DNA of 64,000 nucleotides from Actinomycetota bacterium (GTDB lineage Bacteria > Actinomycetota > Thermoleophilia > Gaiellales > Gaiellaceae). Where the stretch lies: NCBI GenBank assembly GCA_003161615.1, contig PMOB01000019.1, positions 114,728 to 178,727 of the forward strand, in the 5' to 3' direction. The notes beneath the pieces are model-generated. The model saw nothing but the letters and a program-made list of their open reading frames with translations. It had not been told where the DNA came from and did no database searches. The number at the start of each line of letters is the position of its first letter. Position 1 is the first letter of the stretch. This document shows positions 1 through 64,000 of this stretch, piece after piece. The position numbers were made by a program, and so were the translations under genes.

Positions 1-1
1 C

Positions 2-1003
2 GCGGATCTGCGCGCGCGGCTCGGCGCGATCACCGTCGGCACGACGTACGAGGGAGAGCCGGTTACCGCCGAGCAGCTGCGCGCCGCGGGCTCCATGGCC
101 GTGCTGCTGAAGGAGGCGATCAAGCCGAACCTCGTCCAGACGCTCGAGGGTGGCGCGGCGTTCGTCCACTGCGGGCCGTTCGCGAACATCGCGCACGGCA
201 ACAGCTCCCTCATCGCCACGCGCACCGCGCTCAAGCTGGCCGACATCGTGATCACCGAGGGCGGCTTCGCGTCCGACCTCGGGATGGAGAAGTTCCTCGA
301 CATCGTCGCTCGCACCGGCCGGCTGGTCCCGAGCGCGATCGTCCTCGTGGCGACCGTCCGCGCGCTCGAGCACCACGGCGACGGCGACCTCGAGAAGGGC
401 GCCGACAACCTCGAGCGGCATCTCGGCATCGCCCGGACGTTCGGGCTGAACGCCGTCGTCGCCGTCAACGCCTTCCCGGGTGACAGCACGAAGGACCTCG
501 ACCGCGTGCGTCAGCTCGCCCTCGAACGCGGCGCCTGGGCGGCGGAGATCAACTACGGCTTCGAGAAGGGAGGCGCTGGTGCGGTGACGCTCGCCGAGAC
601 GGTCTCCGAGGCGGCGGCCCAGCCGTCCGCATTCGAGCCCATCTATTCGCTCGACCTCCCGATCCGGGAGAAGATCGAGGCCATCGCCACCCGCGTCTAC
701 GGCGCCGACGGGATCGAGCTCCTGCCCGCGGCCAAGAAGGCGGCCGACCGTTATGAGAAGCAGGGGCTCGGCGGCCTCCCGATCTGCATGGCAAAGACGC
801 ACCTCTCGCTGTCCCACGACCCGAAGCTGCGCAACGCGCCGACCGGCTTCACGGTGCCGGTGCGCGACATCCGCGCCTACACGGGAGCGGGCTGGCTCGT
901 CGCGCTTTGCGGGGACATGCAGCAGATGCCGGGCCTCGGCAAGCAGCCGGCGGCGGCCGAGATCGATCTCGGACCCGACGGCCGCACCGTCGGGCTCTTC
1001 TAA
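2..1003 (+). CDS. fhs: Formate-tetrahydrofolate ligase, C-terminal part (cut by window edge)
   Basis: ATP-dependent formate-tetrahydrofolate ligase makes 10-formyl-tetrahydrofolate in cytoplasmic one-carbon metabolism. The frame is open from base 2, giving 333 residues of a family usually near 555, so the N-terminal ATP-binding part lies outside the window. Visible family signatures are the segments reading GGAAFVHCGPFANIAHGNSS and VITEGGFASDLGMEKF, and a C-terminal PICMAKTHLSLSHDP. It ends 72 bases before a 2-oxoacid:ferredoxin oxidoreductase cluster on the same strand, a combination that fits C1/acetyl metabolism. Family identity is secure; the start cannot be seen. Confidence 0.95.
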   Translation, partial: ADLRARLGAITVGTTYEGEPVTAEQLRAAGSMAVLLKEAIKPNLVQTLEGGAAFVHCGPFANIAHGNSSLIATRTALKLADIVITEGGFASDLGMEKFLDIVARTGRLVPSAIVLVATVRALEHHGDGDLEKGADNLERHLGIARTFGLNAVVAVNAFPGDSTKDLDRVRQLALERGAWAAEINYGFEKGGAGAVTLAETVSEAAAQPSAFEPIYSLDLPIREKIEAIATRVYGADGIELLPAAKKAADRYEKQGLGGLPICMAKTHLSLSHDPKLRNAPTGFTVPVRDIRAYTGAGWLVALCGDMQQMPGLGKQPAAAEIDLGPDGRTVGLF

Positions 1004-1075
1004 CTCGCGGAAAATCCACCTCTCCGGGGGTAAATCCCTGATGCCACGGCGGCGGCGCGGGACGAGGATCGAAGC

Positions 1076-1924
1076 ATGCAAGAGATGCTGATCACCGGTC
1101 GCGGGGGTGAAGGCGTCGTCCTCGCCTCGCAGCTCCTCGCGGACACGTTCGCGCGCGGCGGCTTTTACGTGCAGAGCTTCCCTGAGTTCAAGGCCGAGCG
1201 CCGCGGCGCGCCGCTCTCCGCCTTCCTCCGCTGGGACGACGAGCCGATCCGGCGCCGCTACAAGCTGCGCGAGTGCGACGTGCTCATGTCCATCTCCCCC
1301 TCGCCGCCGCCGGCGCGGGCCGTTGCGACGTTGCGGCCGGGCGGACTGCTGCTCGTCAACCGCGAGACCCGCTTCCCGCACTGCGGCGACTGGCACGTCG
1401 CGCATGTCCCCGGCTCGGGGATCGCGCGCCGCCACGGGATCCTCTCGGCAGAGGGCCGGCCGATGGGAAACGTCGCCGTCCTCGGCGCCGCCGTCAAACT
1501 GCTGCTGCCCGACGGGCTCGAGTTTCTCGAGCAGGCGATCCGCAGCCGGATGGGCGCGAAGATCGCCGAGCCGAACGTCGTCGCCGCGCAGGAGGGCTAC
1601 CGCCTCTGCGCGCGCCAGCACACGGTCGCGACCGACAGTTCCTATGAGCCGGAGCCCGCAGTCGCGCGGCCGCCGCTGCCGGTCTTCTCCGCGAGCTTCA
1701 TGGACACGCGCGTCAACAACACCGGCTCGTGGTCGCTCGAGCGGCCAGCGCTCCTCGCGGCCTGCAACGTCTGCGGCCTCTGCGCCCTGTTCTGCCCCGA
1801 GGGAGCGATGCGGCGCGAGGACGGGACGATGGTCATCGACTTCGACCACTGCAAGGGCTGCGGGATCTGCGAGGACGTCTGTCCGGTGCAGAACGCGATC
1901 ACGATGGAGGAGGTGCTCGTATGA
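1076..1924 (+). CDS. porG: 2-oxoacid:ferredoxin oxidoreductase, fused gamma-delta subunit
   Basis: This 282-residue protein joins the gamma subunit of a pyruvate/2-oxoacid:ferredoxin oxidoreductase (residues 1 to about 180, opening GRGGEGVVLASQLLA) to a delta-type ferredoxin domain. The ferredoxin part carries two 4Fe-4S motifs: C230-x2-C-x2-C-x3-C240 and C259-x2-C-x2-C-x3-C269. In many organisms gamma and delta are separate genes; the fusion gives a three-gene complex here. The ATG at 1076 has a GAGG-like sequence about 8 bases upstream. Its stop overlaps the alpha-subunit ATG at 1921 by four bases (ATGA), which implies translational coupling. Pyruvate versus another 2-oxoacid as substrate is not decided by sequence. 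Confidence 0.9.
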   Translation: MQEMLITGRGGEGVVLASQLLADTFARGGFYVQSFPEFKAERRGAPLSAFLRWDDEPIRRRYKLRECDVLMSISPSPPPARAVATLRPGGLLLVNRETRFPHCGDWHVAHVPGSGIARRHGILSAEGRPMGNVAVLGAAVKLLLPDGLEFLEQAIRSRMGAKIAEPNVVAAQEGYRLCARQHTVATDSSYEPEPAVARPPLPVFSASFMDTRVNNTGSWSLERPALLAACNVCGLCALFCPEGAMRREDGTMVIDFDHCKGCGICEDVCPVQNAITMEEVLV

Positions 1925-3054
1925 GCATGGAGCTGCCGCAGGGACGCACCGTCCTCACCGGCAACGAGGCGGCCGCCGTCGCGGTCGTGCTCGCACGGGC
2001 GCAGCAGATCGCGTGCTACCCGATCACGCCGCAGACGCTGATCGTCGAGCGGCTCGCCGATCTCACCGCCGAGCGCGACGACATCGTCTTCGCCAACCTC
2101 GACAGCGAGCACTCGATGTTCGGCTACGCGCTCGCCGCCGAGCGCGCCGGCGTCCGCTGCTTCGCCGCTACCTCGTCACAGGGGCTCCTCTACTCCCACG
2201 AGCAGCTGCACCGCGCGTCGCGCGAGCGGATCCCGCTCGTCGCCGTCAACGTCAACCGCTCGGTCGTCGCGCCGTGGAGTCTCGAGCCCGATCTCGCCGA
2301 CAGCATGAGCGAGCGCGACACAGGTTGGATCCAGCTCTACTGCTCCTCGGCGCAGGAGCTTCTGGACAGCATCCTCTGCGCCTATCGGATCGCTGAAGAG
2401 GCGATGCTGCCGGTGCTCGTCTGCGCCGAGGGGTTCCTTGTCTCGCATACGGCCGAGACGGTCGACGTGCCGAGCCAGGCAGCAGTCGATTCGTTCCTGC
2501 CGCCGTTCCAGCCTCCGGAGGACTGGCTGCTCGACCCGAACCGGCCGCGCGCCTTCAGCGGGCTGCCCGAGCCGAACGACTACGCGACGTACCAGCAGAA
2601 CGTCGCCGAGGCACACGACCTCGCCCGCACGCTGATCGCCGAGGCGGCGTCCGACTTCTCCGCCGCGTTCGGGCGGGAGAAGGTCGCCTCGCTCGAGCTG
2701 AGCGGCGATCCAAATGCCGACACCGCGATCGTCGCGATTGGGACGATCGGAGAGACCGCACGCGAGCTCCTGACCGACGACGAGCCGCCTCTCGTCGTCC
2801 GCGTTCACGCCTATCGACCCTTCCCGGGCGAGGAGCTCGCGTCCGTCCTCGAGCACGTCTCCCACGTCTGCGTGATCGACCGCGCGCCCGCGTTCGGCGC
2901 CCCCGGCCCGCTCGGCGAGGACGTCCGCGCCTACGGCGTCACCGCCACCGACGTCGTCTGCGGCCTCGGCGGCAGCGACGTGACGCCCGACACTCTGCGC
3001 CGCGCGCTCGCCGCGTCCGGCCGCGAAGCGATCTATCTCGGAGTGGAGGCATAG
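1921..3054 (+). CDS. porA: 2-oxoacid:ferredoxin oxidoreductase alpha subunit
   Basis: The alpha subunit (377 residues) contributes the pyrimidine-binding half of the thiamine diphosphate site. The N-terminal region shows the expected LTGNEAAAVAVVLAR and CYPITPQTLIVERLADL segments, followed by the SEHSMFGYALAAERAGVRCF region; the C-terminal third holds the domain ending in a typical VCVIDRAPAFGAPGPLGEDV segment. I use the ATG at 1921, which overlaps the preceding stop (ATGA) and starts exactly at the conserved region; the frame is open further upstream but that is inside porG. The beta subunit starts two bases after the stop, so the genes form one operon. Confidence 0.9.
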   Translation: MSMELPQGRTVLTGNEAAAVAVVLARAQQIACYPITPQTLIVERLADLTAERDDIVFANLDSEHSMFGYALAAERAGVRCFAATSSQGLLYSHEQLHRASRERIPLVAVNVNRSVVAPWSLEPDLADSMSERDTGWIQLYCSSAQELLDSILCAYRIAEEAMLPVLVCAEGFLVSHTAETVDVPSQAAVDSFLPPFQPPEDWLLDPNRPRAFSGLPEPNDYATYQQNVAEAHDLARTLIAEAASDFSAAFGREKVASLELSGDPNADTAIVAIGTIGETARELLTDDEPPLVVRVHAYRPFPGEELASVLEHVSHVCVIDRAPAFGAPGPLGEDVRAYGVTATDVVCGLGGSDVTPDTLRRALAASGREAIYLGVEA

Positions 3055-3056
3055 CA

Positions 3057-3983
3057 ATGTCCGTCTGGCTCGACGAGGTCATCCAGGAGGAGCCGCTCCT
3101 CTTCCCCGGCCACGCTGCGTGCGCCGGCTGCGGCCCGGCGATCAACATGCGCCACTTCCTCGGCGCGCTCAGCGCCGCGACTCCCGACCGCAAGATCGTC
3201 CTCGTCGTCCCGGCCTCGTGCTGGACGATCATCGCCGGCGCGTGGCCGGTCAGCGCCTTCGGCGTCTCCGTCTACTTGACCCCGTTCGCCTCCGCGGCCG
3301 CCGAGGCGTCGGGGATCAAGGCAGCGCTACGGCAGCGCGGGCTCGGCGACACACACGTCGTCGTCTGGGGCGGCGACGGCTCGACGAACGACATCGGCTT
3401 CGCGACCGTCTCCGCCGCCGCCGAGCGGAACGAGGACATCATCTACGTCCTCAACGACAACGAGGCGTACATGAACACCGGTGTCCAGAAGTCCGGCGCG
3501 ACTCCTGAAGGCGCCTGGACGACTACGACGCCGACGACCGCTCCGCGCAAGGGGACCAAGAAGGACATGGACAGGATCATGGCCGCGCACGGAATTCCCT
3601 ATGTCGCGACGCTCGCGGCAGGGTCGTTGCCGCTGCTGAAGGACTTCCGCGCCAAGGTCACGCGCGCCGCGACGATCGAGGGCTTCCGCTTCCTCCACTG
3701 CCTCGGCGCCTGCCCGCCCGGCTGGCGCTACCCGACCGGCGACTCGGTGGAGATCGTCCACCGCGCCGTCGACTCGCACTACTTCCCGCTCCTCGAGGTG
3801 AACGCCGGCGAGTGGCACATCACGCAGAAGCCGAAGAAACAGCTCCCGGTGGCCGAGTTCCTCTCCACGCAGGGCCGCTTCGCCCACCTCTCCGAGGACG
3901 AGGTCGCCCTGGTCCAGCAGCACGTCGACGAGCGGTGGGAACTGCTCGAGCGCCTCGAGCAGTCCTCAGCCGTAGCCGTCTAG
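3057..3983 (+). CDS. porB: 2-oxoacid:ferredoxin oxidoreductase beta subunit
   Basis: The beta subunit (308 residues) binds thiamine diphosphate and an iron-sulfur cluster. The cofactor motif is visible as GDG at 106-108 followed by N111-D112 and NDNEAYMNTG at 133-142. Cysteines for the cluster are in CAGCG at 22-26, with further Cys at 55 and in the C-terminal CLGACPPGW segment. With porG and porA it should catalyse CoA-dependent oxidative decarboxylation of a 2-oxoacid (or the reverse) with ferredoxin. It starts two bases after porA. Its TAG stop shares the four bases CTAG with the stop of the convergent gene at 3980. Confidence 0.92.
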   Translation: MSVWLDEVIQEEPLLFPGHAACAGCGPAINMRHFLGALSAATPDRKIVLVVPASCWTIIAGAWPVSAFGVSVYLTPFASAAAEASGIKAALRQRGLGDTHVVVWGGDGSTNDIGFATVSAAAERNEDIIYVLNDNEAYMNTGVQKSGATPEGAWTTTTPTTAPRKGTKKDMDRIMAAHGIPYVATLAAGSLPLLKDFRAKVTRAATIEGFRFLHCLGACPPGWRYPTGDSVEIVHRAVDSHYFPLLEVNAGEWHITQKPKKQLPVAEFLSTQGRFAHLSEDEVALVQQHVDERWELLERLEQSSAVAV

Positions 3984-4435
3984 TTCTGCGCGAACCGTCT
4001 GAGGAGGCGAGCTACGCCGATCGTGAAGGGGGCGATCCGGTGATCGTCCCGCCCGTCGGGCCGCACGAGGTAGAGCCCGTCGTGGGATGTCCCCGACGCG
4101 ATCGAATATGCAATCCAGCGTCCGCCCGGTGCCCACGCGCCGTTGGGAGACCAGGCGGGCCAGAACGAGAACGCAGTCGTGACGAGATGGAGCCCCGAGC
4201 CGTTGGGATGGACCGCGGCGATCTCGGTATCGCAGCTCCCAACCGTCGCGAATGCGATCCACCGACCGTCAGGCGACCAGGACGGAGCTCCCGGCCCGCC
4301 GCTGTTACACGACCACCAGTGCGCGACACGCTGGGGCACGCGCACAACGAAGATCAGGACGAGCACGACGCTCGCGATGGTCGCCAGCGCAGCGGTGACC
4401 GCAAGGCTCCCCCGAACGATTCCGCCTCGATCCAT
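3980..4435 (-). CDS. Membrane-anchored protein with PD40/TolB-like propeller blades
   Basis: About 151 residues. One membrane segment lies near residues 10-32 (hydrophobic, ending VLVLIFVVRVPQ), then an extracytoplasmic part with two copies of the PD40 signature found in TolB-type beta-propellers: APSWSPDGRWIAFAT and a second WPAWSPNGAW...GGRWIAYSI. A full propeller needs six or seven blades, so this is a fragment-sized member and its function is unknown. The second copy reads as if SPNGAWAPGGRW held a short internal duplication. The ATG at 4435 is preferred; a TTG three bases upstream is in frame. It is transcribed alone and ends in the CTAG shared with porB. Confidence 0.65.
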   Translation of the reverse strand: MDRGGIVRGSLAVTAALATIASVVLVLIFVVRVPQRVAHWWSCNSGGPGAPSWSPDGRWIAFATVGSCDTEIAAVHPNGSGLHLVTTAFSFWPAWSPNGAWAPGGRWIAYSIASGTSHDGLYLVRPDGRDDHRIAPFTIGVARLLRRFAQN

Positions 4436-4486
4436 CAACCCGTACAGGATACGAAGCGGAACCCGACGCGACCTCGTCGCGCCGAC

Positions 4487-5572
4487 CTAGCTCATCGGCA
4501 CCTGGCGCAGGAGGTTCGGCTCGATCCGGTCGAGGATCTCGGTGAGGCTGTCGCCTGTCGCCGTGATCCCGTGGTTGCGGAGGCCGACGACGGCGTGGGC
4601 CGGATCAGGCGCAGCCGCGACAAGCGCCGCGACGGCCGACGCCAGCTCCTCCGTGCCGCAGGGGAAGTTGATCTCCGTCGCCTCGATCCCCTCCACCCAC
4701 GCATGCACGTGGAGAATCGCGCCGACCGACGGGTTCTCCCCGTAGATCATCCAGTGCTCGATCGCGTCGACCGAGACGCGGCGCGGCTCGGCGTCGGGCG
4801 GCACACTGAGGACGATCTTCCCGCCGGCTGCGTCATAGCCTGAGACGAGCAGGATGTCGCGGCCGGGCTCGTGAAGGTTCGACTTGTCGACGCCGCTCGC
4901 GCTCATCCAGAACCGCTCGGAGTCCTTGCGCGAGGAAAGGTTCCCGTAGGACAGGCCGCCGATCGCGTAGAGGCGCATGATCGCGCGGAGGTCGCGCTCG
5001 CTGACGAGGTCTTCGACCGGGAACGGCGCCGGCAGCAGTCCAAGCGCGTCGAGGCGCTTCCCGACCTCGCTCATCTCACGCGTCAGCTCGTCGCCCTCCC
5101 ACAGCTCCGGCTCGAGATCCGTCCGGAACTCGTTGTCGATGACGAGGGTCGACGTCGCGAGAGGTTCGAGCCGCTCGACGACCTGCGCGGCGAGATCCGG
5201 CCCCTCGGGCACGAGGTAGTTCCCGCGCTCCATCGTCGTGAAGAGAACGCCGTGGCCGGGGACGTGGCAAAGGCTGATGTTCGCGAGCGCGCGGACGAGC
5301 ATCGGATACGTCTCGCGCAGTGGATCCGGCGGCAGCTCCGGCAGGCTCCAGAGCGCCGCGACGAACGTGCCACGCGCCTTGCGGCGGAACGGGCGCGGCT
5401 TGGCCGGATCGACGACGTTGAGGACGATCGCCGCGTCGCTCGCCTCTGTGGTCGGAACGAAGCCGCGCGCCTTGAGCGCCTCGAGGAGTGCGGCCGCGAG
5501 GCCGGCGCTGTAGTCGTCGACTTCGCCGGTCAGCGCGAAGGTACGGGTCGAGGTCGGAGCGGAGACCGCCAT
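4487..5572 (-). CDS. Class II aldolase/adducin-family protein with extra N-terminal domain
   Basis: 361 residues. Residues about 185-355 form a class II aldolase/adducin domain: GNLSSR at 210-215, SASG at 224-227, metal-ligand-like HVH at 288-290, and NHG at 333-335. Family members act on sugar-phosphate or hydroxy-acid substrates using a divalent metal. Residues 1-165 are not recognised; they include an alpha/beta stretch with VLNVVDPAKPRPFRRK and NISLCHVPGHGVL, somewhat like a nucleotide or sugar binding fold, but I cannot name it. The gene stands alone between two unrelated minus-strand genes. The exact substrate is unknown; phosphatase-like or fuculose-phosphate-like roles are equally open. 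Confidence 0.75.
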   Translation of the reverse strand: MAVSAPTSTRTFALTGEVDDYSAGLAAALLEALKARGFVPTTEASDAAIVLNVVDPAKPRPFRRKARGTFVAALWSLPELPPDPLRETYPMLVRALANISLCHVPGHGVLFTTMERGNYLVPEGPDLAAQVVERLEPLATSTLVIDNEFRTDLEPELWEGDELTREMSEVGKRLDALGLLPAPFPVEDLVSERDLRAIMRLYAIGGLSYGNLSSRKDSERFWMSASGVDKSNLHEPGRDILLVSGYDAAGGKIVLSVPPDAEPRRVSVDAIEHWMIYGENPSVGAILHVHAWVEGIEATEINFPCGTEELASAVAALVAAAPDPAHAVVGLRNHGITATGDSLTEILDRIEPNLLRQVPMS

Positions 5573-5624
5573 ACAGGATGGATAGCAAGGTCGCGCCCGG
5601 CCGAAATCGGGACTTTCCCGCAGC

Positions 5625-5650
5625 GGGTCTAGGGCTTGGGTCTAGGGCTT
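5625..5650. repeat. 13-bp perfect tandem duplication spanning a stop codon
   Basis: GGGTCTAGGGCTT occurs twice in immediate succession (5625-5637 and 5638-5650). On the minus strand it carries the TAG stop of the small secreted protein, so the stop codon and its surroundings are duplicated. Confidence 0.9.
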
Positions 5651-6103
5651 GGTCTTGATGACCTTGCCGCTAGGCGAGATCACGTACCAGTAGCCACCGT
5701 TGAGCTTGGTGTCCTGCCCGGACGCCTGGCCGGGCTTCGTGTCGGCGATGTACGTGTAGAGCGGCCAGTGCGCGTAGGTGACGACCTTGCCCCCGCTCGG
5801 GTTCTTGTCCGCGCCGAGTAGCGACGCCTTGGCCGAGCCGCCGGCCGTCTCCTTGCCCGAGACCCTCAGCGGCGGCCAGACGGTGGCGCAGTTGCCCTTG
5901 CACGTCACCTTCGAGTGCTTGTCCGGCGCGAACACGTAGAGGACGAAGCCCTTCGAGTTGACGAGGACGGTCCCGAGGCCCTTCACCTTGGCCGTCTTGA
6001 CCGTCGTCGCCTTGAGAACGTGGCTCGGCGACGCCCCTGCGAAGCCTGCCGCGAGCAGAGCAAGCGCTGCGAGGACGACGGCGAGAACGAGTGACCTCCG
6101 CAT
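5642..6103 (-). CDS. Small secreted protein of the COG4315 / Lipoprotein_15 repeat family
   Basis: 153 residues with an N-terminal signal peptide (MRRSLVLAVVLAALALLAAG). The mature part has the paired repeat typical of this family: a first unit with GTVLVNSKGFVLYVFAPD and a CKGNCATVWPPL motif, and a second with KVVTYAHWPLYTYIADTKPG. The two Cys of C-x3-C are probably disulfide bonded or redox active. There is no lipobox Cys, so secretion rather than lipidation is likely. The start at 6103 is chosen because it opens the signal peptide and has a TAGGCT box seven bases upstream, as expected for a leaderless transcript. Molecular function of the family is unknown. Confidence 0.8.
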   Translation of the reverse strand: MRRSLVLAVVLAALALLAAGFAGASPSHVLKATTVKTAKVKGLGTVLVNSKGFVLYVFAPDKHSKVTCKGNCATVWPPLRVSGKETAGGSAKASLLGADKNPSGGKVVTYAHWPLYTYIADTKPGQASGQDTKLNGGYWYVISPSGKVIKTKP

Positions 6104-6116
6104 CACCGGCAGCCTA
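6104..6116 (-). promoter_or_regulatory. Leaderless-type -10 box before the COG4315 gene
   Basis: On the minus strand TAGGCT (6111-6116) lies seven bases upstream of the ATG at 6103 and no Shine-Dalgarno sequence is present, the arrangement expected when transcription starts at the start codon. Confidence 0.55.
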
Positions 6117-6240
6117 CCGTCCCGCCACGGCTTCGGGTCAGATCCCTCGGATGGGGGAGGTTTGCGCAGATCCGCACAGGCGATGATCGTCATGACTCCG
6201 CTCGGGGCTGACGGCAATCACTCTGCGGCGGAACATTCGG

Positions 6241-6272
6241 AGCGGCGGGCTTGCCCGCCGCTTCTGTGTTTT
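6241..6272 (+). terminator. Hairpin with CTTG loop and T-rich tail in the leader of the kinase-aminotransferase gene
   Basis: A perfect 10-bp inverted repeat (6241-6250 and 6253-6262, AGCGGCGGGC / GCCCGCCGCT) closes on a CTTG tetraloop and is followed on the plus strand by TCTGTGTTTT. No plus-strand gene ends just upstream, so it sits in the 5' leader of the gene starting at 6288, 15 bases before the start codon. A competing 6-bp pairing (6198-6203 with 6240-6245) would break the stem. This looks like an attenuator, but no known riboswitch class is recognised. Confidence 0.5.
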
Positions 6273-6287
6273 CGACAGACTCGCCCT

Positions 6288-8480
6288 GTGGAAGACGGAT
6301 CCGTTCTCGCCGCGGCTCCGCCGCAGTTCGGCGCCGAGGATGCCGCGCGGATCGCGGCCGAGCTGTTCGACGTCGCGGGCCGCGCGAGCGAGCTCGGAAG
6401 CGAGCGCGACCAGGCGTTCCTGCTCGAGGACGGCGGCGCCGGCGCCGTCCTGAAGATCTCGAACAGCGGCGAGGACGCGGCGCTGCTCGACTTCGAGGAG
6501 GCGGCGATCGCGCACGTCGCCGGGGTTGATCCCACGCTGCCGGTCGCGCGCCCGCTCGCGGCGCGCGCGAGCGTCGACGGCCACCATGTCCGGCTCTTCG
6601 AGCTGCGCCACGGCCACAAGGGCGGGCCGGAGCTCGACGACGCGGCGCTGCGCGCACTCGCCGGCGTGCACGCGCGACTCTGCCTCGCGCTCCGCTCCTT
6701 CTTCCACCCGGCCGCGGGCCGGGAGCTGCTCTGGGACATCCGCCAGGCGCCGCGCCTGCGTCCACTACTCGAGGCGATCGAGGATCCGGACGGACGCGCG
6801 CTCGCGGCGCGGACGCTCGCCGGCTTCGAGCAGCGCGTGCTGCCGCTCTGGCCGCGGCTGCGAGCCCAGGTCGTGCACGGCGACTTCAACCTCGACAACC
6901 TCCTGCTCGACGAGCACGACCGCGTCAGCGGGATCCTCGACTTCGGCGACTGCTGCCATACCGCGCTCGCCGCCGACCTCGCCGTCGCGCTCGCCTCGTT
7001 CCTGCGCGGACGGCCGGAGGCGGACGTGTTTCGCGCCGCCCGCGTCGCGCTCGACGGCTACGCGTCACGACTTCCGCTCGAGCCGCTCGAGCTGGAACTG
7101 CTCGGAGACCTCGTCGCTGCGCGGCTGACGGCGATCGTTGCGATCAGCGCCTGGCGGAGGCGCCGCTACCCCGAGAACTCCGCCTATATCGGGGCCTGGG
7201 ACGAGGACTCGTGGCGACTGCTGCGTCTCTTCGACGAACTGGGGCCGGAGACCGTCGCGCGCGAGCTCGGCGCCCGCGGCCCGGCGACCGCGACTCCGGA
7301 GCTCGCCCGCCGGCGCAACGAGGCCGCGGGCGCGCTGCTCTCGCCGCTCACGTACGCGCGTCCGGTGCACGCCGTGCGCGCGGAGGGCGTCTGGATCCAC
7401 GACGCCGACGGCAGCCGGCTGCTCGACGCGTACAACAACGTCCCCGTCGTCGGCCACTGCCACCCGCGCGTGACCGAGGCCGTCGTCCGGCAGACGCGGC
7501 TGCTCGCGACGAACGCGCGCTACCTCTACGAACCGCTTGTCGAGCTGTCGGAGCGCCTGCTCGCGACGTTCCCGCCGGAAGCGGGGCTCGACACGGTCAT
7601 CCTGGTCAACTCGGGGAGCGAGGCGAACGACCTCGCCTGGCGGCTCGCGACCGGAATCACCGGCAACGCGCGCAGCCTCGTGACCGAGCACGCCTACCAC
7701 GGCGTCAGCGAGGCCACGAGCGCCTTCTCGCCGGAGGAGTGGGGGGACGGAGCGGGACCGCAGCACGTCGTCCGCATCCCGCCGCCCGGATCCGGCGCCG
7801 ATCTCGAGGCCGCGCTCGCAGGGCTCGACGGCCTCGCGGCCACGTTCCTCGACGGGTCGCTCATGAGCGACGGCATCTACACGCCGAGCAGCGCGGAGCT
7901 GCGGCTCCTCGTCGAGCGCACCCACGCCGCGGGCGGGCTCTACGTCGCGGACGAGGTGCAGGCCGGTCATGGCCGGCTCGGGCAGCTGTGGTCGTTCGCG
8001 CGGCACGGCATCCGGCCGGACATCGTCACGCTCGGCAAGCCGATGGGGAACGGGTATCCCGTCGCCGCGCTCGTCACCCGGCGGGAGCTCGCCGAGCGCT
8101 TCCCCTACTCCGGCCGGACGTTCAGCACCTTCGGCGGCAACCCGGTCGCGGCGAGTGCCGCCGTCGCCGTGCTCGACGTCCTTGCCGACGAGCAGTTGCC
8201 CACGCGCGCGGCGGCGGTCGGCGAGCGCCTGCGCGCCGCGATCGCCGCACTGGGAAAGCCGGACGTGCGCGCGGTGCGCGGCGCCGGCCTGCTCGCGGGC
8301 GTGCAGCTCGCGAGCCCCGAGCTGGCGCGGTCCGTGGCCGACGCGCTACGGGAGGGGGACGTGCTCGTCGGCCGCACCGGCCCGCGCGACGACGTGCTCA
8401 AGATCCGGCCGCCGCTCGTCTTCTCCGACGAGCACGCCGAGCTGCTCGTCGCGGCGCTCGGCCGTATCCTCCGCGACTGA
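6288..8480 (+). CDS. Fusion of APH-type kinase and class III aminotransferase-fold enzyme (putative kinase/phospho-lyase)
   Basis: 730 residues. Residues 1 to about 330 are an aminoglycoside-phosphotransferase-fold kinase: catalytic HGDFNLDN at 197-204 and metal-binding DFGD at 218-221. Residues about 345-730 are a class III PLP enzyme with NSGSEAND, ADEVQAGHGR and the Schiff-base lysine in TLGKPMGNG (K584). The same pairing occurs around hydroxylysine and ethanolamine kinases and their AGXT2L-type phospho-lyases, so a two-step reaction (phosphorylate an amino alcohol, then eliminate phosphate and ammonia) is my inference; a plain transaminase is the alternative. The GTG at 6288 is the likely start; longer in-frame starts would translate through the 6241 hairpin. 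It overlaps the creatininase-family gene (ATGA at 8478-8482). Confidence 0.8.
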   Translation: MEDGSVLAAAPPQFGAEDAARIAAELFDVAGRASELGSERDQAFLLEDGGAGAVLKISNSGEDAALLDFEEAAIAHVAGVDPTLPVARPLAARASVDGHHVRLFELRHGHKGGPELDDAALRALAGVHARLCLALRSFFHPAAGRELLWDIRQAPRLRPLLEAIEDPDGRALAARTLAGFEQRVLPLWPRLRAQVVHGDFNLDNLLLDEHDRVSGILDFGDCCHTALAADLAVALASFLRGRPEADVFRAARVALDGYASRLPLEPLELELLGDLVAARLTAIVAISAWRRRRYPENSAYIGAWDEDSWRLLRLFDELGPETVARELGARGPATATPELARRRNEAAGALLSPLTYARPVHAVRAEGVWIHDADGSRLLDAYNNVPVVGHCHPRVTEAVVRQTRLLATNARYLYEPLVELSERLLATFPPEAGLDTVILVNSGSEANDLAWRLATGITGNARSLVTEHAYHGVSEATSAFSPEEWGDGAGPQHVVRIPPPGSGADLEAALAGLDGLAATFLDGSLMSDGIYTPSSAELRLLVERTHAAGGLYVADEVQAGHGRLGQLWSFARHGIRPDIVTLGKPMGNGYPVAALVTRRELAERFPYSGRTFSTFGGNPVAASAAVAVLDVLADEQLPTRAAAVGERLRAAIAALGKPDVRAVRGAGLLAGVQLASPELARSVADALREGDVLVGRTGPRDDVLKIRPPLVFSDEHAELLVAALGRILRD

Positions 8481-9181
8481 TGCGGGTCCGCGACCTCAAC
8501 TGGTTCCAGCTCGAGGAGTACCTGGGCAGCGACGACCGCGTCGTCCTGCCGCTCGGCTCGACGGAACAGCACGCATACCTCTCGCTCGAGACCGACAACA
8601 TCCTCGCGGAGCGCGTCGCAGCGGAGGCCGCGGAACCGCTCGGCGTCCCCGTGCTGCCGGTGCAGCCGTACGGGCTGACGCCGAGCTTCGGCGCCTATCC
8701 CGGCTCCCCGACGCTGCGAGCAGCGACCCTCATGGCGGTCGTCCAGGACATCCTCGACTCGCTCCACGCCCAGGGCTTCCGGCGGATTCTCATCGTCAAC
8801 GGCCACGGCGGCAACCAGCCCGCGGACGCCGCGAGACGGGAATGGAACGCAGCGCACGCTGACGCCGAGACGCTCTTCCACAACTGGTGGGTCGGATCGA
8901 ACGTCTGGGCGCTCGTGCAGGAGCTCGATCCGGGCGCAAGCCATGCATCGTGGATGGAGAACTTCCCGTGGACCCGCTTGCCCGGCGTCGAGCTGCCCGC
9001 CGAGCGGAAGGAGCCGCTGGCGCAGCCGCTCCCGGCGCACCCGCGCGCGATGCGCGAGACGGCGGGCGACGGCCAGTACGGCGGCTTCTACGCGCTGCCG
9101 GACGAGGCCGTCCTGCGCGTCTGGGCGGCGGGCGTCGAGGAGACGCGCGAGCTCCTCGAGCACGGCTGGCGCGGGACGTGA
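8480..9181 (+). CDS. Creatininase-family amidohydrolase
   Basis: 233 residues. The creatininase/mycofactocin-MftE fold is shown by LGSTEQHAYLSLETDN at 25-40, giving the metal-binding E-x-H and Asp, and by VNGHGGN at 106-112. Members hydrolyse cyclic or linear amide bonds (creatinine, formamides, peptides) with two metal ions. The usual EQHGPHLP is replaced by EQHAYLSL, placing it in a divergent branch. Its ATG overlaps the stop of the kinase-aminotransferase fusion, so the two products are made together and probably act in one pathway. The natural substrate is unknown. Confidence 0.85.
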   Translation: MRVRDLNWFQLEEYLGSDDRVVLPLGSTEQHAYLSLETDNILAERVAAEAAEPLGVPVLPVQPYGLTPSFGAYPGSPTLRAATLMAVVQDILDSLHAQGFRRILIVNGHGGNQPADAARREWNAAHADAETLFHNWWVGSNVWALVQELDPGASHASWMENFPWTRLPGVELPAERKEPLAQPLPAHPRAMRETAGDGQYGGFYALPDEAVLRVWAAGVEETRELLEHGWRGT

Positions 9182-9201
9182 CATAGCCGCGCACGGCGGC
9201 G

Positions 9202-9214
9202 TATAACCACCGGG
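9202..9214 (+). promoter_or_regulatory. Leaderless-type -10 box before small lipoprotein gene
   Basis: TATAAC at 9202-9207, one base from the TATAAT consensus, lies seven bases before the ATG at 9215. No Shine-Dalgarno sequence is seen. Confidence 0.5.
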
Positions 9215-9616
9215 ATGACTCGAGCCCTCGTCGCCGCCGGTTGCCTCCTCGCTCTTTTGGCGGTCGTGGCCGGCTGCGGGTCGTCCCACGCGCTATCGGC
9301 CGGCGACGCGCGAGCCATCCTCACCGCCTGGCATGCGAGGAACTACTACTTCAACCACTTCCTCGTGGTGCCGGGGACAACTCCGTGCAACATGGACGTC
9401 AGCGCCGCCGTGCCGGAGCAGCTGCCTGGTCGCTGCACGACGACGGTCACCGATACCGCAGCAGGCGGTCGTACGGTCTCGTTCCTCGAGCATTGGAATG
9501 CGCCCTCCGGCGGCGGCGCGCTTACCGGCGGCTGGACGGTGACGGTCGACGCGCGCGGAAGGGTGCGGGGCATCGCAGTCACGGGATCGAAGCCCCCGGA
9601 GCTTGGGAGCCCCTGA
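9215..9616 (+). CDS. Putative lipoprotein (unknown family)
   Basis: 133 residues with a lipoprotein signal: a hydrophobic stretch ending LLAVVAGC, where the Cys at about 21 would be lipidated. The mature part is about 110 residues with CNMDVS and RCTTTV, which could form a disulfide, and an antiparallel-strand-like C-terminal half (GGRTVSFLEHWNA, GGWTVTVDARGRV). I do not recognise the family. Its stop overlaps the start of the next lipoprotein gene (TGATG), and both proteins end with the same type of WTVTVD or YVVTVDRRNRV strand, suggesting distant relatedness. Confidence 0.7.
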   Translation: MTRALVAAGCLLALLAVVAGCGSSHALSAGDARAILTAWHARNYYFNHFLVVPGTTPCNMDVSAAVPEQLPGRCTTTVTDTAAGGRTVSFLEHWNAPSGGGALTGGWTVTVDARGRVRGIAVTGSKPPELGSP

Positions 9617-10554
9617 TGAGACGAGCGCTCCTAACCGCCGCGTTCGTCGCCGCAGTCGCGGCCGGCTGCGGCGGAGCGTCGCTCAACGGCATTGCCCAGA
9701 AGTACGCGGCGCAGCTGGGCGACCCGCATCCGTCGCGGATCCGCATCGAGACGAACCAGCTGGTCGGCTTTCAGGGCGGACGTCAGGACATGATCGAGCT
9801 CTGGGGACACTTCACATGCAAGAACGGCTGCGGGCTCTACCCGTCGTGCGGACCGGTCGTCTCGGCCAAACAGCGGCGCTCGCGCAACTTCTGCGTCTTT
9901 CGCGGGACATGGGCGAAGATCGACCTCGCTACCGGGAGTCACGAGCTACGCGGAGTCGAGCTCGGCTCGAGTCGCGATCCTGCCACCCTCAGCCAAGCTC
10001 GCCGGATCCGGCCTCTCTTTGCCGCCTTCCCGGACACGGGCGACGTCCGGAACCCTTGTCGCCTTACGCCGCAGACTCCAGGTACATGTTCGACGAGCCT
10101 CTCGGGCGACGGTGCCTTCTTCCACGTCCGCTGGACATACGAGGGACACACCTACCGCGGCGGCTGGGTCGTCACCCTTGGCAGCCCACCGAGCATCCGC
10201 GTCACAGGCGCTGTCCCGACGCAGCTCTTCGTTCTTCGTGCCATCGCGGCCGCGAAGGCCACCAACCCGGACGCATTCGCGCCGTTTCCACGGTCGCCGA
10301 GCGAGCATCCGTGCTCGTTCACCGGCGGCGGAAGCGCGCGAGCGTGGGGCATGTGCACCACGTCGATCGCCCGCGGCCCTGCGCGCTCACACCGCGTCGC
10401 GTTCGGATTCCGCTGGTGGAATCGCCGGCCAAATGGGAAGACGGAGGGCGTCCCGCATCACCTGAAGTACGTCGTGACGGTCGATCGGAGAAACCGGGTG
10501 ACGGGGACGCAGTTGCACCACACTGTCCCGTCGCCGCCCTTCGTCTGGCACTAG
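9616..10554 (+). CDS. Putative lipoprotein (unknown family)
   Basis: 312 residues with a short lipoprotein signal (MRRALLTAAFVAAVAAGC). The extracytoplasmic part is Cys-rich (CKNGCGLYPSCG, NFCVF, NPCRLTPQTPGTC, HPCSF, GMCTT), so several disulfides are likely. The C-terminal region shows repeated strand-like segments such as FFHVRWTYEGHTYRGGWVVT and a closing YVVTVDRRNRVTG that resembles the end of the preceding lipoprotein (WTVTVDARGRVRG). No family is recognised. It is translationally coupled to that gene and is followed by a probable weak terminator. Confidence 0.65.
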   Translation: MRRALLTAAFVAAVAAGCGGASLNGIAQKYAAQLGDPHPSRIRIETNQLVGFQGGRQDMIELWGHFTCKNGCGLYPSCGPVVSAKQRRSRNFCVFRGTWAKIDLATGSHELRGVELGSSRDPATLSQARRIRPLFAAFPDTGDVRNPCRLTPQTPGTCSTSLSGDGAFFHVRWTYEGHTYRGGWVVTLGSPPSIRVTGAVPTQLFVLRAIAAAKATNPDAFAPFPRSPSEHPCSFTGGGSARAWGMCTTSIARGPARSHRVAFGFRWWNRRPNGKTEGVPHHLKYVVTVDRRNRVTGTQLHHTVPSPPFVWH

Positions 10555-10560
10555 CTCCGT

Positions 10561-10584
10561 AACCCCGCGGGCCACGCGGCGGTT
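10561..10584 (+). terminator. Probable weak terminator between convergent genes
   Basis: AACCCCGCG pairs with CGCGGCGGTT (one bulged C) across a short loop, with TTTGTG following on the plus strand and AA-rich flank on the other, in the 39-bp gap between the lipoprotein gene and the convergent kinase gene. It could act in both directions. Confidence 0.35.
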
Positions 10585-10593
10585 TGTGACGCC

Positions 10594-11706
10594 TTACCGA
10601 GACTTTGCAGCGGCGTTCTGCCGGAGCCAGGCCGCGAGATTCTGCGCCTCCGCGGCCGCGTTCGCCCCCGTCGCCGGCGGCACGACGGCGGCAGGAGGCC
10701 CAGTCCGGGTCTTCGCCGGGGAACCGCCACCTGTCGTTGCCAACGCGACCACGAGACCGGCGACCGCAGCCGCGACCACCACCGCGGCGAGCGCGAGCCG
10801 GCGCGGCCGCCGGCCGCCTCGTAGCCCGTCGCGAGGAGCGAGGATCTCCGTCGCGCGCACGGCGGGATCCGCGGGAAGCGACAGCGTCTGCGCCTCCGAG
10901 GTGAACGGGGCGAGCCGGCGCGCCAGCGCCGCCGCCGACAGCGGGCGATCCTCCGGGCGCTCGGCGAGGCACTCCGTCACGGCGAGCGCGAGCCCCGGCG
11001 GAACGTCCCGCGCGCGAGCGCTGACGTCCGGCGTGCGGAAGGCGCCCGTCCGCCCGAGCTCGGCGAGGGACTCCGCCCGGTGCGGCGGCTCACCCGCCAG
11101 CAGCTCGTAGAGAACCGCGCCGACCGCGTAGATGTCGGCCGCAGCCGTCACCTGCTCGCCGCGGGCCTGCTCCGGCGCGAGATAGCCGACGGTGCCGAGC
11201 ACGGTGCCGGTGAGGGTGAGCCGCGTCCCCTCCGTCCCGAGCGCGATGCCGAAGTCGCCGAGCTTGAGCACGCCGTCGCGTCCGAGCAGGAGATTCTGCG
11301 GCTTCACGTCGCGGTGGACAAGACCTGCCTCGTGCACCGCCGCGAGCCCGGTGCAAATCTGCACTCCAAGCCCTGCGGCCTCGGCCGCCGACAGCCGGCC
11401 TCGCCGCGCCACAAACTCGGCGAGCGTCTCACCCTCTACGTACTCCATGGCGATAAACGGCCGTTGCCCGTCCACTCCGACGTCGAAGACACGGACGACG
11501 TTCGGATGGGCGAGACGGGCGGCAAGCCGGGCCTCGCGGAGGAAGCGGGCGCGGAGATCCTCGTCGCGGGCGAGATTCTCGGCCAGGCGCTTCAGCGCAA
11601 CCGGCCGGTCGAGCTCGATGTCGCGGGCGAGGTCGACGACCGCCATGGCGCCGTGACCGAGAGGCCGGATCACCTGGTAGCGGCCGGCGAGAATCGTGGT
11701 GCTCAT
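10594..11706 (-). CDS. Membrane-anchored Ser/Thr protein kinase (PknB-like)
   Basis: 370 residues. The Hanks-type kinase domain covers about residues 8-270: glycine loop GHGAMA at 17-22 (third Gly is Ala), ATP lysine K39, catalytic HRDVKPQN at 131-138, DFG at 151-153 and GTVGYLAPEQ at 171-180. A membrane helix follows at about 303-323. The outer part is only about 45 residues (Pro/Ala-rich, then a short helix), with no PASTA repeats, so it is not a muropeptide sensor of the PknB type. The ATG at 11706 overlaps by four bases the stop of an upstream lipoprotein gene, so a kinase-lipoprotein partnership is plausible. Confidence 0.88.
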   Translation of the reverse strand: MSTTILAGRYQVIRPLGHGAMAVVDLARDIELDRPVALKRLAENLARDEDLRARFLREARLAARLAHPNVVRVFDVGVDGQRPFIAMEYVEGETLAEFVARRGRLSAAEAAGLGVQICTGLAAVHEAGLVHRDVKPQNLLLGRDGVLKLGDFGIALGTEGTRLTLTGTVLGTVGYLAPEQARGEQVTAAADIYAVGAVLYELLAGEPPHRAESLAELGRTGAFRTPDVSARARDVPPGLALAVTECLAERPEDRPLSAAALARRLAPFTSEAQTLSLPADPAVRATEILAPRDGLRGGRRPRRLALAAVVVAAAVAGLVVALATTGGGSPAKTRTGPPAAVVPPATGANAAAEAQNLAAWLRQNAAAKSR

Positions 11707-12080
11707 TGGTCTCCACCCGGTCCAGGCGGTCCGTGCTTCTTCTTCGGCTTCTTCGGCCCTTTCGGCGGCTTCGGCGGCCCTTGCACGCACTGGATCCGGT
11801 CGGAAAGCATCGTCACCGCCGTGAGGAGAACCGTCTGGAAGCGGGAGGGAATCCGTGCGCTGTTGGCGTCAACGTCGGCCGCGAGCGACCTGGCGAGCTG
11901 CTGGGCGCGGCAGCCGTCGCCGGCTTGCGCCGCCAGCGCGACGTCGTCCGCCTCGTGCGCCCACTTCTGCGCCAGGGCGGCCGGCAGCTTCGGTGGCGCT
12001 CGATGCGAGCGCGGCGAGCCGCCGCAGCCTGCAGCGAGCAGCGCGACGAGGAACGCAACCGAGCAGACCCGGAGAAGCAC
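11703..12080 (-). CDS. Small lipoprotein co-translated with the kinase
   Basis: 125 residues starting at a GTG with a GGAAGG ribosome-binding sequence. The signal ends LLAAGCGG, a clear lipobox. The mature part is predicted helical (roughly residues 32-95, ALAQKWAHEADDVALAAQAG...), with CRAQQL and IQCVQG cysteines, and ends in a Pro/Gly/Lys-rich tail (KPPKGPKKPKKKHGPPGPGG). The family is unknown. Because its stop overlaps the kinase start (ATGA at 11703-11706), it may be the extracytoplasmic partner or substrate-binding element of that kinase; this is inference from context only. Confidence 0.7.
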   Translation of the reverse strand: MLLRVCSVAFLVALLAAGCGGSPRSHRAPPKLPAALAQKWAHEADDVALAAQAGDGCRAQQLARSLAADVDANSARIPSRFQTVLLTAVTMLSDRIQCVQGPPKPPKGPKKPKKKHGPPGPGGDQ

Positions 12081-12144
12081 TCCCTTCCTCTCTACCCGTT
12101 GACGCCCCGACCTACCCCGCCTGGCAATTCCAGCCCAGTCCGAT

Positions 12145-12156
12145 TACTCTGCAGGC
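12145..12156 (+). promoter_or_regulatory. Leaderless-type -10 box before the small zinc-finger gene
   Basis: TACTCT at 12145-12150 ends six bases before the ATG at 12157, without a Shine-Dalgarno sequence. Confidence 0.5.
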
Positions 12157-12399
12157 ATGCCGATGCTGCATGGGTGCGCGTTTCCGGATTGCACCACGTT
12201 CACCCTCAGTACGTACTGCGTCGAGCACGAGCTCCTCATCCGCGTCATGAAGGAGACGGAACGTGCGCACGCCGCGCACCCGCTCGAGGTCGTGGCCGAG
12301 GAGACGGAGCGTGCGCACGCCACGCACCCGCTCGAGGTCGTGGCCGACGCTGCGCTGGCCGCCACGGCGGACGACGCGCCCGAGCCTGCGGCCTTCTAG
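12157..12399 (+). CDS. Small zinc-finger-like protein with a 16-residue tandem repeat
   Basis: 80 residues. The N-terminus has C7-x4-C12-x8-C21-x2-H24, a short treble-clef/zinc-ribbon pattern (PxC...YCxxH) seen in many tiny actinobacterial and phage proteins, probably binding one zinc. Residues 33-64 are two nearly identical copies of ETERAHAAHPLEVVAE. The DNA copies (12253-12300 and 12301-12348) differ at only three positions, two of them synonymous or conservative, so the duplication is recent or homogenised. The tail is Ala/Asp/Glu-rich. No function is known. It is convergent with the anti-sigma-like gene four bases away. Confidence 0.65.
   Translation: MPMLHGCAFPDCTTFTLSTYCVEHELLIRVMKETERAHAAHPLEVVAEETERAHATHPLEVVADAALAATADDAPEPAAF
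12253..12348 (+). repeat. 48-bp in-frame tandem duplication
   Basis: Two adjacent 48-bp units (12253-12300, 12301-12348) differ at three bases and encode two 16-residue repeats within the small zinc-finger protein. Confidence 0.95.
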
Positions 12400-12403
12400 A
12401 GGT

Positions 12404-12880
12404 CTACTCGATCTCGACCGCGGGGTTCCGCACGCCGCCCGGGGCGGGCACGATCAACGCCTGCTTGTAGGCGGTGAGGGCGATGCGACTGTCGACCGTG
12501 CAGGCCGTGCAGCCGGTGCTGGACGCGATCGGGATGTTGCTCGACGAGGACGACTGGATCGGCGCGCCGCCCGACGGGAAGCCGACGAGGACCGCGGCGA
12601 CCGCTGCTGCCGCCGCTGACGCGCCCGCGACGACGAGCCTGCTGACGCCGGACAGGCGTCGCCTCAGAGCGGTTACGCGGATGTCCTGCTCGAGCGCCGT
12701 AGGCTCGGCTGCCCGGAGCAAACCCGTGAACGCGCCGGCGTCGGCGACCCAGGTCGCGCAGTCGGCACACGCCGCAAGGTGGTGGCGGAGGCGCGCTGCG
12801 TCGAACTCCGGAAGCTCGCCGTCAAGCTCACACGAGGCGAGCAGACGCGATTGACGGCACTGATCTGGCATTGGGCTCAT
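12404..12880 (-). CDS. Putative transmembrane anti-sigma factor (zf-HC2 type)
   Basis: About 158 residues. The N-terminal 70 residues carry an anti-sigma zinc-binding layout: C9 and C18 flank a helix, then HHLAACADC at about 33-41 gives the H-x3-C-x2-C motif. A membrane segment follows (about 80-100, LVVAGASAAAAAVAAVLVGF), then a short outer part with Ser-rich and GCTACT elements. ZAS-type proteins bind ECF sigma factors at the membrane, but no ECF sigma gene is adjacent, so it is an orphan. ATG at 12880 is used; GTG at 12883 and ATG at 12871 are also possible. No clear ribosome-binding site is seen. Confidence 0.65.
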   Translation of the reverse strand: MSPMPDQCRQSRLLASCELDGELPEFDAARLRHHLAACADCATWVADAGAFTGLLRAAEPTALEQDIRVTALRRRLSGVSRLVVAGASAAAAAVAAVLVGFPSGGAPIQSSSSSNIPIASSTGCTACTVDSRIALTAYKQALIVPAPGGVRNPAVEIE

Positions 12881-12947
12881 CACTTGAAGTGGACGTGAAT
12901 ACGAGTCGAAAGTTAGCGTCGCTTTCGTTGTTACTCTCGGTCGTGCG

Positions 12948-13754
12948 GTGAAATTCCTTTACTCCCCTCGCGCAAGACGCCGGCTGATGTGGATCAGTTT
13001 GCCTGTCCTGACGGCCGGCGCCGTTGCCGCGATCATGGTCCTGATTCCCGAACCCGCGCAGCCGAATCTCAATCCGAGCAAGAACGCGCCGCCTGCGAAG
13101 GTTCGTGCGCCGATCACCACCCACGTCTCAGCCGTCGAGCGGCGTGGGATCAACGCGACTCTCGACAAGTTCCTCTCGGCCGGGCTCAACCACAACTCGA
13201 TGGCGACGGCCTGGCGGCTCGCCGGCCCCGAACTGAAAGGCGGGACGACGCTCCGCGAGTGGGAACGGGGCACGAGCCCGATCCCGTACTACCCGACCCA
13301 TGAGACGGCCTTCCACGGCTGGACGACGATCGACGCCGGCCCAAACTACGTCGTGTTCAACATCCTCGTCCATCCACGTCGCGGCGCGACGTCGTCGTGG
13401 GTCTTCTCCGGTGAGGTGATCAAGCACCGCTCGGGTTGGGTCGTCAACCGTCTGTACACGGTCGCGACGATGCAGCGGCCGACGAAGCAGGGCCAGAAGG
13501 AGGTCGGCCCGGCCGACTTCCAGGCCGGCCCGGCCGCGACGGGCATCCCCGTGTCGAAGGGAGCGCTCAGCACGACGTGGCTGCTCGCCATCGTCGGGAT
13601 CATCGGAATGGTGCTCGTCTTCCCGCTCGGGTTCGGCATCGCCGTAGCGGTGAAGGGCCGCCGTCGGCGGCGCGAGTACGAGGGGTCGCGAAGTCGCTCC
13701 CTGCCACCGCTGCCGAGGCGCGCGCAGCACACGGTCGGCGGGCCTCGAACCTAA
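12948..13754 (+). CDS. Membrane protein, paralogue of the next gene (unknown function)
   Basis: 268 residues from a GTG. A short SPRARRRL segment precedes a first membrane helix (about 15-34). A domain of about 150 residues lies outside, with REWERGTSPIPYYP, YVVFNILVHPR and SGWVVNRLYT; a second helix is at about 207-230, and a basic tail ends in the cytoplasm. The outer domain resembles an NTF2/SnoaL-like or lumazine-binding-like fold by its pattern of strands, but this is a guess. The following gene (13786) shares SPRAxRRL, the W-x2-G-x2-P-(I/V)-P-Y pattern and the closing G-(W/K)-(V/L)-VN segment, so the two arose by tandem duplication. The family is not recognised. Confidence 0.65.
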   Translation: MKFLYSPRARRRLMWISLPVLTAGAVAAIMVLIPEPAQPNLNPSKNAPPAKVRAPITTHVSAVERRGINATLDKFLSAGLNHNSMATAWRLAGPELKGGTTLREWERGTSPIPYYPTHETAFHGWTTIDAGPNYVVFNILVHPRRGATSSWVFSGEVIKHRSGWVVNRLYTVATMQRPTKQGQKEVGPADFQAGPAATGIPVSKGALSTTWLLAIVGIIGMVLVFPLGFGIAVAVKGRRRRREYEGSRSRSLPPLPRRAQHTVGGPRT

Positions 13755-13785
13755 CTTTTCTCTGGTACTTTCGTCTGACTCCCCG

Positions 13786-14355
13786 ATGGCCACGATGTCC
13801 AGCGATTCCGGTTTTCTCTCGTCTCCGCGCGCCCAGCGCCGTCTTCTCTTGGGCAGCTCGGCGATCTTCATCGTCGGTTTGATCGTGTTCGTCTCGGTTT
13901 ACGCGCTTCGCGGCACTAGCGGCCCCGCGAACGTGTTCCACGGGAAAGCCAAGTTCCAGCAGCACCTGGTCAAGGCGCCGGTGACCAACACGTCACGCTC
14001 GGTCGCCCGGACGTTCATGGAGACCGTCGTGCAGCGGAAGAACCTCGCGGTTGCGTATCCGCTCGTCGCCCACACGCTGATCGGAAACGAGAGCAGGAAG
14101 CAGTGGCTCACGGGCAACAACCCGGTCGTCCCGTACTGGTCGAACAACGTCAAGACGGCGCATTTCCTCGTCGACTGGTCGTACAAGGACCGCGTCCTCT
14201 TCGAGGTCGACCTCGTCGCCCAGCCCGGCACGAACCAGCGCCCGCATCTCCTCTGGTACCTCGGCGAGCGGAAGATCAACGGCAAGTGGCTCGTCAACTA
14301 CTGGCTGCCGCACTGGACCGCGCCGGTCCCGCAGGGCCCTGCGGGCGGCAACTAG
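13786..14355 (+). CDS. Membrane-anchored protein, paralogue of the preceding gene
   Basis: 189 residues with one membrane helix at about 20-41 (LLLGSSAIFIVGLIVFVSVYAL) preceded by SSPRAQRRL. The outer domain carries RKQWLTGNNPVVPYW, RVLFEVDLVAQPG and NGKWLVNYWLPHW, matching in order the segments of the upstream protein, but it lacks that protein's second membrane helix and cytoplasmic tail. It starts 31 bases after the upstream gene and is probably co-transcribed. A TACTTT box about 14 bases before the ATG could alternatively drive it. Function is unknown; an extracytoplasmic ligand-binding role is only a possibility. Confidence 0.65.
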   Translation: MATMSSDSGFLSSPRAQRRLLLGSSAIFIVGLIVFVSVYALRGTSGPANVFHGKAKFQQHLVKAPVTNTSRSVARTFMETVVQRKNLAVAYPLVAHTLIGNESRKQWLTGNNPVVPYWSNNVKTAHFLVDWSYKDRVLFEVDLVAQPGTNQRPHLLWYLGERKINGKWLVNYWLPHWTAPVPQGPAGGN

Positions 14356-14376
14356 TCCCGCCTAGCTAGTCCCGCC
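14352..14376. repeat. 11-bp direct repeat across a stop codon
   Basis: CTAGTCCCGCC occurs at 14352-14362 and 14366-14376, a 14-bp period that contains the TAG stop of the preceding plus-strand gene in its first copy. Confidence 0.85.
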
Positions 14377-14385
14377 GCTCCCCGC

Positions 14386-15363
14386 TCACGCGTTCAGCCG
14401 GATCCTCGGGTCGAGGAACGCGTACACGACGTCGACGATGAAGTTGAGGACGATCACCGTGACCGTCACGGCGATGACGATCCCGACCACGACGGGCAGG
14501 TTCCGGCCGAGCGAAGCAGTGACGAGCTCCCCGCCGAGGCCGTTCAGGTCGAAGACGCTCTCGACGAACAACGCGATGCCGAAGGCATGGCCGAGGTCCA
14601 TGCCGAGGATCGTCACGATCGGCAGCATGCTGTTCCGCAGGATGTGGTGGACGAGGATGCGGCCGGTCGAAGCGCCTTTCGCCCGCGCGGTGCGCACGTA
14701 GTCCTCGCGCGACGTCTCGAGGATGCCGGCTCGGATCATCCTCGTGTACAGCGCGGCGTAGATGAGCATGAACGTCGTCCACGGCAAGAGCAGGTGGTAC
14801 GCCCAGCGGGCCGCGCCGGAGCACACGCCGATCTGAGGGTGCGGGAAGAAGTAGCAGTAGTCGGCGATCGGGGTCCAGTGGAGCCTGAATCCGAACGTGT
14901 AGGCGAGGATCAGCCCGATCCAGACGGCCGGCGCGGACACGCCGACCAGCACGAAGATCATCCCGAAACGGTCGAGGAGCGAGCGGGGACGCAGCGCCGA
15001 GATGATCCCGAGCGGTATCGCGACGAGCAGCCAGAGCACCGCGCCGCCGATGACGAGCGATCCCGTGACCGGTGCGTCCTTGGCGATGATCCAGCGCACC
15101 GAGGCGCCGTTGACGAACGAGTAGCCGAGGGAGCCGTGCCGGATGAGGTTCCACATGAACAGCCAGTACTGCTGGTAGACCGGGATGTCGAGGTGGAGCT
15201 CCTGGCGGATGTGCGCGAGGAGCTGGGGCGAAGCCGAAGCGCTCCCAGCCGCGATCACCGCCGGATCGCCCGGCACGACGAAAAAGATCACGTATGTGAG
15301 GACCGTCGCGGCGAAGAACAGCCAGATCGCCCAGAGGAACCGGCGGAAGACGAACCGGCTCAC
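14386..15363 (-). CDS. oppB: OppB/DppB-type ABC permease (copy 1)
   Basis: 325 residues of the binding-protein-dependent permease family for peptides/nickel. It has an N-terminal helix, an extracytoplasmic domain with PVYQQYWLFMWNLIRHGSLG, then five core helices. The cytoplasmic EAA-type loop reads EDYVRTARAKGAS followed by ILVHHILRNSMLPIVT, which couples to the ATPases. A loop between membrane segments carries two Cys (DYCYFF...GVCSG) also present in the other two OppB copies here. It is the last gene of the transporter operon, four bases after copy 2. The end YAFLDPRIRLNA is typical of the family. Confidence 0.88.
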   Translation of the reverse strand: MSRFVFRRFLWAIWLFFAATVLTYVIFFVVPGDPAVIAAGSASASPQLLAHIRQELHLDIPVYQQYWLFMWNLIRHGSLGYSFVNGASVRWIIAKDAPVTGSLVIGGAVLWLLVAIPLGIISALRPRSLLDRFGMIFVLVGVSAPAVWIGLILAYTFGFRLHWTPIADYCYFFPHPQIGVCSGAARWAYHLLLPWTTFMLIYAALYTRMIRAGILETSREDYVRTARAKGASTGRILVHHILRNSMLPIVTILGMDLGHAFGIALFVESVFDLNGLGGELVTASLGRNLPVVVGIVIAVTVTVIVLNFIVDVVYAFLDPRIRLNA

Positions 15364-15367
15364 GCCG

Positions 15368-16360
15368 TCACGTGCTGAGCCGGATCCTCGGATCGAGGAA
15401 CGCGTAGAGAACGTCGACGATGAAGTTCAGGACGATGACCGCGATCGTCACGACGACGACGATTCCCACCGCCATGGGCAGGTTGCCGACTCTCGCGGCG
15501 TACCCGATCTCCGAGCCGAGGCCGTGCAGGTTGAAGACCGTTTCCGTCCAGACGGCGTTGGTGATCCCGAGCGCGACGAGGTCGAGGCCGAGGAGGGTGA
15601 CCACCGGCAGCATGCTGTTCCTCAAGACGTGGTGGACGAGCAGCCGCATGCTGCCCGCGCCCTTCGCCTTGGCGGTTCTGACGTAGTCCTCCGAGAGCGT
15701 CTCCATCACGCTGGCCCGGATCATCCGCGTGTAAATCGCGGCGAAGAGGAGCGCGAACGTCGTCCAGGGCAGGACCAGGTGGTACGCCCAGCGGGCCGGG
15801 CCTGAGCACAGCGTGAGACCGTGGGTCGGGAAGAAGTTGCAGTAGTCGGCGATCGGCGTCCAGCCGAGCTTGAAGCCGAACGAGTAGGCGAGGATCAGGC
15901 CGAGCCAGACGGCCGGCGCCGAGACTCCGATCAGGACGAAGATCATGCCGAAACGGTCGACGAGGGAGCGCGGCCGGATCGCGGAGATGATCCCGATCGG
16001 TATGGCAAGAAGCAGCCAGAGGACGGCCCCACCGAGGATGAGCGACCCGGTGATCGGGGCCTCCCGGCCGAGCACCGAGCGCACCGACGAGCCGTCGAGG
16101 AAGGAGTAGCCCAGCGAGCCGTGCCGGACGATGTTCCAGACGAAGATCCAGTACTGCTGGAAGACCGGCACGTCGAGGTGGAGCGTGGTCCGGAGGTGCT
16201 GGCCGGCCGTCGTGCCGCCGGCTCCGTTGATCAGCGACACCGGGTTCGCCGGCACGACGTAGAAGATCACGTAGGTCACGAAGGTCGCGACGATGAAGAG
16301 GAAGAACGCCCAGAACGTCCGCCGCAGAACAAACCTGGTCAGCGCGAACCCCTCATCCAT
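15368..16360 (-). CDS. oppB: OppB/DppB-type ABC permease (copy 2)
   Basis: 330 residues, closely related to the copies at 14386 and 18916: same N-terminal layout (PVFQQYWIFVWNIVRHGSLG), the same EAA-type loop (EDYVRTAKAKGAG), the same paired-Cys loop (DYCNFF...TLCSG) and the ending YAFLDPRIRLST. It differs in carrying a TAGQHLRT-type insert in the extracytoplasmic domain. It lies 50 bases after a small membrane protein gene and four bases before copy 1. An OppBC heterodimer needs only one OppB, so the extra copies may pair alternately with OppC or with one another. Confidence 0.88.
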   Translation of the reverse strand: MDEGFALTRFVLRRTFWAFFLFIVATFVTYVIFYVVPANPVSLINGAGGTTAGQHLRTTLHLDVPVFQQYWIFVWNIVRHGSLGYSFLDGSSVRSVLGREAPITGSLILGGAVLWLLLAIPIGIISAIRPRSLVDRFGMIFVLIGVSAPAVWLGLILAYSFGFKLGWTPIADYCNFFPTHGLTLCSGPARWAYHLVLPWTTFALLFAAIYTRMIRASVMETLSEDYVRTAKAKGAGSMRLLVHHVLRNSMLPVVTLLGLDLVALGITNAVWTETVFNLHGLGSEIGYAARVGNLPMAVGIVVVVTIAVIVLNFIVDVLYAFLDPRIRLST

Positions 16361-16410
16361 CCGATCCTGACGTCTGCGGGCGGGGAAAGGTTAGGGAAGC
16401 GGCCGGCCGC

Positions 16411-16806
16411 TCAGAAGACGCGGCGGTTGGGATCGACGGCCGCCCCGATCATGATCAGAACGATCGCGAAGGCGAACAGGCCGAGCGAGTTCAGCTTCGA
16501 GTCCCGGCGCTCCTCCGGCGTTGTCCTGCGCACCTTCCGCCGAAACACGGTTCCCCCCGAGCCGAAGATCGACGGTGCGCCGAGCGGCAACTCGTCGTCC
16601 GCCCCGAGGTCGCGGCGGAAAGGCCCTCGGCTCCCGGCCACGAAGCACACGACGAGAACGACGGCGCCGACGACGTAGTAGCCGACCGCCATCGAATGAA
16701 CGACGCTCTTGTGCGCAAGCGCGCCGAACGCCGCCGAGAGCGCAGCGGTTCCTCCCACGACGCCACCGACGAGTGCGAGGAGGCGCGGGAGTGCGGCCCG
16801 AAGCAC
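16411..16806 (-). CDS. Small three-helix membrane protein inside the opp operon (unknown)
   Basis: 131 residues if started at the GTG at 16806. Three hydrophobic segments are visible: about 8-30 (LALVGGVVGGTAALSAAFGAL), about 40-58 (VGYYVVGAVVLVVCFVAG) and near the C-terminus (LGLFAFAIVLIMIGAAVDP), with a polar, charged stretch between the second and third. It starts 14 bases after the oppF stop and precedes a further oppB copy by 50 bases, so it belongs to the transporter transcript. I do not recognise the family. The exact start is uncertain because no strong ribosome-binding sequence is present; an ATG at 16692 would remove the first helix. Confidence 0.6.
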   Translation of the reverse strand: MLRAALPRLLALVGGVVGGTAALSAAFGALAHKSVVHSMAVGYYVVGAVVLVVCFVAGSRGPFRRDLGADDELPLGAPSIFGSGGTVFRRKVRRTTPEERRDSKLNSLGLFAFAIVLIMIGAAVDPNRRVF

Positions 16807-16820
16807 CGAACCGACGCCGG

Positions 16821-17881
16821 CTACTCGGAGGACGTGGCTGCCGGCGTCGCCGGAACCATTCCGCCCACGCGCCGGAAGTCGTCCTCGTCCATCGGCCAGT
16901 GCTCGAGCGGGAAGTGGCAGGCGTAGCCGTGGTCCTTCGCGCCCGGCACCGGGGTGAGCAGCGGCTCGTCGACGTTGCACTTCCCGTCGACGAAGCGCGG
17001 GCAGCGCGGGTGGAAGCGGCAGGCCGCCGGCGGGTTGATCGGGCTCGGGACGTCGCCCGTGAGCACGATCTGCCTGCGAGCGCGCCCTAGGGTCGGATCG
17101 GCGATCGGCACCGCCGAGAGAAGCGCGCCGCTGTACGGGTGCTTCGGCTCGGCGTAGAGCTCCTCCTTGGAGCCGGTCTCGACCGGCTTGCCGAGGTACA
17201 TGACCATGACGCGGTCGGAGATGTGCCGGACGACGTTCAGGTCGTGGGCGATGAAGATGTACGTCAGATCGAAGTCGGCCTGGAGGTCCTTCAGCAGGTT
17301 GAGGATCTGCGCCTGCACCGACACGTCGAGCGCCGAGACGGGCTCGTCGCAAATGATCAGCTTCGGATTGACCGCGAGCGCGCGCGCGATGCCGATCCTC
17401 TGCCGCTGGCCTCCGGAGAACTCGTGCGGGAAGCGGTTGTAGTGCTCGGGGTTCAGACCGACGATCTCGAGAAGCTCCTGGACACGGCGCTTCCGCTCCT
17501 CGTCGGTGCCGATGCCGTGCACCTCGAGCGGCTCGCCGACGATCCCGCCGACGCGCTTGCGCGCGTTGAGCGATGCGTACGGGTCCTGGAAGACCATCAT
17601 CATGTCGCGCCTGATCGGCCGCATCGCGTTGCGGTCGAGATGCGTGATGTCGCGACCGTCGAAGACGATCTTGCCGGCGGTCGGCTCGAGCAGCCGCGCG
17701 ATGCAGCGCGCCATCGTCGACTTGCCGCATCCCGATTCGCCGACGACGCCGAGCGTCTCGCCGGCGTTGACCGTGAAGTCGACGCCGTCGACCGCTTTGA
17801 CCTGGGCGACTTCCTTCTGGAAGATGAGGCCGCGCGTGACGGGGAAGTACTTCTGCAGACCCTCGACAGCGAGCAGCTCGC

Positions 17882-17885
<4 letters not shown>
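16821..17885 (-). CDS. oppF: Oligopeptide/nickel ABC transporter ATPase OppF
   Basis: 354 residues. ABC ATPase with Walker [10 protein letters not shown], the signature FSGGQRQR and Walker [14 protein letters not shown], followed by the H-loop HDLNVVRHI. The C-terminal extension [10 protein letters not shown]-like ([12 protein letters not shown]...C...YACHF) provides the Cys residues typical of the oligo_HPY domain of OppD/OppF proteins, which often bind an iron-sulfur cluster. Its ATG overlaps the oppD stop by four bases. With OppD it should power the permeases encoded on both sides. Confidence 0.93.
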
Positions 17886-18913
<1,028 letters not shown>

Positions 18914-18915
18914 GT

Positions 18916-19890
18916 CTAGGTGCTCAGCCGGATCCGGGGGTCGAGCCAGGCGTAGGCGACGTCGACGAGGAAGTTGAAGATGATGACGGCGACCGTCGCG
19001 AAGACCACGACGCCGACGACGACCGGGAGGTTCTCCTGGGAGGCGGCGCTGATGAGCGTCTGGCCGAGGCCGTTCAGGTTGAACACGGTCTCGGTGAAGA
19101 CGGCACCGCCGAGCGCAAGCCCGATGTCCATGCCGAGAATCGTCACGACGGGCAGCATGCTGTTCCGCAACACGTGCTGGAAGAGCACACGAGCGGATGA
19201 CGCGCCCTTGGCCCGAGCGGTACGAACGAAGTCCTCCGACATCGTCTCCATGACGTTCGCGCGGATGAGCCGAACGTAGAGCGCCGCGAACAGGAGCATG
19301 AAGGTCGCCCAGGGCAGGACCAGGTGGTACGCCCAGTTGGCGGGGCCGGAGCACACGCCGATCTGATGGCTCGGGAAGAAGTTGCAGTACGTGGCGATCG
19401 GCGTCCACCCGAGCTTGAAGCCGAAGATGTAGGCGAGGATCAGGCCGATCCAGACCACCGGCGCCGAGATCCCGATCAGCACGAAGACCATGCCGGCGCG
19501 ATCGAGAATCGAGCGCGGCCGCAGGGCCGAGATGACACCGACGGGGATCGAAAGGGCAAGCCAGCACACGGCGCCGCCGGCCACGAGCGAACCCGTGATC
19601 GGGGCGGCCTGTCCGATGATCCAGCGTACCGAGGCGCCGTTGACGAACGAATAGCCGAGCGAGCCGTGCCGGAGCATGTTCCAGAGGAAGAGCCAGTACT
19701 GCTGGTAGAACGGCAGATTCAGGTGGAGGCTCAACCTGATGTGCGCGATGATCGGCGGCGTGCAGTGCGTCCCGCACGCGATCGTCGCCGGGTCCGACGG
19801 GATCACGAAGAAGATGACGTACGTGATGATCGTGGCGACGATGAACAGGAAGATCGCCCAGAACAGTCGCCTGATGATGAATGCGCCCAC
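18916..19890 (-). CDS. oppB: OppB/DppB-type ABC permease (copy 3)
   Basis: 324 residues, the first permease downstream of oppA. It has the same family layout as copies 1 and 2: PFYQQYWLFLWNMLRHGSLG in the extracytoplasmic domain, the EAA-type loop EDFVRTARAKGAS, the paired-Cys loop (TYCNFF...GVCSG), and the ending YAWLDPRIRLST. Cys residues also occur in IACGTHCTPP near residue 40, which the others lack. It is separated from oppA by 109 bases that hold a hairpin, and its stop is two bases before oppD. By position it is the most likely main partner of OppC. Confidence 0.9.
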   Translation of the reverse strand: MGAFIIRRLFWAIFLFIVATIITYVIFFVIPSDPATIACGTHCTPPIIAHIRLSLHLNLPFYQQYWLFLWNMLRHGSLGYSFVNGASVRWIIGQAAPITGSLVAGGAVCWLALSIPVGVISALRPRSILDRAGMVFVLIGISAPVVWIGLILAYIFGFKLGWTPIATYCNFFPSHQIGVCSGPANWAYHLVLPWATFMLLFAALYVRLIRANVMETMSEDFVRTARAKGASSARVLFQHVLRNSMLPVVTILGMDIGLALGGAVFTETVFNLNGLGQTLISAASQENLPVVVGVVVFATVAVIIFNFLVDVAYAWLDPRIRLST

Positions 19891-19946
19891 TAGTTAAGGG
19901 ATTCTGACTCGGATTCTCTTTGTCTGCTCTAGGTACTGAAGATTTC

Positions 19947-19973
19947 GGAGGGGCGCCTTGACGGCGCCCCTCC
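19947..19973 (-). terminator. Stem-loop between oppA and oppB copy 3
   Basis: A perfect 11-bp stem (GGAGGGGCGCC, 19947-19957, with 19963-19973) and a 5-base loop follow oppA on the minus strand; the downstream tract (GAAATCTTC) is only weakly T-rich. It is likely a partial terminator or RNA-stabilising hairpin that lets the binding protein be made in excess of the permeases. Confidence 0.55.
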
Positions 19974-19999
19974 GTGTCGATCTCTTCGAGCGTTGACTT

Positions 20000-21721
20000 C
20001 TAGCCAATCACCATGGCGTTGAAGTCCGGCTCGCCGAAGTAGTAGCTGTAGATCCAGTTCTTGACCCGCTTGGCGGTCAGGAACCGGTCGTTGGCGACCT
20101 CAATCGGCACTGCCGGTGCGTACTTCACCATCAACTCCTTGTCGAGCGCGGCATATGCAGCAGAGCGTGCCGAGCCCCCGAGCGCAGCAGCGTGGTCCAT
20201 CTGGCTGTTGAAGCTCGAGTTGTTGAAGTAGAAGTAGTCAACGTTGCCCGTGTCGGAAAGCGTACGCCCGTCGAAGTTCACGTTGATGTAATCGAACGGG
20301 TCGAAGTAATCAGCACACCATCCCGCGCGAGCGAGGTTGTAGCCGTTCGAACCCTCGGCGGTTGCCCGAGTCTCGAGCGGCCCGTAGTACGAGGTCAGGT
20401 CAGCAGCTTCCAGATTGACGTTCTTCAGGCCAATCGTGTTCAGCTGCTTCTTCTCGTACAGAGCGATGTTCGTCTGCAGGTGGCTAGACGTCCGGTAGTA
20501 GATGTTCACCGGAGTGTTCGCCGCAGCCGTCAGAGCGCTGCCACCGACCGACTTCGCCTTCGAGAAGTTCGGGTAGGACGGGTACACGTGGAACTTGCTG
20601 TACCCGGGCATACCCGGCACGAGGATCTGGTCGGCGCTGGAACCCGAATACGGACCGGCCAGCTGGATGATCGGCTGGCGGGAGATCGCGTAGTTGATCG
20701 CCTTCCGTACCGCTGCGTTGTCCGTCGGCGCCTTGCCGTTGTTCAACGCGGACCAGATGATGCAGCTGGTGCCACCGACGTGGAACTGACCCTTGTTCGG
20801 GCCGCCATACGTCGACGAGACCTTGGCGACATCGGCAGACGGAACACCCGTCATGTCCATGTCGATCTGACCGGCTTCGGTCTGAAGCAGGGCTGCCTCA
20901 CCGTCGGAGTTCGGGAAGGTGTGGATCACGATCGTGTCCGGGTTAGCCGGGCGAGCACCGTGCCAGTACTTGTTCCGCTTCAGCACGGTGAGGGTGCTCG
21001 GCTGATTCGTCGCGATGTAGTACGGGCCGGCCGACGGGTACACGAGGATGCCGCTATCGCTCTTCGTGTACGCCATGTTGGACGGGATTGCCCCGAACCA
21101 CTGCATCGCCATGATGTTCACGAAGGTCGCGTTCGCCTTCGTGAGGTGAATCGTGAGCGTGAGCCCCTTCGCCGAGATGCCGGAGATGTGCTTCGACGTC
21201 GTGACGCCAGTCGTACCGGCGCAGTTGGCGAACTTCGTCCCGCCGACCACGAACTGGTCGATGTAGTCGAAGCAGCCGTACTGGGCGTACATCGAGGGGC
21301 TGAGAACGCGCTCGAACGCCCGCTGGAAGTTGGCAGCGGTAACGGGCTTGCCGTTGTCGAACTTCATGCCCTTGCGGAGATGGAACACGACGGTTTTCCC
21401 GTTGTTCGAGAACGTCGGGAACGCCGTAGCGGCCTCCGGGAAGAGCTGCGTCCCGGCCTTACCGGCCTTGTCGGGGAAGTTCACCAGCAGAAGCTGGGTG
21501 TTGCTGAGGACGGTCCAGTCATTCGTGACGTACGAGAGCTGCGGATCGAGCGTGTCGAACGCACCGCCCGACTGATCGACCTGCAGCGTGCCGCCACGCG
21601 TCGCCGTCTTCGCGTTGTGCTGGCCCGTGCGTGCAGACGCGACCCCGACGGTCATCGCTGCGACAAGCAGGCCAACTCCCATGCTCAGCATGAGCAGGGA
21701 GAGCACGTGCTTCCTGCGCAT
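20000..21721 (-). CDS. oppA: Oligopeptide-type ABC transporter substrate-binding protein
   Basis: 573 residues of the SBP family 5 (OppA/DppA). A signal peptide covers the first 30 or so residues (LLMLSMGVGLLVAAMTVGVASA) without a lipobox Cys, so the protein is released or held by other means. The SBP_bac_5 pattern is clear: LTFHLRKG-like VVFHLRKGMKFDNGKPVTAANF near residue 135 and the C-terminal ARAGWCADYFDPFDYINVNF. It delivers a peptide, opine or similar solute to the membrane complex. AAGGAG lies four bases before the ATG. It is the second gene of the operon, 118 bases after oppC. Confidence 0.92.
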   Translation of the reverse strand: MRRKHVLSLLMLSMGVGLLVAAMTVGVASARTGQHNAKTATRGGTLQVDQSGGAFDTLDPQLSYVTNDWTVLSNTQLLLVNFPDKAGKAGTQLFPEAATAFPTFSNNGKTVVFHLRKGMKFDNGKPVTAANFQRAFERVLSPSMYAQYGCFDYIDQFVVGGTKFANCAGTTGVTTSKHISGISAKGLTLTIHLTKANATFVNIMAMQWFGAIPSNMAYTKSDSGILVYPSAGPYYIATNQPSTLTVLKRNKYWHGARPANPDTIVIHTFPNSDGEAALLQTEAGQIDMDMTGVPSADVAKVSSTYGGPNKGQFHVGGTSCIIWSALNNGKAPTDNAAVRKAINYAISRQPIIQLAGPYSGSSADQILVPGMPGYSKFHVYPSYPNFSKAKSVGGSALTAAANTPVNIYYRTSSHLQTNIALYEKKQLNTIGLKNVNLEAADLTSYYGPLETRATAEGSNGYNLARAGWCADYFDPFDYINVNFDGRTLSDTGNVDYFYFNNSSFNSQMDHAAALGGSARSAAYAALDKELMVKYAPAVPIEVANDRFLTAKRVKNWIYSYYFGEPDFNAMVIG

Positions 21722-21731
21722 AAGACTCCTT
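21722..21731 (-). promoter_or_regulatory. Shine-Dalgarno sequence of oppA
   Basis: AAGGAG (21726-21731 on the minus strand) stands four bases before the ATG at 21721 and fixes that start rather than an upstream one. Confidence 0.75.
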
Positions 21732-21839
21732 CCATCTCGGATCCGCACGCCCTCACGAGCGGCCCGGTTGAGGTGATTGGGAAACACCAACGTCTAGTAG
21801 AGACGATTACTCGTTGAAAGAGTTAGAGGACGCCGAAAT

Positions 21840-22877
21840 CTAGAGTCGCGAACGGGGATCGACGGCGTCCCGGAGGCCGTCGCCGAGGAGGTTGAACGCC
21901 ATCGTCGTGAAGAGGATGGCCAGACCGGGGAAGATGAGGATCCAGACCTGCGTCTGGTAGTAGTCCGGCGCGATGGCGAGGAGGTTCCCCCAGCTCGCCG
22001 TCGGCTCGACGATGCCCAGGCCGAGGAACGAGAGGCCGGCCTCGCCGAGGATGTTGCTCGCAACGAGGATCGTCGAGTAGACGATGATCGGCGCGACGAG
22101 ATGCGGCAGCAGGTGGGAGCGCATGATCCGCCAGTCCGAAGCGCCCGTCATCCGCGCGGCCTCGACGAACTCCTTCTCGCGCAGCGAGAAAACGATTCCG
22201 CGCATGATCCTCGCCGGATAGAACCAGCCGAAGACGCTGAAGATCAGCGCCAGGGTGAAGACGCCCTGTGGGAGGAAGCCGAGCGTGATGTTGTTCAGCG
22301 CCTGTCCGGCCACGATCCGCAGCGCGATCACGAAGAGCAGGAACGGGAAGACCATCGAGATCTCGATCAGGCGCGAGATGAGAGTGTCGACCCAGCCGCG
22401 GAAGTAACCCGCGAGCAAGCCCATGAAGACGCCGAGGCCGACCGACCCGATCGTCGCGAACACGCCGACCTCGAGCGAGGTCTGCGCCCCGTAGAGGAGG
22501 CGCAGGAAAAGGTCGCGGCCGAGCTGGCCGTCGGCGCCGAGGACGAACAACGTGTTCCCGTAGTGGCCGTGGACTCCCGGGTACGGGGCCAGCGAGACGT
22601 GCGTCCACGGACCGACCGGGGCGTTCGTCGTCTGGTTGATCGCGGTCAGGAAAATGTCATTCGGCCCGTGGCCGAGGACATAAGCCATGATCGGCGCGCC
22701 TGCGTAGGCGGCGAGGAAGAGGAAGATGATGAAGGCGCCGCTGACCAGCGCGATCTTGTCGCGCCTGAAGCGTGACCAGACGAGCTCCCAGTAGCCGCGC
22801 GCCTGTACCGCCTCAGGATCCGGCGGGGTGGCAACAGGGCTGAGGATCTCGCCCGAGTGTTCGAGGCTCGCGCTCAC
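21840..22877 (-). CDS. oppC: OppC/DppC-type ABC permease
   Basis: 345 residues from a GTG. The N-terminal cytoplasmic tail (about 30 residues) leads to the OppC-specific W-x2-FRRDKIALVSG segment and a first helix; a large outer loop follows, then five helices with the EAA-type loop EFVEAARMTGASDWRIMRSHLLPHL. The ending LLGDGLRDAVDPRSRL is typical of OppC. It is the only OppC in the cluster and is placed first, upstream of oppA, an unusual order. A TACTTT box lies ten bases before the GTG. The 118-base gap to oppA holds no obvious gene. Confidence 0.92.
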   Translation of the reverse strand: MSASLEHSGEILSPVATPPDPEAVQARGYWELVWSRFRRDKIALVSGAFIIFLFLAAYAGAPIMAYVLGHGPNDIFLTAINQTTNAPVGPWTHVSLAPYPGVHGHYGNTLFVLGADGQLGRDLFLRLLYGAQTSLEVGVFATIGSVGLGVFMGLLAGYFRGWVDTLISRLIEISMVFPFLLFVIALRIVAGQALNNITLGFLPQGVFTLALIFSVFGWFYPARIMRGIVFSLREKEFVEAARMTGASDWRIMRSHLLPHLVAPIIVYSTILVASNILGEAGLSFLGLGIVEPTASWGNLLAIAPDYYQTQVWILIFPGLAILFTTMAFNLLGDGLRDAVDPRSRL

Positions 22878-22963
22878 AACCGCGAGGAAAGTAGCGCATA
22901 GGACGTCGAGGTGCCACCCATACGACTCAATCCGACGCCGAGATCGGCGAAAAGTTAGGAGTG

Positions 22964-24889
22964 TTACGAGGCGCGTTCGGCTGCGAAACGCGCAAACCAG
23001 TCGAGCGCGGCGGGATTAGCGAGCGAGTCGCGACTCGCCACCTCGTCCATCTCCGCCCCGGTCAGAAGCCGTTTCACCGGCACTTCGAGGATCTTCCCGG
23101 AGAGCGTGCGCGGGATCTCGGGCGCCGCGAGCACCTCGTCGGGAACGTGCCGCGGCGAGCAGTCCTCGCGGATCCGGCGCCGGATCACCGCGGCGAGCTC
23201 GTCGTCGAGCTCGCCCCCGCCGCGCAGGACGACGAAGAGCGTCATCCGGCTCGAACCGTCCGGCAGCGGGATGTCGACGACGAGCGCGTCGAGCACCTCG
23301 TCGAGCCCCAGGACGGCGCGGTAGAGCTCGCTCGTCCCCATCCGCACGCCGCCGCGGTTGATCGTCGCGTCGGAGCGGCCGGTGATGATCGCCGTGCCGC
23401 GCTCGGTGATCTCGATCCAGTCGCCGTGGCGCCAGACGCCGGGGAACGTGGAGAAGTAGCTCTCGCGGTAGCGCGAGCCGTCCTCGTCCCCCCACAGATA
23501 GAGAGGCATCGACGGCATCGGCTCGGCGATCACGAGCTCCCCCACCTCGCCGACGAGCGGCTGCCCGTCCTCGCTCCACGCCTCGACCTTCGCGCCGAGC
23601 GCGCGTGCCTGCAGCTCGCCGCGATAGACGGGCAAGGTCGGCACGCCGCCGACGAAGGCGGTGCAGACGTCGGTACCGCCCGAGGTGGAGAAGAGCCAGA
23701 CGTCCTCGCCGAGCTGGTCGCGCACCCAGTCGAAGCCCTCGGGCGCGAGCGGCGAGCCGGTCGAGCCGACGCTGTCGAGGCGGGAGAGCTCGCGACCGGC
23801 CCGCGGCTCGATTCCCTCCTTCTGGCAGCTCGCGATGTAGCCGGCGCTCGTCCCGAAGCAGGTGATTCCGGCGGCGTCCGCGAGATCCCAGAGCGTGCCG
23901 AGATTCGGGTAGGCGGGGTTGCCGTCGAAGAGGACGATCGAAGCTTCCGAGAGCAGGCCGCCGACGAGGAAGTTCCACATCATCCAGCCGGTCGTCGTGA
24001 ACCAGAAGACGCGGTCGCCGGCCCGCGCGTCGAGGTGGAGGCGCAGCTTCTTGAGGTGCTCGAGCAGGATGCCGCCCTGGCCGTGCACGATCGCCTTCGG
24101 CAGCCCGGTCGTGCCGGAGCTGTAGAGCACCCAGAGCGGGTGGTCGAACGGCAGCTGCGCGAACTCGAGCTGCGCGGCCGGAAGCTCCCAGTCGCCGCCC
24201 TCCAGGTACGGGAGCACGAGCGTCCGCTCGACGGTCGGCAGTTCCCGCTGGAGGGCCGCGACGGCGTCGCTCCGGTCGAAGTCCTTGCCGCCGTAGCGGT
24301 AACCGTCCACCGCGAGCAGAACTTTCGGCTCGATCTGGGCGAAGCGGTCGACGACGCTGCGGACGCCGAACTCCGGCGCGCAGCTCGACCACGTGGCGCC
24401 GATGCTCGCGCAGCCGAGGAAGGCGGCGACGGTCTCCGGGATGTTCGGGAGGTAGGCGGCGACGCGATCGCCCGCGACCACTCCCGCCTCCTGCAGCGCG
24501 GCTGCGACCGCACCGGCGCGCGCGCGCAGCTCTCCCCACGTCCATTCGCCGAGCGGACGCAGCTCGGACGCGTGCCGGATCGCGACCTCCGAGTCGTCGC
24601 GGTTGCGGAAGACGTGCTGCGCATAGCTGAGCCGAGCGCCGGGGAACCACTCGGCGCCGGGCATCTCGCGGGTCGTGAGGACGCTTGCGGGAGCCTCGCT
24701 CGCCTCCACCTCGAAGAACTCCCAGATCGAGGCCCAGAAGCTCTCGAGCTCGTCGACCGACCACTGCCAGAGGTCGTGGTAGCCCTCGAGCTGCAGGCCG
24801 CGCGTGGAGTTCAGCCACTCGCGGTAGCGCGTGATCGTCGCGGAAGCAATCCGTTCGGAGCTCGGCTCCCAGACGATCGGGGGATTCAC
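22964..24889 (-). CDS. aacS: Acetoacetyl-CoA synthetase
   Basis: 641 residues of the ANL adenylating family, matching acetoacetate-CoA ligases over its length: N-terminal ACS-type domain with YHDLWQWSVDELESFW, AMP-binding loop YSSGTTGLPKAIVHG at about 268-282, STGSPL and GRSDATINRGGVRMG motifs, and the C-terminal PRTLSGKILEVPVK containing the catalytic Lys. It activates acetoacetate with ATP and CoA in the cytoplasm, feeding acetyl-CoA metabolism; citrate synthase is encoded divergently 38 bases away. A TACCAT box seven bases before the GTG suggests a leaderless transcript. Another short/medium acyl-CoA synthetase role is less likely. Confidence 0.92.
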   Translation of the reverse strand: MNPPIVWEPSSERIASATITRYREWLNSTRGLQLEGYHDLWQWSVDELESFWASIWEFFEVEASEAPASVLTTREMPGAEWFPGARLSYAQHVFRNRDDSEVAIRHASELRPLGEWTWGELRARAGAVAAALQEAGVVAGDRVAAYLPNIPETVAAFLGCASIGATWSSCAPEFGVRSVVDRFAQIEPKVLLAVDGYRYGGKDFDRSDAVAALQRELPTVERTLVLPYLEGGDWELPAAQLEFAQLPFDHPLWVLYSSGTTGLPKAIVHGQGGILLEHLKKLRLHLDARAGDRVFWFTTTGWMMWNFLVGGLLSEASIVLFDGNPAYPNLGTLWDLADAAGITCFGTSAGYIASCQKEGIEPRAGRELSRLDSVGSTGSPLAPEGFDWVRDQLGEDVWLFSTSGGTDVCTAFVGGVPTLPVYRGELQARALGAKVEAWSEDGQPLVGEVGELVIAEPMPSMPLYLWGDEDGSRYRESYFSTFPGVWRHGDWIEITERGTAIITGRSDATINRGGVRMGTSELYRAVLGLDEVLDALVVDIPLPDGSSRMTLFVVLRGGGELDDELAAVIRRRIREDCSPRHVPDEVLAAPEIPRTLSGKILEVPVKRLLTGAEMDEVASRDSLANPAALDWFARFAAERAS

Positions 24890-24902
24890 GCACGCGATGG
24901 TA
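24890..24902 (-). promoter_or_regulatory. Leaderless-type -10 box before aacS
   Basis: TACCAT on the minus strand (24897-24902) lies seven bases before the GTG at 24889; no Shine-Dalgarno sequence is present. Confidence 0.5.
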
Positions 24903-24915
24903 GTCGGCGTCTGAC

Positions 24916-24927
24916 TAATGTCCCGCC
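24916..24927 (+). promoter_or_regulatory. Leaderless-type -10 box before gltA
   Basis: TAATGT (24916-24921) is followed by six bases and then the GTG start at 24928. With the opposing aacS box it makes a back-to-back promoter in a 38-base gap. Confidence 0.6.
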
Positions 24928-26175
<1,248 letters not shown>

Positions 26176-26193
<18 letters not shown>

Positions 26194-27078
26194 CGCGTCC
26201 CGCTCGGCCGGGGAGAGCGGATTCGCGAGTGCGGCGAGCGCCGGCTGGAGTTGCTTCGGGTTGCGCGGCCCGATGACGACCGAGACGCGCGGGTCGGCGA
26301 TCAGCCAGGCGAGGGCGAGCGTCGCCATGTCGCCCCGGCGCTCTAGGCCTTCGAGCGCGTCGTAGATCCGGTCGTCGCGAAAGTGCTCGTACGCCTCGGG
26401 CCGCATGGTCATCCGTGACCCGTCGGGCACCGCTTCACCACGGCGGTACTTCCCCGTCAGCCAGCCACCGGCGAGCGGGCTGAAGGCCTGGAACCAGACG
26501 CCGCGCTCGGAACAGAGCGGCAGGATCTCGCGCTCCTGCTCGCGGTCGAGGAGCGAGTACGAGTTCTGGACGGCGGAGAAGGCACCCGCCTCGAGCGCTT
26601 CTCCGAGCTGCGCGGCGTCGACGTTGCTGACGCCGTAGGCGCCGATCTTCCCGGCCGCGACGAGCTCCTCGAAGACGCCCACAACCTCGGCGGCCGGCAC
26701 GTCGGGATCCCACTCGTGGCCGAGATAGAGATCGACGCGCTCGACGCCCAGGCGCTGCAGGCTCGTATCGATCTGCCGCCGCACGCGCGCCGGTGCGAGA
26801 CCGAGATCCTCGCCGTCGTTCATGCGGTAGAAAGTCTTCGTCGTCAAGCGGAGACCGTCGGGGCGGCGCGAGCGGATCCACTCGCCGATGTACGTCTCGC
26901 TGCGGCCGCCGCCGTAGGCGTCGGCGGTGTCGAACCACGTCAGCCCAGCCTCCCAGGCGGCATCCATCAGCTCGAACGCCTGCTCCTGATTCTCGCCGCG
27001 ACCGAAGAACGCGGGAGCCGAACCGACGCCGCCGAAGTTGCCACAACCGAGTAGGACCGGTGGGTAGGCTCGGTCCAT
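26176..27078 (-). CDS. Aldo/keto reductase
   Basis: 300 residues of the NADPH-dependent AKR (TIM-barrel) family. The catalytic tetrad is D50, Y55 (FDTADAYGGG), K81 (TKTF) and H121 (LGHEWDPD). The C-terminal PLAGGWLTGKYRRGE and VVIGPRNPKQL segments bind the cofactor phosphate region. The substrate is unknown. Its ATG (27076-27078) overlaps by two bases the ATG of the divergent class V PLP enzyme, and a TAGGGT box stands seven bases upstream inside that gene, so it is probably leaderless. The 3' end overlaps gltA by 18 bases. Confidence 0.92.
27065..27076 (+). promoter_or_regulatory. Leaderless-type -10 box before the class V PLP gene
   Basis: TAGGCT (27065-27070) ends six bases before the ATG at 27077. 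The box lies inside the first codons of the divergent aldo/keto reductase. Confidence 0.6.
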
Positions 27079-28255
27079 GGCGGCGACCCTATTGGACGTC
27101 GATGCGGTTCGCGCGCGGTACGCCTCGCTGAGGGACGGCGGCTTCGTCTACTTCGACGCGCCCGGCGGCTCGCAGGTTCCGGACGAGGTCGGAGACGCCA
27201 TCGCGCGCGCCCTGCGCGAGGCGAGCGCGAACATCGGCGCCACCTACGAGTCGAGCCACCGCGTGGAGGGGATCCTCGCGCAGGCGCGCGAGGACGGTGC
27301 GCGCTTCCTGAACTGCTCCGCCGACGATGTGATCTTCGGCCAGAACATGACTGTCCTCGACTTCGCGCTCTCGCGCACCGCAGCCCGCGACTGGAAAGAA
27401 GGCGACAAGATCCTCGTCTCGCGTCTCGACCATGACGGCGGTGTCGCACCGTGGGTCGAGCTCGCCGCCGACCGCGGCTTCGAGGTCGAGTGGGTCGACG
27501 TCACCGACGACCTCCGTCTCGACTACGACGACCTGGAGCGGAAGCTCGACGAGCGGGTCCGCGTTGTTGCGTGCGTCGCGTCGTCGAACGCAATCGGGAC
27601 AATCGTCGACGTGGCGCGCGTCTCGGAGCTCGCGCACAGCGTGGGCGCCCTGTGCTGGGTCGACGCCGTGCAGTACGCCGCGCATGTCCCGACGGACGTC
27701 CAGACGCTCGACTGCGACGTCTTCATCTGCTCCGCCTACAAGTTCTGCGGGCCGCACCTCGGGCTCGCGTATGGCCGGCACGAGCTGCTCGAGTCGTGGC
27801 GTCCCTACAAGGCGCGCCCGGCCGCGTCCGACCCGGTCGGCCGCAGCTTCGAGCCGGGCACGGCGTCGTACGAGCTCCTCGCCGGCTTCTCCGCGACGAT
27901 CGCGTACCTCGAGTCGATCGGAGGCATGGAAGCCGTCGTCGCCTACGAGCGAACGCTCGGCCAGCACTTCCTCGACGCGCTGCCCGAGGGCACGGCGGTC
28001 TACGGCGAGCAGACGATGGACGGACGCGTGCCGACGTTCCTGATCAACCTCGAGGGCGTCGACGCGGTGGATGCCGTACGGCAGCTCGGCGAGCGCGGCT
28101 ACGGCGTCTGGGCGCACGACAACTGGTACTCGCTCGGCCTGCGGGAGAAGCTCCCGTACCCCGGCTCCGCGATCCGCGTCGGCCTCATCCACTACAACAC
28201 GGTGGAGGAAGTCGACGGCTTCGCGCGCGAGCTAGGGGCTCTCGCCGGCCAGTAG
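27077..28255 (+). CDS. Class V PLP enzyme of the cysteine-desulfurase-like (VC1184) type, lacking the catalytic Cys
   Basis: 392 residues. The fold-type I class V pattern is clear: VYFDAPGGSQVPDEV at the N-terminus, DHDGGVAPWVELA, WVDAVQYAAH and the PLP lysine in CSAYKFCGPHLG. Family members near SufS use a Cys in an R-x-G-x-x-C loop; here the equivalent region reads GVWAHDNWYSLGL with no Cys, so true cysteine desulfurase activity is unlikely. It fits a subfamily often labelled cysteine desulfurase by similarity. An epimerase, lyase or kynureninase-like role is possible but not shown. It ends 24 bases inside the convergent dehydratase gene. Confidence 0.8.
   Translation: MAATLLDVDAVRARYASLRDGGFVYFDAPGGSQVPDEVGDAIARALREASANIGATYESSHRVEGILAQAREDGARFLNCSADDVIFGQNMTVLDFALSRTAARDWKEGDKILVSRLDHDGGVAPWVELAADRGFEVEWVDVTDDLRLDYDDLERKLDERVRVVACVASSNAIGTIVDVARVSELAHSVGALCWVDAVQYAAHVPTDVQTLDCDVFICSAYKFCGPHLGLAYGRHELLESWRPYKARPAASDPVGRSFEPGTASYELLAGFSATIAYLESIGGMEAVVAYERTLGQHFLDALPEGTAVYGEQTMDGRVPTFLINLEGVDAVDAVRQLGERGYGVWAHDNWYSLGLREKLPYPGSAIRVGLIHYNTVEEVDGFARELGALAGQ
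27079..27091 (-). promoter_or_regulatory. Leaderless-type -10 box before the aldo/keto reductase
   Basis: TAGGGT on the minus strand (27086-27091) lies seven bases before the ATG at 27078 and within codons 4-5 of the divergent gene. Confidence 0.55.
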
Positions 28256-29158
28256 CTGGGCGAGCACGGCGGCGTCGATGTTGCCGCCGCTCACGATGCA
28301 GACGCAACGGTCGTCCCGCTTGAGCGCGGCCGCGAGCGCGAGGGCGCCTGCTCCCTCTGCGACGACGTGGGCGCGCGATGCGAGCAGCCGTACCGCGTCA
28401 GCGACGTCGTCGAGCGGCACGGCGACTGCCTCGTCGACGAGCTCGCGGGCTCGTTCCCACATCGCCGGCAGGAGCGAGCGGCCGCCGGCGCCGTCGACCC
28501 AGGAGGGTTGGTATTCGATCTCGCGCGGCTTCCTGCGCCCAAGGGAGGCCGCGAGCGGCGCCCCCGTCTCCGGCTCGGCCGTGACGACGCGCACGTGTGG
28601 GCGGAGTGCCTTGAGCGCGCTTGCGATCCCGCTCGTCAGCCCGCCGCCGCCCCACGGGATGACAACCGTGTCGAACTCCGGCGCATCCTCAGCCAACTCG
28701 AGCCCGATCGTCCCATTGCCGGCGATCACGGCCTCGTCCGCGACCGGGTGGACGAACAGGCCTTCGATGCCTTCGCGCCCGCCAGCGAGGATCGTCTGCC
28801 ACCACTCCTCGTGCGGGAGCAGGATCAGCTCGCCGCCGAGCTCCTCGACACGGTCGAGCTTGGCGCGAGGAGCATTCTCCGGCGCGATCACGCGGCAGCG
28901 GACGCCAGCCTCCCGAGCCGCCCACGCCACGCCCTGCGCCATGTTGCCCGCACTCGCCGTCACGACGCCGGCGGCCAGCTCGGCCGCCGATGCGGCGCGC
29001 ACGGCCGACAGCCCGCCGCGCAGCTTGTAGCACCCGATCGGCTGCAGGCACTCGAGCTTGAGCCAGATGCGCTCGTTGTACGGCACGAGCGGCGTGCGCA
29101 GCACCGAGTCGCCGAGCCGCTCCCGCGCGCGGCGGATCTCCTCCAGCGCGATCGCCAC
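28232..29158 (-). CDS. Threonine-dehydratase-like fold-type II PLP enzyme
   Basis: 308 residues from a GTG, without an ACT domain, so comparable to catabolic threonine dehydratases and serine racemases. The PLP lysine is in GCYKLRGG (the usual SFKxRGA region), with SAGNMAQGVAWAA, the glycine-rich phosphate loop WGGGGLTSG, and a C-terminal SGGNIDAAV. It should eliminate ammonia from a hydroxy-amino acid or a related compound. It is last in an 11-gene operon: its start overlaps the tryptophan 2,3-dioxygenase stop by one base (TAGTG). Similar enzymes (EutB type) also occur in ectoine-type catabolism beside M24 proteins. Confidence 0.85.
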   Translation of the reverse strand: MAIALEEIRRARERLGDSVLRTPLVPYNERIWLKLECLQPIGCYKLRGGLSAVRAASAAELAAGVVTASAGNMAQGVAWAAREAGVRCRVIAPENAPRAKLDRVEELGGELILLPHEEWWQTILAGGREGIEGLFVHPVADEAVIAGNGTIGLELAEDAPEFDTVVIPWGGGGLTSGIASALKALRPHVRVVTAEPETGAPLAASLGRRKPREIEYQPSWVDGAGGRSLLPAMWERARELVDEAVAVPLDDVADAVRLLASRAHVVAEGAGALALAAALKRDDRCVCIVSGGNIDAAVLAQLLAGESP

Positions 29159-29871
29159 TACTCGGACTCTTTGGCGAGCATGGTCAGGTCGGTCCTGACC
29201 TGCCAGAGCTCCGGGAACATCTTGTGCTTGATCAGCCCGGCGAGCAGCTCGACCGGCGTCCCCTGCGTCCCGATGACGTCCTCGCCGATCACGCGGCCGA
29301 CCATCTTCACGTGCCGGAAGCGCCAGACGCCGACTTGCTCGTCCCAGTCGGTGAGCGCCTCGGCGAGCTGGTACAGGTCCTCGTGCTCGCGGCCTTGCGT
29401 GTACACCTCGAGCAGCGACAGCGCGCGTTCCTTGCGCAGCCCCTCGAAGGCATTCCAGAGCGGCGGCGAGACCCGGCGGATCTCGCGGAACCCGGGCGAG
29501 TCGAAGCCGGAGCCGTGGCCAAGCACGCGGCGAATCTCCTGGTACTCCCACGGCGACATCAGCTCGAGGTGCTCGAGGAACGAGATGACGTAGCGCAGCG
29601 AGTGATTCGCGCGCCAGAGAAGGCGGAGCGCAGCCGCGACGTCGCGCGCCTCGATCAGCCGCGTCGCCTCCTCCACCTCGTTCCACGCGTGCTTCAGCCA
29701 GAGCTCCGACGCCTGGTGGACGGTCTGGAAGAGGAGCTCGTCGCGATGCACCCACTCGTCCGCGGTCTTCTGCAGCGCCAGGAGCTCGTCGGTGCGGAGA
29801 TAGCGCTCGTAGTCCGAGGCGCCCGGGCCGTCGAGGACCGGCTGGAACTCGTCAGCGTTGGGAGCGCTCAC
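29158..29871 (-). CDS. kynA: Tryptophan 2,3-dioxygenase
   Basis: 237 residues, somewhat shorter than the usual 270-290 because the N-terminus is short. Heme dioxygenase signatures are present: FQTVHQASELWLKH with the active-site His, YQEIRRVLGHGSGFDSPGFR with the substrate-contacting Arg and GSGF, and the heme-ligand His in WRFRHVKMVGRVIG. The usual GTGGS loop reads GTQGTP. It opens the indole ring of tryptophan to N-formylkynurenine. No kynurenine formamidase or classical kynureninase is in the window. The GTG start overlaps the upstream M24 gene by four bases (GTGA), coupling the two. Confidence 0.9.
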   Translation of the reverse strand: MSAPNADEFQPVLDGPGASDYERYLRTDELLALQKTADEWVHRDELLFQTVHQASELWLKHAWNEVEEATRLIEARDVAAALRLLWRANHSLRYVISFLEHLELMSPWEYQEIRRVLGHGSGFDSPGFREIRRVSPPLWNAFEGLRKERALSLLEVYTQGREHEDLYQLAEALTDWDEQVGVWRFRHVKMVGRVIGEDVIGTQGTPVELLAGLIKHKMFPELWQVRTDLTMLAKESE

Positions 29872-30932
29872 CAGATCCGCATCTCCAGCCCGGCGAGCGG
29901 CACTCCGCCCTCTTCGGTCACGAGCCACGTGTCCTGCATATAGAGGCATTCTCGACCATCCGCTGCGATCGCGTGCGGGTGCATGGAGAAGACCATGTTC
30001 GACTCGAGGACGGTCTCGATGCCCTCGCCGATGCGCGGGTGCTCGATCATCGTCATCCCGATCGAGTGCCCCGTGACGTGGCCGAGGTGGTAGCCGCGCT
30101 CGGTGAAGCCCTTGGAGACGGCGCGGTGGACGTCGTGCGCGGTCGCGCCGGCGTGGAGGGCGGTCTGCGCGATCTCGTAGTACTCCTCATACGCCTCGAG
30201 CATCCGCTGCACCTCGGCGCTCGGCGTGCCGAGCGCGCGCGAGACCTCGACCCAGTGGCCGCCCGGCCCGGCGATCTCGAGGGACGGGATCGTGAAATCG
30301 CCGAAGACCGTGTCGGCGCGGGCGATCGCGAACTCGGCGCCGACGAGCACCATGTTCATCGTCAGCCGCCCGCAGCCGCGCTCGACGAAGACCTCTTCCG
30401 CAGGCGCGAGCACCTCGGCGGCGTTCTTGCCCGGCGCCCACGCCTCGCGGAAGGCGTGGAAGCCGGCGACGTTGATCGCGACGCTCTCCTTAACCGACTC
30501 GAGCTCGGCGCCGGACTTCACGGCTCGCGCAAGGTCGTAGCCGGCGTCCCAGTTGACGAGCTCGGCGGCAGCCGCAAGCGGCGCGTAGTCCCGCACGGTC
30601 ATCACGTAGTCGAGCCCGTAGACCCCGACCCGCTTGCCTCGCAGCTCGTCCGCCAGCCATTCGCCAGGCCGGTCGGCGAAGACCTGTTTCGCGATCTGGG
30701 AGTCGCCGTGCTCGCCGACGTAGCGCGCCTCGGCCGGGAGGACGATCGCCGGCTCGCCGTCGACCGGGAGAACGACATACGCGTAGCGGTGGACGATCTG
30801 GAAGCCGGAGAGATAGGTCACGGCTCCCTCGAAGCCCGTGTACTCGGAGCCGCAGACGAGCGCGACGTCGAGCCCATCCCGCTCGAGCGCCTCGCGCACC
30901 CGCGCGTGCCTTGCCGTCAGTTCTGCGTCCAC
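29868..30932 (-). CDS. M24 pita-bread protein (Xaa-Pro peptidase/creatinase-like) with altered metal ligands
   Basis: 354 residues: creatinase/prolidase N-terminal domain (about 1-125) and M24 domain (about 135-350). The conserved His is present in GHVTGHSIGMTMIEHP. The two Asp ligands align with Glu (LEIAG and WVEVSR), and the two Glu ligands with His (FSMHPHA) and Gln (LYMQDTWLV), so a normal dinuclear metal site is unlikely. It may be a metal-free creatinase-like hydrolase or use another metal. GGAGG stands four bases before the GTG at 30932. Genes for two ketopantoate-reductase-like proteins lie upstream and tryptophan dioxygenase downstream, all overlapping. Confidence 0.8.
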   Translation of the reverse strand: MDAELTARHARVREALERDGLDVALVCGSEYTGFEGAVTYLSGFQIVHRYAYVVLPVDGEPAIVLPAEARYVGEHGDSQIAKQVFADRPGEWLADELRGKRVGVYGLDYVMTVRDYAPLAAAAELVNWDAGYDLARAVKSGAELESVKESVAINVAGFHAFREAWAPGKNAAEVLAPAEEVFVERGCGRLTMNMVLVGAEFAIARADTVFGDFTIPSLEIAGPGGHWVEVSRALGTPSAEVQRMLEAYEEYYEIAQTALHAGATAHDVHRAVSKGFTERGYHLGHVTGHSIGMTMIEHPRIGEGIETVLESNMVFSMHPHAIAADGRECLYMQDTWLVTEEGGVPLAGLEMRIW

Positions 30933-31837
30933 GAAGCCTCCACTCCTTTGATCAGCGCCCAGATCGCCTCGTTCAGCGGCGTCGGCACGCCGTGCTCGCG
31001 CCCGAACCGGACGATCCCGCCGTTGAGGAAGTCGACCTCTGTCGCCCGGCGCGCCTCGACGTCCTGCAGCATCGACGCCTTGTGGTCGTACGCGACCTCC
31101 GGCTTCGCCGCGTGGTCGATCAGCTCCTCGGGATCTGCGTCGAGCTGGATCCCCTGTGCCGCGGCGACGGCCTTCCCCTCGTCGACGAGGCCGGAGACGA
31201 GCGCGCGCAGGTCGGGCCGTTCGCAGACGCGCCCGTGCGTGAGGCCGGTGAGCGCACCGATCGGGTTCGTCGAGGCGTTGAAGATCACCTTCCGCCACTG
31301 CGGACCGCGCGCATCCGTGACGGCCGTCGCCGGCATCCCCGCGCGCGTGCACGCGTCGGCGAGGCGCTCGATTTCAGCTAGGGGCACGCGGTCGTCAAAT
31401 GGACCAAAGGTCGTATCGCCCTGCACGTCCCATTGCACGTGACCGGGCTCGAGGAGTTTGCCGGCCGGGAACGTCGTGCCACGGATCACGCGCTCGACAT
31501 GCCGTGCGATCGTCTCCTCGTTGCCGATGCCGTTCTGAACGGTGGCGACGCAGCCCTCCGCGAAGGCGTGCGCGGTGGAGGCGATCGCCGGCTCGGTGTG
31601 CATCGCCTTCGTCGCCACGATCCCGAAATCGCACGGCGGCAGCTCAGCCGGGTCGGCAGTCGCGCGCGGATGCCCGACGACGTCGCCGGCGCCCGAGAGC
31701 CGCAGCCCGCCGCGGTTGATCGCGGCGACGTGCAGCTCGTTGAGGTCGAACGCCCAGACCTCGGCGTCGTCGAGCAGCGCGAGATGCGCCGCGAACAGCG
31801 ACCCGACGGCCCCGCACCCGATCACGGCAATTCTCAT
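30917..31837 (-). CDS. Ketopantoate-reductase-family protein (copy A)
   Basis: 306 residues of the ApbA/PanE family: Rossmann motif IGCGAVGSL at 6-14, catalytic Lys in VATKAMHTE, NGIGNEETI, and the C-terminal domain with WRKVIFNASTNPIGALTG and LVDEGKAVAAAQGI. These enzymes reduce 2-oxo acids with NADPH. Two tandem copies inside a catabolic ABC-transporter operon, without other pantothenate genes, make a role in pantothenate synthesis unlikely; a keto-acid or opine-like substrate is more probable (inference). It starts four bases inside copy B (ATGA). Confidence 0.85.
   Translation of the reverse strand: MRIAVIGCGAVGSLFAAHLALLDDAEVWAFDLNELHVAAINRGGLRLSGAGDVVGHPRATADPAELPPCDFGIVATKAMHTEPAIASTAHAFAEGCVATVQNGIGNEETIARHVERVIRGTTFPAGKLLEPGHVQWDVQGDTTFGPFDDRVPLAEIERLADACTRAGMPATAVTDARGPQWRKVIFNASTNPIGALTGLTHGRVCERPDLRALVSGLVDEGKAVAAAQGIQLDADPEELIDHAAKPEVAYDHKASMLQDVEARRATEVDFLNGGIVRFGREHGVPTPLNEAIWALIKGVEASWTQN
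30933..30941 (-). promoter_or_regulatory. Shine-Dalgarno sequence of the M24 gene
   Basis: GGAGG (30937-30941 on the minus strand) is four bases before the GTG at 30932, inside the 3' end of the upstream gene, and supports that start. Confidence 0.65.
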
Positions 31838-32757
31838 TCCGAGTAGCTCGCCTCCCTCGCCCGAACGAGCCTATAGAGCGCCTCCTGCAGCGGAACCGGC
31901 ACGCCGCGCCGGCGCGCCTCGCGGACGAGCGCGCCGTTGATCGACTCGAGCTCGGTCGGCCGCCGCGCCTCGACGTCCTCGAGCATCGAGGGGAAGTGGC
32001 GGTGGCCGCGCTGCGTCGCGAGGACGTTCATCTCCCACGGGTCGTCGTGCAGCTCGACGCCCGCGGCCGAGGCGACGGACTTGCCCTCGTCCACGAGATC
32101 GCGGACGAGATGGCCGAGGTCGGCGGGCGTCTCGGTCGCGGCGAAATGGAAGTCGTGCGGGAGGCCGGTGAGCGCGGCGACGCCGTTCACGGTCGCGTTG
32201 AAGATGAGCTTCGACCACTGCGCCGGCCGCAGGTCGTGGAACGCCTCCGCCTTCAGCCCGCCCGCCTCGATCAACTCTGCGACGCGTCGCGCGTCCGCCT
32301 CCGTCGTGCCCCGATACGGCCCGATCCAGGTCGCCGTGTCGAGGACGTACTCGACATGGTCGTCGGCGTGGCGCGTCCCGCTCATGAACGTGACGGAGGA
32401 GAGAAGCGGCCACTCGCCGTACGCCGCGACGACTTCCTCCGCCCCCAAGCCGTTCTGGATCGTCATCACCGTCGCGCGCGGCAGCCGGCCCTGGAGCCGC
32501 TCGAGCAGCGGCCCGAGGTCGAGGCCCTTGCAGGCGAGGATCGCGAGCTCTGCGGAGTCCGGCAGCTCTGAGGGATCGGCGGTCGCTCCGAGCTGGGCCG
32601 TGAAGTCGGAGCGGCCGGAGACGCGGAGTCCGTTGTCGCGCAACGCGGCCGCGTGCTCCTCCCTCCGCGTGAAAACCGTCACCTCGGCGACTTGCGCGAG
32701 ATGCGCGGCGAGGAGCGACCCGATCGAGCCGGCGCCGGCGACGACGACCTTCCTCAC
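31834..32757 (-). CDS. Ketopantoate-reductase-family protein (copy B)
   Basis: 307 residues from a GTG. Same domain order as copy A: Rossmann GAGSIGSLLAAH, Lys in LACKGLDL, NGLGAEEVV, and the C-terminal WSKLIFNATVNGVAALTG, DLVDEGKSVASAAGVE, then SMLEDVEARRPTELESING, which copy A matches with SMLQDVEARRATEVDFLNG. The two therefore derive from a gene duplication. The GTG overlaps the livM stop by four bases. They may form a heterodimer or act on two related keto acids. Confidence 0.85.
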   Translation of the reverse strand: MRKVVVAGAGSIGSLLAAHLAQVAEVTVFTRREEHAAALRDNGLRVSGRSDFTAQLGATADPSELPDSAELAILACKGLDLGPLLERLQGRLPRATVMTIQNGLGAEEVVAAYGEWPLLSSVTFMSGTRHADDHVEYVLDTATWIGPYRGTTEADARRVAELIEAGGLKAEAFHDLRPAQWSKLIFNATVNGVAALTGLPHDFHFAATETPADLGHLVRDLVDEGKSVASAAGVELHDDPWEMNVLATQRGHRHFPSMLEDVEARRPTELESINGALVREARRRGVPVPLQEALYRLVRAREASYSE

Positions 32758-33770
32758 GCCTCCAGCCTTACACGCCGCCGCGGCAGGGAGAGCTCGCGGC
32801 CGCCGCTGAGCCCGCCGGGTCGAGCGATCAGGACAAGCGCCATCAGCGTCCCCAGCACGAGCTCCGCGGTTCCCTGCGGCACGGTCAGGTTCCAGCCCAA
32901 CAAATCGACGCCATTCGTCGCGGCGGAGAAGAAGGAGTAGAGGCCATTCAGCGCGAGCGCTCCGACGACCGCGCCGAGCAAGCTGCCAGAGCCGCCGACG
33001 ACGAGCATCGCGAGCGTGATGAACGTGAGATCGAGATGGAGGCCCGCCGCCGTCAGCGGCAGCAGGTGGACGTAGATGCCTCCCGCGAGTCCCGCGAGCC
33101 CACCGGAGATGGCGAAGGCGAGCAGCCGCTGGCGGTAGATCGAGATGCCGACCGCTGCGGCAGCCGCCGGATCCTCGCGGGTCGCGCGAAGCATGCGCCC
33201 GTAGCGGCTCGTGCGATAGAGGAAGGCGACCGCGATGCAAATCAGGGCGCCGACCGCCGCCTGCCAGATCCCGGTTGTTTGCGGCACCGACGAGAAGGCG
33301 TTCTCCCCCGGGCCGATCGACTGGTCGTACGTGAGCACGTTGTTCGTGATTTCGAGCACCGCGAACGTCGCGATGCCTGCGGCGAGGCCCGAGAGCCGCA
33401 TCAATGGCAGTCCGACGACGAACGCCGCGACCGCTCCCACGGCGGCGGCGAGCGCGAGCGACGCGAGGTTGCCGACGTTCGTGTGCAGAAGGAAGTGCGC
33501 GAGGCCGGGCATGATCGCCGACTTCTGGTCGGCCGGCACAGTGAGCACTCCCGCCGTCCACGCACCGAGCGCGACGAAGCTGACGTGGCCGAAGGAGAGG
33601 ACTCCCGAGTTCCCAATGAAGACGTAGAGGGCGACGACGATCGCCACCTTGACGAGCGTGTCGAGGAAGTACGCCTGGAGGTAGCTCGAGACCTGGAGCG
33701 CGAAGAGCGCCGTGCCCAGCACGAGCAGGGCGGGCACGAGCAGCTCAGGAGCCCGGCGCAACGCGCTCAT
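32754..33770 (-). CDS. livM: Branched-chain-amino-acid-type ABC permease LivM (system 1)
   Basis: 338 residues with about ten membrane segments. LivM signatures are present: SGVLSFGHVSFVALGAWTAG near residues 54-73 and, in the cytoplasmic loop, RYGRMLRATREDPAAAAAVG, which contacts the ATPase. It pairs with LivH to form the membrane channel for an amino acid, urea or amide-like solute. It is inside an operon where each gene overlaps the next by about four bases. The short C-terminal arginine-rich tail is cytoplasmic. Confidence 0.9.
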   Translation of the reverse strand: MSALRRAPELLVPALLVLGTALFALQVSSYLQAYFLDTLVKVAIVVALYVFIGNSGVLSFGHVSFVALGAWTAGVLTVPADQKSAIMPGLAHFLLHTNVGNLASLALAAAVGAVAAFVVGLPLMRLSGLAAGIATFAVLEITNNVLTYDQSIGPGENAFSSVPQTTGIWQAAVGALICIAVAFLYRTSRYGRMLRATREDPAAAAAVGISIYRQRLLAFAISGGLAGLAGGIYVHLLPLTAAGLHLDLTFITLAMLVVGGSGSLLGAVVGALALNGLYSFFSAATNGVDLLGWNLTVPQGTAELVLGTLMALVLIARPGGLSGGRELSLPRRRVRLEA

Positions 33771-34675
33771 ACCCGCTGTACCGCCCCGCCGCCTCGCGTG
33801 AACAACCCGTTCGGCCGCACCAGGAGGACGACGATCACGGCCGCGAAGAGGATGCTCGGCAGGTACTGGCTTTGGCTCGAGGGCAGCGCCCCGCCGAGGA
33901 TTCCCGTCGCGAAGCCGATCGAGAAGCCGCCGAGCGTCGCGGGAATCGGCCGGTTCAGCCCGCCGAGCACGACACCGGCCAGGACGAAGATCGTGTCCGA
34001 GAGCCCGAACGTGCTCGTGACCTGGAGTTGCTCGACGCTCAGCATCACGGCGGCTATGGCGGCGAACACGGCCGAGATGATCACGGCGCCTGCGATGACC
34101 CTGTTCGCGCGCACGCCGAGCAGCTGCGCCGTCCGAAAGTCCATCGACGCAGCGCGCATGTGCAGCCCGAGCGACGTCCGCGTGAGGAGCAGCTGGAGCG
34201 CGACGAGGCAGACCGCAGCGGTCACCACCGCGATGACCGCGATCTTCTTCACCTCGACCCCGCCGAGATCCCACGGCGAGTTGAGGAACGCGAGCGCTCC
34301 GGCCGACTTCCCGAACGTCCCGAAGGAGAGCTGCGCGATGTTCTGGAGAACGAACGCGACCGCGAACGTCGCGACGAGCATCACCGCCGGCGAGTGCGTC
34401 CGGAGCGGCCGGAAGACGAGGCGGTCCATTACGAGGGACAGGCCGAGGACGACGCCGAAGCAGAAGAGGATCGAGGCCCAGTTCGGGAAGTTCCACTGCG
34501 AGCCGTAGGCGAGCGCGAAGCCGCCGGCCATGATCAGCTGCCCGTAGGCGAAGTTGACCAGGCGGAGCACGCCGAAGACGAGCCCGATCCCGACCGCCAT
34601 GAGCGCGTAGATCCCACCGAACTCCAAGCCGTTGGCGAACACGGGCCACGACAAGTTGAGGAAGGCGAGCGTCAC
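33767..34675 (-). CDS. livH: Branched-chain-amino-acid-type ABC permease LivH (system 1)
   Basis: 302 residues from a GTG that overlaps the livF stop. LivH features: GGIYALMAVGIGLVFGVLRL followed by VNFAYGQLIMAGGF at the first membrane segments, a RTSLGLHMRAASMDFRTAQLLGV cytoplasmic loop (ATPase contact) and the ending LLVRPNGLFTRGG. With LivM it builds the permease pore. The frame continues upstream through livF, but the conserved LivH sequence begins at this GTG. Confidence 0.9.
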   Translation of the reverse strand: MTLAFLNLSWPVFANGLEFGGIYALMAVGIGLVFGVLRLVNFAYGQLIMAGGFALAYGSQWNFPNWASILFCFGVVLGLSLVMDRLVFRPLRTHSPAVMLVATFAVAFVLQNIAQLSFGTFGKSAGALAFLNSPWDLGGVEVKKIAVIAVVTAAVCLVALQLLLTRTSLGLHMRAASMDFRTAQLLGVRANRVIAGAVIISAVFAAIAAVMLSVEQLQVTSTFGLSDTIFVLAGVVLGGLNRPIPATLGGFSIGFATGILGGALPSSQSQYLPSILFAAVIVVLLVRPNGLFTRGGGAVQRV

Positions 34676-35388
34676 GAGAGGTAGGCGGCGACGAGCCGGT
34701 CGGTGTCGCCTGCGTCCTGCGGCGCGAGCGTCAGGCGGAGCTCGCCGTTGGCGAGCACGTAGGAGCGGTCGGCGAAGGCCACGGTGCGCTGGGCGCGCTG
34801 CTCGACGAGCAGCACGGCGAGGCCCGACTCCCGGATCCGGCCTAGCGCCTCGAAGACAACGTCCACGATCTTCGGCGCGAGGCCGAGCGAGGGCTCGTCG
34901 AGGAGGAGGACGTCTGGCTCGGCGGCGAGCGCGCGCGCGATCGCAAGCTGCTGCTGCTGCCCGCCGGAGAGCGCGCCGGCCTGCCGGCGCCGGAACTCGT
35001 GGAGGATCGGGAAGAGCTCGTAGGCGTGGTCGAATGCCACGCCACTCACGCGTGTGCGGCGCGCGGCAAGGCCGAGGCGGAGGTTCTCCTCCACCGTCAG
35101 CTCGCCGAAGATGCGGCGTCCCTCCGGGACGAGCGCGATGCCATTGCGGGCGACCTGCTCGGACCGCACGCCGACGAGCGACCTCCCGTCCTGACGGACG
35201 TCGCCGCCCACGACGGGCGCCGCGCCCATGATCGCGTGGAGCGTCGACGACTTTCCCGCGCCGTTCGGGCCGATCAGCCCGACGATCTCGCCGCGGTCGA
35301 CCTCGAGCGACAGCCCGCGCACGGCATCGACCGCGCCGTAGCGGACGCTGAGCTCCTCGAGCACGAGGGCGGGGGGAGCAGCGCTCAC
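34672..35388 (-). CDS. livF: Branched-chain-amino-acid-type ABC ATPase LivF (system 1)
   Basis: 238 residues. Walker A GPNGAGKSS, the LivF-typical VPEGRRIFGELTVEENL, signature LSGGQQQQLAIARAL and Walker B LLLDEPSLGLAPK are intact; the H-loop reads LLVEQRAQRT, with Arg-Ala where LivF normally has NA (VEQNA). It pairs with LivG to drive uptake. The GTG at 35388 overlaps the livG stop by four bases. Confidence 0.92.
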   Translation of the reverse strand: MSAAPPALVLEELSVRYGAVDAVRGLSLEVDRGEIVGLIGPNGAGKSSTLHAIMGAAPVVGGDVRQDGRSLVGVRSEQVARNGIALVPEGRRIFGELTVEENLRLGLAARRTRVSGVAFDHAYELFPILHEFRRRQAGALSGGQQQQLAIARALAAEPDVLLLDEPSLGLAPKIVDVVFEALGRIRESGLAVLLVEQRAQRTVAFADRSYVLANGELRLTLAPQDAGDTDRLVAAYLS

Positions 35389-36152
35389 TCGACCTCCGTG
35401 GAAGCACTCTCGCCGAGGTAGGCAGCGGCCACGCCGAGATCGGCGCGAATCTCCTGCGGTGTCCCCTCGGCTAGCGTCGTCCCCTGGTCGAGGACGTAGA
35501 TGCGCTCGCAAACCTCGAGGACGAGTGCAACGTTGTGGTCGACGAGCAGGACGCCCGCGCCGTGCTCCTGCACCGCGCGGACGGCGGTGGCGAACCGCGG
35601 CACCTCCGCCTCCGAGAGGCCTGCGGCCGGCTCGTCCATCAGGACGTAGCGCGGCTCGGTCGCGAGCGCCCGCGCGACTCCGAGCCGCCGCTCGTCGCCG
35701 TGGGCGAGCGACCCCGCCTGCTGCTCGGCGTACGGCGAGAGCCCGAGCAGCCCAAGCAGTTGGGTCGCCCGCTTGGCCGCCTCCCGCTGCGAGGCGCCGA
35801 CGCCGAGCGCCGCCACCTCGACGTTCTCGCGCACCGAGAGGCCGCCGAAGGCGTGGCTGTGCTGGAACGTCCGCGCGAGCCCGTGCCGGCCGCGCCGGTG
35901 CGCCGGCCAGCGGGTCACGTCGCGGTCCTCGAGCAGCACCCGCCCGCGCGTCGGGCGGTCGAAGCCGCTCAGAACGTTGACGAGCGTCGACTTTCCGGCT
36001 CCGTTCGGGCCGATCAGCCCGAGAACCTCGCCCTGGCGCAGCTCGAGAGAGACGTCCCGCAGAGCCTCGACCCCGGCGAACGAGCGGGAGACGGAGGAGG
36101 CCTGGAGCGTTCCTCCAGGCCTCCCCTGCGTCTCGGACTGCGCCTCCGTCAA
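35385..36152 (-). CDS. livG: Branched-chain-amino-acid-type ABC ATPase LivG (system 1)
   Basis: 255 residues, apparently started at a TTG (36152), three bases after the binding-protein stop. Walker A GPNGAGKST, Q-loop GLARTFQHSHAFGGLSV, Walker B YVLMDEPAAGLS and H-loop LLVDHNVALV are intact. The ABC signature is degenerate: LAHGDERRLGVARAL in place of LSYGxQR. LivG proteins commonly show variants here. No better ATG or GTG lies near the start. Confidence 0.88.
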   Translation of the reverse strand: MTEAQSETQGRPGGTLQASSVSRSFAGVEALRDVSLELRQGEVLGLIGPNGAGKSTLVNVLSGFDRPTRGRVLLEDRDVTRWPAHRRGRHGLARTFQHSHAFGGLSVRENVEVAALGVGASQREAAKRATQLLGLLGLSPYAEQQAGSLAHGDERRLGVARALATEPRYVLMDEPAAGLSEAEVPRFATAVRAVQEHGAGVLLVDHNVALVLEVCERIYVLDQGTTLAEGTPQEIRADLGVAAAYLGESASTEVE

Positions 36153-36155
36153 GCC

Positions 36156-37379
36156 CTACGAGTCCGGGCTATTCGGGACGACCTTCGCGGTGACCGTCCC
36201 CTTCTCGATCGGGGTGTTGTTGTTGATCTCGATCACGCGGTAGGCGCGACCGAAGACCGTGTGCCGCGTCGCCGAGAAGCTCACCTTCCCGGAGAGCGTC
36301 GGGACGTTCTTGAACTTCACCATCACCGCGGCGAGTGCCGAGCCCTTGAGCGAGCCGTTCGCCCGCTTGATCGCCGTGACGAGGCCGTCGATCGCAGCCG
36401 GGCCGGCGACGAAGCCACCGGTTGCGGCCTTGACCTGCTTGGCGAGCTTGTTCACAGCCGGGTTCGGATCATGACCGAACGCGTTCGCGTAGGTCACGAA
36501 CCAGTAGTTCGTGATCTTCGGGCTCGTCGGCAGCCAGTACGTGCCGTCGCCCGCCCACGAGTTGAGGACGGCGGCATGGTCGCCCGCTGCCCGCAGATCC
36601 GTGATGAACGGTGCCAGCGCCTGGTAGGCGCCGGCGGTGGAGGTCACGACCACCTTCGACTTGTGCTGCGCGATCGCCGTCGCAGCGGCGTTGAAGTTCG
36701 TCGATCCCTGCTGGAGCGCGGGATCCTGGTACGTCGTCTCGAACTCGATCTTGCCGCCGAGCTGTGTGAAGCGGGCCTTGAAGGCGCTGACGACGGCCTT
36801 GAAGTAGGTGATCGTCGTGTCCTTGGCCAGATCGGCCGTCTTCCAGCCCTTGCTCCAGGCGTACTGAGCCATTGCCGAGCCCTCGTCCTGGGCCATGTTG
36901 CCGAAGCTGAAGGCGAGCTTGCCTTTCGCTGCGAACCGCTTCGGGCCCATCTGGTCGGTGCCGATGCACGGCGCGATCGTGAGGATGCCCTTGTTGAGGG
37001 ACTCCTGCACAACGGGAGCCGCGAGATCGACGTCACAGGTCGTGAAGATGACGTTCGCGTGGTCATGCGAGATCAGCTTGTCGGCGCACGCCTTGGACAC
37101 CGTCGCGTTGTCGCCCTGCGTGTTGCAGGTCTTGATGACGAGCTTCTTACCGTTGACCCCGCCCTTGGCGTTGATCTTGGCGACCTCGATCTTCGCCGCA
37201 GCGAGGGCCGGCCCGTCGAACGGCGCCATCGGGCCGCCCGAGCTGCCGTCGTAGGCCCAGCCGATCACGATCGACTTGCTCGACGCCGAGTGAGTACGTG
37301 CCGCCGCGGCCGCGGCGAGGACGAGCGCTGCAGCGGCGACGATGACGAGCGCCCAACGCGCTCGCTTGCTTCCCATCAT
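36156..37379 (-). CDS. livK: Branched-chain-amino-acid-type ABC substrate-binding protein (system 1)
   Basis: 407 residues of the periplasmic-binding-fold type I (LivK/AmiC-like). A signal sequence of about 28 residues (RWALVIVAAAALVLAAAAAA) lacks a lipobox. The mature protein begins SIVIGWAYDGSSGGPMAPFD and shows VNGKKLVIKTCNTQGDNATV, then alternating alpha/beta lobes ending GRAYRVIEINN. It delivers the operon's solute to LivHM. AGGAG precedes two adjacent ATG codons; the first (37379) overlaps the stop of the upstream gene as ATGA. No terminator separates it from livG, unlike system 2. Confidence 0.9.
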   Translation of the reverse strand: MMGSKRARWALVIVAAAALVLAAAAAARTHSASSKSIVIGWAYDGSSGGPMAPFDGPALAAAKIEVAKINAKGGVNGKKLVIKTCNTQGDNATVSKACADKLISHDHANVIFTTCDVDLAAPVVQESLNKGILTIAPCIGTDQMGPKRFAAKGKLAFSFGNMAQDEGSAMAQYAWSKGWKTADLAKDTTITYFKAVVSAFKARFTQLGGKIEFETTYQDPALQQGSTNFNAAATAIAQHKSKVVVTSTAGAYQALAPFITDLRAAGDHAAVLNSWAGDGTYWLPTSPKITNYWFVTYANAFGHDPNPAVNKLAKQVKAATGGFVAGPAAIDGLVTAIKRANGSLKGSALAAVMVKFKNVPTLSGKVSFSATRHTVFGRAYRVIEINNNTPIEKGTVTAKVVPNSPDS

Positions 37380-38254
37380 GTCTCTCCTCTCCGGACCACG
37401 GTTGATTCCGTGACCCTCCGTTCCGACCAACAGGTGAAGAAAGCGTCCCGGCCGCGTCGCGCGAGGTCGGCGGCGTCGAGATCCCAGAGCGAGTCGGGAT
37501 ACGCGCTGCCGAAGGCGCCGTTGTCGGAGAAGATTTCGAGGTCGTAGAAGCCGTCCCAGTCGCTGTCGTCGAGAGCGCCGAGGATGGCCGGGAGATCGGC
37601 GGCGCCGTCGCCGGGCAGGACGCGATCCGCCCAGCCGCGGGTCGGCTCCCGCCAGTCGCCGACGTGAACCCCGGCGATCAGATGCGCGTGACGCGGGATC
37701 TCCTCGAGCAGGTCGGGCGTGTTCCAGAGATGCCAGACATCGAACTGGATCCCGACCGCGTCCGAGCCGACCTCCTCGATGAACTCGGCGGCGGCGCCGA
37801 GCGTGTTGAGGATCGACCAGCTCTCGATCCCTTCCCGCTGAAACGGCTCGAGCGCGAGCCGCAGGCCGAGCCGCTCGGCCTCGTCCGCGATCTCGCGGAC
37901 CCCGCGCACCGCGGTGTCGCGGTCGCCGGGGCCGGTGAAGCACAGAACGGCGGCCGGCGCATACGGCGCGAGAACCTCGAGGGAGCGGAGCAGCGAGGTG
38001 ACGCGCTCGCGCACCGTGTCGGGGCCGGACAGCAGCGGCAAGGGATGAATGGACGGAACGGCGGGAACAGCGGTCGCCGACCCCAATCCACTCGCCTGAA
38101 ACTGCTCGAGCGAGTCCTCGCCGAGCTTCATCTCCCAGACGCCACATCCGTCGACCCCGGCAGCCGCGTAGGCGCGCACGTCGTCGCTGAAGCTCGCGGT
38201 GAGCGTGCTCACCTGCGAGATCGAGAAGCGCGGCTTCTGCGTGACCCTCGACAC
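37376..38254 (-). CDS. Sugar-phosphate isomerase/epimerase-like TIM-barrel protein
   Basis: 292 residues of the AP-endonuclease-2/xylose-isomerase-like barrel family. Visible segments: SISQVSTLTASFSDDVRAYA at the N-terminus, GLRLALEPFQ (metal-ligand Glu), FDVWHLWNTPDLLEEI (Asp/His), AGVHVGDWREP (His/Asp) and DWDGFYDLEIFSD (final Glu). The metal-binding layout fits hydroxypyruvate isomerase, IolE or IolI-like enzymes. It heads the 11-gene operon and overlaps the binding-protein gene by four bases. The GTG at 38254 has no good ribosome-binding sequence. The substrate is unknown. Confidence 0.82.
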   Translation of the reverse strand: MSRVTQKPRFSISQVSTLTASFSDDVRAYAAAGVDGCGVWEMKLGEDSLEQFQASGLGSATAVPAVPSIHPLPLLSGPDTVRERVTSLLRSLEVLAPYAPAAVLCFTGPGDRDTAVRGVREIADEAERLGLRLALEPFQREGIESWSILNTLGAAAEFIEEVGSDAVGIQFDVWHLWNTPDLLEEIPRHAHLIAGVHVGDWREPTRGWADRVLPGDGAADLPAILGALDDSDWDGFYDLEIFSDNGAFGSAYPDSLWDLDAADLARRGRDAFFTCWSERRVTESTVVRRGET

Positions 38255-38278
38255 CCGGAGGGTGATCGTCGCACGGGT

Positions 38279-38284
38279 TTGACA
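38279..38284 (+). promoter_or_regulatory. Possible -35 element before the GntR gene
   Basis: A perfect TTGACA stands 31 bases before the GTG at 38316, but the sequence 17 bases on (CACGCT) is a poor -10, so this is a weak call. The 61-base gap between the divergent genes is where the GntR protein would be expected to bind; TGATCA inside it is a short palindrome. Confidence 0.3.
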
Positions 38285-38315
38285 TCTGATCAAGTGTGGT
38301 TCACGCTCGCTCCTC

Positions 38316-39008
38316 GTGAAGTCCAGCCTGCGCGAGGGGAGCGCCGTCCGCCACCGCACCATGGCCGAGGCGGTGCTCGAGCGCCTGCGGGAGGAGATCA
38401 TCCTCGGCGAGCTGACGCCGGGGACGCCGCTCCGGCTCGAAGACCTGGCGCGTTCGCTCGGTACGAGCATCTCTCCCGTGCGCGAGGCGGTGCGGCAACT
38501 CGAGGCGCTCGGGCTGGCGGAGCATGTTCCGCACCACGGCGCGAAGGTCACCGGGCTGGACGTCGAGGAGCTGCGAGAGCTCTTCTCCGTACGACTGGCA
38601 CTCGAGACGCTCGCGCTGCGGCGGGCGGCCGAGCTCTTCACGGCCGAGGACGAGCGCGCCGCCGACACGCAGCTGGCCGACCTCGCCGCGGCTCGCCGGC
38701 GCAGCGACGTCCGGGAGGCCGTCCGGGCGCACACCGCGTTCCACTTCGCGCTCTACGAGGCGGCCCGGTCGAGCTGGCTGCTGCGCCTGATCCGGCCGGC
38801 CTGGGACAGCTGCGAGCGGTACCGGCCGGTCCTCTTAGGCGAACGCGGCGATCTGCAGAAACAACACGCTGAGTTCGACGCCGAACTGCTCGCGGCGTGC
38901 GTCGCGCGCGACCCCGACAGAGCGGCAGCCGCCTTGCGCGACCATCTCGAGCTCGCGACGAGCATCTTCTCCGTCGAGCTCGCAGGACGCTCGATCTTCG
39001 CGTTCTAG
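38316..39008 (+). CDS. GntR-family regulator with FCD domain
   Basis: 230 residues. Winged helix at about 12-82 (HRTMAEAVLERLREEIILG, then the recognition region TSISPVREAVRQLEALGLAEH) followed by an all-helical FCD effector domain at about 88-220 with FSVRLALETLALRR, HTAFHFALYEAA (Asp/His-type metal or ligand site) and DHLELA. FadR-type regulators respond to carboxylic acids or amino acids. It is divergent from the 11-gene uptake/catabolic operon by 61 bases and is the obvious candidate to control it. Its TAG shares CTAG with the stop of the convergent FAD protein. Confidence 0.88.
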   Translation: MKSSLREGSAVRHRTMAEAVLERLREEIILGELTPGTPLRLEDLARSLGTSISPVREAVRQLEALGLAEHVPHHGAKVTGLDVEELRELFSVRLALETLALRRAAELFTAEDERAADTQLADLAAARRRSDVREAVRAHTAFHFALYEAARSSWLLRLIRPAWDSCERYRPVLLGERGDLQKQHAEFDAELLAACVARDPDRAAAALRDHLELATSIFSVELAGRSIFAF

Positions 39009-40618
39009 CGCCGGATGAGACCGCGAGCGCGCTCGACAGCGCGCTGTGAGAGCGGCGGTTCGAGCAGCTTTCGCGCCACAAGCGTTCCCGACCCGCCGCC
39101 AAGCCCAGGCCCGGGCCACGTGCTTGCCCCGATCTGCCAGAGCCGCTCGACGGGCGTCGCGTGTCCCGGGCTCCTCGGCAGCGGCCGCCAGAGGAGGTTC
39201 TGGTCGAGCGCGAGCGCGCCCCCGTAGGGATCCCCGTGACGGAGATTGACGTTCGCGCGCTGCAGGTCGTGCGGGCCGAGCGCGACGCGCTTCAGGATCG
39301 AGGACTCGAAGTTCGGGATGTGGCGCGCGATTCGCGCCTGGATCCGGTCGGCGTAGCGCTCCCGGAGCTCGTCCGTCCACTCACCGCTCCCTACGTCGAG
39401 CCCGGCGGCCGCGTCGCCCTTGATCCGCCACGGCAACTCCTGCAGCTGGATCCAGAGGAGGCCGCGACCTTCGGGGGCGCGAGACGAATCCATGGTCAGC
39501 GGCTGGCCGACGACGACCGTCGCCTCTGCCGGCAGCAGCCCGCGCTCCGCTTCGTTCACCGCGCGCGAGACGCCGTCGAGGCCCGGCGTGAGGTGGACGA
39601 TCGCGGTCAGGCCGAGCCGCTCGTCCCCTTCCCAGCGCGGCGGCTCGGAGAGCGCGTAGTGGATCTGCATCTCGGACCGGCCGTAGCGGAAGCGGCGGGC
39701 CTGCTCCGCGACCGGCGCCGGAACGGCCGTGTCGACGAGCAGCCGCTCGTAGAGCTGCGTCGGCGTCACGCTCGCGACGACCGCACGGCCTGCTTCGACG
39801 ACCTCTCCGTCGGTGAGACGAACTCCGACGGCACGCCCGGAACGGACGATGACCCGTTCGACGTCCTTGTCGGTCTCGCAGACGCCGCCGTGATCCCGGA
39901 TCAGTTGGACAAGCGCGTCTGCAAGCTTCGCACCGCCGCCGCGCGGGATCGGCATCCCGCCCTCCTGCACCGCGACGGCGATCACCTGCGTCATGAAGCC
40001 CGACACCGCCTGGTCGGGACCGAGACCGGTGTGGAGCACCCACGGCGCGAGGACGCCGTGCGCGCGCTCGGATGCAAACGTCGTCTCGAGCCAGTCGCGG
40101 CTCGACTGCAGCACCTCGCCGAGAAAGGCAAGCGCTCCCGCGCGCCCCAGTCGCCGCACCGCTTTCCCCGCCAGTGCCAGCCCGGCGGCCGACCAGAGCT
40201 CGGTGCCGAGGACGCCGAACGCGAGGTCGGCGTTAGGGAAGAACCGCTCGAGCACGCCGGGCCACTCCGACCCGAGCTCCGCGGCGTTCTGCTCCGCCGT
40301 CCGCAGGAGGAAGGCGGCGGAGCCGTCCGGGAAGGCCGTGCCCGTCGGCAGCTCGGTGTTGAGGTATTCGAGCCCGCGCGCCGCGAGCTCGTTGCCCAGC
40401 TCGGCGTGTGCTGCGCCGCCGACCCAGAGCGGATGCCAGGCGCTAAAGACGTCGTGCAGGAAGCCGGGCTCGGTCAGCTCGGCGGTCTTGATCGCACCGC
40501 CGAACCAGTCATTGCGCTCGAGGACGCAGACGCGCCAGCCGGCGCGCGCGAGAAGGGCAGCACAGGCGAGCGAGTTGACGCCGCTGCCGACGAGGACGGC
40601 GTCGAACTCGTCAGCCAC
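39005..40618 (-). CDS. FAD-dependent oxidoreductase of the PYROXD2/CrtI-like type
   Basis: 537 residues. The N-terminal FAD-binding motif is VLVGSGVNSLACAALLARAG with a matching E at the end of the second strand (CVLERN) and the family WFGGAIKT segment. The C-terminus returns to the FAD with IGASTWPGPGLGGGSGTLVA, as in phytoene desaturase-like and PYROXD2-like proteins. There are no other carotenoid genes nearby, so a desaturase/oxidase role on a catabolic intermediate is more likely than carotenoid synthesis (inference). It is the last gene of the 12-gene operon and overlaps the upstream lyase gene by eight bases. Confidence 0.82.
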   Translation of the reverse strand: MADEFDAVLVGSGVNSLACAALLARAGWRVCVLERNDWFGGAIKTAELTEPGFLHDVFSAWHPLWVGGAAHAELGNELAARGLEYLNTELPTGTAFPDGSAAFLLRTAEQNAAELGSEWPGVLERFFPNADLAFGVLGTELWSAAGLALAGKAVRRLGRAGALAFLGEVLQSSRDWLETTFASERAHGVLAPWVLHTGLGPDQAVSGFMTQVIAVAVQEGGMPIPRGGGAKLADALVQLIRDHGGVCETDKDVERVIVRSGRAVGVRLTDGEVVEAGRAVVASVTPTQLYERLLVDTAVPAPVAEQARRFRYGRSEMQIHYALSEPPRWEGDERLGLTAIVHLTPGLDGVSRAVNEAERGLLPAEATVVVGQPLTMDSSRAPEGRGLLWIQLQELPWRIKGDAAAGLDVGSGEWTDELRERYADRIQARIARHIPNFESSILKRVALGPHDLQRANVNLRHGDPYGGALALDQNLLWRPLPRSPGHATPVERLWQIGASTWPGPGLGGGSGTLVARKLLEPPLSQRAVERARGLIRR

Positions 40619-41768
40619 CGGCGAGCTCCCGGAACTCGTCGTCGGTGACGAGCCCGCGCTTCCGCGTCCCGAGCTCCTTCACCCGCGCGAGCAGCTCCGC
40701 GCGCCGTTCCTCAGGTACCTCCAGGCCGAGCTCCTCCGCCTTGATCCGGATCGAGTCGAGGCCGCTCTTCTTGCCGAGAACGATGCCGCGCTCCGTCGCG
40801 ACGAGCTCGGAGGAGTACGGCTCGATCGAGGGCGGGTCGTGGAACTGGGAGGCAACCGCGCCGGACTCCCGGCGGAAGAGCGTCTCGCCGGTGAGCGGCT
40901 TCCACGGCGCGAGGCCGTAGCCCGACAGCTCCTGCACGCGCGCAGCGGCCTCGCGGATCCGGTCGAGGCGGAGGCCCGTCTCGACGCCGTAGAGCGCGCG
41001 CAGCGCGAGCGCGATCTCGCCGAGATCGGCGTTGCCCGCGCGCTCCCCCATCCCGTTGATCGTGCCGTGAATCCACGTCGCGCCGGCACGTACGGCGGCG
41101 ATCGCGGACGCCGTCGCGACGCCGAAGTCGTTGTGGCCATGGAAGTGAACGGGAACCTCGCCGCCGACGGCCTCCACGGTCCGGCCGACGAGCTCAGCGA
41201 CGGCCTCGGGGGATGCAATGCCGAGCGTGTCCACGACGACGACCTCGCGCGCGCCGGCCTCGACCGCGCTCGCGTAGACGCGCGTGTAGAAGTCCGGCTC
41301 GGCGCGGGTGGAGTCGACGCCGAAGAAGGCGGCGTGGATGCCATGCTCGGCGGCGAAGCGCATCGCGCTCGTGATCCGGCCGAGCATCGTCTCTCGGTCG
41401 ACTCCGATCGCCTCGAGCTTCCGATCCGAGATGGGCGACTCGATCACCGATGCCTCGACTCCGAGCTCGACGAGGAGCTCGAGGTCGGCCGGCACCGCAC
41501 GGGAGAAGCCCCAGATCTCGGCATCCAGACCTGCGCCCGCGATCAGCTCGACCGCGCGCCGATCGTCGTCGGACACGCGCGGGAAGCCCGCCTCGATCCG
41601 CTCGATCCCGAGTCCATCGAGCAGGCGGGCGATCTCGAGCTTCTCCTCCGGCGAGAGGACGACGCCGACGGTCTGCTCGCCGTCGCGGAGCGTCGTGTCA
41701 TAGAGACCGACGCGGCCGCCGATCGCGTACCGCTCGTTCAGCGAGCCCGTCCAGATCAGATCGGACAC
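40611..41768 (-). CDS. HMGL-like acyltransferase/lyase (homocitrate/isopropylmalate synthase type)
   Basis: 385 residues from a GTG. The DRE-TIM metallolyase signature is YDTTLRDGEQTVGV near residues 23-36, with VHFHGHNDFGVATASA (metal HxH) and GTINGMGERAGNADL. The regulatory LeuA dimerisation domain of isopropylmalate synthase is missing, as in homocitrate synthase and related enzymes; a short C-terminal communication region (KPLTGETLFRRESG, LGKKSGLDSIRIKA) is kept. It condenses acetyl-CoA with a 2-oxo acid, or cleaves the reverse. It is embedded in the molybdenum-hydroxylase operon, so a catabolic or salvage role is likely rather than lysine or leucine synthesis. Confidence 0.82.
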   Translation of the reverse strand: MSDLIWTGSLNERYAIGGRVGLYDTTLRDGEQTVGVVLSPEEKLEIARLLDGLGIERIEAGFPRVSDDDRRAVELIAGAGLDAEIWGFSRAVPADLELLVELGVEASVIESPISDRKLEAIGVDRETMLGRITSAMRFAAEHGIHAAFFGVDSTRAEPDFYTRVYASAVEAGAREVVVVDTLGIASPEAVAELVGRTVEAVGGEVPVHFHGHNDFGVATASAIAAVRAGATWIHGTINGMGERAGNADLGEIALALRALYGVETGLRLDRIREAAARVQELSGYGLAPWKPLTGETLFRRESGAVASQFHDPPSIEPYSSELVATERGIVLGKKSGLDSIRIKAEELGLEVPEERRAELLARVKELGTRKRGLVTDDEFRELAGG

Positions 41769-42898
41769 GCCACGACTCCGTCTGGAAAATCAGACAGCTT
41801 CTCGACACCGTCAGCGGTGACGAGGAAGTTGTCCTCGACGCGGAGACCACCGCCGCCCGGCCAGTACACGCCGGGCTCGACCGCGAGCACCATCCCCTCC
41901 GCGAACTCGCCGCCGCCTGCCTGATGCGGGTAGGGAGGCTCGTGCGCGCGCGCTCCGACGCCGTGGCAGATCGGATGCGTCGGCTGAAGCTGGGCGCGGA
42001 TCTGGCGGTCGAGCTCCGCCATCGAGGCGCCCGGGCGGATCGACACGAGAGCATCCTGGTACACGCCCATCAACATCTCCTCAAGCTCGGCGTACTCCGG
42101 CTTCAGCTCGCCGACGACGAGGTTCTTCGTGTGATCCGCCCAGTAGCCGTCGGCGCAGACCCAGATCTCGAACAGGACGGGCTCACCCTCGACGACAGGA
42201 AGGTCGCCGGTTGCCGTGAACGTCTTGATCCCGCGTCCGGCCCAGACGAGCGAGAACGGCAACGCGAGCTCGACCTTCCCCTGCCAGCCGGTCCCCTCGC
42301 CGTGCACGAAGCCCTGCCAGAGCGCCGCGGCCTGGGCCTCGCGCATTCCGACGCGTAGCTCCCCGCGGACGTGCTCCATCGCGGCCGCAGCGATCTCGTT
42401 CGCGAGCCGGAGCCGCGCGACTTCCTGCTCCGTCTTGATCGCGCGCGCCCGCACGAGGAGCGGCGTCGCATCGGCGGCGTCCGGGAAGGCGTCGAACCAC
42501 GCCTTCGTGAACGTCGTCGGCTCCCCGACCATGCGGTCGGAGGCCTGCGTCCCGAGCGAGAGCTCCAGTCCGACGCGCCCATACGGCCGCGCCGCCTCGG
42601 TCGCAGCGTCGAGCGTGCGCGCGAGCGGCGGGCGGGGATCGGCAGGGTCGTAGCCGCGGATGAACCGGACGTCCTCCGTCCAGGACATCCGCCCCGCGTC
42701 CTCCTCCGACGCCTCGATCGTGATCAGCACCGGCTCGCCCTCGCGCGGGAAGACGCACGCGTCGTAGCCCTTCATCCCCCAGAAGCTCGTCAGATAGAGG
42801 ACGTTGTCGGGCGCGCGGACGACGAGCGCGTCGAGCTCTTCGGCGGCCATGAGCTCGCGGACGCGGGCGAGCTTCGTCTCGTCCTTCGCCCAGCGCAT
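41756..42898 (-). CDS. M24 family peptidase/hydrolase (Xaa-Pro dipeptidase-like)
   Basis: 380 residues: N-terminal creatinase/prolidase domain (to about 150) and M24 catalytic domain. Metal ligands: FEIWVCADGYWADHTKN (first Asp replaced by Glu, second Asp kept), His in CHGVGARAHEPPYP, Glu in LAVEPGVYWP and Glu in LRVEDNFLVT. So unlike the M24 protein at 29868 the site is almost complete. It could act as a dipeptidase or on a small amide. The start at 42898 shares one base with the stop of the FAH-family gene (TGATG) and its end overlaps the lyase gene by 13 bases. Confidence 0.88.
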   Translation of the reverse strand: MRWAKDETKLARVRELMAAEELDALVVRAPDNVLYLTSFWGMKGYDACVFPREGEPVLITIEASEEDAGRMSWTEDVRFIRGYDPADPRPPLARTLDAATEAARPYGRVGLELSLGTQASDRMVGEPTTFTKAWFDAFPDAADATPLLVRARAIKTEQEVARLRLANEIAAAAMEHVRGELRVGMREAQAAALWQGFVHGEGTGWQGKVELALPFSLVWAGRGIKTFTATGDLPVVEGEPVLFEIWVCADGYWADHTKNLVVGELKPEYAELEEMLMGVYQDALVSIRPGASMAELDRQIRAQLQPTHPICHGVGARAHEPPYPHQAGGGEFAEGMVLAVEPGVYWPGGGGLRVEDNFLVTADGVEKLSDFPDGVVACPI

Positions 42899-43779
42899 CA
42901 GTCGCCCCACGGACGAATCCGCGGCGGCGGCGGCCCGCCGTGCCCCTCCTCCCACGAGATCACCGGATTGCGCAGGACGCCGATCCCCTCGATCTCGGCC
43001 TCCACGACGTCGCCCGGCTTGAGGTAGAGCAGCTGCCGCTCCTCCTCCGACTTGAAGCCCGCCACGCCGGCGACCGTCCCCGTCGAGAGCACGTCGCCCG
43101 CGGTGTAGCCGAGCGCGGAGAAGTTGCTGAGGATTTCCGGGATCGTCACGCTCATCCGGCTCGAGTGGGACTCCTGCCGCGTCTCGCCGTTGACGCGCAG
43201 CGTCATCGCGAGGTTGTGCGGATCGGGGATCTCGTCGGGCGTCACGATCCACGGGCCGAGCGGACAGAAGGTGTCGATCGCCTTGCAGAAGCTAAAGACG
43301 CCCGAGCGCATCTCGCCACGCTGGATGTCGCGCGCGGTGATGTCGTTGAAGATCACGTAGCCGCCGATGTAGTCCATCGCCTCTTCCGGCCCGAACCACT
43401 TTCCCGACTTGCCGATCACGACCGCGAGCTCGAGCTCGTAGTCGAGCTCCTCGGTCAGGTGCTCCGGATAGATGATCGGTGTGTCCGGCCCGATGATCGC
43501 GTCGACGTTCTGGAAGAAGTTGATCCACGGCGCGATCCGGTGCGACCAGTCGACGTTCTTCGACTCCTCCTCGTGCTCACGGAAGTTGCCAGCGGTGTGG
43601 AAGAACTTGCGCGGCCGGATCGGTGCCTCGAGCTTCGCCTCGGCGAGCGGCGTGCGGCGATTGCTGGAGTGCGCGCCGCCCGCAGAGAAGTACTCGCGCA
43701 TCGAGCGGATGTCGAACTCGACGATCTCGTCGCCGTCGATCCGTCCCACCTTGCCGCCGTTGAACGTGACGAGCTTCAC
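42898..43779 (-). CDS. Fumarylacetoacetate-hydrolase-family protein
   Basis: 293 residues. The FAH domain covers about 60-285: HTAGNFREHEEESKN, the metal-binding ELDYELELAVVIGKSGKW and GYVIFNDITARDIQRGEM. Family members cleave C-C bonds of diketo acids or act as oxaloacetate decarboxylase or 2-keto-pentenoate hydratase with Mg2+. The His-Glu pair of the catalytic dyad appears in FREHEEE. The GTG overlaps the M20 stop by four bases. Placed between two amidase-type genes, it would suit the ring-cleavage or tail-end step of a degradation pathway (inference). Confidence 0.87.
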   Translation of the reverse strand: MKLVTFNGGKVGRIDGDEIVEFDIRSMREYFSAGGAHSSNRRTPLAEAKLEAPIRPRKFFHTAGNFREHEEESKNVDWSHRIAPWINFFQNVDAIIGPDTPIIYPEHLTEELDYELELAVVIGKSGKWFGPEEAMDYIGGYVIFNDITARDIQRGEMRSGVFSFCKAIDTFCPLGPWIVTPDEIPDPHNLAMTLRVNGETRQESHSSRMSVTIPEILSNFSALGYTAGDVLSTGTVAGVAGFKSEEERQLLYLKPGDVVEAEIEGIGVLRNPVISWEEGHGGPPPPRIRPWGD

Positions 43780-45008
43780 TCCGCCACCCCGCAGATGGCC
43801 ATCGCGATGCGCGCGTAGACCTCGGCGGTCTTGACGAGCCCGTCGATCTCGAGGTTCTCGCCGAGCTCGACGTCCATCAACCCGGTCGAAGTGCCGTAGT
43901 TGACGGTCGGGACGCCGTAGCGCGTCAGCGCCGACGCGTCGCTGAACCAGCGCGTCACGTCGCGGCCGGGCGGCTCGCCCCAGACCTCCGCATGTGCAGC
44001 GTCGATCGCCGCGACGAGCTCGTGTCCCTCGTCGATCTCCGCGCCGGGCGCAGTGACGTAGACCTCGCCCTCGATCCCGTACTCGGGGAAGCGCTCGGCG
44101 AGACCGCGCACCATCTCGAGCACCTCACCGCGCGCCGTCGCCATCTCCTTCGTCGGCGGGACGCGGACGTCGAGGAAGAGGTCGGTGTGATGCGGCGTGC
44201 GCGAGACGCGCCACCCGAAGCCGCCCTCGATCGCGCCGACGTTGACGATCGCCTTCGCGCCGCGATACGCGTTCGCCGGGTCGTCCTCCCAGGTCGGGAT
44301 CCAGTCGAGCACCGCCGACATCACCTCGTGCATGCGGAGGATCGAGTTCTGCTCGCGCTTGCCCTCGCTGAACGCCGTGTGGATGAAGTTGCCCTGGACA
44401 CGGATCCGGAGCCACAACGCGCCGAAGTGGCCAAGCACGACCTTCCCCTCCGTCGGCTCGCCGAGCAGGCACATGTCGGCGACGCCGCCGTGCGAGACGA
44501 GGTATCGCGTGCCCGCCGCGTAGCCGCGGAACTCACCGCCCGTCGCATCCCGGTACTGCGTCTTCTCGATCTCGCCGCAGACGGCCGCGATGAGGACGTC
44601 TCCCCGCAACCGAACGCCGGCGTCCTGCAGCGCGCGCACCGCCTCGACGTAACACGCGAGCGCCCCCTTCATGTTCGAGATGCCGAGACCGTAGAGGCGG
44701 CCGTCGCGCTCGAACGCCGACGGCTGGAAGCCCGGCACGTCGCGCAGCCACGGCTCGCGTCCCGAGTACGACGTATCCATGTGACCGTTGAACATCAGCG
44801 ACTTGCCGCCGCCCGCTCCCGCCCACGTGCCGAGGGTGTTCGCGCGCCCGTCCTCGACCTGCTGCCATTGCACCGACAGCCGCATCTCCTCGAACAGCGA
44901 GGCCATGAGCTCGGCCATGCTTTCCTCGTCGCCGGTGAAGGAGTGGACGCCGATCATTCGGCTCGCCGTCTCGACCAGACGGTCGCGGTCGATCTTCAAC
45001 GCCGTCAT
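43776..45008 (-). CDS. M20 family metallo-amidohydrolase (ArgE/DapE-like)
   Basis: 410 residues. The dinuclear zinc motif is FNGHMDTS with H76 and D78, followed by the bridging Asp region in GISNMKGAL (the usual D-x-K is Asn-Met-Lys here), the catalytic EIEKT segment, GEPTEG, and a dimerisation domain near HTAFSEGKREQNS. Members deacylate or decarbamoylate N-acyl amino acids. The NMKG variant of the DMKG motif is a point to note, since the Asp normally bridges both zincs. The ATG overlaps the nuclease-like gene's stop by four bases. Confidence 0.85.
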   Translation of the reverse strand: MTALKIDRDRLVETASRMIGVHSFTGDEESMAELMASLFEEMRLSVQWQQVEDGRANTLGTWAGAGGGKSLMFNGHMDTSYSGREPWLRDVPGFQPSAFERDGRLYGLGISNMKGALACYVEAVRALQDAGVRLRGDVLIAAVCGEIEKTQYRDATGGEFRGYAAGTRYLVSHGGVADMCLLGEPTEGKVVLGHFGALWLRIRVQGNFIHTAFSEGKREQNSILRMHEVMSAVLDWIPTWEDDPANAYRGAKAIVNVGAIEGGFGWRVSRTPHHTDLFLDVRVPPTKEMATARGEVLEMVRGLAERFPEYGIEGEVYVTAPGAEIDEGHELVAAIDAAHAEVWGEPPGRDVTRWFSDASALTRYGVPTVNYGTSTGLMDVELGENLEIDGLVKTAEVYARIAMAICGVAE

Positions 45009-45532
45009 GCTTTCTTGACCTTACGGCTCGGAGATGGCGGGAACAGACGGTGTACGAGTTCGGCGACCCCGGCCAAGCGTTCGAACTCGCTCCTCTTGAT
45101 CTCGCAAGAGTTGACCCGCGGTGCCCCAGTTCTTGGATTGCGCGCAACCGTGGTCGGGAGGTTGGAGGCCTCTCGCCAGAGATACGTCAATTCGGCGCGA
45201 CAAGCCGTCGGGTCGACCGCGTATTCAATCCAAACGATGCAACCACCAAGTCGATCCCCGAGCTTCCGGTTGATCGTCTGCTTCCTCGTCGCCCCGCCCC
45301 TGCGACTCGCCTTGAGCTGTACGTGGCGAATAGTGCCGCCGACCTCGAGGATCAGGTCATATCCGGCTGCGTCAACCTCGGCGCGTAACACCTCGACAGG
45401 GCGGCGCTCCCGGAACCAACACTCTTGGAGAACGTCGCTCAAGAAAACGTGCTCGATGAGGTTCTCCATTGTTCGCGACTCGGTATGGCCGACACCCTTC
45501 AGCCACGTATCGAGATCGTGAGAGTCGCTCAT
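45005..45532 (-). CDS. Small PD-(D/E)XK nuclease-like protein inside a catabolic operon
   Basis: 175 residues, no known name. The pattern E27 (NLIEHVF), D59 (AGYDLILE, with E63) and Q72-L-K74 (RHVQLKAS) matches the restriction-endonuclease-like fold. The rest is basic and ends SPSRKVKKA. DNA cleavage is inferred from these residues only. The stretch looks noticeably less GC-rich than its neighbours, which suggests a transferred gene, yet it overlaps by four bases both the upstream LLM gene and the downstream M20 gene. No methyltransferase or other defence gene is adjacent. Confidence 0.6.
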   Translation of the reverse strand: MSDSHDLDTWLKGVGHTESRTMENLIEHVFLSDVLQECWFRERRPVEVLRAEVDAAGYDLILEVGGTIRHVQLKASRRGGATRKQTINRKLGDRLGGCIVWIEYAVDPTACRAELTYLWREASNLPTTVARNPRTGAPRVNSCEIKRSEFERLAGVAELVHRLFPPSPSRKVKKA

Positions 45533-46560
45533 CGGACGTGCGGGAGGACTTGCTCGCCGAACAGCCGGATCTGCTCGTGGCGGTCGGCGCCCCAAAGCTC
45601 GAGCATGATGTGGCTGCAGCCCGCGTCCTTGTACTCCTCGATCGCGGCGATGCAGTCGGCGGGTGTGCCCGCGATCGGGCTGCACTTGTCGAGCAGCGCG
45701 TCGGAGACTTGCGCCTTCGCGGCGAGGCGCCCACCCTGCTCCATCGCCTCGGCGACGGGACGGATCTCGTCCTGCTCGATCCCGGCGAGGTCGAGGAGCG
45801 TGTCGGCGGCGCCTTGGATGTTCTGCACCTTGTTCGCGAGGTACATCCCGGCGATCTCGCGCGCGCCGTCGCGGCCCGCGTCGCGGTCGGTCTCGTGGAT
45901 CGAGGCGACGACCGTGCAGCCGACGTCGATCTCGGAACCGACGTTGGCTCTCGTGTAGCGGACGAAATCGGGCGTCGTGATCGACGGCGTCAGACAGCCA
46001 TCCGCGATCTCACCCGCGAGCTGCTGCATCTTCGGCGCCGTCGCCGCGACGTAGACCGGCGGCACCTCGCGCGGCGCGTCAGCGTCCGCCGCCATGGCGG
46101 GCACGTCGGCACTCCACGTGTCGCCGTCGTAGTCGAACCGCTCGCCGGAGAGAACGCCACGCGCGATCGTCACCGCGTCGCGCATCGGGCCGAGCGTCTT
46201 CTTCGTCTGCGTCTTCGTGTTGTTGAGGAAGATCTTCGACGTCCCGAAGCCGAGGATGAAGCGACCCGGGCCGGCGGCCTCCTGCACGACGCGCGCGTCC
46301 ATCGCCGCCTGCACGGGATGGCGCGTCGAGGCAGCGATGATCCCCCAGCCGATCGTCAACCGCTTCGTCTCGCGGCCCATCAGCGCGGCGACGCCGGTGG
46401 AGGAACGCGCCTCCATGCCGTGCTTCCGCCACCACGGATACGCCTCGGCGAGCCAGATCGTGTCCATCCCCGCCTCGTCCATCGCGCGCGCCGACGCGAG
46501 CATCTCGTCGAGCGGCTCCATCGTGAGCTGCATGACGCCGATCCGGAACGGCGGCGCCAC
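45529..46560 (-). CDS. LLM-class (luciferase-like) F420/flavin-dependent oxidoreductase
   Basis: 343 residues from a GTG overlapping the CoxG-like stop (TAGTG). The luciferase-like barrel is shown by DTIWLAEAYPWWR, RLTIGWGIIAASTRHPVQAA, and LGFGTSKIFLNN, with PPVYVAATAPKMQQLAGEIADG downstream and the C-terminal CSHIMLELWG. Proteins of this type use F420 or FMN; the TRHP segment fits the F420-using branch. It may oxidise or reduce the product of the molybdenum hydroxylase. I cannot name the substrate. Confidence 0.85.
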   Translation of the reverse strand: MAPPFRIGVMQLTMEPLDEMLASARAMDEAGMDTIWLAEAYPWWRKHGMEARSSTGVAALMGRETKRLTIGWGIIAASTRHPVQAAMDARVVQEAAGPGRFILGFGTSKIFLNNTKTQTKKTLGPMRDAVTIARGVLSGERFDYDGDTWSADVPAMAADADAPREVPPVYVAATAPKMQQLAGEIADGCLTPSITTPDFVRYTRANVGSEIDVGCTVVASIHETDRDAGRDGAREIAGMYLANKVQNIQGAADTLLDLAGIEQDEIRPVAEAMEQGGRLAAKAQVSDALLDKCSPIAGTPADCIAAIEEYKDAGCSHIMLELWGADRHEQIRLFGEQVLPHVR

Positions 46561-47012
46561 TACTGCTTGGCGGCTTCCTGCACCTGCGCGTCGAGCGCAG
46601 CGAGGACGTGCTGGACCTGCTGGTTGACGATCGGCTGGAGGACGCGCTGTCCCATCGATCCGACCGGCCCGGCGATCTTCACGTCCGCCGACCACGCCAT
46701 CGACGTGCCTCCCTCGGGAGCGTCGCCGAGCGTGAACGAGGTCTCCATATTCATCATCGCGCCGACCCCGTGGCCCTTGACCGAGAGCTTCGCGAACTCC
46801 GGCTCGCGCTCCTCGATCTTCTCCATGTCGACCTTCATCTTCAGGCCGCCGAGGCCGAGCGGGATCTTCACGTTCGCCGTCCAGCGCCGGTCGTCGTGGA
46901 TGTCGAAGCTCTCGACGCCGGGCATCGTCTTCGCCATCGACTCGGGGTCGTTGAGGACTTGCCAGACGAGGTCGCGCGGAGCATCGAACGTCTTCTCTCC
47001 CGAGACGTTCAC
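46560..47012 (-). CDS. CoxG-like SRPBCC protein
   Basis: 150 residues, one SRPBCC (START/Bet v1-like) domain: VSGEKTFDAPRDLVWQVLND at the N-terminus, MAKTMPGVESFD, then a helix at the end (VLQPIVNQQVQHVLAALDAQ). CoxG proteins accompany CO-dehydrogenase/xanthine-dehydrogenase-type molybdenum enzymes and are thought to aid assembly or membrane recruitment; this one lacks the C-terminal membrane helix of CoxG proper. The GTG overlaps the large-subunit stop by four bases. Confidence 0.85.
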   Translation of the reverse strand: MNVSGEKTFDAPRDLVWQVLNDPESMAKTMPGVESFDIHDDRRWTANVKIPLGLGGLKMKVDMEKIEEREPEFAKLSVKGHGVGAMMNMETSFTLGDAPEGGTSMAWSADVKIAGPVGSMGQRVLQPIVNQQVQHVLAALDAQVQEAAKQ

Positions 47013-49429
47013 CGCAACATCTCCCACACGCGGCGATACGGGTTGTGGCTGTCCGTCACGACGACGCCTGTTGCGTCCTGGATCGCCGCGCAGACCGCGT
47101 GGATTCCGGCGCCGCCGCCCTCGCCCATTCCCTTCGTTCCGAGCGGGGTGAACGGGGACGGGCTCTCGATCGCGCCGGTTGCGAGCGGCGGCATGTCGAG
47201 CGCGTGCGGGACGTGGTAGTCGTAGAAATTGGGCGTCAGCAGGTTCCCGTCCTCGTCGTATTCGTAGGTCTCGTGGATCACGGCGCCGATCGCCTGCGCG
47301 GTCGCGCCCATCACCTGCCCCTCGACGATCTGCGGGTTGATCCGCTTGCCGCAGTCGTCCACCGCGGCATAGTCGACGATCTCGTAGTAGCCCGTCTCCG
47401 GGTCGATCTCCACCACTGCAACGTGGAGCTGCGCCGCGTACGTCAGCGTCAGGTTGCCGAACTTCGTCTCGACGTCCGGCACCTCGAACGGCGGCCGGTA
47501 GACGTAGCGGCAGTTGAGCGTCACGTCGAGGTCCTCGGGGAGGCCGGCGTTGTTCGCGTTGATGATCGCGCCGCAGGCCATGAACGGGAGGAAGGCGTCG
47601 GGGTTCTCCTTGATCCGGATGCCGCCGTCCGCAAGCTCGAGCGCCTCGGCGGGGACGCCGCCGAAGACCGCGCCCGCGAGCTTGAAGATCTCGTCGCGCA
47701 GCATCTCGGTCGCGCCCTTCACGGCCGAGAGGCCGGTGACCGCGAACTGGCTCGCGTACGTGCCGGAGAAGCCGGCGTGCGAGTTCCAGTAGCTGTCGTG
47801 GCCGGCGCGCACGTGGACGTCCTCGAGCGCGCAGTTGAGGATGTCGGCGACGACCTGTGCGGCGGTCGTCTCGTGGCCCTGTCCCTGCGGCGTCGTCCCG
47901 AGGGTCACGACGATCTCGCCGAAGATGTCGAGCTTGACCGTGGCGACCTCGTTGTTGCCGGAGAACTGCAGCTCCGGATTGATCAGCCGCGACTGGCCGA
48001 AGTTGTTCGTGCCGGAGTCGAGCGTCGAGCCGATCCCGACGCCGAGGAGCTTGCCCTGCTCTTTCGCAGCCGCCTTCCGCCCGGCCATCGCGTCGTAGTC
48101 GATCAGCTCGAGCGCGAGATCGAGCATCCTGGCGTAGTCGCCGGAGTCGTAGACGCAGCCGTTCGGCGTCTCGTACGGCATGTCCTCGGCGCGGATGTAG
48201 TTCTTCTTGCGCACCTCGACGGGGTCGAGGTCGAGTTCCTTGGCGACGATGTCGATGACACGCTCGGTGAACCAGAGGTGCTGCATCCGCGAGTAGCCGC
48301 GATTTGGGGAGACGGGCGCCTTGTTCGTCGCCACTTGCGTGAAGTCGAGCTCGATGTGCCGCCAGCGGTACATCCCGGGCGTGACCTGCGCCCAGATCAC
48401 GCCGCCGAGCGGCTCGTAGCGGAGCCACGCGCCGGCGTCGTCGAGGGCCTTCGTCCGGAAGCCGAGCAGCGTCCCGTCGTCCTTGACGGCGACCTTCGTG
48501 TCGCGGAACCAGCGCTCGTTGCCGTGTGACATCGAGAGGTGGAAGTCGGTCCGCCACTCCGTCCACTGGATCGGCCGGTTGAGCTTGCGCGCCAGGAGGC
48601 AGCAGACGACGAGCTGCGGATGCGACGTGATCTTGTTGCCGAAGCCGCCGCCGATGTCCTGCGTGACGAAGCGGAGCTTGTCCAGCCCCACCTTCATCGC
48701 CGGCCCCATCATGATCGCGGCGAAGCCGGGGAACTGGTTGTTCGTGTGGATCGTCCACTGCTCGACGCCGCGGTTGAACTCGACGAGCGCGCCGTCGCAT
48801 TCGAGCGGGGTCGAGTTGAAGCGGTGGAAGTGGAGCTCGGGAATCTCGATGACGCGATCCGCCTCGGCGAACGCAGCGTCGAGGTCGCCCCACGAGTAGA
48901 GGCCCGTCCACATCAGGTTTCCCTCGGCGTCGTCGTGGAGGACCGGCGCGTCGGCGTCCTGCGCGTGGCGCGCATCGACGACCGCCGCGAGCGGCTCGTA
49001 GTCCACCTCGACGAGCTCCGAGGCGTCGCGCGCGAGCTCCCGCGTCTCGGCGACGACCGCGACGACCGGCTCGCCGACGAACCGCACCTTCCCGAGCGCG
49101 AGCGAGTAGTCCTTGATGTTCGCGCCCGGCGCGCTCGAGATCTGGAAGAACGGATCGGTGAGCGCCGCGACCTCCTCGCCGGTCAGCGTCCCGTAGACAC
49201 CGTCGACCGCCTCGGCCGCCGAGACGTCGATGCGCGTGATGTGAGCGTGCGCGTACGGCGAGCGCACGAAGTGGAGGTAGCCCATCCCGTGCCGCTTGAT
49301 GTCGTCGACGAAGACGCCCTCGCCCTGCAGGAGCCGCTTGTCCTCGCGGCGCTTGACGCTCTGGCCGGCCCAGCCCTTCTGCACTTCGACGGGCGCCGGT
49401 GCGACGGTGGTCGTGCTGTCTTCGGTCAC
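47009..49429 (-). CDS. Molybdenum hydroxylase large subunit (CoxL/XDH-like, not CO dehydrogenase)
   Basis: 806 residues. The N-terminal aldehyde-oxidase/xanthine-dehydrogenase a/b hammerhead starts after GQSVKRREDKRLLQGEGVFVDD; the cofactor domain includes QDIGGGFGNK, TTPQGQGHETTAAQV and the catalytic Glu in TKGMGEGGGAG. The substrate-side loop reads APVSPNRGYSRMQHLWFTER: neither the CSFR of form I CO dehydrogenase nor the YRGAGR of form II. So a CO-dehydrogenase call is not supported; hydroxylation of an N-heterocycle or other organic substrate is more likely. The GTG overlaps the small-subunit stop by four bases. Confidence 0.85.
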   Translation of the reverse strand: MTEDSTTTVAPAPVEVQKGWAGQSVKRREDKRLLQGEGVFVDDIKRHGMGYLHFVRSPYAHAHITRIDVSAAEAVDGVYGTLTGEEVAALTDPFFQISSAPGANIKDYSLALGKVRFVGEPVVAVVAETRELARDASELVEVDYEPLAAVVDARHAQDADAPVLHDDAEGNLMWTGLYSWGDLDAAFAEADRVIEIPELHFHRFNSTPLECDGALVEFNRGVEQWTIHTNNQFPGFAAIMMGPAMKVGLDKLRFVTQDIGGGFGNKITSHPQLVVCCLLARKLNRPIQWTEWRTDFHLSMSHGNERWFRDTKVAVKDDGTLLGFRTKALDDAGAWLRYEPLGGVIWAQVTPGMYRWRHIELDFTQVATNKAPVSPNRGYSRMQHLWFTERVIDIVAKELDLDPVEVRKKNYIRAEDMPYETPNGCVYDSGDYARMLDLALELIDYDAMAGRKAAAKEQGKLLGVGIGSTLDSGTNNFGQSRLINPELQFSGNNEVATVKLDIFGEIVVTLGTTPQGQGHETTAAQVVADILNCALEDVHVRAGHDSYWNSHAGFSGTYASQFAVTGLSAVKGATEMLRDEIFKLAGAVFGGVPAEALELADGGIRIKENPDAFLPFMACGAIINANNAGLPEDLDVTLNCRYVYRPPFEVPDVETKFGNLTLTYAAQLHVAVVEIDPETGYYEIVDYAAVDDCGKRINPQIVEGQVMGATAQAIGAVIHETYEYDEDGNLLTPNFYDYHVPHALDMPPLATGAIESPSPFTPLGTKGMGEGGGAGIHAVCAAIQDATGVVVTDSHNPYRRVWEMLR

Positions 49430-49878
49430 TTCGCCACCGCCTTGACCGCCTCGAAGATGTTCCAGTAGCCGGTGCAGCGGCAGATGTTGCCCTGCAGCGC
49501 CTTCTTGATCTCCGCGTCGGACGGGCTCGCGTTGTCGCGGAGCAGAGCCGTCGCGCTCATCAGCATCCCCGGCGTGCAGTAGCCGCACTGGAGCGCGTGA
49601 TGCTCGTTGAACGATTGCTGCAGCGGCGTCAGCTCGCCGTTCTCCGAGATCCCTTCGACGGTCTCGATGCTCGCGCCGTCGGCCTGGACGGCGAGGAGCA
49701 TGCAGCTCTTGACGAGGACGCCGTCGACGATGACCGAGCACGCGCCGCAGTTGCCCGTGTCGCAGCCGATGTGGCTGCCGGTCAGATCGAGGTCGTCGCG
49801 AAGGAAGTGGATGAGGAGCTTGCGCGGCTCGACGTCGCGCGCGTAGGTCGTGCCGTTGACGGTGACCGAGACGTCCAT
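49426..49878 (-). CDS. Molybdenum hydroxylase 2Fe-2S small subunit
   Basis: 150 residues with both 2Fe-2S clusters of the family complete: plant-type cluster C39, C44, C47, C59 and the second cluster C98, C101, C133, C135 (QCGYCTPGM ... NICRCTGYWNI). It passes electrons from the molybdopterin site of the large subunit to the FAD subunit. The ATG at 49878 shares one base with the FAD-subunit stop (TGATG). This gene order, medium-small-large, is the usual one for these enzymes. Confidence 0.93.
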   Translation of the reverse strand: MDVSVTVNGTTYARDVEPRKLLIHFLRDDLDLTGSHIGCDTGNCGACSVIVDGVLVKSCMLLAVQADGASIETVEGISENGELTPLQQSFNEHHALQCGYCTPGMLMSATALLRDNASPSDAEIKKALQGNICRCTGYWNIFEAVKAVAK

Positions 49879-50672
49879 CAGCGGGCCGCTGCCTCCTGCG
49901 CGGCGCGGGTCGCGAGCACCGCGGCGAGATGGAGCCGGTACTCCGCAGAGGCGTGGACGTCGGACGGAGGCTCGATCCCCGCGGCACGCACCGCCTCGGC
50001 GATCCCGTCCGGCGAATCGGCGGTAACGAGGACGGGCACCGCGTCGACGCAGCCGAGCGCGACGCGGACGGAGCCGTTCACCGTGGCCGCGGCGTTGCAG
50101 ATGCACGTTCCCTCGGTGCCGAGCGTGACAGCGGCGAAGCCGTCCTTCTTGCCGGCCGGGATGGCGATCTTCGTCAGCAGCTCGCCCTGCCCGACTGCGG
50201 TCATGTAGACGCCGAGGAAGAACTCCTCGGCTGTGACTTCGCGCTCTCCCGCGGCACCGGCGATCGTCATCCGCGCGCCGACCGCGACCATCAGCGGCGG
50301 CAGGTGGTTCGTCGGGTCGTTCGCGCAGACGTTGCCGCCGATCGTGCCGCGGTTCCGCACCTGGACGTCGGCGATCGTCGCGCAGACCTCGCCGAGGATC
50401 GGACGCGCCTTCGCCTCGGCCGAGCGCATGAGCTCGGTGTACGTCGTCATCGCGCCGATCGTCAGCGTTCCGTCCGCGGCGAGCTCGATCCCGCGCAGCT
50501 CGGCCAACCCGTTGAGATCGACGAGCATGTCGGGAGAGGCCGCGCGGGCCTTCATGACGTTGATCAGCGTCTGGCCGCCCGCGAGCGCGCGGGCGCCATC
50601 GTTCGCGGCGAGCAGCTCCAGCGCCTGCGCGACGGAGCCCGGCTTCGCGTATTCGACCTCGCGCAAGAGCAC
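49878..50672 (-). CDS. Molybdenum hydroxylase FAD-binding medium subunit
   Basis: 264 residues. The FAD-binding signature is ALAGGQTLINVMKAR at about 29-43 and the second motif TIGGNVCAND at about 113-122, followed by a CO_deh_flav_C domain to the end. Electrons arrive from the small subunit and leave to an acceptor not encoded here. The GTG at 50672 is ten bases after the xdhC stop. It is shorter than many CoxM proteins because the C-terminal domain is compact. Confidence 0.9.
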   Translation of the reverse strand: MLLREVEYAKPGSVAQALELLAANDGARALAGGQTLINVMKARAASPDMLVDLNGLAELRGIELAADGTLTIGAMTTYTELMRSAEAKARPILGEVCATIADVQVRNRGTIGGNVCANDPTNHLPPLMVAVGARMTIAGAAGEREVTAEEFFLGVYMTAVGQGELLTKIAIPAGKKDGFAAVTLGTEGTCICNAAATVNGSVRVALGCVDAVPVLVTADSPDGIAEAVRAAGIEPPSDVHASAEYRLHLAAVLATRAAQEAAAR

Positions 50673-50682
50673 GACAGCGATC

Positions 50683-51660
50683 CTATAGAGAGGCGTGAAT
50701 GCGGGTTTCGGCGTCTCTCAGCCGCCCACCGGCGCGGTTCGCGCGGACCGCCAGAATCTCGGCGAGCATCGACAGAGCGGTCTCGGCCGGCGTGTCCGCG
50801 CCGATGTCGAGACCGGCCGGGCCGGAGATGCGGTCGAGGTCGGCATCGGTGACGCCCTCCTCTCGCAGAATCCCGCGCCGGCGCTCCTGGTTCCGGCGAG
50901 AGCCGATCCAGCCGACATAGAAGGCGTCGCTCGCGAGCGCGCCGTGGATCAGGGGCAAGTCGAACTTGTCGTCGTGCGTGAGCACGACCACGGCGGTGCC
51001 GAGGTCCGGCTGCACCTGCGCGAGCGCCTCGTCGGGCCAGGCGAGCAGGAGCTCGTCGGCGCTCGGGAGCCGCTCGGGCGTCGCGAAGCTCGCGCGAGCG
51101 TCCGCGACGACCGTTCGCCAGCCGAGGAGCTTCGCCGCACGGCAGAGCGCTTCGGCCGTGTCCACGGCTCCGTAGACGAAGAGCCGCGCCGGCGGCGCGG
51201 AGACGTCCGCGAGAACCGTGCGGCTCTCGAGCTCGAGCACGTGGCTCCGGCCACGCCGGCGTGCGGCCTCCTCCAGGTCCGGATCGTGGAGTCGCTCCCC
51301 CACACCCTCGCCCGCAACGACGGTCAGCGTCACGTCCGGCCGCTCCACCTCGGTGAACTCCTCGACGAAGACGTCGATCTCGCCACCGCACGGCAGGCCG
51401 ACGCCGAACGCCATCTCGTCGGTGATGCCGTAGGTGAGGAGGCGGGGCGGACCGCCGGCGAGAACTTCCTGCGCCGCGAGAACGACGTCGCTCTCGACGC
51501 AGCCGCCGGAGACGGAGCCCGCGAGCTCGCCGCCTTCGCTCACAACGAGCTTCGAGCCGACCGGCCGCGGCGCCGAGCGGCGCGTGGCAACAACCGTCGC
51601 AAGCGCGACCTTCTGTCCCTGCACCCGCCAACGTCCGGCCTGCGACAGCACCTCGTCCAT
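50683..51660 (-). CDS. xdhC: XdhC/CoxI-family molybdenum-cofactor maturation protein
   Basis: 325 residues with both XdhC domains: the N-terminal CoxI-type part (about 10-75: ATVVATRRSAPRPVGSKLVV and GSVSGGCVESDV) and the C-terminal Rossmann part (LFVYGAVDTAEALC, DARASFATPERLP, LTHDDKFDLPLI, GWIGSRRN). Such proteins bind molybdenum cofactor, promote its sulfuration and insert it into xanthine-dehydrogenase-type enzymes. As first gene of the operon it ties the three downstream subunits to that enzyme class. The start has a TAGATT box seven bases upstream, suggesting leaderless translation, only 18 bases from a divergent gene. Confidence 0.9.
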   Translation of the reverse strand: MDEVLSQAGRWRVQGQKVALATVVATRRSAPRPVGSKLVVSEGGELAGSVSGGCVESDVVLAAQEVLAGGPPRLLTYGITDEMAFGVGLPCGGEIDVFVEEFTEVERPDVTLTVVAGEGVGERLHDPDLEEAARRRGRSHVLELESRTVLADVSAPPARLFVYGAVDTAEALCRAAKLLGWRTVVADARASFATPERLPSADELLLAWPDEALAQVQPDLGTAVVVLTHDDKFDLPLIHGALASDAFYVGWIGSRRNQERRRGILREEGVTDADLDRISGPAGLDIGADTPAETALSMLAEILAVRANRAGGRLRDAETRIHASL

Positions 51661-51673
51661 TCCGGTCAATCTA
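51661..51673 (-). promoter_or_regulatory. Leaderless-type -10 box before xdhC
   Basis: TAGATT on the minus strand (51668-51673) ends seven bases before the ATG at 51660. It is the only promoter-like element seen for the 12-gene molybdenum-hydroxylase operon. Confidence 0.5.
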
Positions 51674-51678
51674 TAGAC

Positions 51679-52470
51679 GTGCCGGAACACCGCGATCGCG
51701 AGGCGCTGCGCCAGACGTTCGGCTCCGTTGCGGAGCAGTACGACCGCGCGCGCCCGACGTATCCGGCCGCGGTCTTCGGCGACCTCGCCGACCTCGCGGG
51801 GCTCGAACCGGGTTCCCGCGTCCTCGAGATCGGGCCGGGAACCGGCAAAGCGACGGTCGAGCTCGCGCGGCGCGGCTACGCGGTGACCGGAGTCGAGCTC
51901 TCGCCCGACCTCGCTGACGTCGCCAGGCGCAACGTCCCGCAGGCCGAGATCGTCGTCGCGGAGTTCGAGTCGTGGGAGCCCGGCGAGGCCGGCTTCGACG
52001 CGATCGTCGCCTTCACCGCATTCCACTGGATCGCGCCGGACGTGCGCTACGCGAAGACCTCCCGCCTGCTCCGGCCCGGCGGCGCGCTAGCCGTCGTCGC
52101 AGCGGCGCACGTACTGCCGCCGGACGGCGATCCGTTCTTCGCCGAAGTGCAGGCCGACTACGACGCCGTCGTCCCCCACCCCGACAACCGCGCGCCAGGG
52201 CCGCCCGAACAAGCGGAGGGATGGTCGGAAGAGTTCGAGGCGTCAGGCCGGTTCGCGGCGGTCGAAGAGCGCCGCCATCTCCATGCAATCCCGTACACCG
52301 CCGACGACTACATCGCCGTCCTCGGCACGTTCTCGAACAACCTCACGCTCCCCGCCGAGCAGCGCGAGGAGCTCTTCCGCCGCATTCACGCCCGCATCGA
52401 GGCGCGTCCCGGCGGAACGGTGACGAAGCACTACATCCTGACTGTGACAGTCGGTCAGCGGCCGAGGTAG
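51679..52470 (+). CDS. Class I SAM-dependent methyltransferase
   Basis: 263 residues of the UbiE/COQ5-like class I fold. Motif I is VLEIGPGTGKATVELARRG at about 48-66, the acidic end of strand 2 is in GVELSPD, and motif IV is DAIVAFTAFHWI. The HWI and SRLLRPGGALAVV segments are typical of small-molecule methyltransferases. The substrate is unknown. A GTG at 51679 is used; it lies very close to xdhC on the opposite strand, so the true start could be a little downstream. The 3' end overlaps the convergent livF (system 2) by 16 bases. Confidence 0.82.
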   Translation: MPEHRDREALRQTFGSVAEQYDRARPTYPAAVFGDLADLAGLEPGSRVLEIGPGTGKATVELARRGYAVTGVELSPDLADVARRNVPQAEIVVAEFESWEPGEAGFDAIVAFTAFHWIAPDVRYAKTSRLLRPGGALAVVAAAHVLPPDGDPFFAEVQADYDAVVPHPDNRAPGPPEQAEGWSEEFEASGRFAAVEERRHLHAIPYTADDYIAVLGTFSNNLTLPAEQREELFRRIHARIEARPGGTVTKHYILTVTVGQRPR

Positions 52471-53207
52471 GCCTTGCGGAGATCCTCGTGCTCGCGGAGC
52501 TCGGCGGCGGGGCCTTCGAGCACGAGACGTCCAGTGGAGAGGACGTAGCCGCGGTCGGCGATCGAGAGCGAGACGTTCGCGTTCTGCTCGACGATGAGCA
52601 TCGCGACGCCGGACTCGTGCACCTGCTTGATGATCTCGAAGCTGCGCTCGACGAGGATCGGCGCGAGCCCCATCGACGGCTCGTCCATCAGAAGCAGCCG
52701 GGGCTTCGCCATCAGCGCGCGGCCCATCGCCACCATCTGCTGCTCGCCGCCCGACAGTGTTCCGGCGAGCTGCCGGCGGCGCTCGTGGAGGAGCGGGAAG
52801 AGCGTGTAGACGCGGTCGAAGTCTTCTTTTGCTCCGCCGGCGTGCAGGTACGCGCCCATCTCGAGGTTCTCGAGCACGGTCATCGGCCCGAAGAGGCGCC
52901 GGTTCTCGGGCACGATCGCGATGCCCTTGCCGATCCGATAGCTCGTCGAGCGGGAGGTGACGTCCTCCCCCTCGAACTGCACGGTGCCATTGCGCGGCTG
53001 GACGATCCCGAGGATCGTCTTCAGGGTGGTCGACTTGCCGGACGCGTTGCCGCCGAGCAGGCAGACGAGCTCTCCGGACTGCACCTCGAGGTTCAGCCCT
53101 TGGAGGATGTGGATCTGCCCGTAGTACGTGTCGACCGAGTCGAGCTTGAGGAGCGGGTGTGCGGGCGGAGCGGCCTTCTCGGTCGCGGTGATCTCGGCCT
53201 CGGTCAT
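52455..53207 (-). CDS. livF: Branched-chain-amino-acid-type ABC ATPase LivF (system 2)
   Basis: 250 residues. Walker A reads GGNASGKST (GPNGAGKST is usual), then VPENRRLFGPMTVLENL, signature LSGGEQQMVAMGRAL, Walker B LLMDEPSMGLAP and H-loop LIVEQNANVS. The Ala-Ser variant in Walker A leaves the GKST core intact. It is the last gene of a five-gene importer operon and overlaps the livG stop by four bases. Confidence 0.92.
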   Translation of the reverse strand: MTEAEITATEKAAPPAHPLLKLDSVDTYYGQIHILQGLNLEVQSGELVCLLGGNASGKSTTLKTILGIVQPRNGTVQFEGEDVTSRSTSYRIGKGIAIVPENRRLFGPMTVLENLEMGAYLHAGGAKEDFDRVYTLFPLLHERRRQLAGTLSGGEQQMVAMGRALMAKPRLLLMDEPSMGLAPILVERSFEIIKQVHESGVAMLIVEQNANVSLSIADRGYVLSTGRLVLEGPAAELREHEDLRKAYLGR

Positions 53208-54007
53208 TTCGTCGCCGTCGCCTTCGTCCCGAGGTACGCCTCGACGACCTTCGGGTCGGTCGCGACCTGCTCGAACGAGCCCTCGGCGATCTTCACGCCG
53301 TGGTCGAGCGCGACCACGCGGTCGGAGATCCCCTCGACGACGTGCATGTCGTGCTCGATCACGAGGATCGTGTAACCGCCCTCCTCGCGCAGCTTCCCGA
53401 TCAGCTCCGTGATCTCGTGTGTCTCGACCGGGTTCATGCCCGCCGCCGGCTCGTCGAGGAGGAGGATCTCGGGCTCGGTCGCCATCGCCCGCGCGATCTC
53501 GAGGCGGCGCCGGTTCGCATAGGAGAGCGAGTACGCCGGCTGGTCCCAGCGGTAGCCCATGAGGCGCTGCCCAAAGAACGAGAGCTTCTCCTCCGCCCGC
53601 GCCCGGATCTGACGCTCCTCCTTCCACCAGCCTGGCGTGCGGAGCATCGAGCGAACGATGTCGACCTTCGTCTTCCCGTACTGCGCGGCCATGACGTTGT
53701 CGATCACGCTCATGTTGAGGAAGAGCCGCAGCGTCTGGAACGTGCGCGCCACGCCGCGCTGCGTGATCGCGTGAGGTGGCAGCCCGACGAGGCTGTTGCC
53801 CTCGAGCAGGATCTCGCCGTCGTCGGGCCGGTAAATCCCGGTGATCAGGTTGAAGAGCGTCGTCTTGCCGGCGCCGTTCGGCCCGATCACGCTGACGATC
53901 TCGCGCTCGTTGACGACGAGGTCGAGGTTGTCGATCACGACGAGACCGCCGAACGCCATCGACAGCCCCTTGAGCTCGAGCAGCGGCTGAGGCGGTGCGT
54001 CGGCCAT
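53204..54007 (-). CDS. livG: Branched-chain-amino-acid-type ABC ATPase LivG (system 2)
   Basis: 267 residues. Walker A GPNGAGKTT, Q-loop GVARTFQTLRLFLNMSV, LivG-type signature LSYANRRRLEIARAM, Walker B ILLLDEPAAGMNP and H-loop VIEHDMHVV are all present, with the extra helical insert (about 115-150) usual in LivG. Its ATG shares one base with the livM stop (TGATG). Confidence 0.93.
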   Translation of the reverse strand: MADAPPQPLLELKGLSMAFGGLVVIDNLDLVVNEREIVSVIGPNGAGKTTLFNLITGIYRPDDGEILLEGNSLVGLPPHAITQRGVARTFQTLRLFLNMSVIDNVMAAQYGKTKVDIVRSMLRTPGWWKEERQIRARAEEKLSFFGQRLMGYRWDQPAYSLSYANRRRLEIARAMATEPEILLLDEPAAGMNPVETHEITELIGKLREEGGYTILVIEHDMHVVEGISDRVVALDHGVKIAEGSFEQVATDPKVVEAYLGTKATATK

Positions 54008-55482
54008 CAGACGATCTCCACCCGCGCGGTGCCGAGCAGACCTTGCGGCCGGACTGTCATAAGCCCGATCAACATCGCGCCGAAGAGAATGAACGCGGTG
54101 ATGCCGCCGTTCTGCGTGAGCATGTTCTCCCAGACGAGCGCCGTCAGGTAGAGCGTCGGCACCAGGGCGATCATGCGCCACCATCCCTTGAGGCTCGCTG
54201 TGCAGACGACTGCAACCACGAGTCCGATGTAGAGGTAGTTGTTGAAGTTCCCGTGACTTCCCGTCGGGATGACAGCCCAGCGGGCGAGCCAGCTCGCGCC
54301 GGAGACGGGGACGCCTGACGTCCAGGATGCGGCGGTCGTGGCGGCGACGATCGCGTGCACGACGAACCCGAAGGCGATCGTGCCCGCGAGCACGAGCACG
54401 GGCCGGAACCAGGGCTTCAAGAGCGCGATCAGCAGGACGATCGTTCCGTAGAACAGCCAGCGCTTGACCTCGGGGTGGTCGTTCTGCGGCTCGAGGAACT
54501 CGAGGGTGCAGTTGATGACGATCGCGCCGACGAAGACTCCCGCGATGCTGCCGAAGCCCCCGAGGATGACGACCGCATAAATGATGATCAGCACGCTGAC
54601 GCTGAAGTTGGTCGAGACGGCCGCGGTCTCGATCGCGGCATAGATCGTCCCGCAGAGGCCGGCAACGGCCGCGCCGAAGACGAAGGCCAGAATCTTGAGC
54701 CGGTTGACGGGGATGCTCATCACCTCGGCGGCGAGCGGGTCTTCGCGCAGCGCACGCCAGGCGCGTCCGGTCCGCGACTGATTCGCGAAGTAGAGCGCCG
54801 TCGCCAAGAGAGTCACGACGATCAAGAGGAAGAAATACAGCTGTTTCGTCGACGTGAGCTGGTAGCCGAAGAACGTGAGCGGATCGAGCTGCGGGATCCC
54901 GTTCGCGCCCCCCGTGAGCCCCTTGCCGGCGACGGTCGGGTTGGCCACACCCGTGAAGAAGACGAAGGCCTGGCCGAGGAAAAGCGTGACGATGGCGAGG
55001 TAGTCGCCAAGCAGCCGACGCGCGGAGAACCCGAGCACGACTCCGACGAGTGCGGCCGCAGCCATGGCGATCGGGATCGTCGCCTCCGCCGGCCAGTGGA
55101 TCCCGTACTGGCTCGACGAGAGTTCGGCGTAGGTGTAGGCGCCGATGCCGAAGAAGGCGACATAGCCGAGGTCGAGGAGGCCGGCGAAGCCGACGACGAC
55201 GTTGAGCCCGAGCCCGAGGGCCGCGTAGAGGAGGGTGAACAGGCCAAAGACGAAGAGGTCGCCTTCGTTGGTCCAAAACGGGACGGTTGACGCGAGCGCG
55301 ACGAAGGCGAGCAGCTTGACCGGATCGGGCGAGTACTCCCACAGCCGTGCGAGCTGCCAAAGCGGGCCTCGCCCGCGGCCGTGGCGCTCCGTTTCCGCGA
55401 CCCAGCTGTCGACTCCGATCCGGCTGGCCTGCTCCTCCGACGGCTCCTCGGGTGGCGCGGGAATGCCCGGCGTCTCGCTCAT
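54007..55482 (-). CDS. livM: Branched-chain-amino-acid-type ABC permease LivM, extended (system 2)
   Basis: 491 residues, about 150 longer than a typical LivM. The core shows ALGLGLNVVVGFAGLLDLGY and RTGRAWRALREDPLAAEVM in the cytoplasmic loop. An N-terminal polar extension of about 60 residues precedes the first helix, and a C-terminal half beyond the normal end carries several more hydrophobic stretches before the final LMTVRPQGLLG. Those additional helices between about 330 and 450 have no match in system 1. The ATG at 55482 overlaps the livH stop by four bases. Confidence 0.88.
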   Translation of the reverse strand: MSETPGIPAPPEEPSEEQASRIGVDSWVAETERHGRGRGPLWQLARLWEYSPDPVKLLAFVALASTVPFWTNEGDLFVFGLFTLLYAALGLGLNVVVGFAGLLDLGYVAFFGIGAYTYAELSSSQYGIHWPAEATIPIAMAAAALVGVVLGFSARRLLGDYLAIVTLFLGQAFVFFTGVANPTVAGKGLTGGANGIPQLDPLTFFGYQLTSTKQLYFFLLIVVTLLATALYFANQSRTGRAWRALREDPLAAEVMSIPVNRLKILAFVFGAAVAGLCGTIYAAIETAAVSTNFSVSVLIIIYAVVILGGFGSIAGVFVGAIVINCTLEFLEPQNDHPEVKRWLFYGTIVLLIALLKPWFRPVLVLAGTIAFGFVVHAIVAATTAASWTSGVPVSGASWLARWAVIPTGSHGNFNNYLYIGLVVAVVCTASLKGWWRMIALVPTLYLTALVWENMLTQNGGITAFILFGAMLIGLMTVRPQGLLGTARVEIV

Positions 55483-56450
55483 ACCTTTTGGATGGCGTGG
55501 GAGCCGAGCAGGCCCGTCGGGCGGACGAGTAGGAACAGGATCAGGATCCCGAAGACGACGATGTCCTTCCACTGCCCGCCGGCGTAGCCACCGGCGAACG
55601 ACTCCACGACGCCGACGAGGACGCCGCCGAGCATGGCGCCCGGGATGCTGCCGATCCCGCCGACCACGGCGGCCGTGAAGGCCTTGAGGCCGTAGAGGAA
55701 GCCGACGAAGAAGTATGTGTCGCTGAGGTAGAGGCCGTACATCACTCCCGCCGCCCCGGCGAGGACGGAGCCGATGAAGAACGTCGCCGAGATGACACGG
55801 TCGGTGTCGATCCCCATCATCGAGGCGGCTTCCCGGTCGAACGACGTTGCACGCATCGCCTTCCCGAGCTTCGTCCGATAGACGAGGAACATCAGCGCCG
55901 CCATCAGCCCGATGGCCGTCAGGACGATGAGCACCTGGACGACGGTGACCGGGTTCCCGGCGACGCTGAACATCGGGGTGAAGAGCGGGCCGAAGACCGG
56001 GAAGGTGCTGTACTCGGAATGGGTGGAGTTCGTGATCAGCTGGACGCTGCTCTCGAGGAAGAACACGACCCCGAGAGCGCTGATCAGCGGCGCGATCCTG
56101 GGCGCGTTGCGCAACGGCCGGTACGCGAACCGCTCGATCACGACGCCGAGGATGCCGGAGCCGAGCATCGCCACGGCGAACATCACCAGGAGAAGCGGCA
56201 CGAGCCCGAGCGCCGGTGCGAGCGGGCCGCCCAACTGAGCCAGCACCCCGAAGCCGATGAACGCTCCGACCATGAAGACATCGCCGTGGGCGAAGTTGAG
56301 GAGCTTCAGGATCCCGTAGACCATCGTGTAGCCCAGGGCGACGAGCGAATAGAGGCTCCCGAGGACGACCCCGTCGCGCAGCAGGGTGAACGCTCCATTC
56401 CAGCCGAGGGAGCGGACCTGGTCGTAGATGTTGAAGAGGAGGAGGTGCAC
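55479..56450 (-). CDS. livH: Branched-chain-amino-acid-type ABC permease LivH (system 2)
   Basis: 323 residues from a GTG. LivH features are GSLYSLVALGYTMVYGILKL followed by LNFAHGDVFMVGAF, the cytoplasmic loop TKLGKAMRATSFDREAASMMG and the closing LVRPTGLLG. It starts 20 bases after the U-tract of a strong terminator that follows the binding-protein gene, so its transcription depends on read-through or another promoter. No Shine-Dalgarno sequence is evident before the GTG. Confidence 0.9.
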   Translation of the reverse strand: MHLLLFNIYDQVRSLGWNGAFTLLRDGVVLGSLYSLVALGYTMVYGILKLLNFAHGDVFMVGAFIGFGVLAQLGGPLAPALGLVPLLLVMFAVAMLGSGILGVVIERFAYRPLRNAPRIAPLISALGVVFFLESSVQLITNSTHSEYSTFPVFGPLFTPMFSVAGNPVTVVQVLIVLTAIGLMAALMFLVYRTKLGKAMRATSFDREAASMMGIDTDRVISATFFIGSVLAGAAGVMYGLYLSDTYFFVGFLYGLKAFTAAVVGGIGSIPGAMLGGVLVGVVESFAGGYAGGQWKDIVVFGILILFLLVRPTGLLGSHAIQKV

Positions 56451-56469
56451 GGGAAGCGCCTAGCCTCTC

Positions 56470-56504
56470 AAAAAGACGAGCGGCCCGCCAATGGCGGGCC
56501 GCTC
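56470..56504 (-). terminator. Strong intrinsic terminator after the binding-protein gene of system 2
   Basis: On the minus strand a perfect 12-bp GC-rich stem (GAGCGGCCCGCC, 56478-56489 with 56493-56504, three-base loop) is followed by GTCTTTTTG. It lies 23 bases after the livJ-type stop and before livH, so it should limit permease expression relative to the binding protein. Confidence 0.85.
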
Positions 56505-56526
56505 GGTAGATCGATCGCTCGGTGAA

Positions 56527-57747
56527 CTACCCGACGCGCTTGTAGCTTCCGTTCGCCTGGATCTGGTAGATGCCGAACGCGGCCGTGCCGCCCATGTCGC
56601 CAGGCCCCTGCCACTTCCCCGCATTCTTCGCGAGGAACTTGACCGGGAAGCCGAGCAGCGACTGAGCCGTGGTGAGCTGGACCTTCGGGACGTCCTTGCG
56701 GATGGCATTCCGCGTCGTCTTGCCCTTGCCGGCCTTGCACGCCGTCTTGATCGCAGTGGCGTTGACGATGACCGACGTGTAGCTCGGGATACCGAACGTC
56801 TCCGGGTCGCCGCCATGCGACGCCGCGAAGCTCTTCACGGCCGTGCTCGAGAAGTCGACCGGGAAGCCGGACACGTAGCTGCCGTTGCCGGTGAAGGTGC
56901 CGGGCACGTCCGTGCCGTCCGAGCCGAACAGGATCTCCTTACCGCCGTGCGCGTGCAGCTGGGTATAGAACTGCTGCGCCTGCGTGGCGTTCTGCCACGG
57001 GATGTAGATCACCTGCGTGCCGGACGGGATGGAGTCGATGACCGACGAGAAGTCGGTGTCCTGCTGACTGACGTGGTTCGTGGTGACGTGGGCATTGACC
57101 TTCAGCAGGTCGGCCTGCACCTGAGCCGAGAGGCCGGTGCTGTACGCCTCCTCGTCGTCGATGATCTCGACCTTGTTCTTCTTCAGCGTGTTGTGGATGT
57201 AGGCCGCGACGTTGTCGCCCTGCTGGCCGTCATTCGGAACAGTCCGGAAGAAGTACCCCTTGGTGGTCTCACGCGGGGTGCCCGTCGTACCGCGCGTCAG
57301 CGCGACACGAGTCTCGGAGCCCGACACGGGCGCGAGGCTCGCGCTCTTCCACACCGACGCCGTGTCCTGCATCTCCTGGCTGCCGGCCGGTCCGGTGACT
57401 GCGACGATCTTGCTGTTGCTCGCGAACTGATGAGCAACCTGAAGGGCCTGCGGCGTGGTGCCGGCAAGCTGGGTATCGCCCTGGAGAAGCGCGATCTTCG
57501 GCTTGTTCTTCTTGTTCTTGTTCCATGCCTTCATTGCGGTCTTCGCCCAGTTCCACTGGTTCGCGCCGAGTGTGGCGACCGGACCAGTCTGCGGATAGGC
57601 GACGCCGATCGTGACGGTCTTCTTGCAGTTGATGCTCGCGGCCGCTACGGCGTTGTTACGTGCCGAGGCCGTGCCACCGAGCGTCGCTGCGACGATGGCC
57701 GCGGTCACGGCCCCCGTCACTGCGAGTGCTCCAATTCTCTTCAACAT
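56527..57747 (-). CDS. livJ: Branched-chain-amino-acid-type ABC substrate-binding protein (system 2)
   Basis: 406 residues of the type I periplasmic-binding fold. Signal sequence of about 28 residues (ALAVTGAVTAAIVAATLGGT), no lipobox. The mature part begins VTIGVAYPQTGPVATLGAN and includes VAVTGPAGSQEMQDTASVW and EIIDDEEAYSTGLSAQVQAD, characteristic of LivJ/LivK proteins. AAAGGAGG stands seven bases before the ATG, one of the best ribosome-binding sites in the window, in line with a highly expressed binding protein. It is first in the operon. Confidence 0.92.
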   Translation of the reverse strand: MLKRIGALAVTGAVTAAIVAATLGGTASARNNAVAAASINCKKTVTIGVAYPQTGPVATLGANQWNWAKTAMKAWNKNKKNKPKIALLQGDTQLAGTTPQALQVAHQFASNSKIVAVTGPAGSQEMQDTASVWKSASLAPVSGSETRVALTRGTTGTPRETTKGYFFRTVPNDGQQGDNVAAYIHNTLKKNKVEIIDDEEAYSTGLSAQVQADLLKVNAHVTTNHVSQQDTDFSSVIDSIPSGTQVIYIPWQNATQAQQFYTQLHAHGGKEILFGSDGTDVPGTFTGNGSYVSGFPVDFSSTAVKSFAASHGGDPETFGIPSYTSVIVNATAIKTACKAGKGKTTRNAIRKDVPKVQLTTAQSLLGFPVKFLAKNAGKWQGPGDMGGTAAFGIYQIQANGSYKRVG

Positions 57748-57762
57748 CCAGTGCCCTCCTTT
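57748..57762 (-). promoter_or_regulatory. Shine-Dalgarno sequence of livJ
   Basis: AAAGGAGG (57755-57762, minus strand) is seven bases before the ATG at 57747 and fixes the start. Confidence 0.8.
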
Positions 57763-57843
57763 GTCGACGTCCTGAGAAGTAAGACGCCTGCCTTGGAACA
57801 TGGTTTGAAAATCGCTTTGGGCTAGTAGGCGGCCGACTCTATC

Positions 57844-57862
57844 CCCCCAAAGCCCTTGGGGG
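57844..57862. other. Inverted repeat in the livJ/cupin divergent gap
   Basis: CCCCCAA (57844-57850) and TTGGGGG (57856-57862) form a 7-bp hairpin or operator-like palindrome in the 152-bp region between the divergent genes. The remaining part of that region shows no gene; TAGGCT nine bases before the cupin start is a possible -10. Confidence 0.4.
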
Positions 57863-57899
57863 AAGAGGAACGGCACGCCCGGTGTAGGCTCGCGCCGTA

Positions 57900-58583
57900 G
57901 TGGAGTTCTGCATTCAGGCACCCGAGCCGTCCGGCCCCGTCACCGAACTGATCGGGTGTCCGGAGTTCCAGCAGCGCCTTCTGCGCTTCGACTCCGCTGG
58001 CGACGAGCGGCGCGACGGCGACCGCGACGAGGTGCTGTACGTCCTCGAGGGAAGCGGCCGCGTCACGGTCGGCGGCGAGACGCATAACGTCGAGGCCGGC
58101 GGCGCGGTCTTCGTGGCTCGTGGCACCGCGTGGCGCGTGGACGCGGCCGACGGCCTGCTGCTCCTCTCCGTACTCGTCGAAGAGCCGCTTCCCGCCGACG
58201 TCAGCCATGTGGTCGTCGCCAACGGGGAGCGCGGCACGGCGACCGCGGGACGGGAGTTCGACCTCCTCGCGCGGCCGGAGAACGGCTGCGCCTCGGTGAC
58301 CCAGTTCGTCGGCCACATCCCGGCCGGCCGCGCTCCTGAGCATTTCCACCTCTACGACGAGGTCGTCTACGTCCTCGCCGGCGAGGGCGCGTTCCACGTC
58401 GGCGACGAGAGCGCGCCGCTGCGGCCGGGCGCCTGCGTCCACCTGCCGGCACGGCTCGTCCATTGCCTCGAGAACTTCGGTCCGCACGAGATGCGCGTCC
58501 TCGGCGTCTTCAGTCCGGCCGGCTCCCCCGCCGAGGCCTACTACCCCGACGGGACCGCGGCCGCAGTGCCGGTCGCCTGCTGA
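57900..58583 (+). CDS. Two-domain cupin (bicupin) protein
   Basis: 227 residues from a GTG. Two cupin beta-barrels are visible: about 35-90 (DEVLYVLEGSGRVTVGGE, HNVEAGGAVFVARG) and about 145-205 (AGRAPEHFHLYDEVVYVLAGEG, DESAPLRPGACVHLPARLVHCLEN). The second has a full metal-binding H-x-H-x4-E pattern; the first lacks the HxH, so it may be structural. Small bicupins include dioxygenases, isomerases and sugar-binding regulators; the reaction is unknown. Its stop overlaps the OsmC gene start by one base (TGATG), suggesting a shared task. Confidence 0.78.
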   Translation: MEFCIQAPEPSGPVTELIGCPEFQQRLLRFDSAGDERRDGDRDEVLYVLEGSGRVTVGGETHNVEAGGAVFVARGTAWRVDAADGLLLLSVLVEEPLPADVSHVVVANGERGTATAGREFDLLARPENGCASVTQFVGHIPAGRAPEHFHLYDEVVYVLAGEGAFHVGDESAPLRPGACVHLPARLVHCLENFGPHEMRVLGVFSPAGSPAEAYYPDGTAAAVPVAC

Positions 58584-59029
58584 TGCCGCGGATCGAACGC
58601 ACCGCGCATGTCGGCTGGGAGGGGAACCTCGCCCGCGGCGCGGGCACGATCGACGCCTCGACCGGCGCCTTCGCGCGGCTCCCCTATTCGCTGCCGTCCC
58701 GCGTCGGCGAGCCGGGCGGGAAGACGAGCCCGGAGGAGCTGCTCGCCGCCGCGCATGGCGGTTGCCTGACGATGTCCCTTGCCGGCGAGCTCACCGCGGC
58801 GGGCACGCCGCCCGGCCACCTGAACGTCGCGTGCACCATCGTCATGGACGAGGTCGAGGGGCAGGGCCACCAGATCGTCGGCTCCCGCGTCGAGATCGAG
58901 GCGCGCGTGGACGGAATCGACGACACGGCTCTCCAGGCTGCGGTCGCGACGGCGGACGAAAGCTGTCCGTTCTCCGCGCTCCTGCGGCGCGCCGGCGCCT
59001 ACGTCGAGATCAGCGCGCGACTCGGCTAG
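58583..59029 (+). CDS. OsmC-family peroxiredoxin
   Basis: 148 residues. The OsmC/Ohr fold is recognised from GKTSPEELLAAAHGGCLTMSLAGEL with C61 and DESCPFSALLRRAG with C128, the two catalytic cysteines that reduce organic hydroperoxides. The GKTSPEELLAAAHGGC spacing suits the OsmC rather than the Ohr branch. It is translated together with the cupin protein. Its TAG shares CTAG with the stop of the convergent aquaporin gene. Confidence 0.92.
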   Translation: MPRIERTAHVGWEGNLARGAGTIDASTGAFARLPYSLPSRVGEPGGKTSPEELLAAAHGGCLTMSLAGELTAAGTPPGHLNVACTIVMDEVEGQGHQIVGSRVEIEARVDGIDDTALQAAVATADESCPFSALLRRAGAYVEISARLG

Positions 59030-59700
59030 CTCGCGGCGGTCTGCCGCCGCGGCGCGAGATAGAGGTACTCGTAGAGGAGCGCTGCCACGAGCGCGCCGGC
59101 GATCGGCCCGACCCAGTAGATCCACCAGCCCGACCACGTGTTGCCCGCGAGCTCCGGGCCGAGCGCGCGAGCCGGGTTCATCGCCGCGCCGGTGACGCGG
59201 CCGCCGACGAGGACGTCCATCGTGATCGTGAGCCCGATCGCGAGGCCGGCGATCGCCTTGAACGCGCCGCGTGTGTCGACGGCCGTCGCCCAGACCGCGA
59301 AGACGAGGAAGAACGTCATGATCATCTCGAGGAGGAACGCCCGGCCGTCGTTCGTGTGGACCGCCGGAGCGGCGCCGAGCACGACCGAGATCTTGCTGAA
59401 GAGGTACCGCAGGATGAAGGCCGCGCTGATCGCTCCGAGCAGCTGCGACACCCAGTAGACGACGGCGAGCAGCGGCGTGATCCGTTTCGTCACGAGGAAA
59501 CCGAGCGTGATCGAGGGGTTGAAATGGCCGCCGGAGATGTGCCCGAGGTTCGTGACCATGATTCCGATCGCCAGGCCGTTGGCGAGCGCGACGGCAACGA
59601 TGTCGTTGCCGCTCCAGATCCCCGCCCCGCCGCCGATGAAGATGAGCGCGAAGGTGCCGACGAACTCCGCAACGCCGCGCTGCAAGAAGCTCTCGTCCAT
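59026..59700 (-). CDS. Aquaporin/MIP-family channel
   Basis: 224 residues with six membrane helices and two half-helix loops. The first loop is HFNPSITLG with NPS at 61-63 instead of NPA; the second is AAMNPARAL with NPA at 175-177 and the conserved Arg178. The residues around the narrow part suggest a water or small-neutral-solute channel; a glycerol facilitator would normally have an Asp after the second NPA region. TAGCCT nine bases before the ATG may be its -10. It is transcribed alone. Confidence 0.9.
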   Translation of the reverse strand: MDESFLQRGVAEFVGTFALIFIGGGAGIWSGNDIVAVALANGLAIGIMVTNLGHISGGHFNPSITLGFLVTKRITPLLAVVYWVSQLLGAISAAFILRYLFSKISVVLGAAPAVHTNDGRAFLLEMIMTFFLVFAVWATAVDTRGAFKAIAGLAIGLTITMDVLVGGRVTGAAMNPARALGPELAGNTWSGWWIYWVGPIAGALVAALLYEYLYLAPRRQTAAS

Positions 59701-59756
59701 CGCCTGGGGAGGCTAAGGAGCGGTTCGGACGGAGCCTCCGCGGGTAAAAGAAGCGC

Positions 59757-59960
59757 GTGACCGGGGTCTCGCAGGAGCGCGAATTCGAGGTGGAGTGCCC
59801 GCACTGCCGCAAGCGTTTCGCGGCGGAGCCGATCAGCGGCGGTCACGCCGCCCGCTACCGCGGCTTCAAGTGCCCGCACTGCAAGCTCTTCGTCCCGCTG
59901 CAGCGCGCCGCCGACCGCGACCTGCTCGAGCCGCTCTCCCGCGATACCGACGCCGAGTAA
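59757..59960 (+). CDS. Small zinc-ribbon protein
   Basis: 67 residues from a GTG. Two CPHC knuckles (VECPHCRKRF and FKCPHCKLFVPL) 24 residues apart form one zinc ribbon of the type found in small nucleic-acid or protein-binding factors. The C-terminal part is acidic (RDLLEPLSRDTDAE). A TAAAAG box six bases before the start may be the promoter. Its TAA abuts the stop of the convergent sigma factor. Function is unknown. Confidence 0.65.
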   Translation: MTGVSQEREFEVECPHCRKRFAAEPISGGHAARYRGFKCPHCKLFVPLQRAADRDLLEPLSRDTDAE

Positions 59961-61064
59961 CTACGAGACGGCGTCGCGCAGCGCCTGCGCCTCGGGCAGG
60001 TGCTCGAGCTTCTTCAGCGTGTTGTTCTCGATCTGGCGGATCCGCTCGCGCGTGACGCCGAAGGCGCGACCGACCTCCTCGAGCGTCCTCGGCTCGCCGC
60101 CGAGCAGCCCATAGCGGAGCTCGATCACCTGCCGCTCGCGCTTGGGGAGCGCGTTGAGCGCGTTCTCGACGTCCTCGCGGCGGAGCATGAGCTGCGCCGT
60201 GTCGAACGGGGACTCCGCGGAGTCGTCCTCGACGAAGTCGCCGAGCGAAGAGTCCTCCTCCTCGCCAATCGGCTTTTCGAGCGAGACAGGTAGCTGCGAC
60301 ATTCGGAGGATCTCCCGCACCTCGTCGGTCGTCATCTCGAGCTCCTCGGCGATCTCCTCCGGGTTCGGCTCGCGACCGAGGCGCTGCACGAGCTGGCGCT
60401 CGATGTGGACGACCTTGTTGAGCTTCTCGACCATGTGGACGGGGATCCGGATCGTGCGGGCCTTGTCGGCGATCGCCCGCGTCACGGCCTGGCGGATCCA
60501 CCACGTCGCGTACGTCGAGAACTTGTAGCCCTTGCGGTAGTCGAACTTCTCCACCGCGCGGATCAGGCCGAGCGAGCCTTCCTGGATCAGGTCGAGGAAG
60601 GAGAGCCCGCGGCCGAGGTAGCCCTTGGCGATCGAGACGACGAGGCGGAGGTTCGCTTCGATCATCGCGGTCTTCGCGGACATGTCCCCGCGCTCGATCC
60701 GCTTCGCCAGGGTCACTTCCTGGTCGGCGGTGAGCAACGGCACCTTGCCGATCTCGCGGAGATAGAGGCGGAGCGAGTCGAGCGAGGGCTCGACGGTCAG
60801 GTCGAGCTTGGGAACCGCGGCGGCCTTCTCGTCCTCCGGCGGCGCTTCCTGGTGAGGCGGCGTCTTGTGCTGCTCGCCCTCTACGAGGTCGATGCCGTGC
60901 TCGACCAGGTAGGTGTAGAAGTCTTCGACCTGCTCCTTCGTGAGCTCGACGTCCTCGAGCCCCGTAACGATCTCGTCGTAGTTGAGGAACCCCTTCTCCT
61001 TGCCCTCGGCGACGAGCTTCTGCAGCTCCTCTACCTCGGGAAGCGAGATGTCGACGGTGAGCAC
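59961..61064 (-). CDS. sigA: Primary RNA polymerase sigma factor (RpoD/SigA group 1)
   Basis: 367 residues. Region 1.1 occupies about 10-65 ([20 protein letters not shown]), region 1.2 about 93-125 ([21 protein letters not shown]), region 2 holds [20 protein letters not shown] and [20 protein letters not shown] (2.4, -10 recognition), region 3 [16 protein letters not shown], and region 4 [20 protein letters not shown] and [19 protein letters not shown]. This is the housekeeping sigma factor that should read the -10 boxes found in this window. Start is a GTG with GGAGG two and GGGAGG about ten bases upstream. A -35/-10 pair lies about 95 bases upstream. Confidence 0.93.
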
Positions 61065-61158
61065 GTCCTCCGAACCTCCCCGGCCTCGTGGTTGTCCCTA
61101 CCGCCCCCCGATGCCCGGCAGTCGCCGGAACCCCGGTCCTCCCTCAATCGCCCGGCGG

Positions 61159-61187
61159 ATACTAGTCACGGGTCGCGGTTTCGTAAA
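61159..61187 (-). promoter_or_regulatory. Candidate sigma-A promoter of the sigA gene
   Basis: On the minus strand TTTACG (61182-61187) and TAGTAT (61159-61164) are separated by 17 bases. It leaves a leader of about 85-90 bases with a ribosome-binding site, unlike the leaderless genes around it. Confidence 0.5.
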
Positions 61188-61194
61188 GAACCTG

Positions 61195-62082
61195 TCAGGA
61201 AGCAGCGGTGACGACCTCGCCGACGCGCTCGCCGCGACTGTTGAGGACGGGGACCTCGGCGAGCTCGTCGACATCGACGCCGATCTCCTTCAGGAACGTC
61301 GCCAGCGCGGGGCGGTGGCCGCGTCCTGCACCGTCCTCGGACTTCAGCGCGATGCCGGTTCCGTCCGGCCCCGCCGCGCAGAGGAGACCCTCGGCGCCAC
61401 CCTTCGCGAGCCAGCCCGGCGCGGCGCGCATGAGGAAGTAGTCGGCGCCGTCGGGGCCGCCGACGAGGTCCGGGCGCGCGCGCATCGCGGCACCGATCCG
61501 CTCGCCACCGGGCAGGGACTCGAGACGCGAGTACGCGTGCGCCATCCGCTCGAGGGTCATGGCGAACGTGACGACACCGCAGCCATCGGTGCCGGTGGGG
61601 AGGTCGTCGAGCTCCGTTGCCTCGGCGTGCGCGTCGCGGCACGCCTGCTGGACGGGATGGTCGGGAAGCCGGTAGCCCTCCTTCGGCCAGCCGCGCGCGT
61701 CGCAGAGGGCGAGCATCCCGGCGTGCTTGCCCGAGCAGTTGTGGTGGATCTTCTGCGGCGGCCGCCCCTCCTGCAGGCCGAGCTCAAGGTCGTCCTCAAT
61801 CGCGTTCCCGCGCGCGAGCAGCTGACGGACGGCCTCCACCTGGTCGGGTGTGTCGTGGTGGGAGGCGCAGGCGATCGCGAGCTCGGCCTCCGCCAGGTCG
61901 TCGCGGGAGCGAACGAGCGGCAGCGCCTGCAGCGGCTTCGAGGAGGAGCGCATGAAGCACGTCAGCTGCGGATCGCCGGCCGCCGCCACGATCTCGCCGC
62001 CGCGCACCGCGACGGCGTGAATGCGGTGCCGCGCCTCGACGATCCCGTTACGGCGCACCTCCACCTCGATCGGGCCGGCCAT
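61195..62082 (-). CDS. Asparaginase of the Asparaginase_II (thermolabile) family
   Basis: 295 residues. Characteristic segments are CFMRSSSKPLQALPLV near residue 45, ACASHHDTPDQV, NCSGKHAGMLALC near 125 and GTDGCGVVTFAMTLERMA near 170, as in L-asparaginases of the PF06089 type that are unrelated to the classical type I/II enzymes. It converts L-asparagine to aspartate and ammonia. A TAGGTT box six bases before the ATG suggests a leaderless transcript, back-to-back with the glycosylase gene 38 bases away. Confidence 0.88.
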   Translation of the reverse strand: MAGPIEVEVRRNGIVEARHRIHAVAVRGGEIVAAAGDPQLTCFMRSSSKPLQALPLVRSRDDLAEAELAIACASHHDTPDQVEAVRQLLARGNAIEDDLELGLQEGRPPQKIHHNCSGKHAGMLALCDARGWPKEGYRLPDHPVQQACRDAHAEATELDDLPTGTDGCGVVTFAMTLERMAHAYSRLESLPGGERIGAAMRARPDLVGGPDGADYFLMRAAPGWLAKGGAEGLLCAAGPDGTGIALKSEDGAGRGHRPALATFLKEIGVDVDELAEVPVLNSRGERVGEVVTAAS

Positions 62083-62094
62083 TCGGGAAACCTA
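62083..62094 (-). promoter_or_regulatory. Leaderless-type -10 box before the asparaginase gene
   Basis: TAGGTT on the minus strand (62089-62094) ends six bases before the ATG at 62082. Confidence 0.55.
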
Positions 62095-62106
62095 CGTCCG
62101 CGGCGG

Positions 62107-62120
62107 TACCGTTCGGAGCG
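62107..62120 (+). promoter_or_regulatory. Possible leaderless -10 box before the Fpg/Nei gene
   Basis: TACCGT (62107-62112) lies eight bases before the ATG at 62121, a slightly longer gap than for the other genes; GGAG at 62115-62118 is too near the ATG to be a good ribosome-binding site. Confidence 0.4.
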
Positions 62121-62948
62121 ATGCCGGAGCTGCCGGAGATGGAGGCGTGGCGGCGCCAGCTCGACGCCCCCGTCGCCGCGTTCCCCGTGGCGAAGGCCGG
62201 GCCTGGGCACATCGCCACGCTGAAGACGTTCGACCCGCCGCCGACTGCGCTCGAGGGACGCCGCTTCCGTGGCGTCGAGCGGCGCGGCAAGCGGCTCCTC
62301 TTCCCGACCGACGACGGCGAGCTCGTCCTCCTCATTCATCTGATGACGGCGGGGCGCCTCAAGTACATCCCCGCCGGCGGCGCCTCGCCGAAGTCGCCCG
62401 CCTTCCGGCTCGAGTTCGCAGACGGCGCGCAGCTCGTCCTCACCGAGAACGCAAAGAAGAAGCGCGCCGGCGTCTGGCTGCTCACGCCGGAAGCCGCCGC
62501 GGCAGAGCTTGCGCACCTCGGTCCCGAGGCACTCGGGCTGGGAGCAGAGCGGCTCGGCGAGATCCTCCACAACGAGTCGCGCCGCCTCCACGCTCTCCTC
62601 CGCGACCAGCGCCTGATCGCCGGGATCGGACGCGCGTGGGCGAACGAGATCCTGCACGCCGCGAAGCTCTCCCCCTACGCCCTCTCGACCGATCTCGACG
62701 ACGAGGAGGTCGCACGCCTCGCCTCCGCAATCGACTCCGAGCTCGAACGCGGGCTCGAGCTACGCGAGGAGGGCGCCTCCGACGAGAAGACGTACCGCGT
62801 CCACCGCCGCCTCGGCGAGCCGTGCCATGTCTGCGGGACGCCGCTCGCGCAGGTCGACTTCGAGGAGCACACGATCTTCTACTGCCCCACATGCCAGACC
62901 GGCGGCCGCGTCCTCAAAGACCGGCGTCTTTCGCGGCTGCTCCGTTAG
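62121..62948 (+). CDS. Fpg/Nei-family DNA glycosylase, divergent active-site variant
   Basis: 275 residues. The N-terminal catalytic MPELPEME (Pro2 acts as nucleophile after Met removal, Glu3), K57 in RRGKRLLF and the zinc finger C235-x2-C238 and C255-x2-C258 identify the family, which excises oxidised bases and cuts the abasic site. Two usual residues differ: the H2TH motif reads GIGRAWANEI, with Arg171 in place of the Asn of GxGN, and the finger has His250 where Arg is expected just before TIFYC. So the lesion preference may differ from classical MutM. It is not called mutM for that reason. Confidence 0.82.
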   Translation: MPELPEMEAWRRQLDAPVAAFPVAKAGPGHIATLKTFDPPPTALEGRRFRGVERRGKRLLFPTDDGELVLLIHLMTAGRLKYIPAGGASPKSPAFRLEFADGAQLVLTENAKKKRAGVWLLTPEAAAAELAHLGPEALGLGAERLGEILHNESRRLHALLRDQRLIAGIGRAWANEILHAAKLSPYALSTDLDDEEVARLASAIDSELERGLELREEGASDEKTYRVHRRLGEPCHVCGTPLAQVDFEEHTIFYCPTCQTGGRVLKDRRLSRLLR

Positions 62949-62957
62949 TCTCCGGCC
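62946..62957 (+). promoter_or_regulatory. Leaderless-type -10 box before the CBS-domain gene
   Basis: TAGTCT (62946-62951) is followed by six bases and the ATG at 62958. The box overlaps the stop codon of the preceding gene. Confidence 0.55.
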
Positions 62958-63344
62958 ATGACGACCGTCGCAGAGGTCATGAACGCGAACGTCCTGACCG
63001 TCGACCCGACGGCGTCGATCGGCGAGGCGGCCGAGAAGATGATCGAGGCCGGCGTCGGCGCGGTCGTGGTGATGGAGGACATGGTGCGGATCGTCGGCAT
63101 CGTCACCGAGCGCGACCTCATGCGCGCGGTCGCGCAGCGGGCGCGGGCGGCCGAGGCGCGGGTGCGGCAGTGGATGACCGAGAGCGTCGTGACGATCGAA
63201 CCGGACACGACGGTCAAGGACGCCGCGAAGATGATGTTCGAGAAGAACTTCCGCCACCTCCCCGTCGTGAACAAAGACGGGCGGCTGCTCGGGATCGCGA
63301 GCCTGCGGCGCCTGTCCCAGTGGGAGTTCGAGCACTCGAAGTAG
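62958..63344 (+). CDS. Tandem CBS-domain protein
   Basis: 128 residues forming a single Bateman module: CBS1 about 5-60 (VLTVDPTASIGEAAEKMIEAGVG... GIVTERDL) and CBS2 about 70-125 (SVVTIEPDTTVKDAAKMMFE... RHLPVVNKDGRLLGIASLRRL). Such stand-alone pairs bind adenosyl nucleotides or regulate partner enzymes; nothing here fixes the ligand. It probably has its own leaderless promoter and is followed by thymidine kinase 39 bases on. Confidence 0.9.
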   Translation: MTTVAEVMNANVLTVDPTASIGEAAEKMIEAGVGAVVVMEDMVRIVGIVTERDLMRAVAQRARAAEARVRQWMTESVVTIEPDTTVKDAAKMMFEKNFRHLPVVNKDGRLLGIASLRRLSQWEFEHSK

Positions 63345-63370
63345 TGGAGGGCTCCGTCGGGTCCCCTTCT

Positions 63371-63383
63371 TAGGGTTGACCCA
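63371..63383 (+). promoter_or_regulatory. Leaderless-type -10 box before tdk
   Basis: TAGGGT (63371-63376) is followed by seven bases and the GTG at 63384, with no Shine-Dalgarno sequence. Confidence 0.55.
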
Positions 63384-63980
63384 GTGATCAGGCTTTTCCC
63401 GAATGCCGGCGGCTGGCTCGAGGTCGTCTGCGGCCCGATGTTCAGCGGCAAGAGCGAGGAGCTCATCCGCCGCCTCCGCCGCGCCGAGATCGCCGGGCAG
63501 CGCGTGCTCATCGTCAAGCCGCAGATCGACAGCCGCTACGACATCGGCCATGTCGTCAGCCACGCCGGAGCGAAGATGCGCGCGGTAGCGGTCGAGAACC
63601 CGGCGGACATTCCCGGTCTCGTCGACGACTACGACGTCGTCGGCGTCGACGAGGTGCAGTTCTTCCCTCCCGAGATCCTCCTCATCCTCGACGGACTCGT
63701 GGAGAAGGGGATGCGCATCGTCGTGAGCGGGCTCGACCAGGACTTTCGCGGGCTCCCCTTCGGCCCGATGCCGGAGTTGCTCTGCCGCGCCGAGCTCGTC
63801 GACAAGCTGCAGGCCGTCTGCCACCGCTGCGGCGGGCCGGCGACGATGACGCAGCGCCTGGTCGACGGCTCGCCCGCTGCGGCTGACGGAGCGACGATTG
63901 TCGTCGGCGCGCTCGAGCAGTACGAGGCGCGCTGCCGCAGCTGCCACGAGCTCGCGGCGCCGGGCTTCGCGACCGGCTAG
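63384..63980 (+). CDS. tdk: Thymidine kinase
   Basis: 198 residues of the type II (TK1-like) thymidine kinases. P-loop CGPMFSGKSEEL at about 16-27, VGVDEVQFF with the catalytic Glu near 93, GLDQDFRGLPFGPM (lasso) and zinc Cys pairs CHRC near 147 and CRSC near 184 are all present. It phosphorylates thymidine in nucleotide salvage. Start is the GTG at 63384. The final 20 bases of the window after the stop hold no recognisable feature. Confidence 0.95.
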   Translation: MIRLFPNAGGWLEVVCGPMFSGKSEELIRRLRRAEIAGQRVLIVKPQIDSRYDIGHVVSHAGAKMRAVAVENPADIPGLVDDYDVVGVDEVQFFPPEILLILDGLVEKGMRIVVSGLDQDFRGLPFGPMPELLCRAELVDKLQAVCHRCGGPATMTQRLVDGSPAAADGATIVVGALEQYEARCRSCHELAAPGFATG

Positions 63981-64000
63981 ACCAGCCGCACGACGAGCGT

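Follow-up and report, generated by a model that had tools for sequence, protein, structure and literature searches.

The hexamer TANNNT stands six or seven bases ahead of 11 of the 60 usable start codons in the window (the whole 64,000-nt stretch of DNA analysed here), against a shuffled mean of 0.44 and a maximum of 4 in 1000 shuffles. Very probably, this hexamer is a promoter -10 element abutting the start codon, with leaderless messages from the boxed genes, Shine-Dalgarno (SD) leaders elsewhere, and one divergent gene pair, 27077(+)/27078(-), in which the arrangement would be folded on itself. From the sequence, we infer that the element would most likely be read by a housekeeping-type sigma factor, and that RNA polymerase would begin transcription either at the start codon's first base or one to three bases ahead of it. 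Because the box is so close to the start codon, there would be no room for an SD site in the mRNA, and its translation would be leaderless; SD leaders would serve other genes, sigA among them. At 27077/27078, the first five codons of each gene would contain the -10 box of the other, and two polymerases would be oriented toward one another over the same DNA; therefore, it is proposed that only one would initiate at a time. Since the two core promoters overlap, the polymerases would not be expected to bind there together.

Start codons were taken from our own gene caller, which uses codon statistics only and is blind to upstream signals (the calls are uncurated), and k denotes the number of bases between the end of TANNNT and the start codon. 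An earlier note had named ten starts with an exact box at k=6 or 7 (6103(-), 12157(+), 24889(-), 24928(+), 27077(+), 27078(-), 51660(-), 62082(-), 62958(+) and 63384(+)). The box was recovered at all ten, which the gene caller also chose independently, and seven of the ten read TAGNNT, in agreement with the remark that most do. The caller added an eleventh, 50672(-), absent from that list. A match of the SD expression coincides with one of the eleven boxes; by eye, this match is the AGGA within the 50672 box. The description of these genes as first genes is correct only in part: 62958, 63384 and 50672 begin 9, 39 and 10 bases after a same-strand gene.

Outside the divergent pair, the putative -10 boxes at k=6 are TACTCT (12145..12150, +) of 12157-12399(+), TAATGT (24916..24921, +) of the citrate synthase gene 24928-26193(+), TAGGTT (62089..62094, -) of the asparaginase II-like gene 61195-62082(-), and TAGTCT (62946..62951, +) of the CBS-domain gene 62958-63344(+), where the TAG is also the stop codon of the preceding gene. 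Those at k=7 are TAGGCT (6111..6116, -) of 5642-6103(-), encoding a Lipoprotein_15 repeat protein; TACCAT (24897..24902, -) of the acetoacetate-CoA ligase gene 22964-24889(-); TAGGAT (50680..50685, -) of 49878-50672(-), encoding an FAD-binding molybdopterin dehydrogenase subunit; TAGATT (51668..51673, -) of 50683-51660(-), encoding an XdhC family protein; and TAGGGT (63371..63376, +) of tdk 63384-63980(+). Two more lie slightly farther out, TACCGT (62107..62112, +) at k=8 of the formamidopyrimidine-DNA glycosylase-like gene 62121-62948(+), and TAGCCT (59710..59715, -) at k=9 of 59026-59700(-), which encodes a major intrinsic protein of the aquaporin family (Pfam PF00230).

In a sample of the own genome of 824 kb with 792 starts, TANNNT at k=6-7 was found in 108 starts, against a shuffled mean of 6.2 and a maximum of 12 (200 shuffles). 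The earlier note had offered a count no higher than in shuffled upstream regions as the composition-based refutation of its claim; that check was run, and the enrichment held. The counts per offset are 58, 50, 28 and 22 starts for k=6, 7, 8 and 9, then nine at k=10 and between 0 and 6 at each of the remaining offsets from 0 to 25; 50 of the 792 starts have a box at k=8-9 only. One relative, G025, shows a weak peak (1, 4, 2 and 5 of 83 starts at k=6-9). It is extremely improbable that the boxes were simply picked out by eye from matches arising by chance in a genome of 69% GC. The earlier note held only ten cases with starts picked by eye, and two of its genes are weak, the 12157 ORF (80 aa, low codon score, no Pfam or NCBIfam match) and the near match at 9215, where the codon-statistics caller placed no gene and no Pfam match was found. 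Against chance stand the count over the 824 kb, the 9 boxes at k=6-7 among 7627 internal in-frame ATG/GTG codons of the own genome, the calling of starts without upstream signals, and the conservation of the boxes in the genus.

Box and spacing are largely conserved in the genus for the tdk, citrate synthase, asparaginase-like and aquaporin genes. For tdk, the box is present in 16/16 genus loci, own included, at k=7 in 14 and k=8 in 2. Citrate synthase has it in seven of eight close orthologues, own included (k=6 in six, k=9 in one), and it is absent from L177; rows L178 and L179 were excluded, being 61% and 47% identical with a start that could not be aligned. In 11/11 genus loci, the asparaginase-like gene has TANNNT 6-9 nt before a start codon that coincides with the extrapolated one or lies 3 nt downstream of it. 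The aquaporin gene has a box at k=7-9 in six of seven readable close orthologues, own included, L252 being the one without it; L255, which runs off its contig, and the 42% paralogues L256 and L257 were excluded. Additionally, the formamidopyrimidine-DNA glycosylase-like gene keeps k=8 in three of the four loci where the gene was seen.

An SD motif precedes only 10/108 of the k=6-7 box starts vs 219/792 starts overall. Of the three SD examples given in the earlier note (oppA, livJ and sigA), the comparison covered sigA, which has GGAGG and no box in 8/8 readable close orthologues; L265 and L267 were excluded because they run off the end, L273 because its alignment begins only at residue 188, and L268-L272 because they are 52-58% paralogues. 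The base at -1 is C in 66-68% of the k=6-7 starts, a share that falls to 38% at SD-type starts (Fisher p = 1e-6) and to 47% where neither signal is present (p = 4e-4 vs k=6-7); C is likewise favoured at -1 of M. tuberculosis transcription start sites (TSSs), with T at +2 and no -35 motif (PMC3898074). Together with the k=6-7 peak and the conservation, the SD depletion, the C at -1 and the GGAGG of sigA support the earlier proposal that leaderless and SD initiation coexist. It is possible, although on balance doubtful, that the promoters are real but a substantial share of them give leaders of 1-10 bases, that is, near-leaderless messages. The k=8-9 group has no C preference at -1, and in P. 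acnes 50 start codons overlap TSSs and 88 follow TSSs within 10 nt (PMC3848588); however, the C preference for k=6-7 suggests that transcription begins on the start codon itself. Under the preferred reading of a -10 element abutting the start codon, the k=8-9 boxes predict that a leader is present and is one to three bases long.

The sequence ahead of the boxes was scanned for a -35 element or any further motif in 217 starts of G000 and G015 with k=6-9; information stayed at or below 0.07 bits throughout, and no positional 5-mer was convincing (best uncorrected p 1e-4). A likeness between the tdk and aquaporin genes, CCGTC-N12-TANNNT, did not generalise and was set aside. The anti-SD tail GGNTCACCTCC gave 9 matches in the own genome vs 6 backward controls, a difference that carries no information.

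The least expected part of the observation is the arrangement at 27065-27091. Here, the cysteine desulfurase-like gene 27077-28255(+) (aminotransferase class V; Pfam PF00266, NCBIfam TIGR01976) and the aldo/keto reductase gene 26176-27078(-) (Pfam PF00248) diverge from overlapping start codons in the palindrome CCATGG (27075..27080), with predicted 5' ends at 27077(+) and 27078(-). The putative -10 box of the desulfurase gene, TAGGCT (27065..27070, +; k=6), lies inside codons 3-5 of the reductase gene, and that of the reductase gene, TAGGGT (27086..27091, -; k=7), in codons 4-5 (ACC CTA) of the desulfurase gene. Orthologues were counted after removal of duplicates around the start (loci identical to one already listed), leaving out the more distant L048-L053 and everything from L063 onward except L072, a genus orthologue that was counted; the 14 that result share common descent and do not represent independent events. 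Both the 2-base overlap of the starts and the location of each -10 box within the first codons of the opposite gene are found in 13 of these 14 distinct genus orthologues, and the desulfurase-side TANNNT in all 14 (k=6 in 12, k=7 in L025, k=8 in L033).

All 13 overlapping orthologues have CTA or GTA as codon 5 of the desulfurase gene, although codons ending in TA make up 0.3% of all codons and 1.3% at codon 5. Among loci with no reductase in the fetched DNA (L036-L044, L046 and L047), codon 5 ends in TA in 0/11; L047 has ATA at codon 4. In the fourteenth orthologue the genes are separated, codon 5 is CTG, the reductase box inside the desulfurase gene is gone, and the moved reductase is preceded by a new box, TAGCGT-N7-ATG. 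It is quite improbable that the two boxes are kept for the amino acids they encode (MERAY in the reductase, TLLDV in the desulfurase) and not as promoters. In 12 of the 13 overlapping orthologues, the reductase begins with M and one of D/E/Q/S followed by RAY, as that explanation would have it, but the rare CTA/GTA is kept despite the Leu/Val change, the letters TAGGCT persist in L025 and L054 though the reductase frame over them differs, and the codon turns to CTG and a new box stands ahead of the reductase once the genes are separated. With somewhat better than even confidence, the locus is proposed to be a conserved reciprocal leaderless pair, in which a palindromic start is shared, the first five codons of each gene carry the -10 element of the other, and a mutually exclusive transcription switch would fix rare codons in both enzymes.

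To judge from a pattern scan and from the overlapping divergent calls in the own genome and six relatives, this arrangement belongs to the 27077/27078 locus and is not a class. An even draw of 61 genomes of the order from a larger group, each at least 85% complete, gave 15 matches to TANNNT-N5-CATG-N6-ANNNTA vs 9 for the backward control, and with the spacing shifted by 3 there were 3 matches, which look like one homologous site, and 4 backward controls. Long coding-like ORFs on both strands occur only in five of the 15 matches (L215-L219), all at the 27077/27078 locus; in eight of the other ten, the ORF on the opposite strand spans 4 to 39 codons, and the ORFs of L220 and L221 are short or truncated. 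Similarly, overlapping divergent calls are boxed on both sides in 1/5 cases in the own genome and 0/4 in six relatives. The exact reciprocal geometry as a general class was thus rejected.

A broader rule, in which divergent leaderless pairs would be spaced at about -2, 18-23 and 38 bases by overlap of their -10 elements, is unlikely. Divergent gaps in the own genome include 9/129 at 17-24, in agreement with the 18 and 23 bp reported for bidirectional promoters (PMC12825309), and 9/129 at 37-40, six of them exactly 38; this 38-base cluster has P = 0.007 for a single cell and 0.03 for a 3-base window under a jitter null. Against the rule, gaps of 37-40 in six relatives number 2/44, 0/28, 1/24, 3/38, 0/11 and 0/10, with no clear repeat; the 38-base spacing at citrate synthase was found in no relative compared, and L185 keeps that between the asparaginase-like and glycosylase genes, but L182 has 698 bases there and L190 has 14. 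The 38-base rule, for which the own genome gives a hint that the six relatives do not clearly repeat, was therefore not retained.

An open-licence literature search returned, among the matches listed, no description of leaderless initiation in Thermoleophilia; the matches listed for leaderless initiation and Acidimicrobiia did not describe this clade, and those for divergent, bidirectional or overlapping starts included no paper on shared-start leaderless pairs. The present analysis adds, in silico, a probable Thermoleophilia lineage to those with leaderless initiation and can help to place start codons in such genomes. Also, the shared-start pair is a natural setting for testing cleanly how coding sequence carries promoter information; one synonymous change there should silence one gene and leave the protein of the other unchanged.

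The density and tight spacing, which the earlier note called unusual, are comparable to published actinobacterial and Deinococcus figures and to Marisediminicola senii, and the leaderless-type density of this genome is ordinary. TAnnnT leaderless genes amount to about 20% and occur in 86/89 actinobacterial genomes (PMC3160421), Mycobacterium counts give 22-26% leaderless genes (PMC3898074, PMC4633059), and in Deinococcus radiodurans the same box lies about 6-7 bp before nearly one third of genes (PMC12340547). By the same method, M. senii has 17/114 starts with a box and Brevibacterium only 7/131.

The boxed genes resemble the TA-led leaderless genes of Actinobacteria, which have TAnnnT, a TA-like signal about 10 bp before the start (PMC3160421); they differ in the probable Thermoleophilia lineage and in the additional k=8-9 group of this genus. 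They also resemble the leaderless transcriptome of Mycobacterium in the TANNNT -10, the lack of a -35 consensus, the C at -1 and the use of both ATG and GTG (PMC3898074, PMC4633059), although those starts were measured by TSS mapping and ribosome profiling and the present ones are predicted from sequence. As with the -10 motifs adjacent to ORFs in Deinococcus-Thermus, an RBS class exists alongside, but that is another phylum (PMC12340547). Finally, 27077/27078 is like the bidirectional promoters with shared -10 elements, where opposing promoters occupy the same DNA and polymerase binding is mutually exclusive (PMC12825309, PMC10268837). Unlike these, in which the divergent TSSs are 7-25 bp apart and the -10 elements overlap reciprocally, the pair has predicted TSSs that overlap (a distance of about -1), boxes 15 bases apart that flank the starts on either side, and putative promoters that each lie within the opposite coding sequence and point toward one another.

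All start positions used here are calls of our own gene caller, not of a curated annotation; it scores codon usage only and is blind to upstream sequence, so the starts were not picked by eye. It called 61 genes in the window, including the ten starts for which the earlier note had reported a TANNNT hexamer (the box, a presumed -10 element) with k = 6 or 7 bases between it and the start codon: 6103(-), 12157(+), 24889(-), 24928(+), 27077(+), 27078(-), 51660(-), 62082(-), 62958(+) and 63384(+, tdk). All ten boxes are present in the sequence; the start at 9215, noted earlier for a near match, has neither a call nor a Pfam match. The ORF at 12157(+) has 80 aa, a low codon-usage score and no Pfam or NCBIfam family. 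Two leaderless-type starts, 50672 and 51660, lie within a molybdenum hydroxylase cluster (46560-51660(-)) of CoxG-like, large, FAD and XdhC-like proteins.

The box was found at k = 6-7 in 11 of the 60 usable starts of the window, against a mean of 0.44 and a maximum of 4 in 1000 dinucleotide shuffles. A genome-scale count, proposed as a check in the earlier note, bore out this excess: 108 of 792 starts in the 824 kb used of the window's own genome (an assembly of 35 contigs), with a mean of 6.2 and a maximum of 12 in 200 shuffles. By offset, these 792 starts had 58 boxes at k = 6, 50 at k = 7, 28 at k = 8, 22 at k = 9 and 9 at k = 10, and 0 to 6 at each remaining offset within 0 to 25. Of 7627 ATG/GTG codons lying in frame inside genes, only 3 were preceded by a box at k = 6, and 6 by one at k = 7. 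Shine-Dalgarno (SD)-like motifs were present at 10 of the 108 k = 6-7 starts vs 219 of the 792 overall. Leaderless initiation in this genome is, from these sequence patterns, very likely. Six relatives were compared (one congener, two members of the family and three of the order), and five have a clear k = 6-7 peak, that of genome G026 resting on 54 starts; in G025 the peak is weak (1, 4, 2 and 5 of 83 starts at k = 6-9).

The attribution of boxes to first genes held in part: at k = 6-7 they precede 51 of 258 divergent starts, but also 16 of 178 co-directional starts separated from the preceding gene by 40 bases or more and 41 of 356 closer ones, so that genes further along a run carry them as well. 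Where co-directional genes are packed most tightly, the box falls within or beside the 3' end of the preceding gene, and at 62958(+) its TAG is the stop codon of the gene before.

The proposed coexistence of two initiation modes was supported at the genes compared, with the window's own copy included in all counts. The box is kept before tdk in all 16 genus loci (k = 7 in 14, k = 8 in 2), before citrate synthase, 24928(+), in seven of the eight close orthologues (six with k = 6, one with k = 9; locus L177 has a G-rich stretch in its place), before the asparaginase-like gene, 62082(-), in 11 of 11 genus loci (6-9 bases before the start, also accepting starts 3 bases downstream of the extrapolated one), and before the aquaporin gene, 59700(-), in six of the seven close orthologues that could be read (k = 7-9). 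sigA has the box in none of 8 readable close orthologues and GGAGG in all 8; as far as tested, then, each gene retains its own mode. Sigma70 region 2 has 25 matches in the 2.3-Mb own genome; the window sigma gene lies at 59961-61064(-), several sigA paralogues about 45-60% identical occur across congeners, and two of these lie close together on opposite strands (G000:C16:17117 and 18224).

Base -1 is C in 66% and 68% of k = 6-7 starts, vs 38% of SD-type starts (Fisher p = 1e-6) and 47% of starts with neither signal (p = 4e-4), and our motif search found no -35 motif upstream of the boxes of k = 6-9 starts. Mapped transcription start sites of M. tuberculosis likewise favour C at -1, together with T at +2, and lack a -35 motif (PMC3898074). 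Together, these features point to a transcription start that coincides with the start codon's first base in k = 6-7 genes. A second group of boxes, at k = 8-9, is strong in the genus (starts from genomes G000 and G015; 62121(+) and 59700(-) in the window), and precedes 36 of 258 divergent vs 14 of 534 co-directional own-genome starts. The C preference is missing there (46% and 23%), suggesting that these messages carry a leader 1-3 bases long. TA-ending codons make up 0.9-1.4% at codons 4-6 of own-genome genes vs 0.25-0.6% at codons 2, 3 and 7-11, perhaps because some leaderless starts were called too far upstream.

Among the 129 own-genome divergent pairs, six have a gap of exactly 38 bases (P = 0.007 under a jitter null), including 24889/24928 and 62082/62121 of the window; this cluster was not clearly repeated in the six relatives. 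Nine others are 17-24 bases apart (e.g., L148:4631-4650 and L005:17076-17097), several gaps being a symmetric double -10 region throughout, such as CTAGGCTAGC, and fitting the 18-23 bp type of bidirectional promoter.

The cysteine desulfurase-like gene starting at 27077(+) and the aldo/keto reductase gene starting at 27078(-) overlap by two bases within CCATGG, the desulfurase box lying inside reductase codons 3-5 and the reductase box inside desulfurase codons 4-5. Overlap and both boxes are kept in 13 of 14 distinct genus orthologues, which share descent (12 read directly, L025/L054 after a one-codon alignment shift). Desulfurase codon 5 is CTA or GTA in all 13, with TA-ending codons being 0.3% of all codons and 1.3% at codon 5. 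In L033/L061, where the pair is now about 75 bases apart as counted on the sequence, codon 5 is CTG, the desulfurase box is retained at k = 8 and the reductase now starts with a TAGCGT-N7-ATG of its own. TAGGCT is unchanged in L025/L054 though read in a different reductase frame, and none of 11 alignable desulfurase homologues without a reductase partner has a TA-ending codon 5. This pattern argues for promoter rather than protein constraint on the boxes. The two predicted core promoters would oppose each other on the same DNA, so that, by analogy with bidirectional promoters (PMC12825309), one polymerase at a time would be expected there. The exact reciprocal geometry was rejected as a class, with 15 matches vs 9 backward controls in 61 genomes of the order; long genes occupy both strands in only five of the 15, all at this locus.

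The density of boxes, described earlier as unusual, proved ordinary. In the available text of the respective papers, 86 of 89 actinobacterial genomes have leaderless genes, which carry a TAnnnT signal and amount to around 20% of genes (Zheng et al., PMC3160421). In mycobacteria, leaderless transcripts make up nearly one quarter of the total (PMC4633059) or, counted over the genes for which a primary transcription start site is given, 26% (PMC3898074). The value here is 13.6%; the same method gave 17 of 114 starts in Marisediminicola senii, though 7 of 131 in Brevibacterium, and no k = 6-7 peak in Vibrio (4 and 0 of 107 starts). Unlike here, boxes at k = 8-9 preceded none of the 114 Marisediminicola starts and one of the 131 from Brevibacterium. 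No description of leaderless initiation in Thermoleophilia was found in the literature as available, where the class is named in a table of anti-SD types. Leaderless initiation is thus normal for the phylum and, outside it, nearly one third of Deinococcus radiodurans genes are described as having this box about 6-7 bp upstream (PMC12340547). What is new in this otherwise ordinary setting is small but testable: the shared-start pair, whose geometry is unlike that of the bidirectional promoters described in the available part of PMC12825309.
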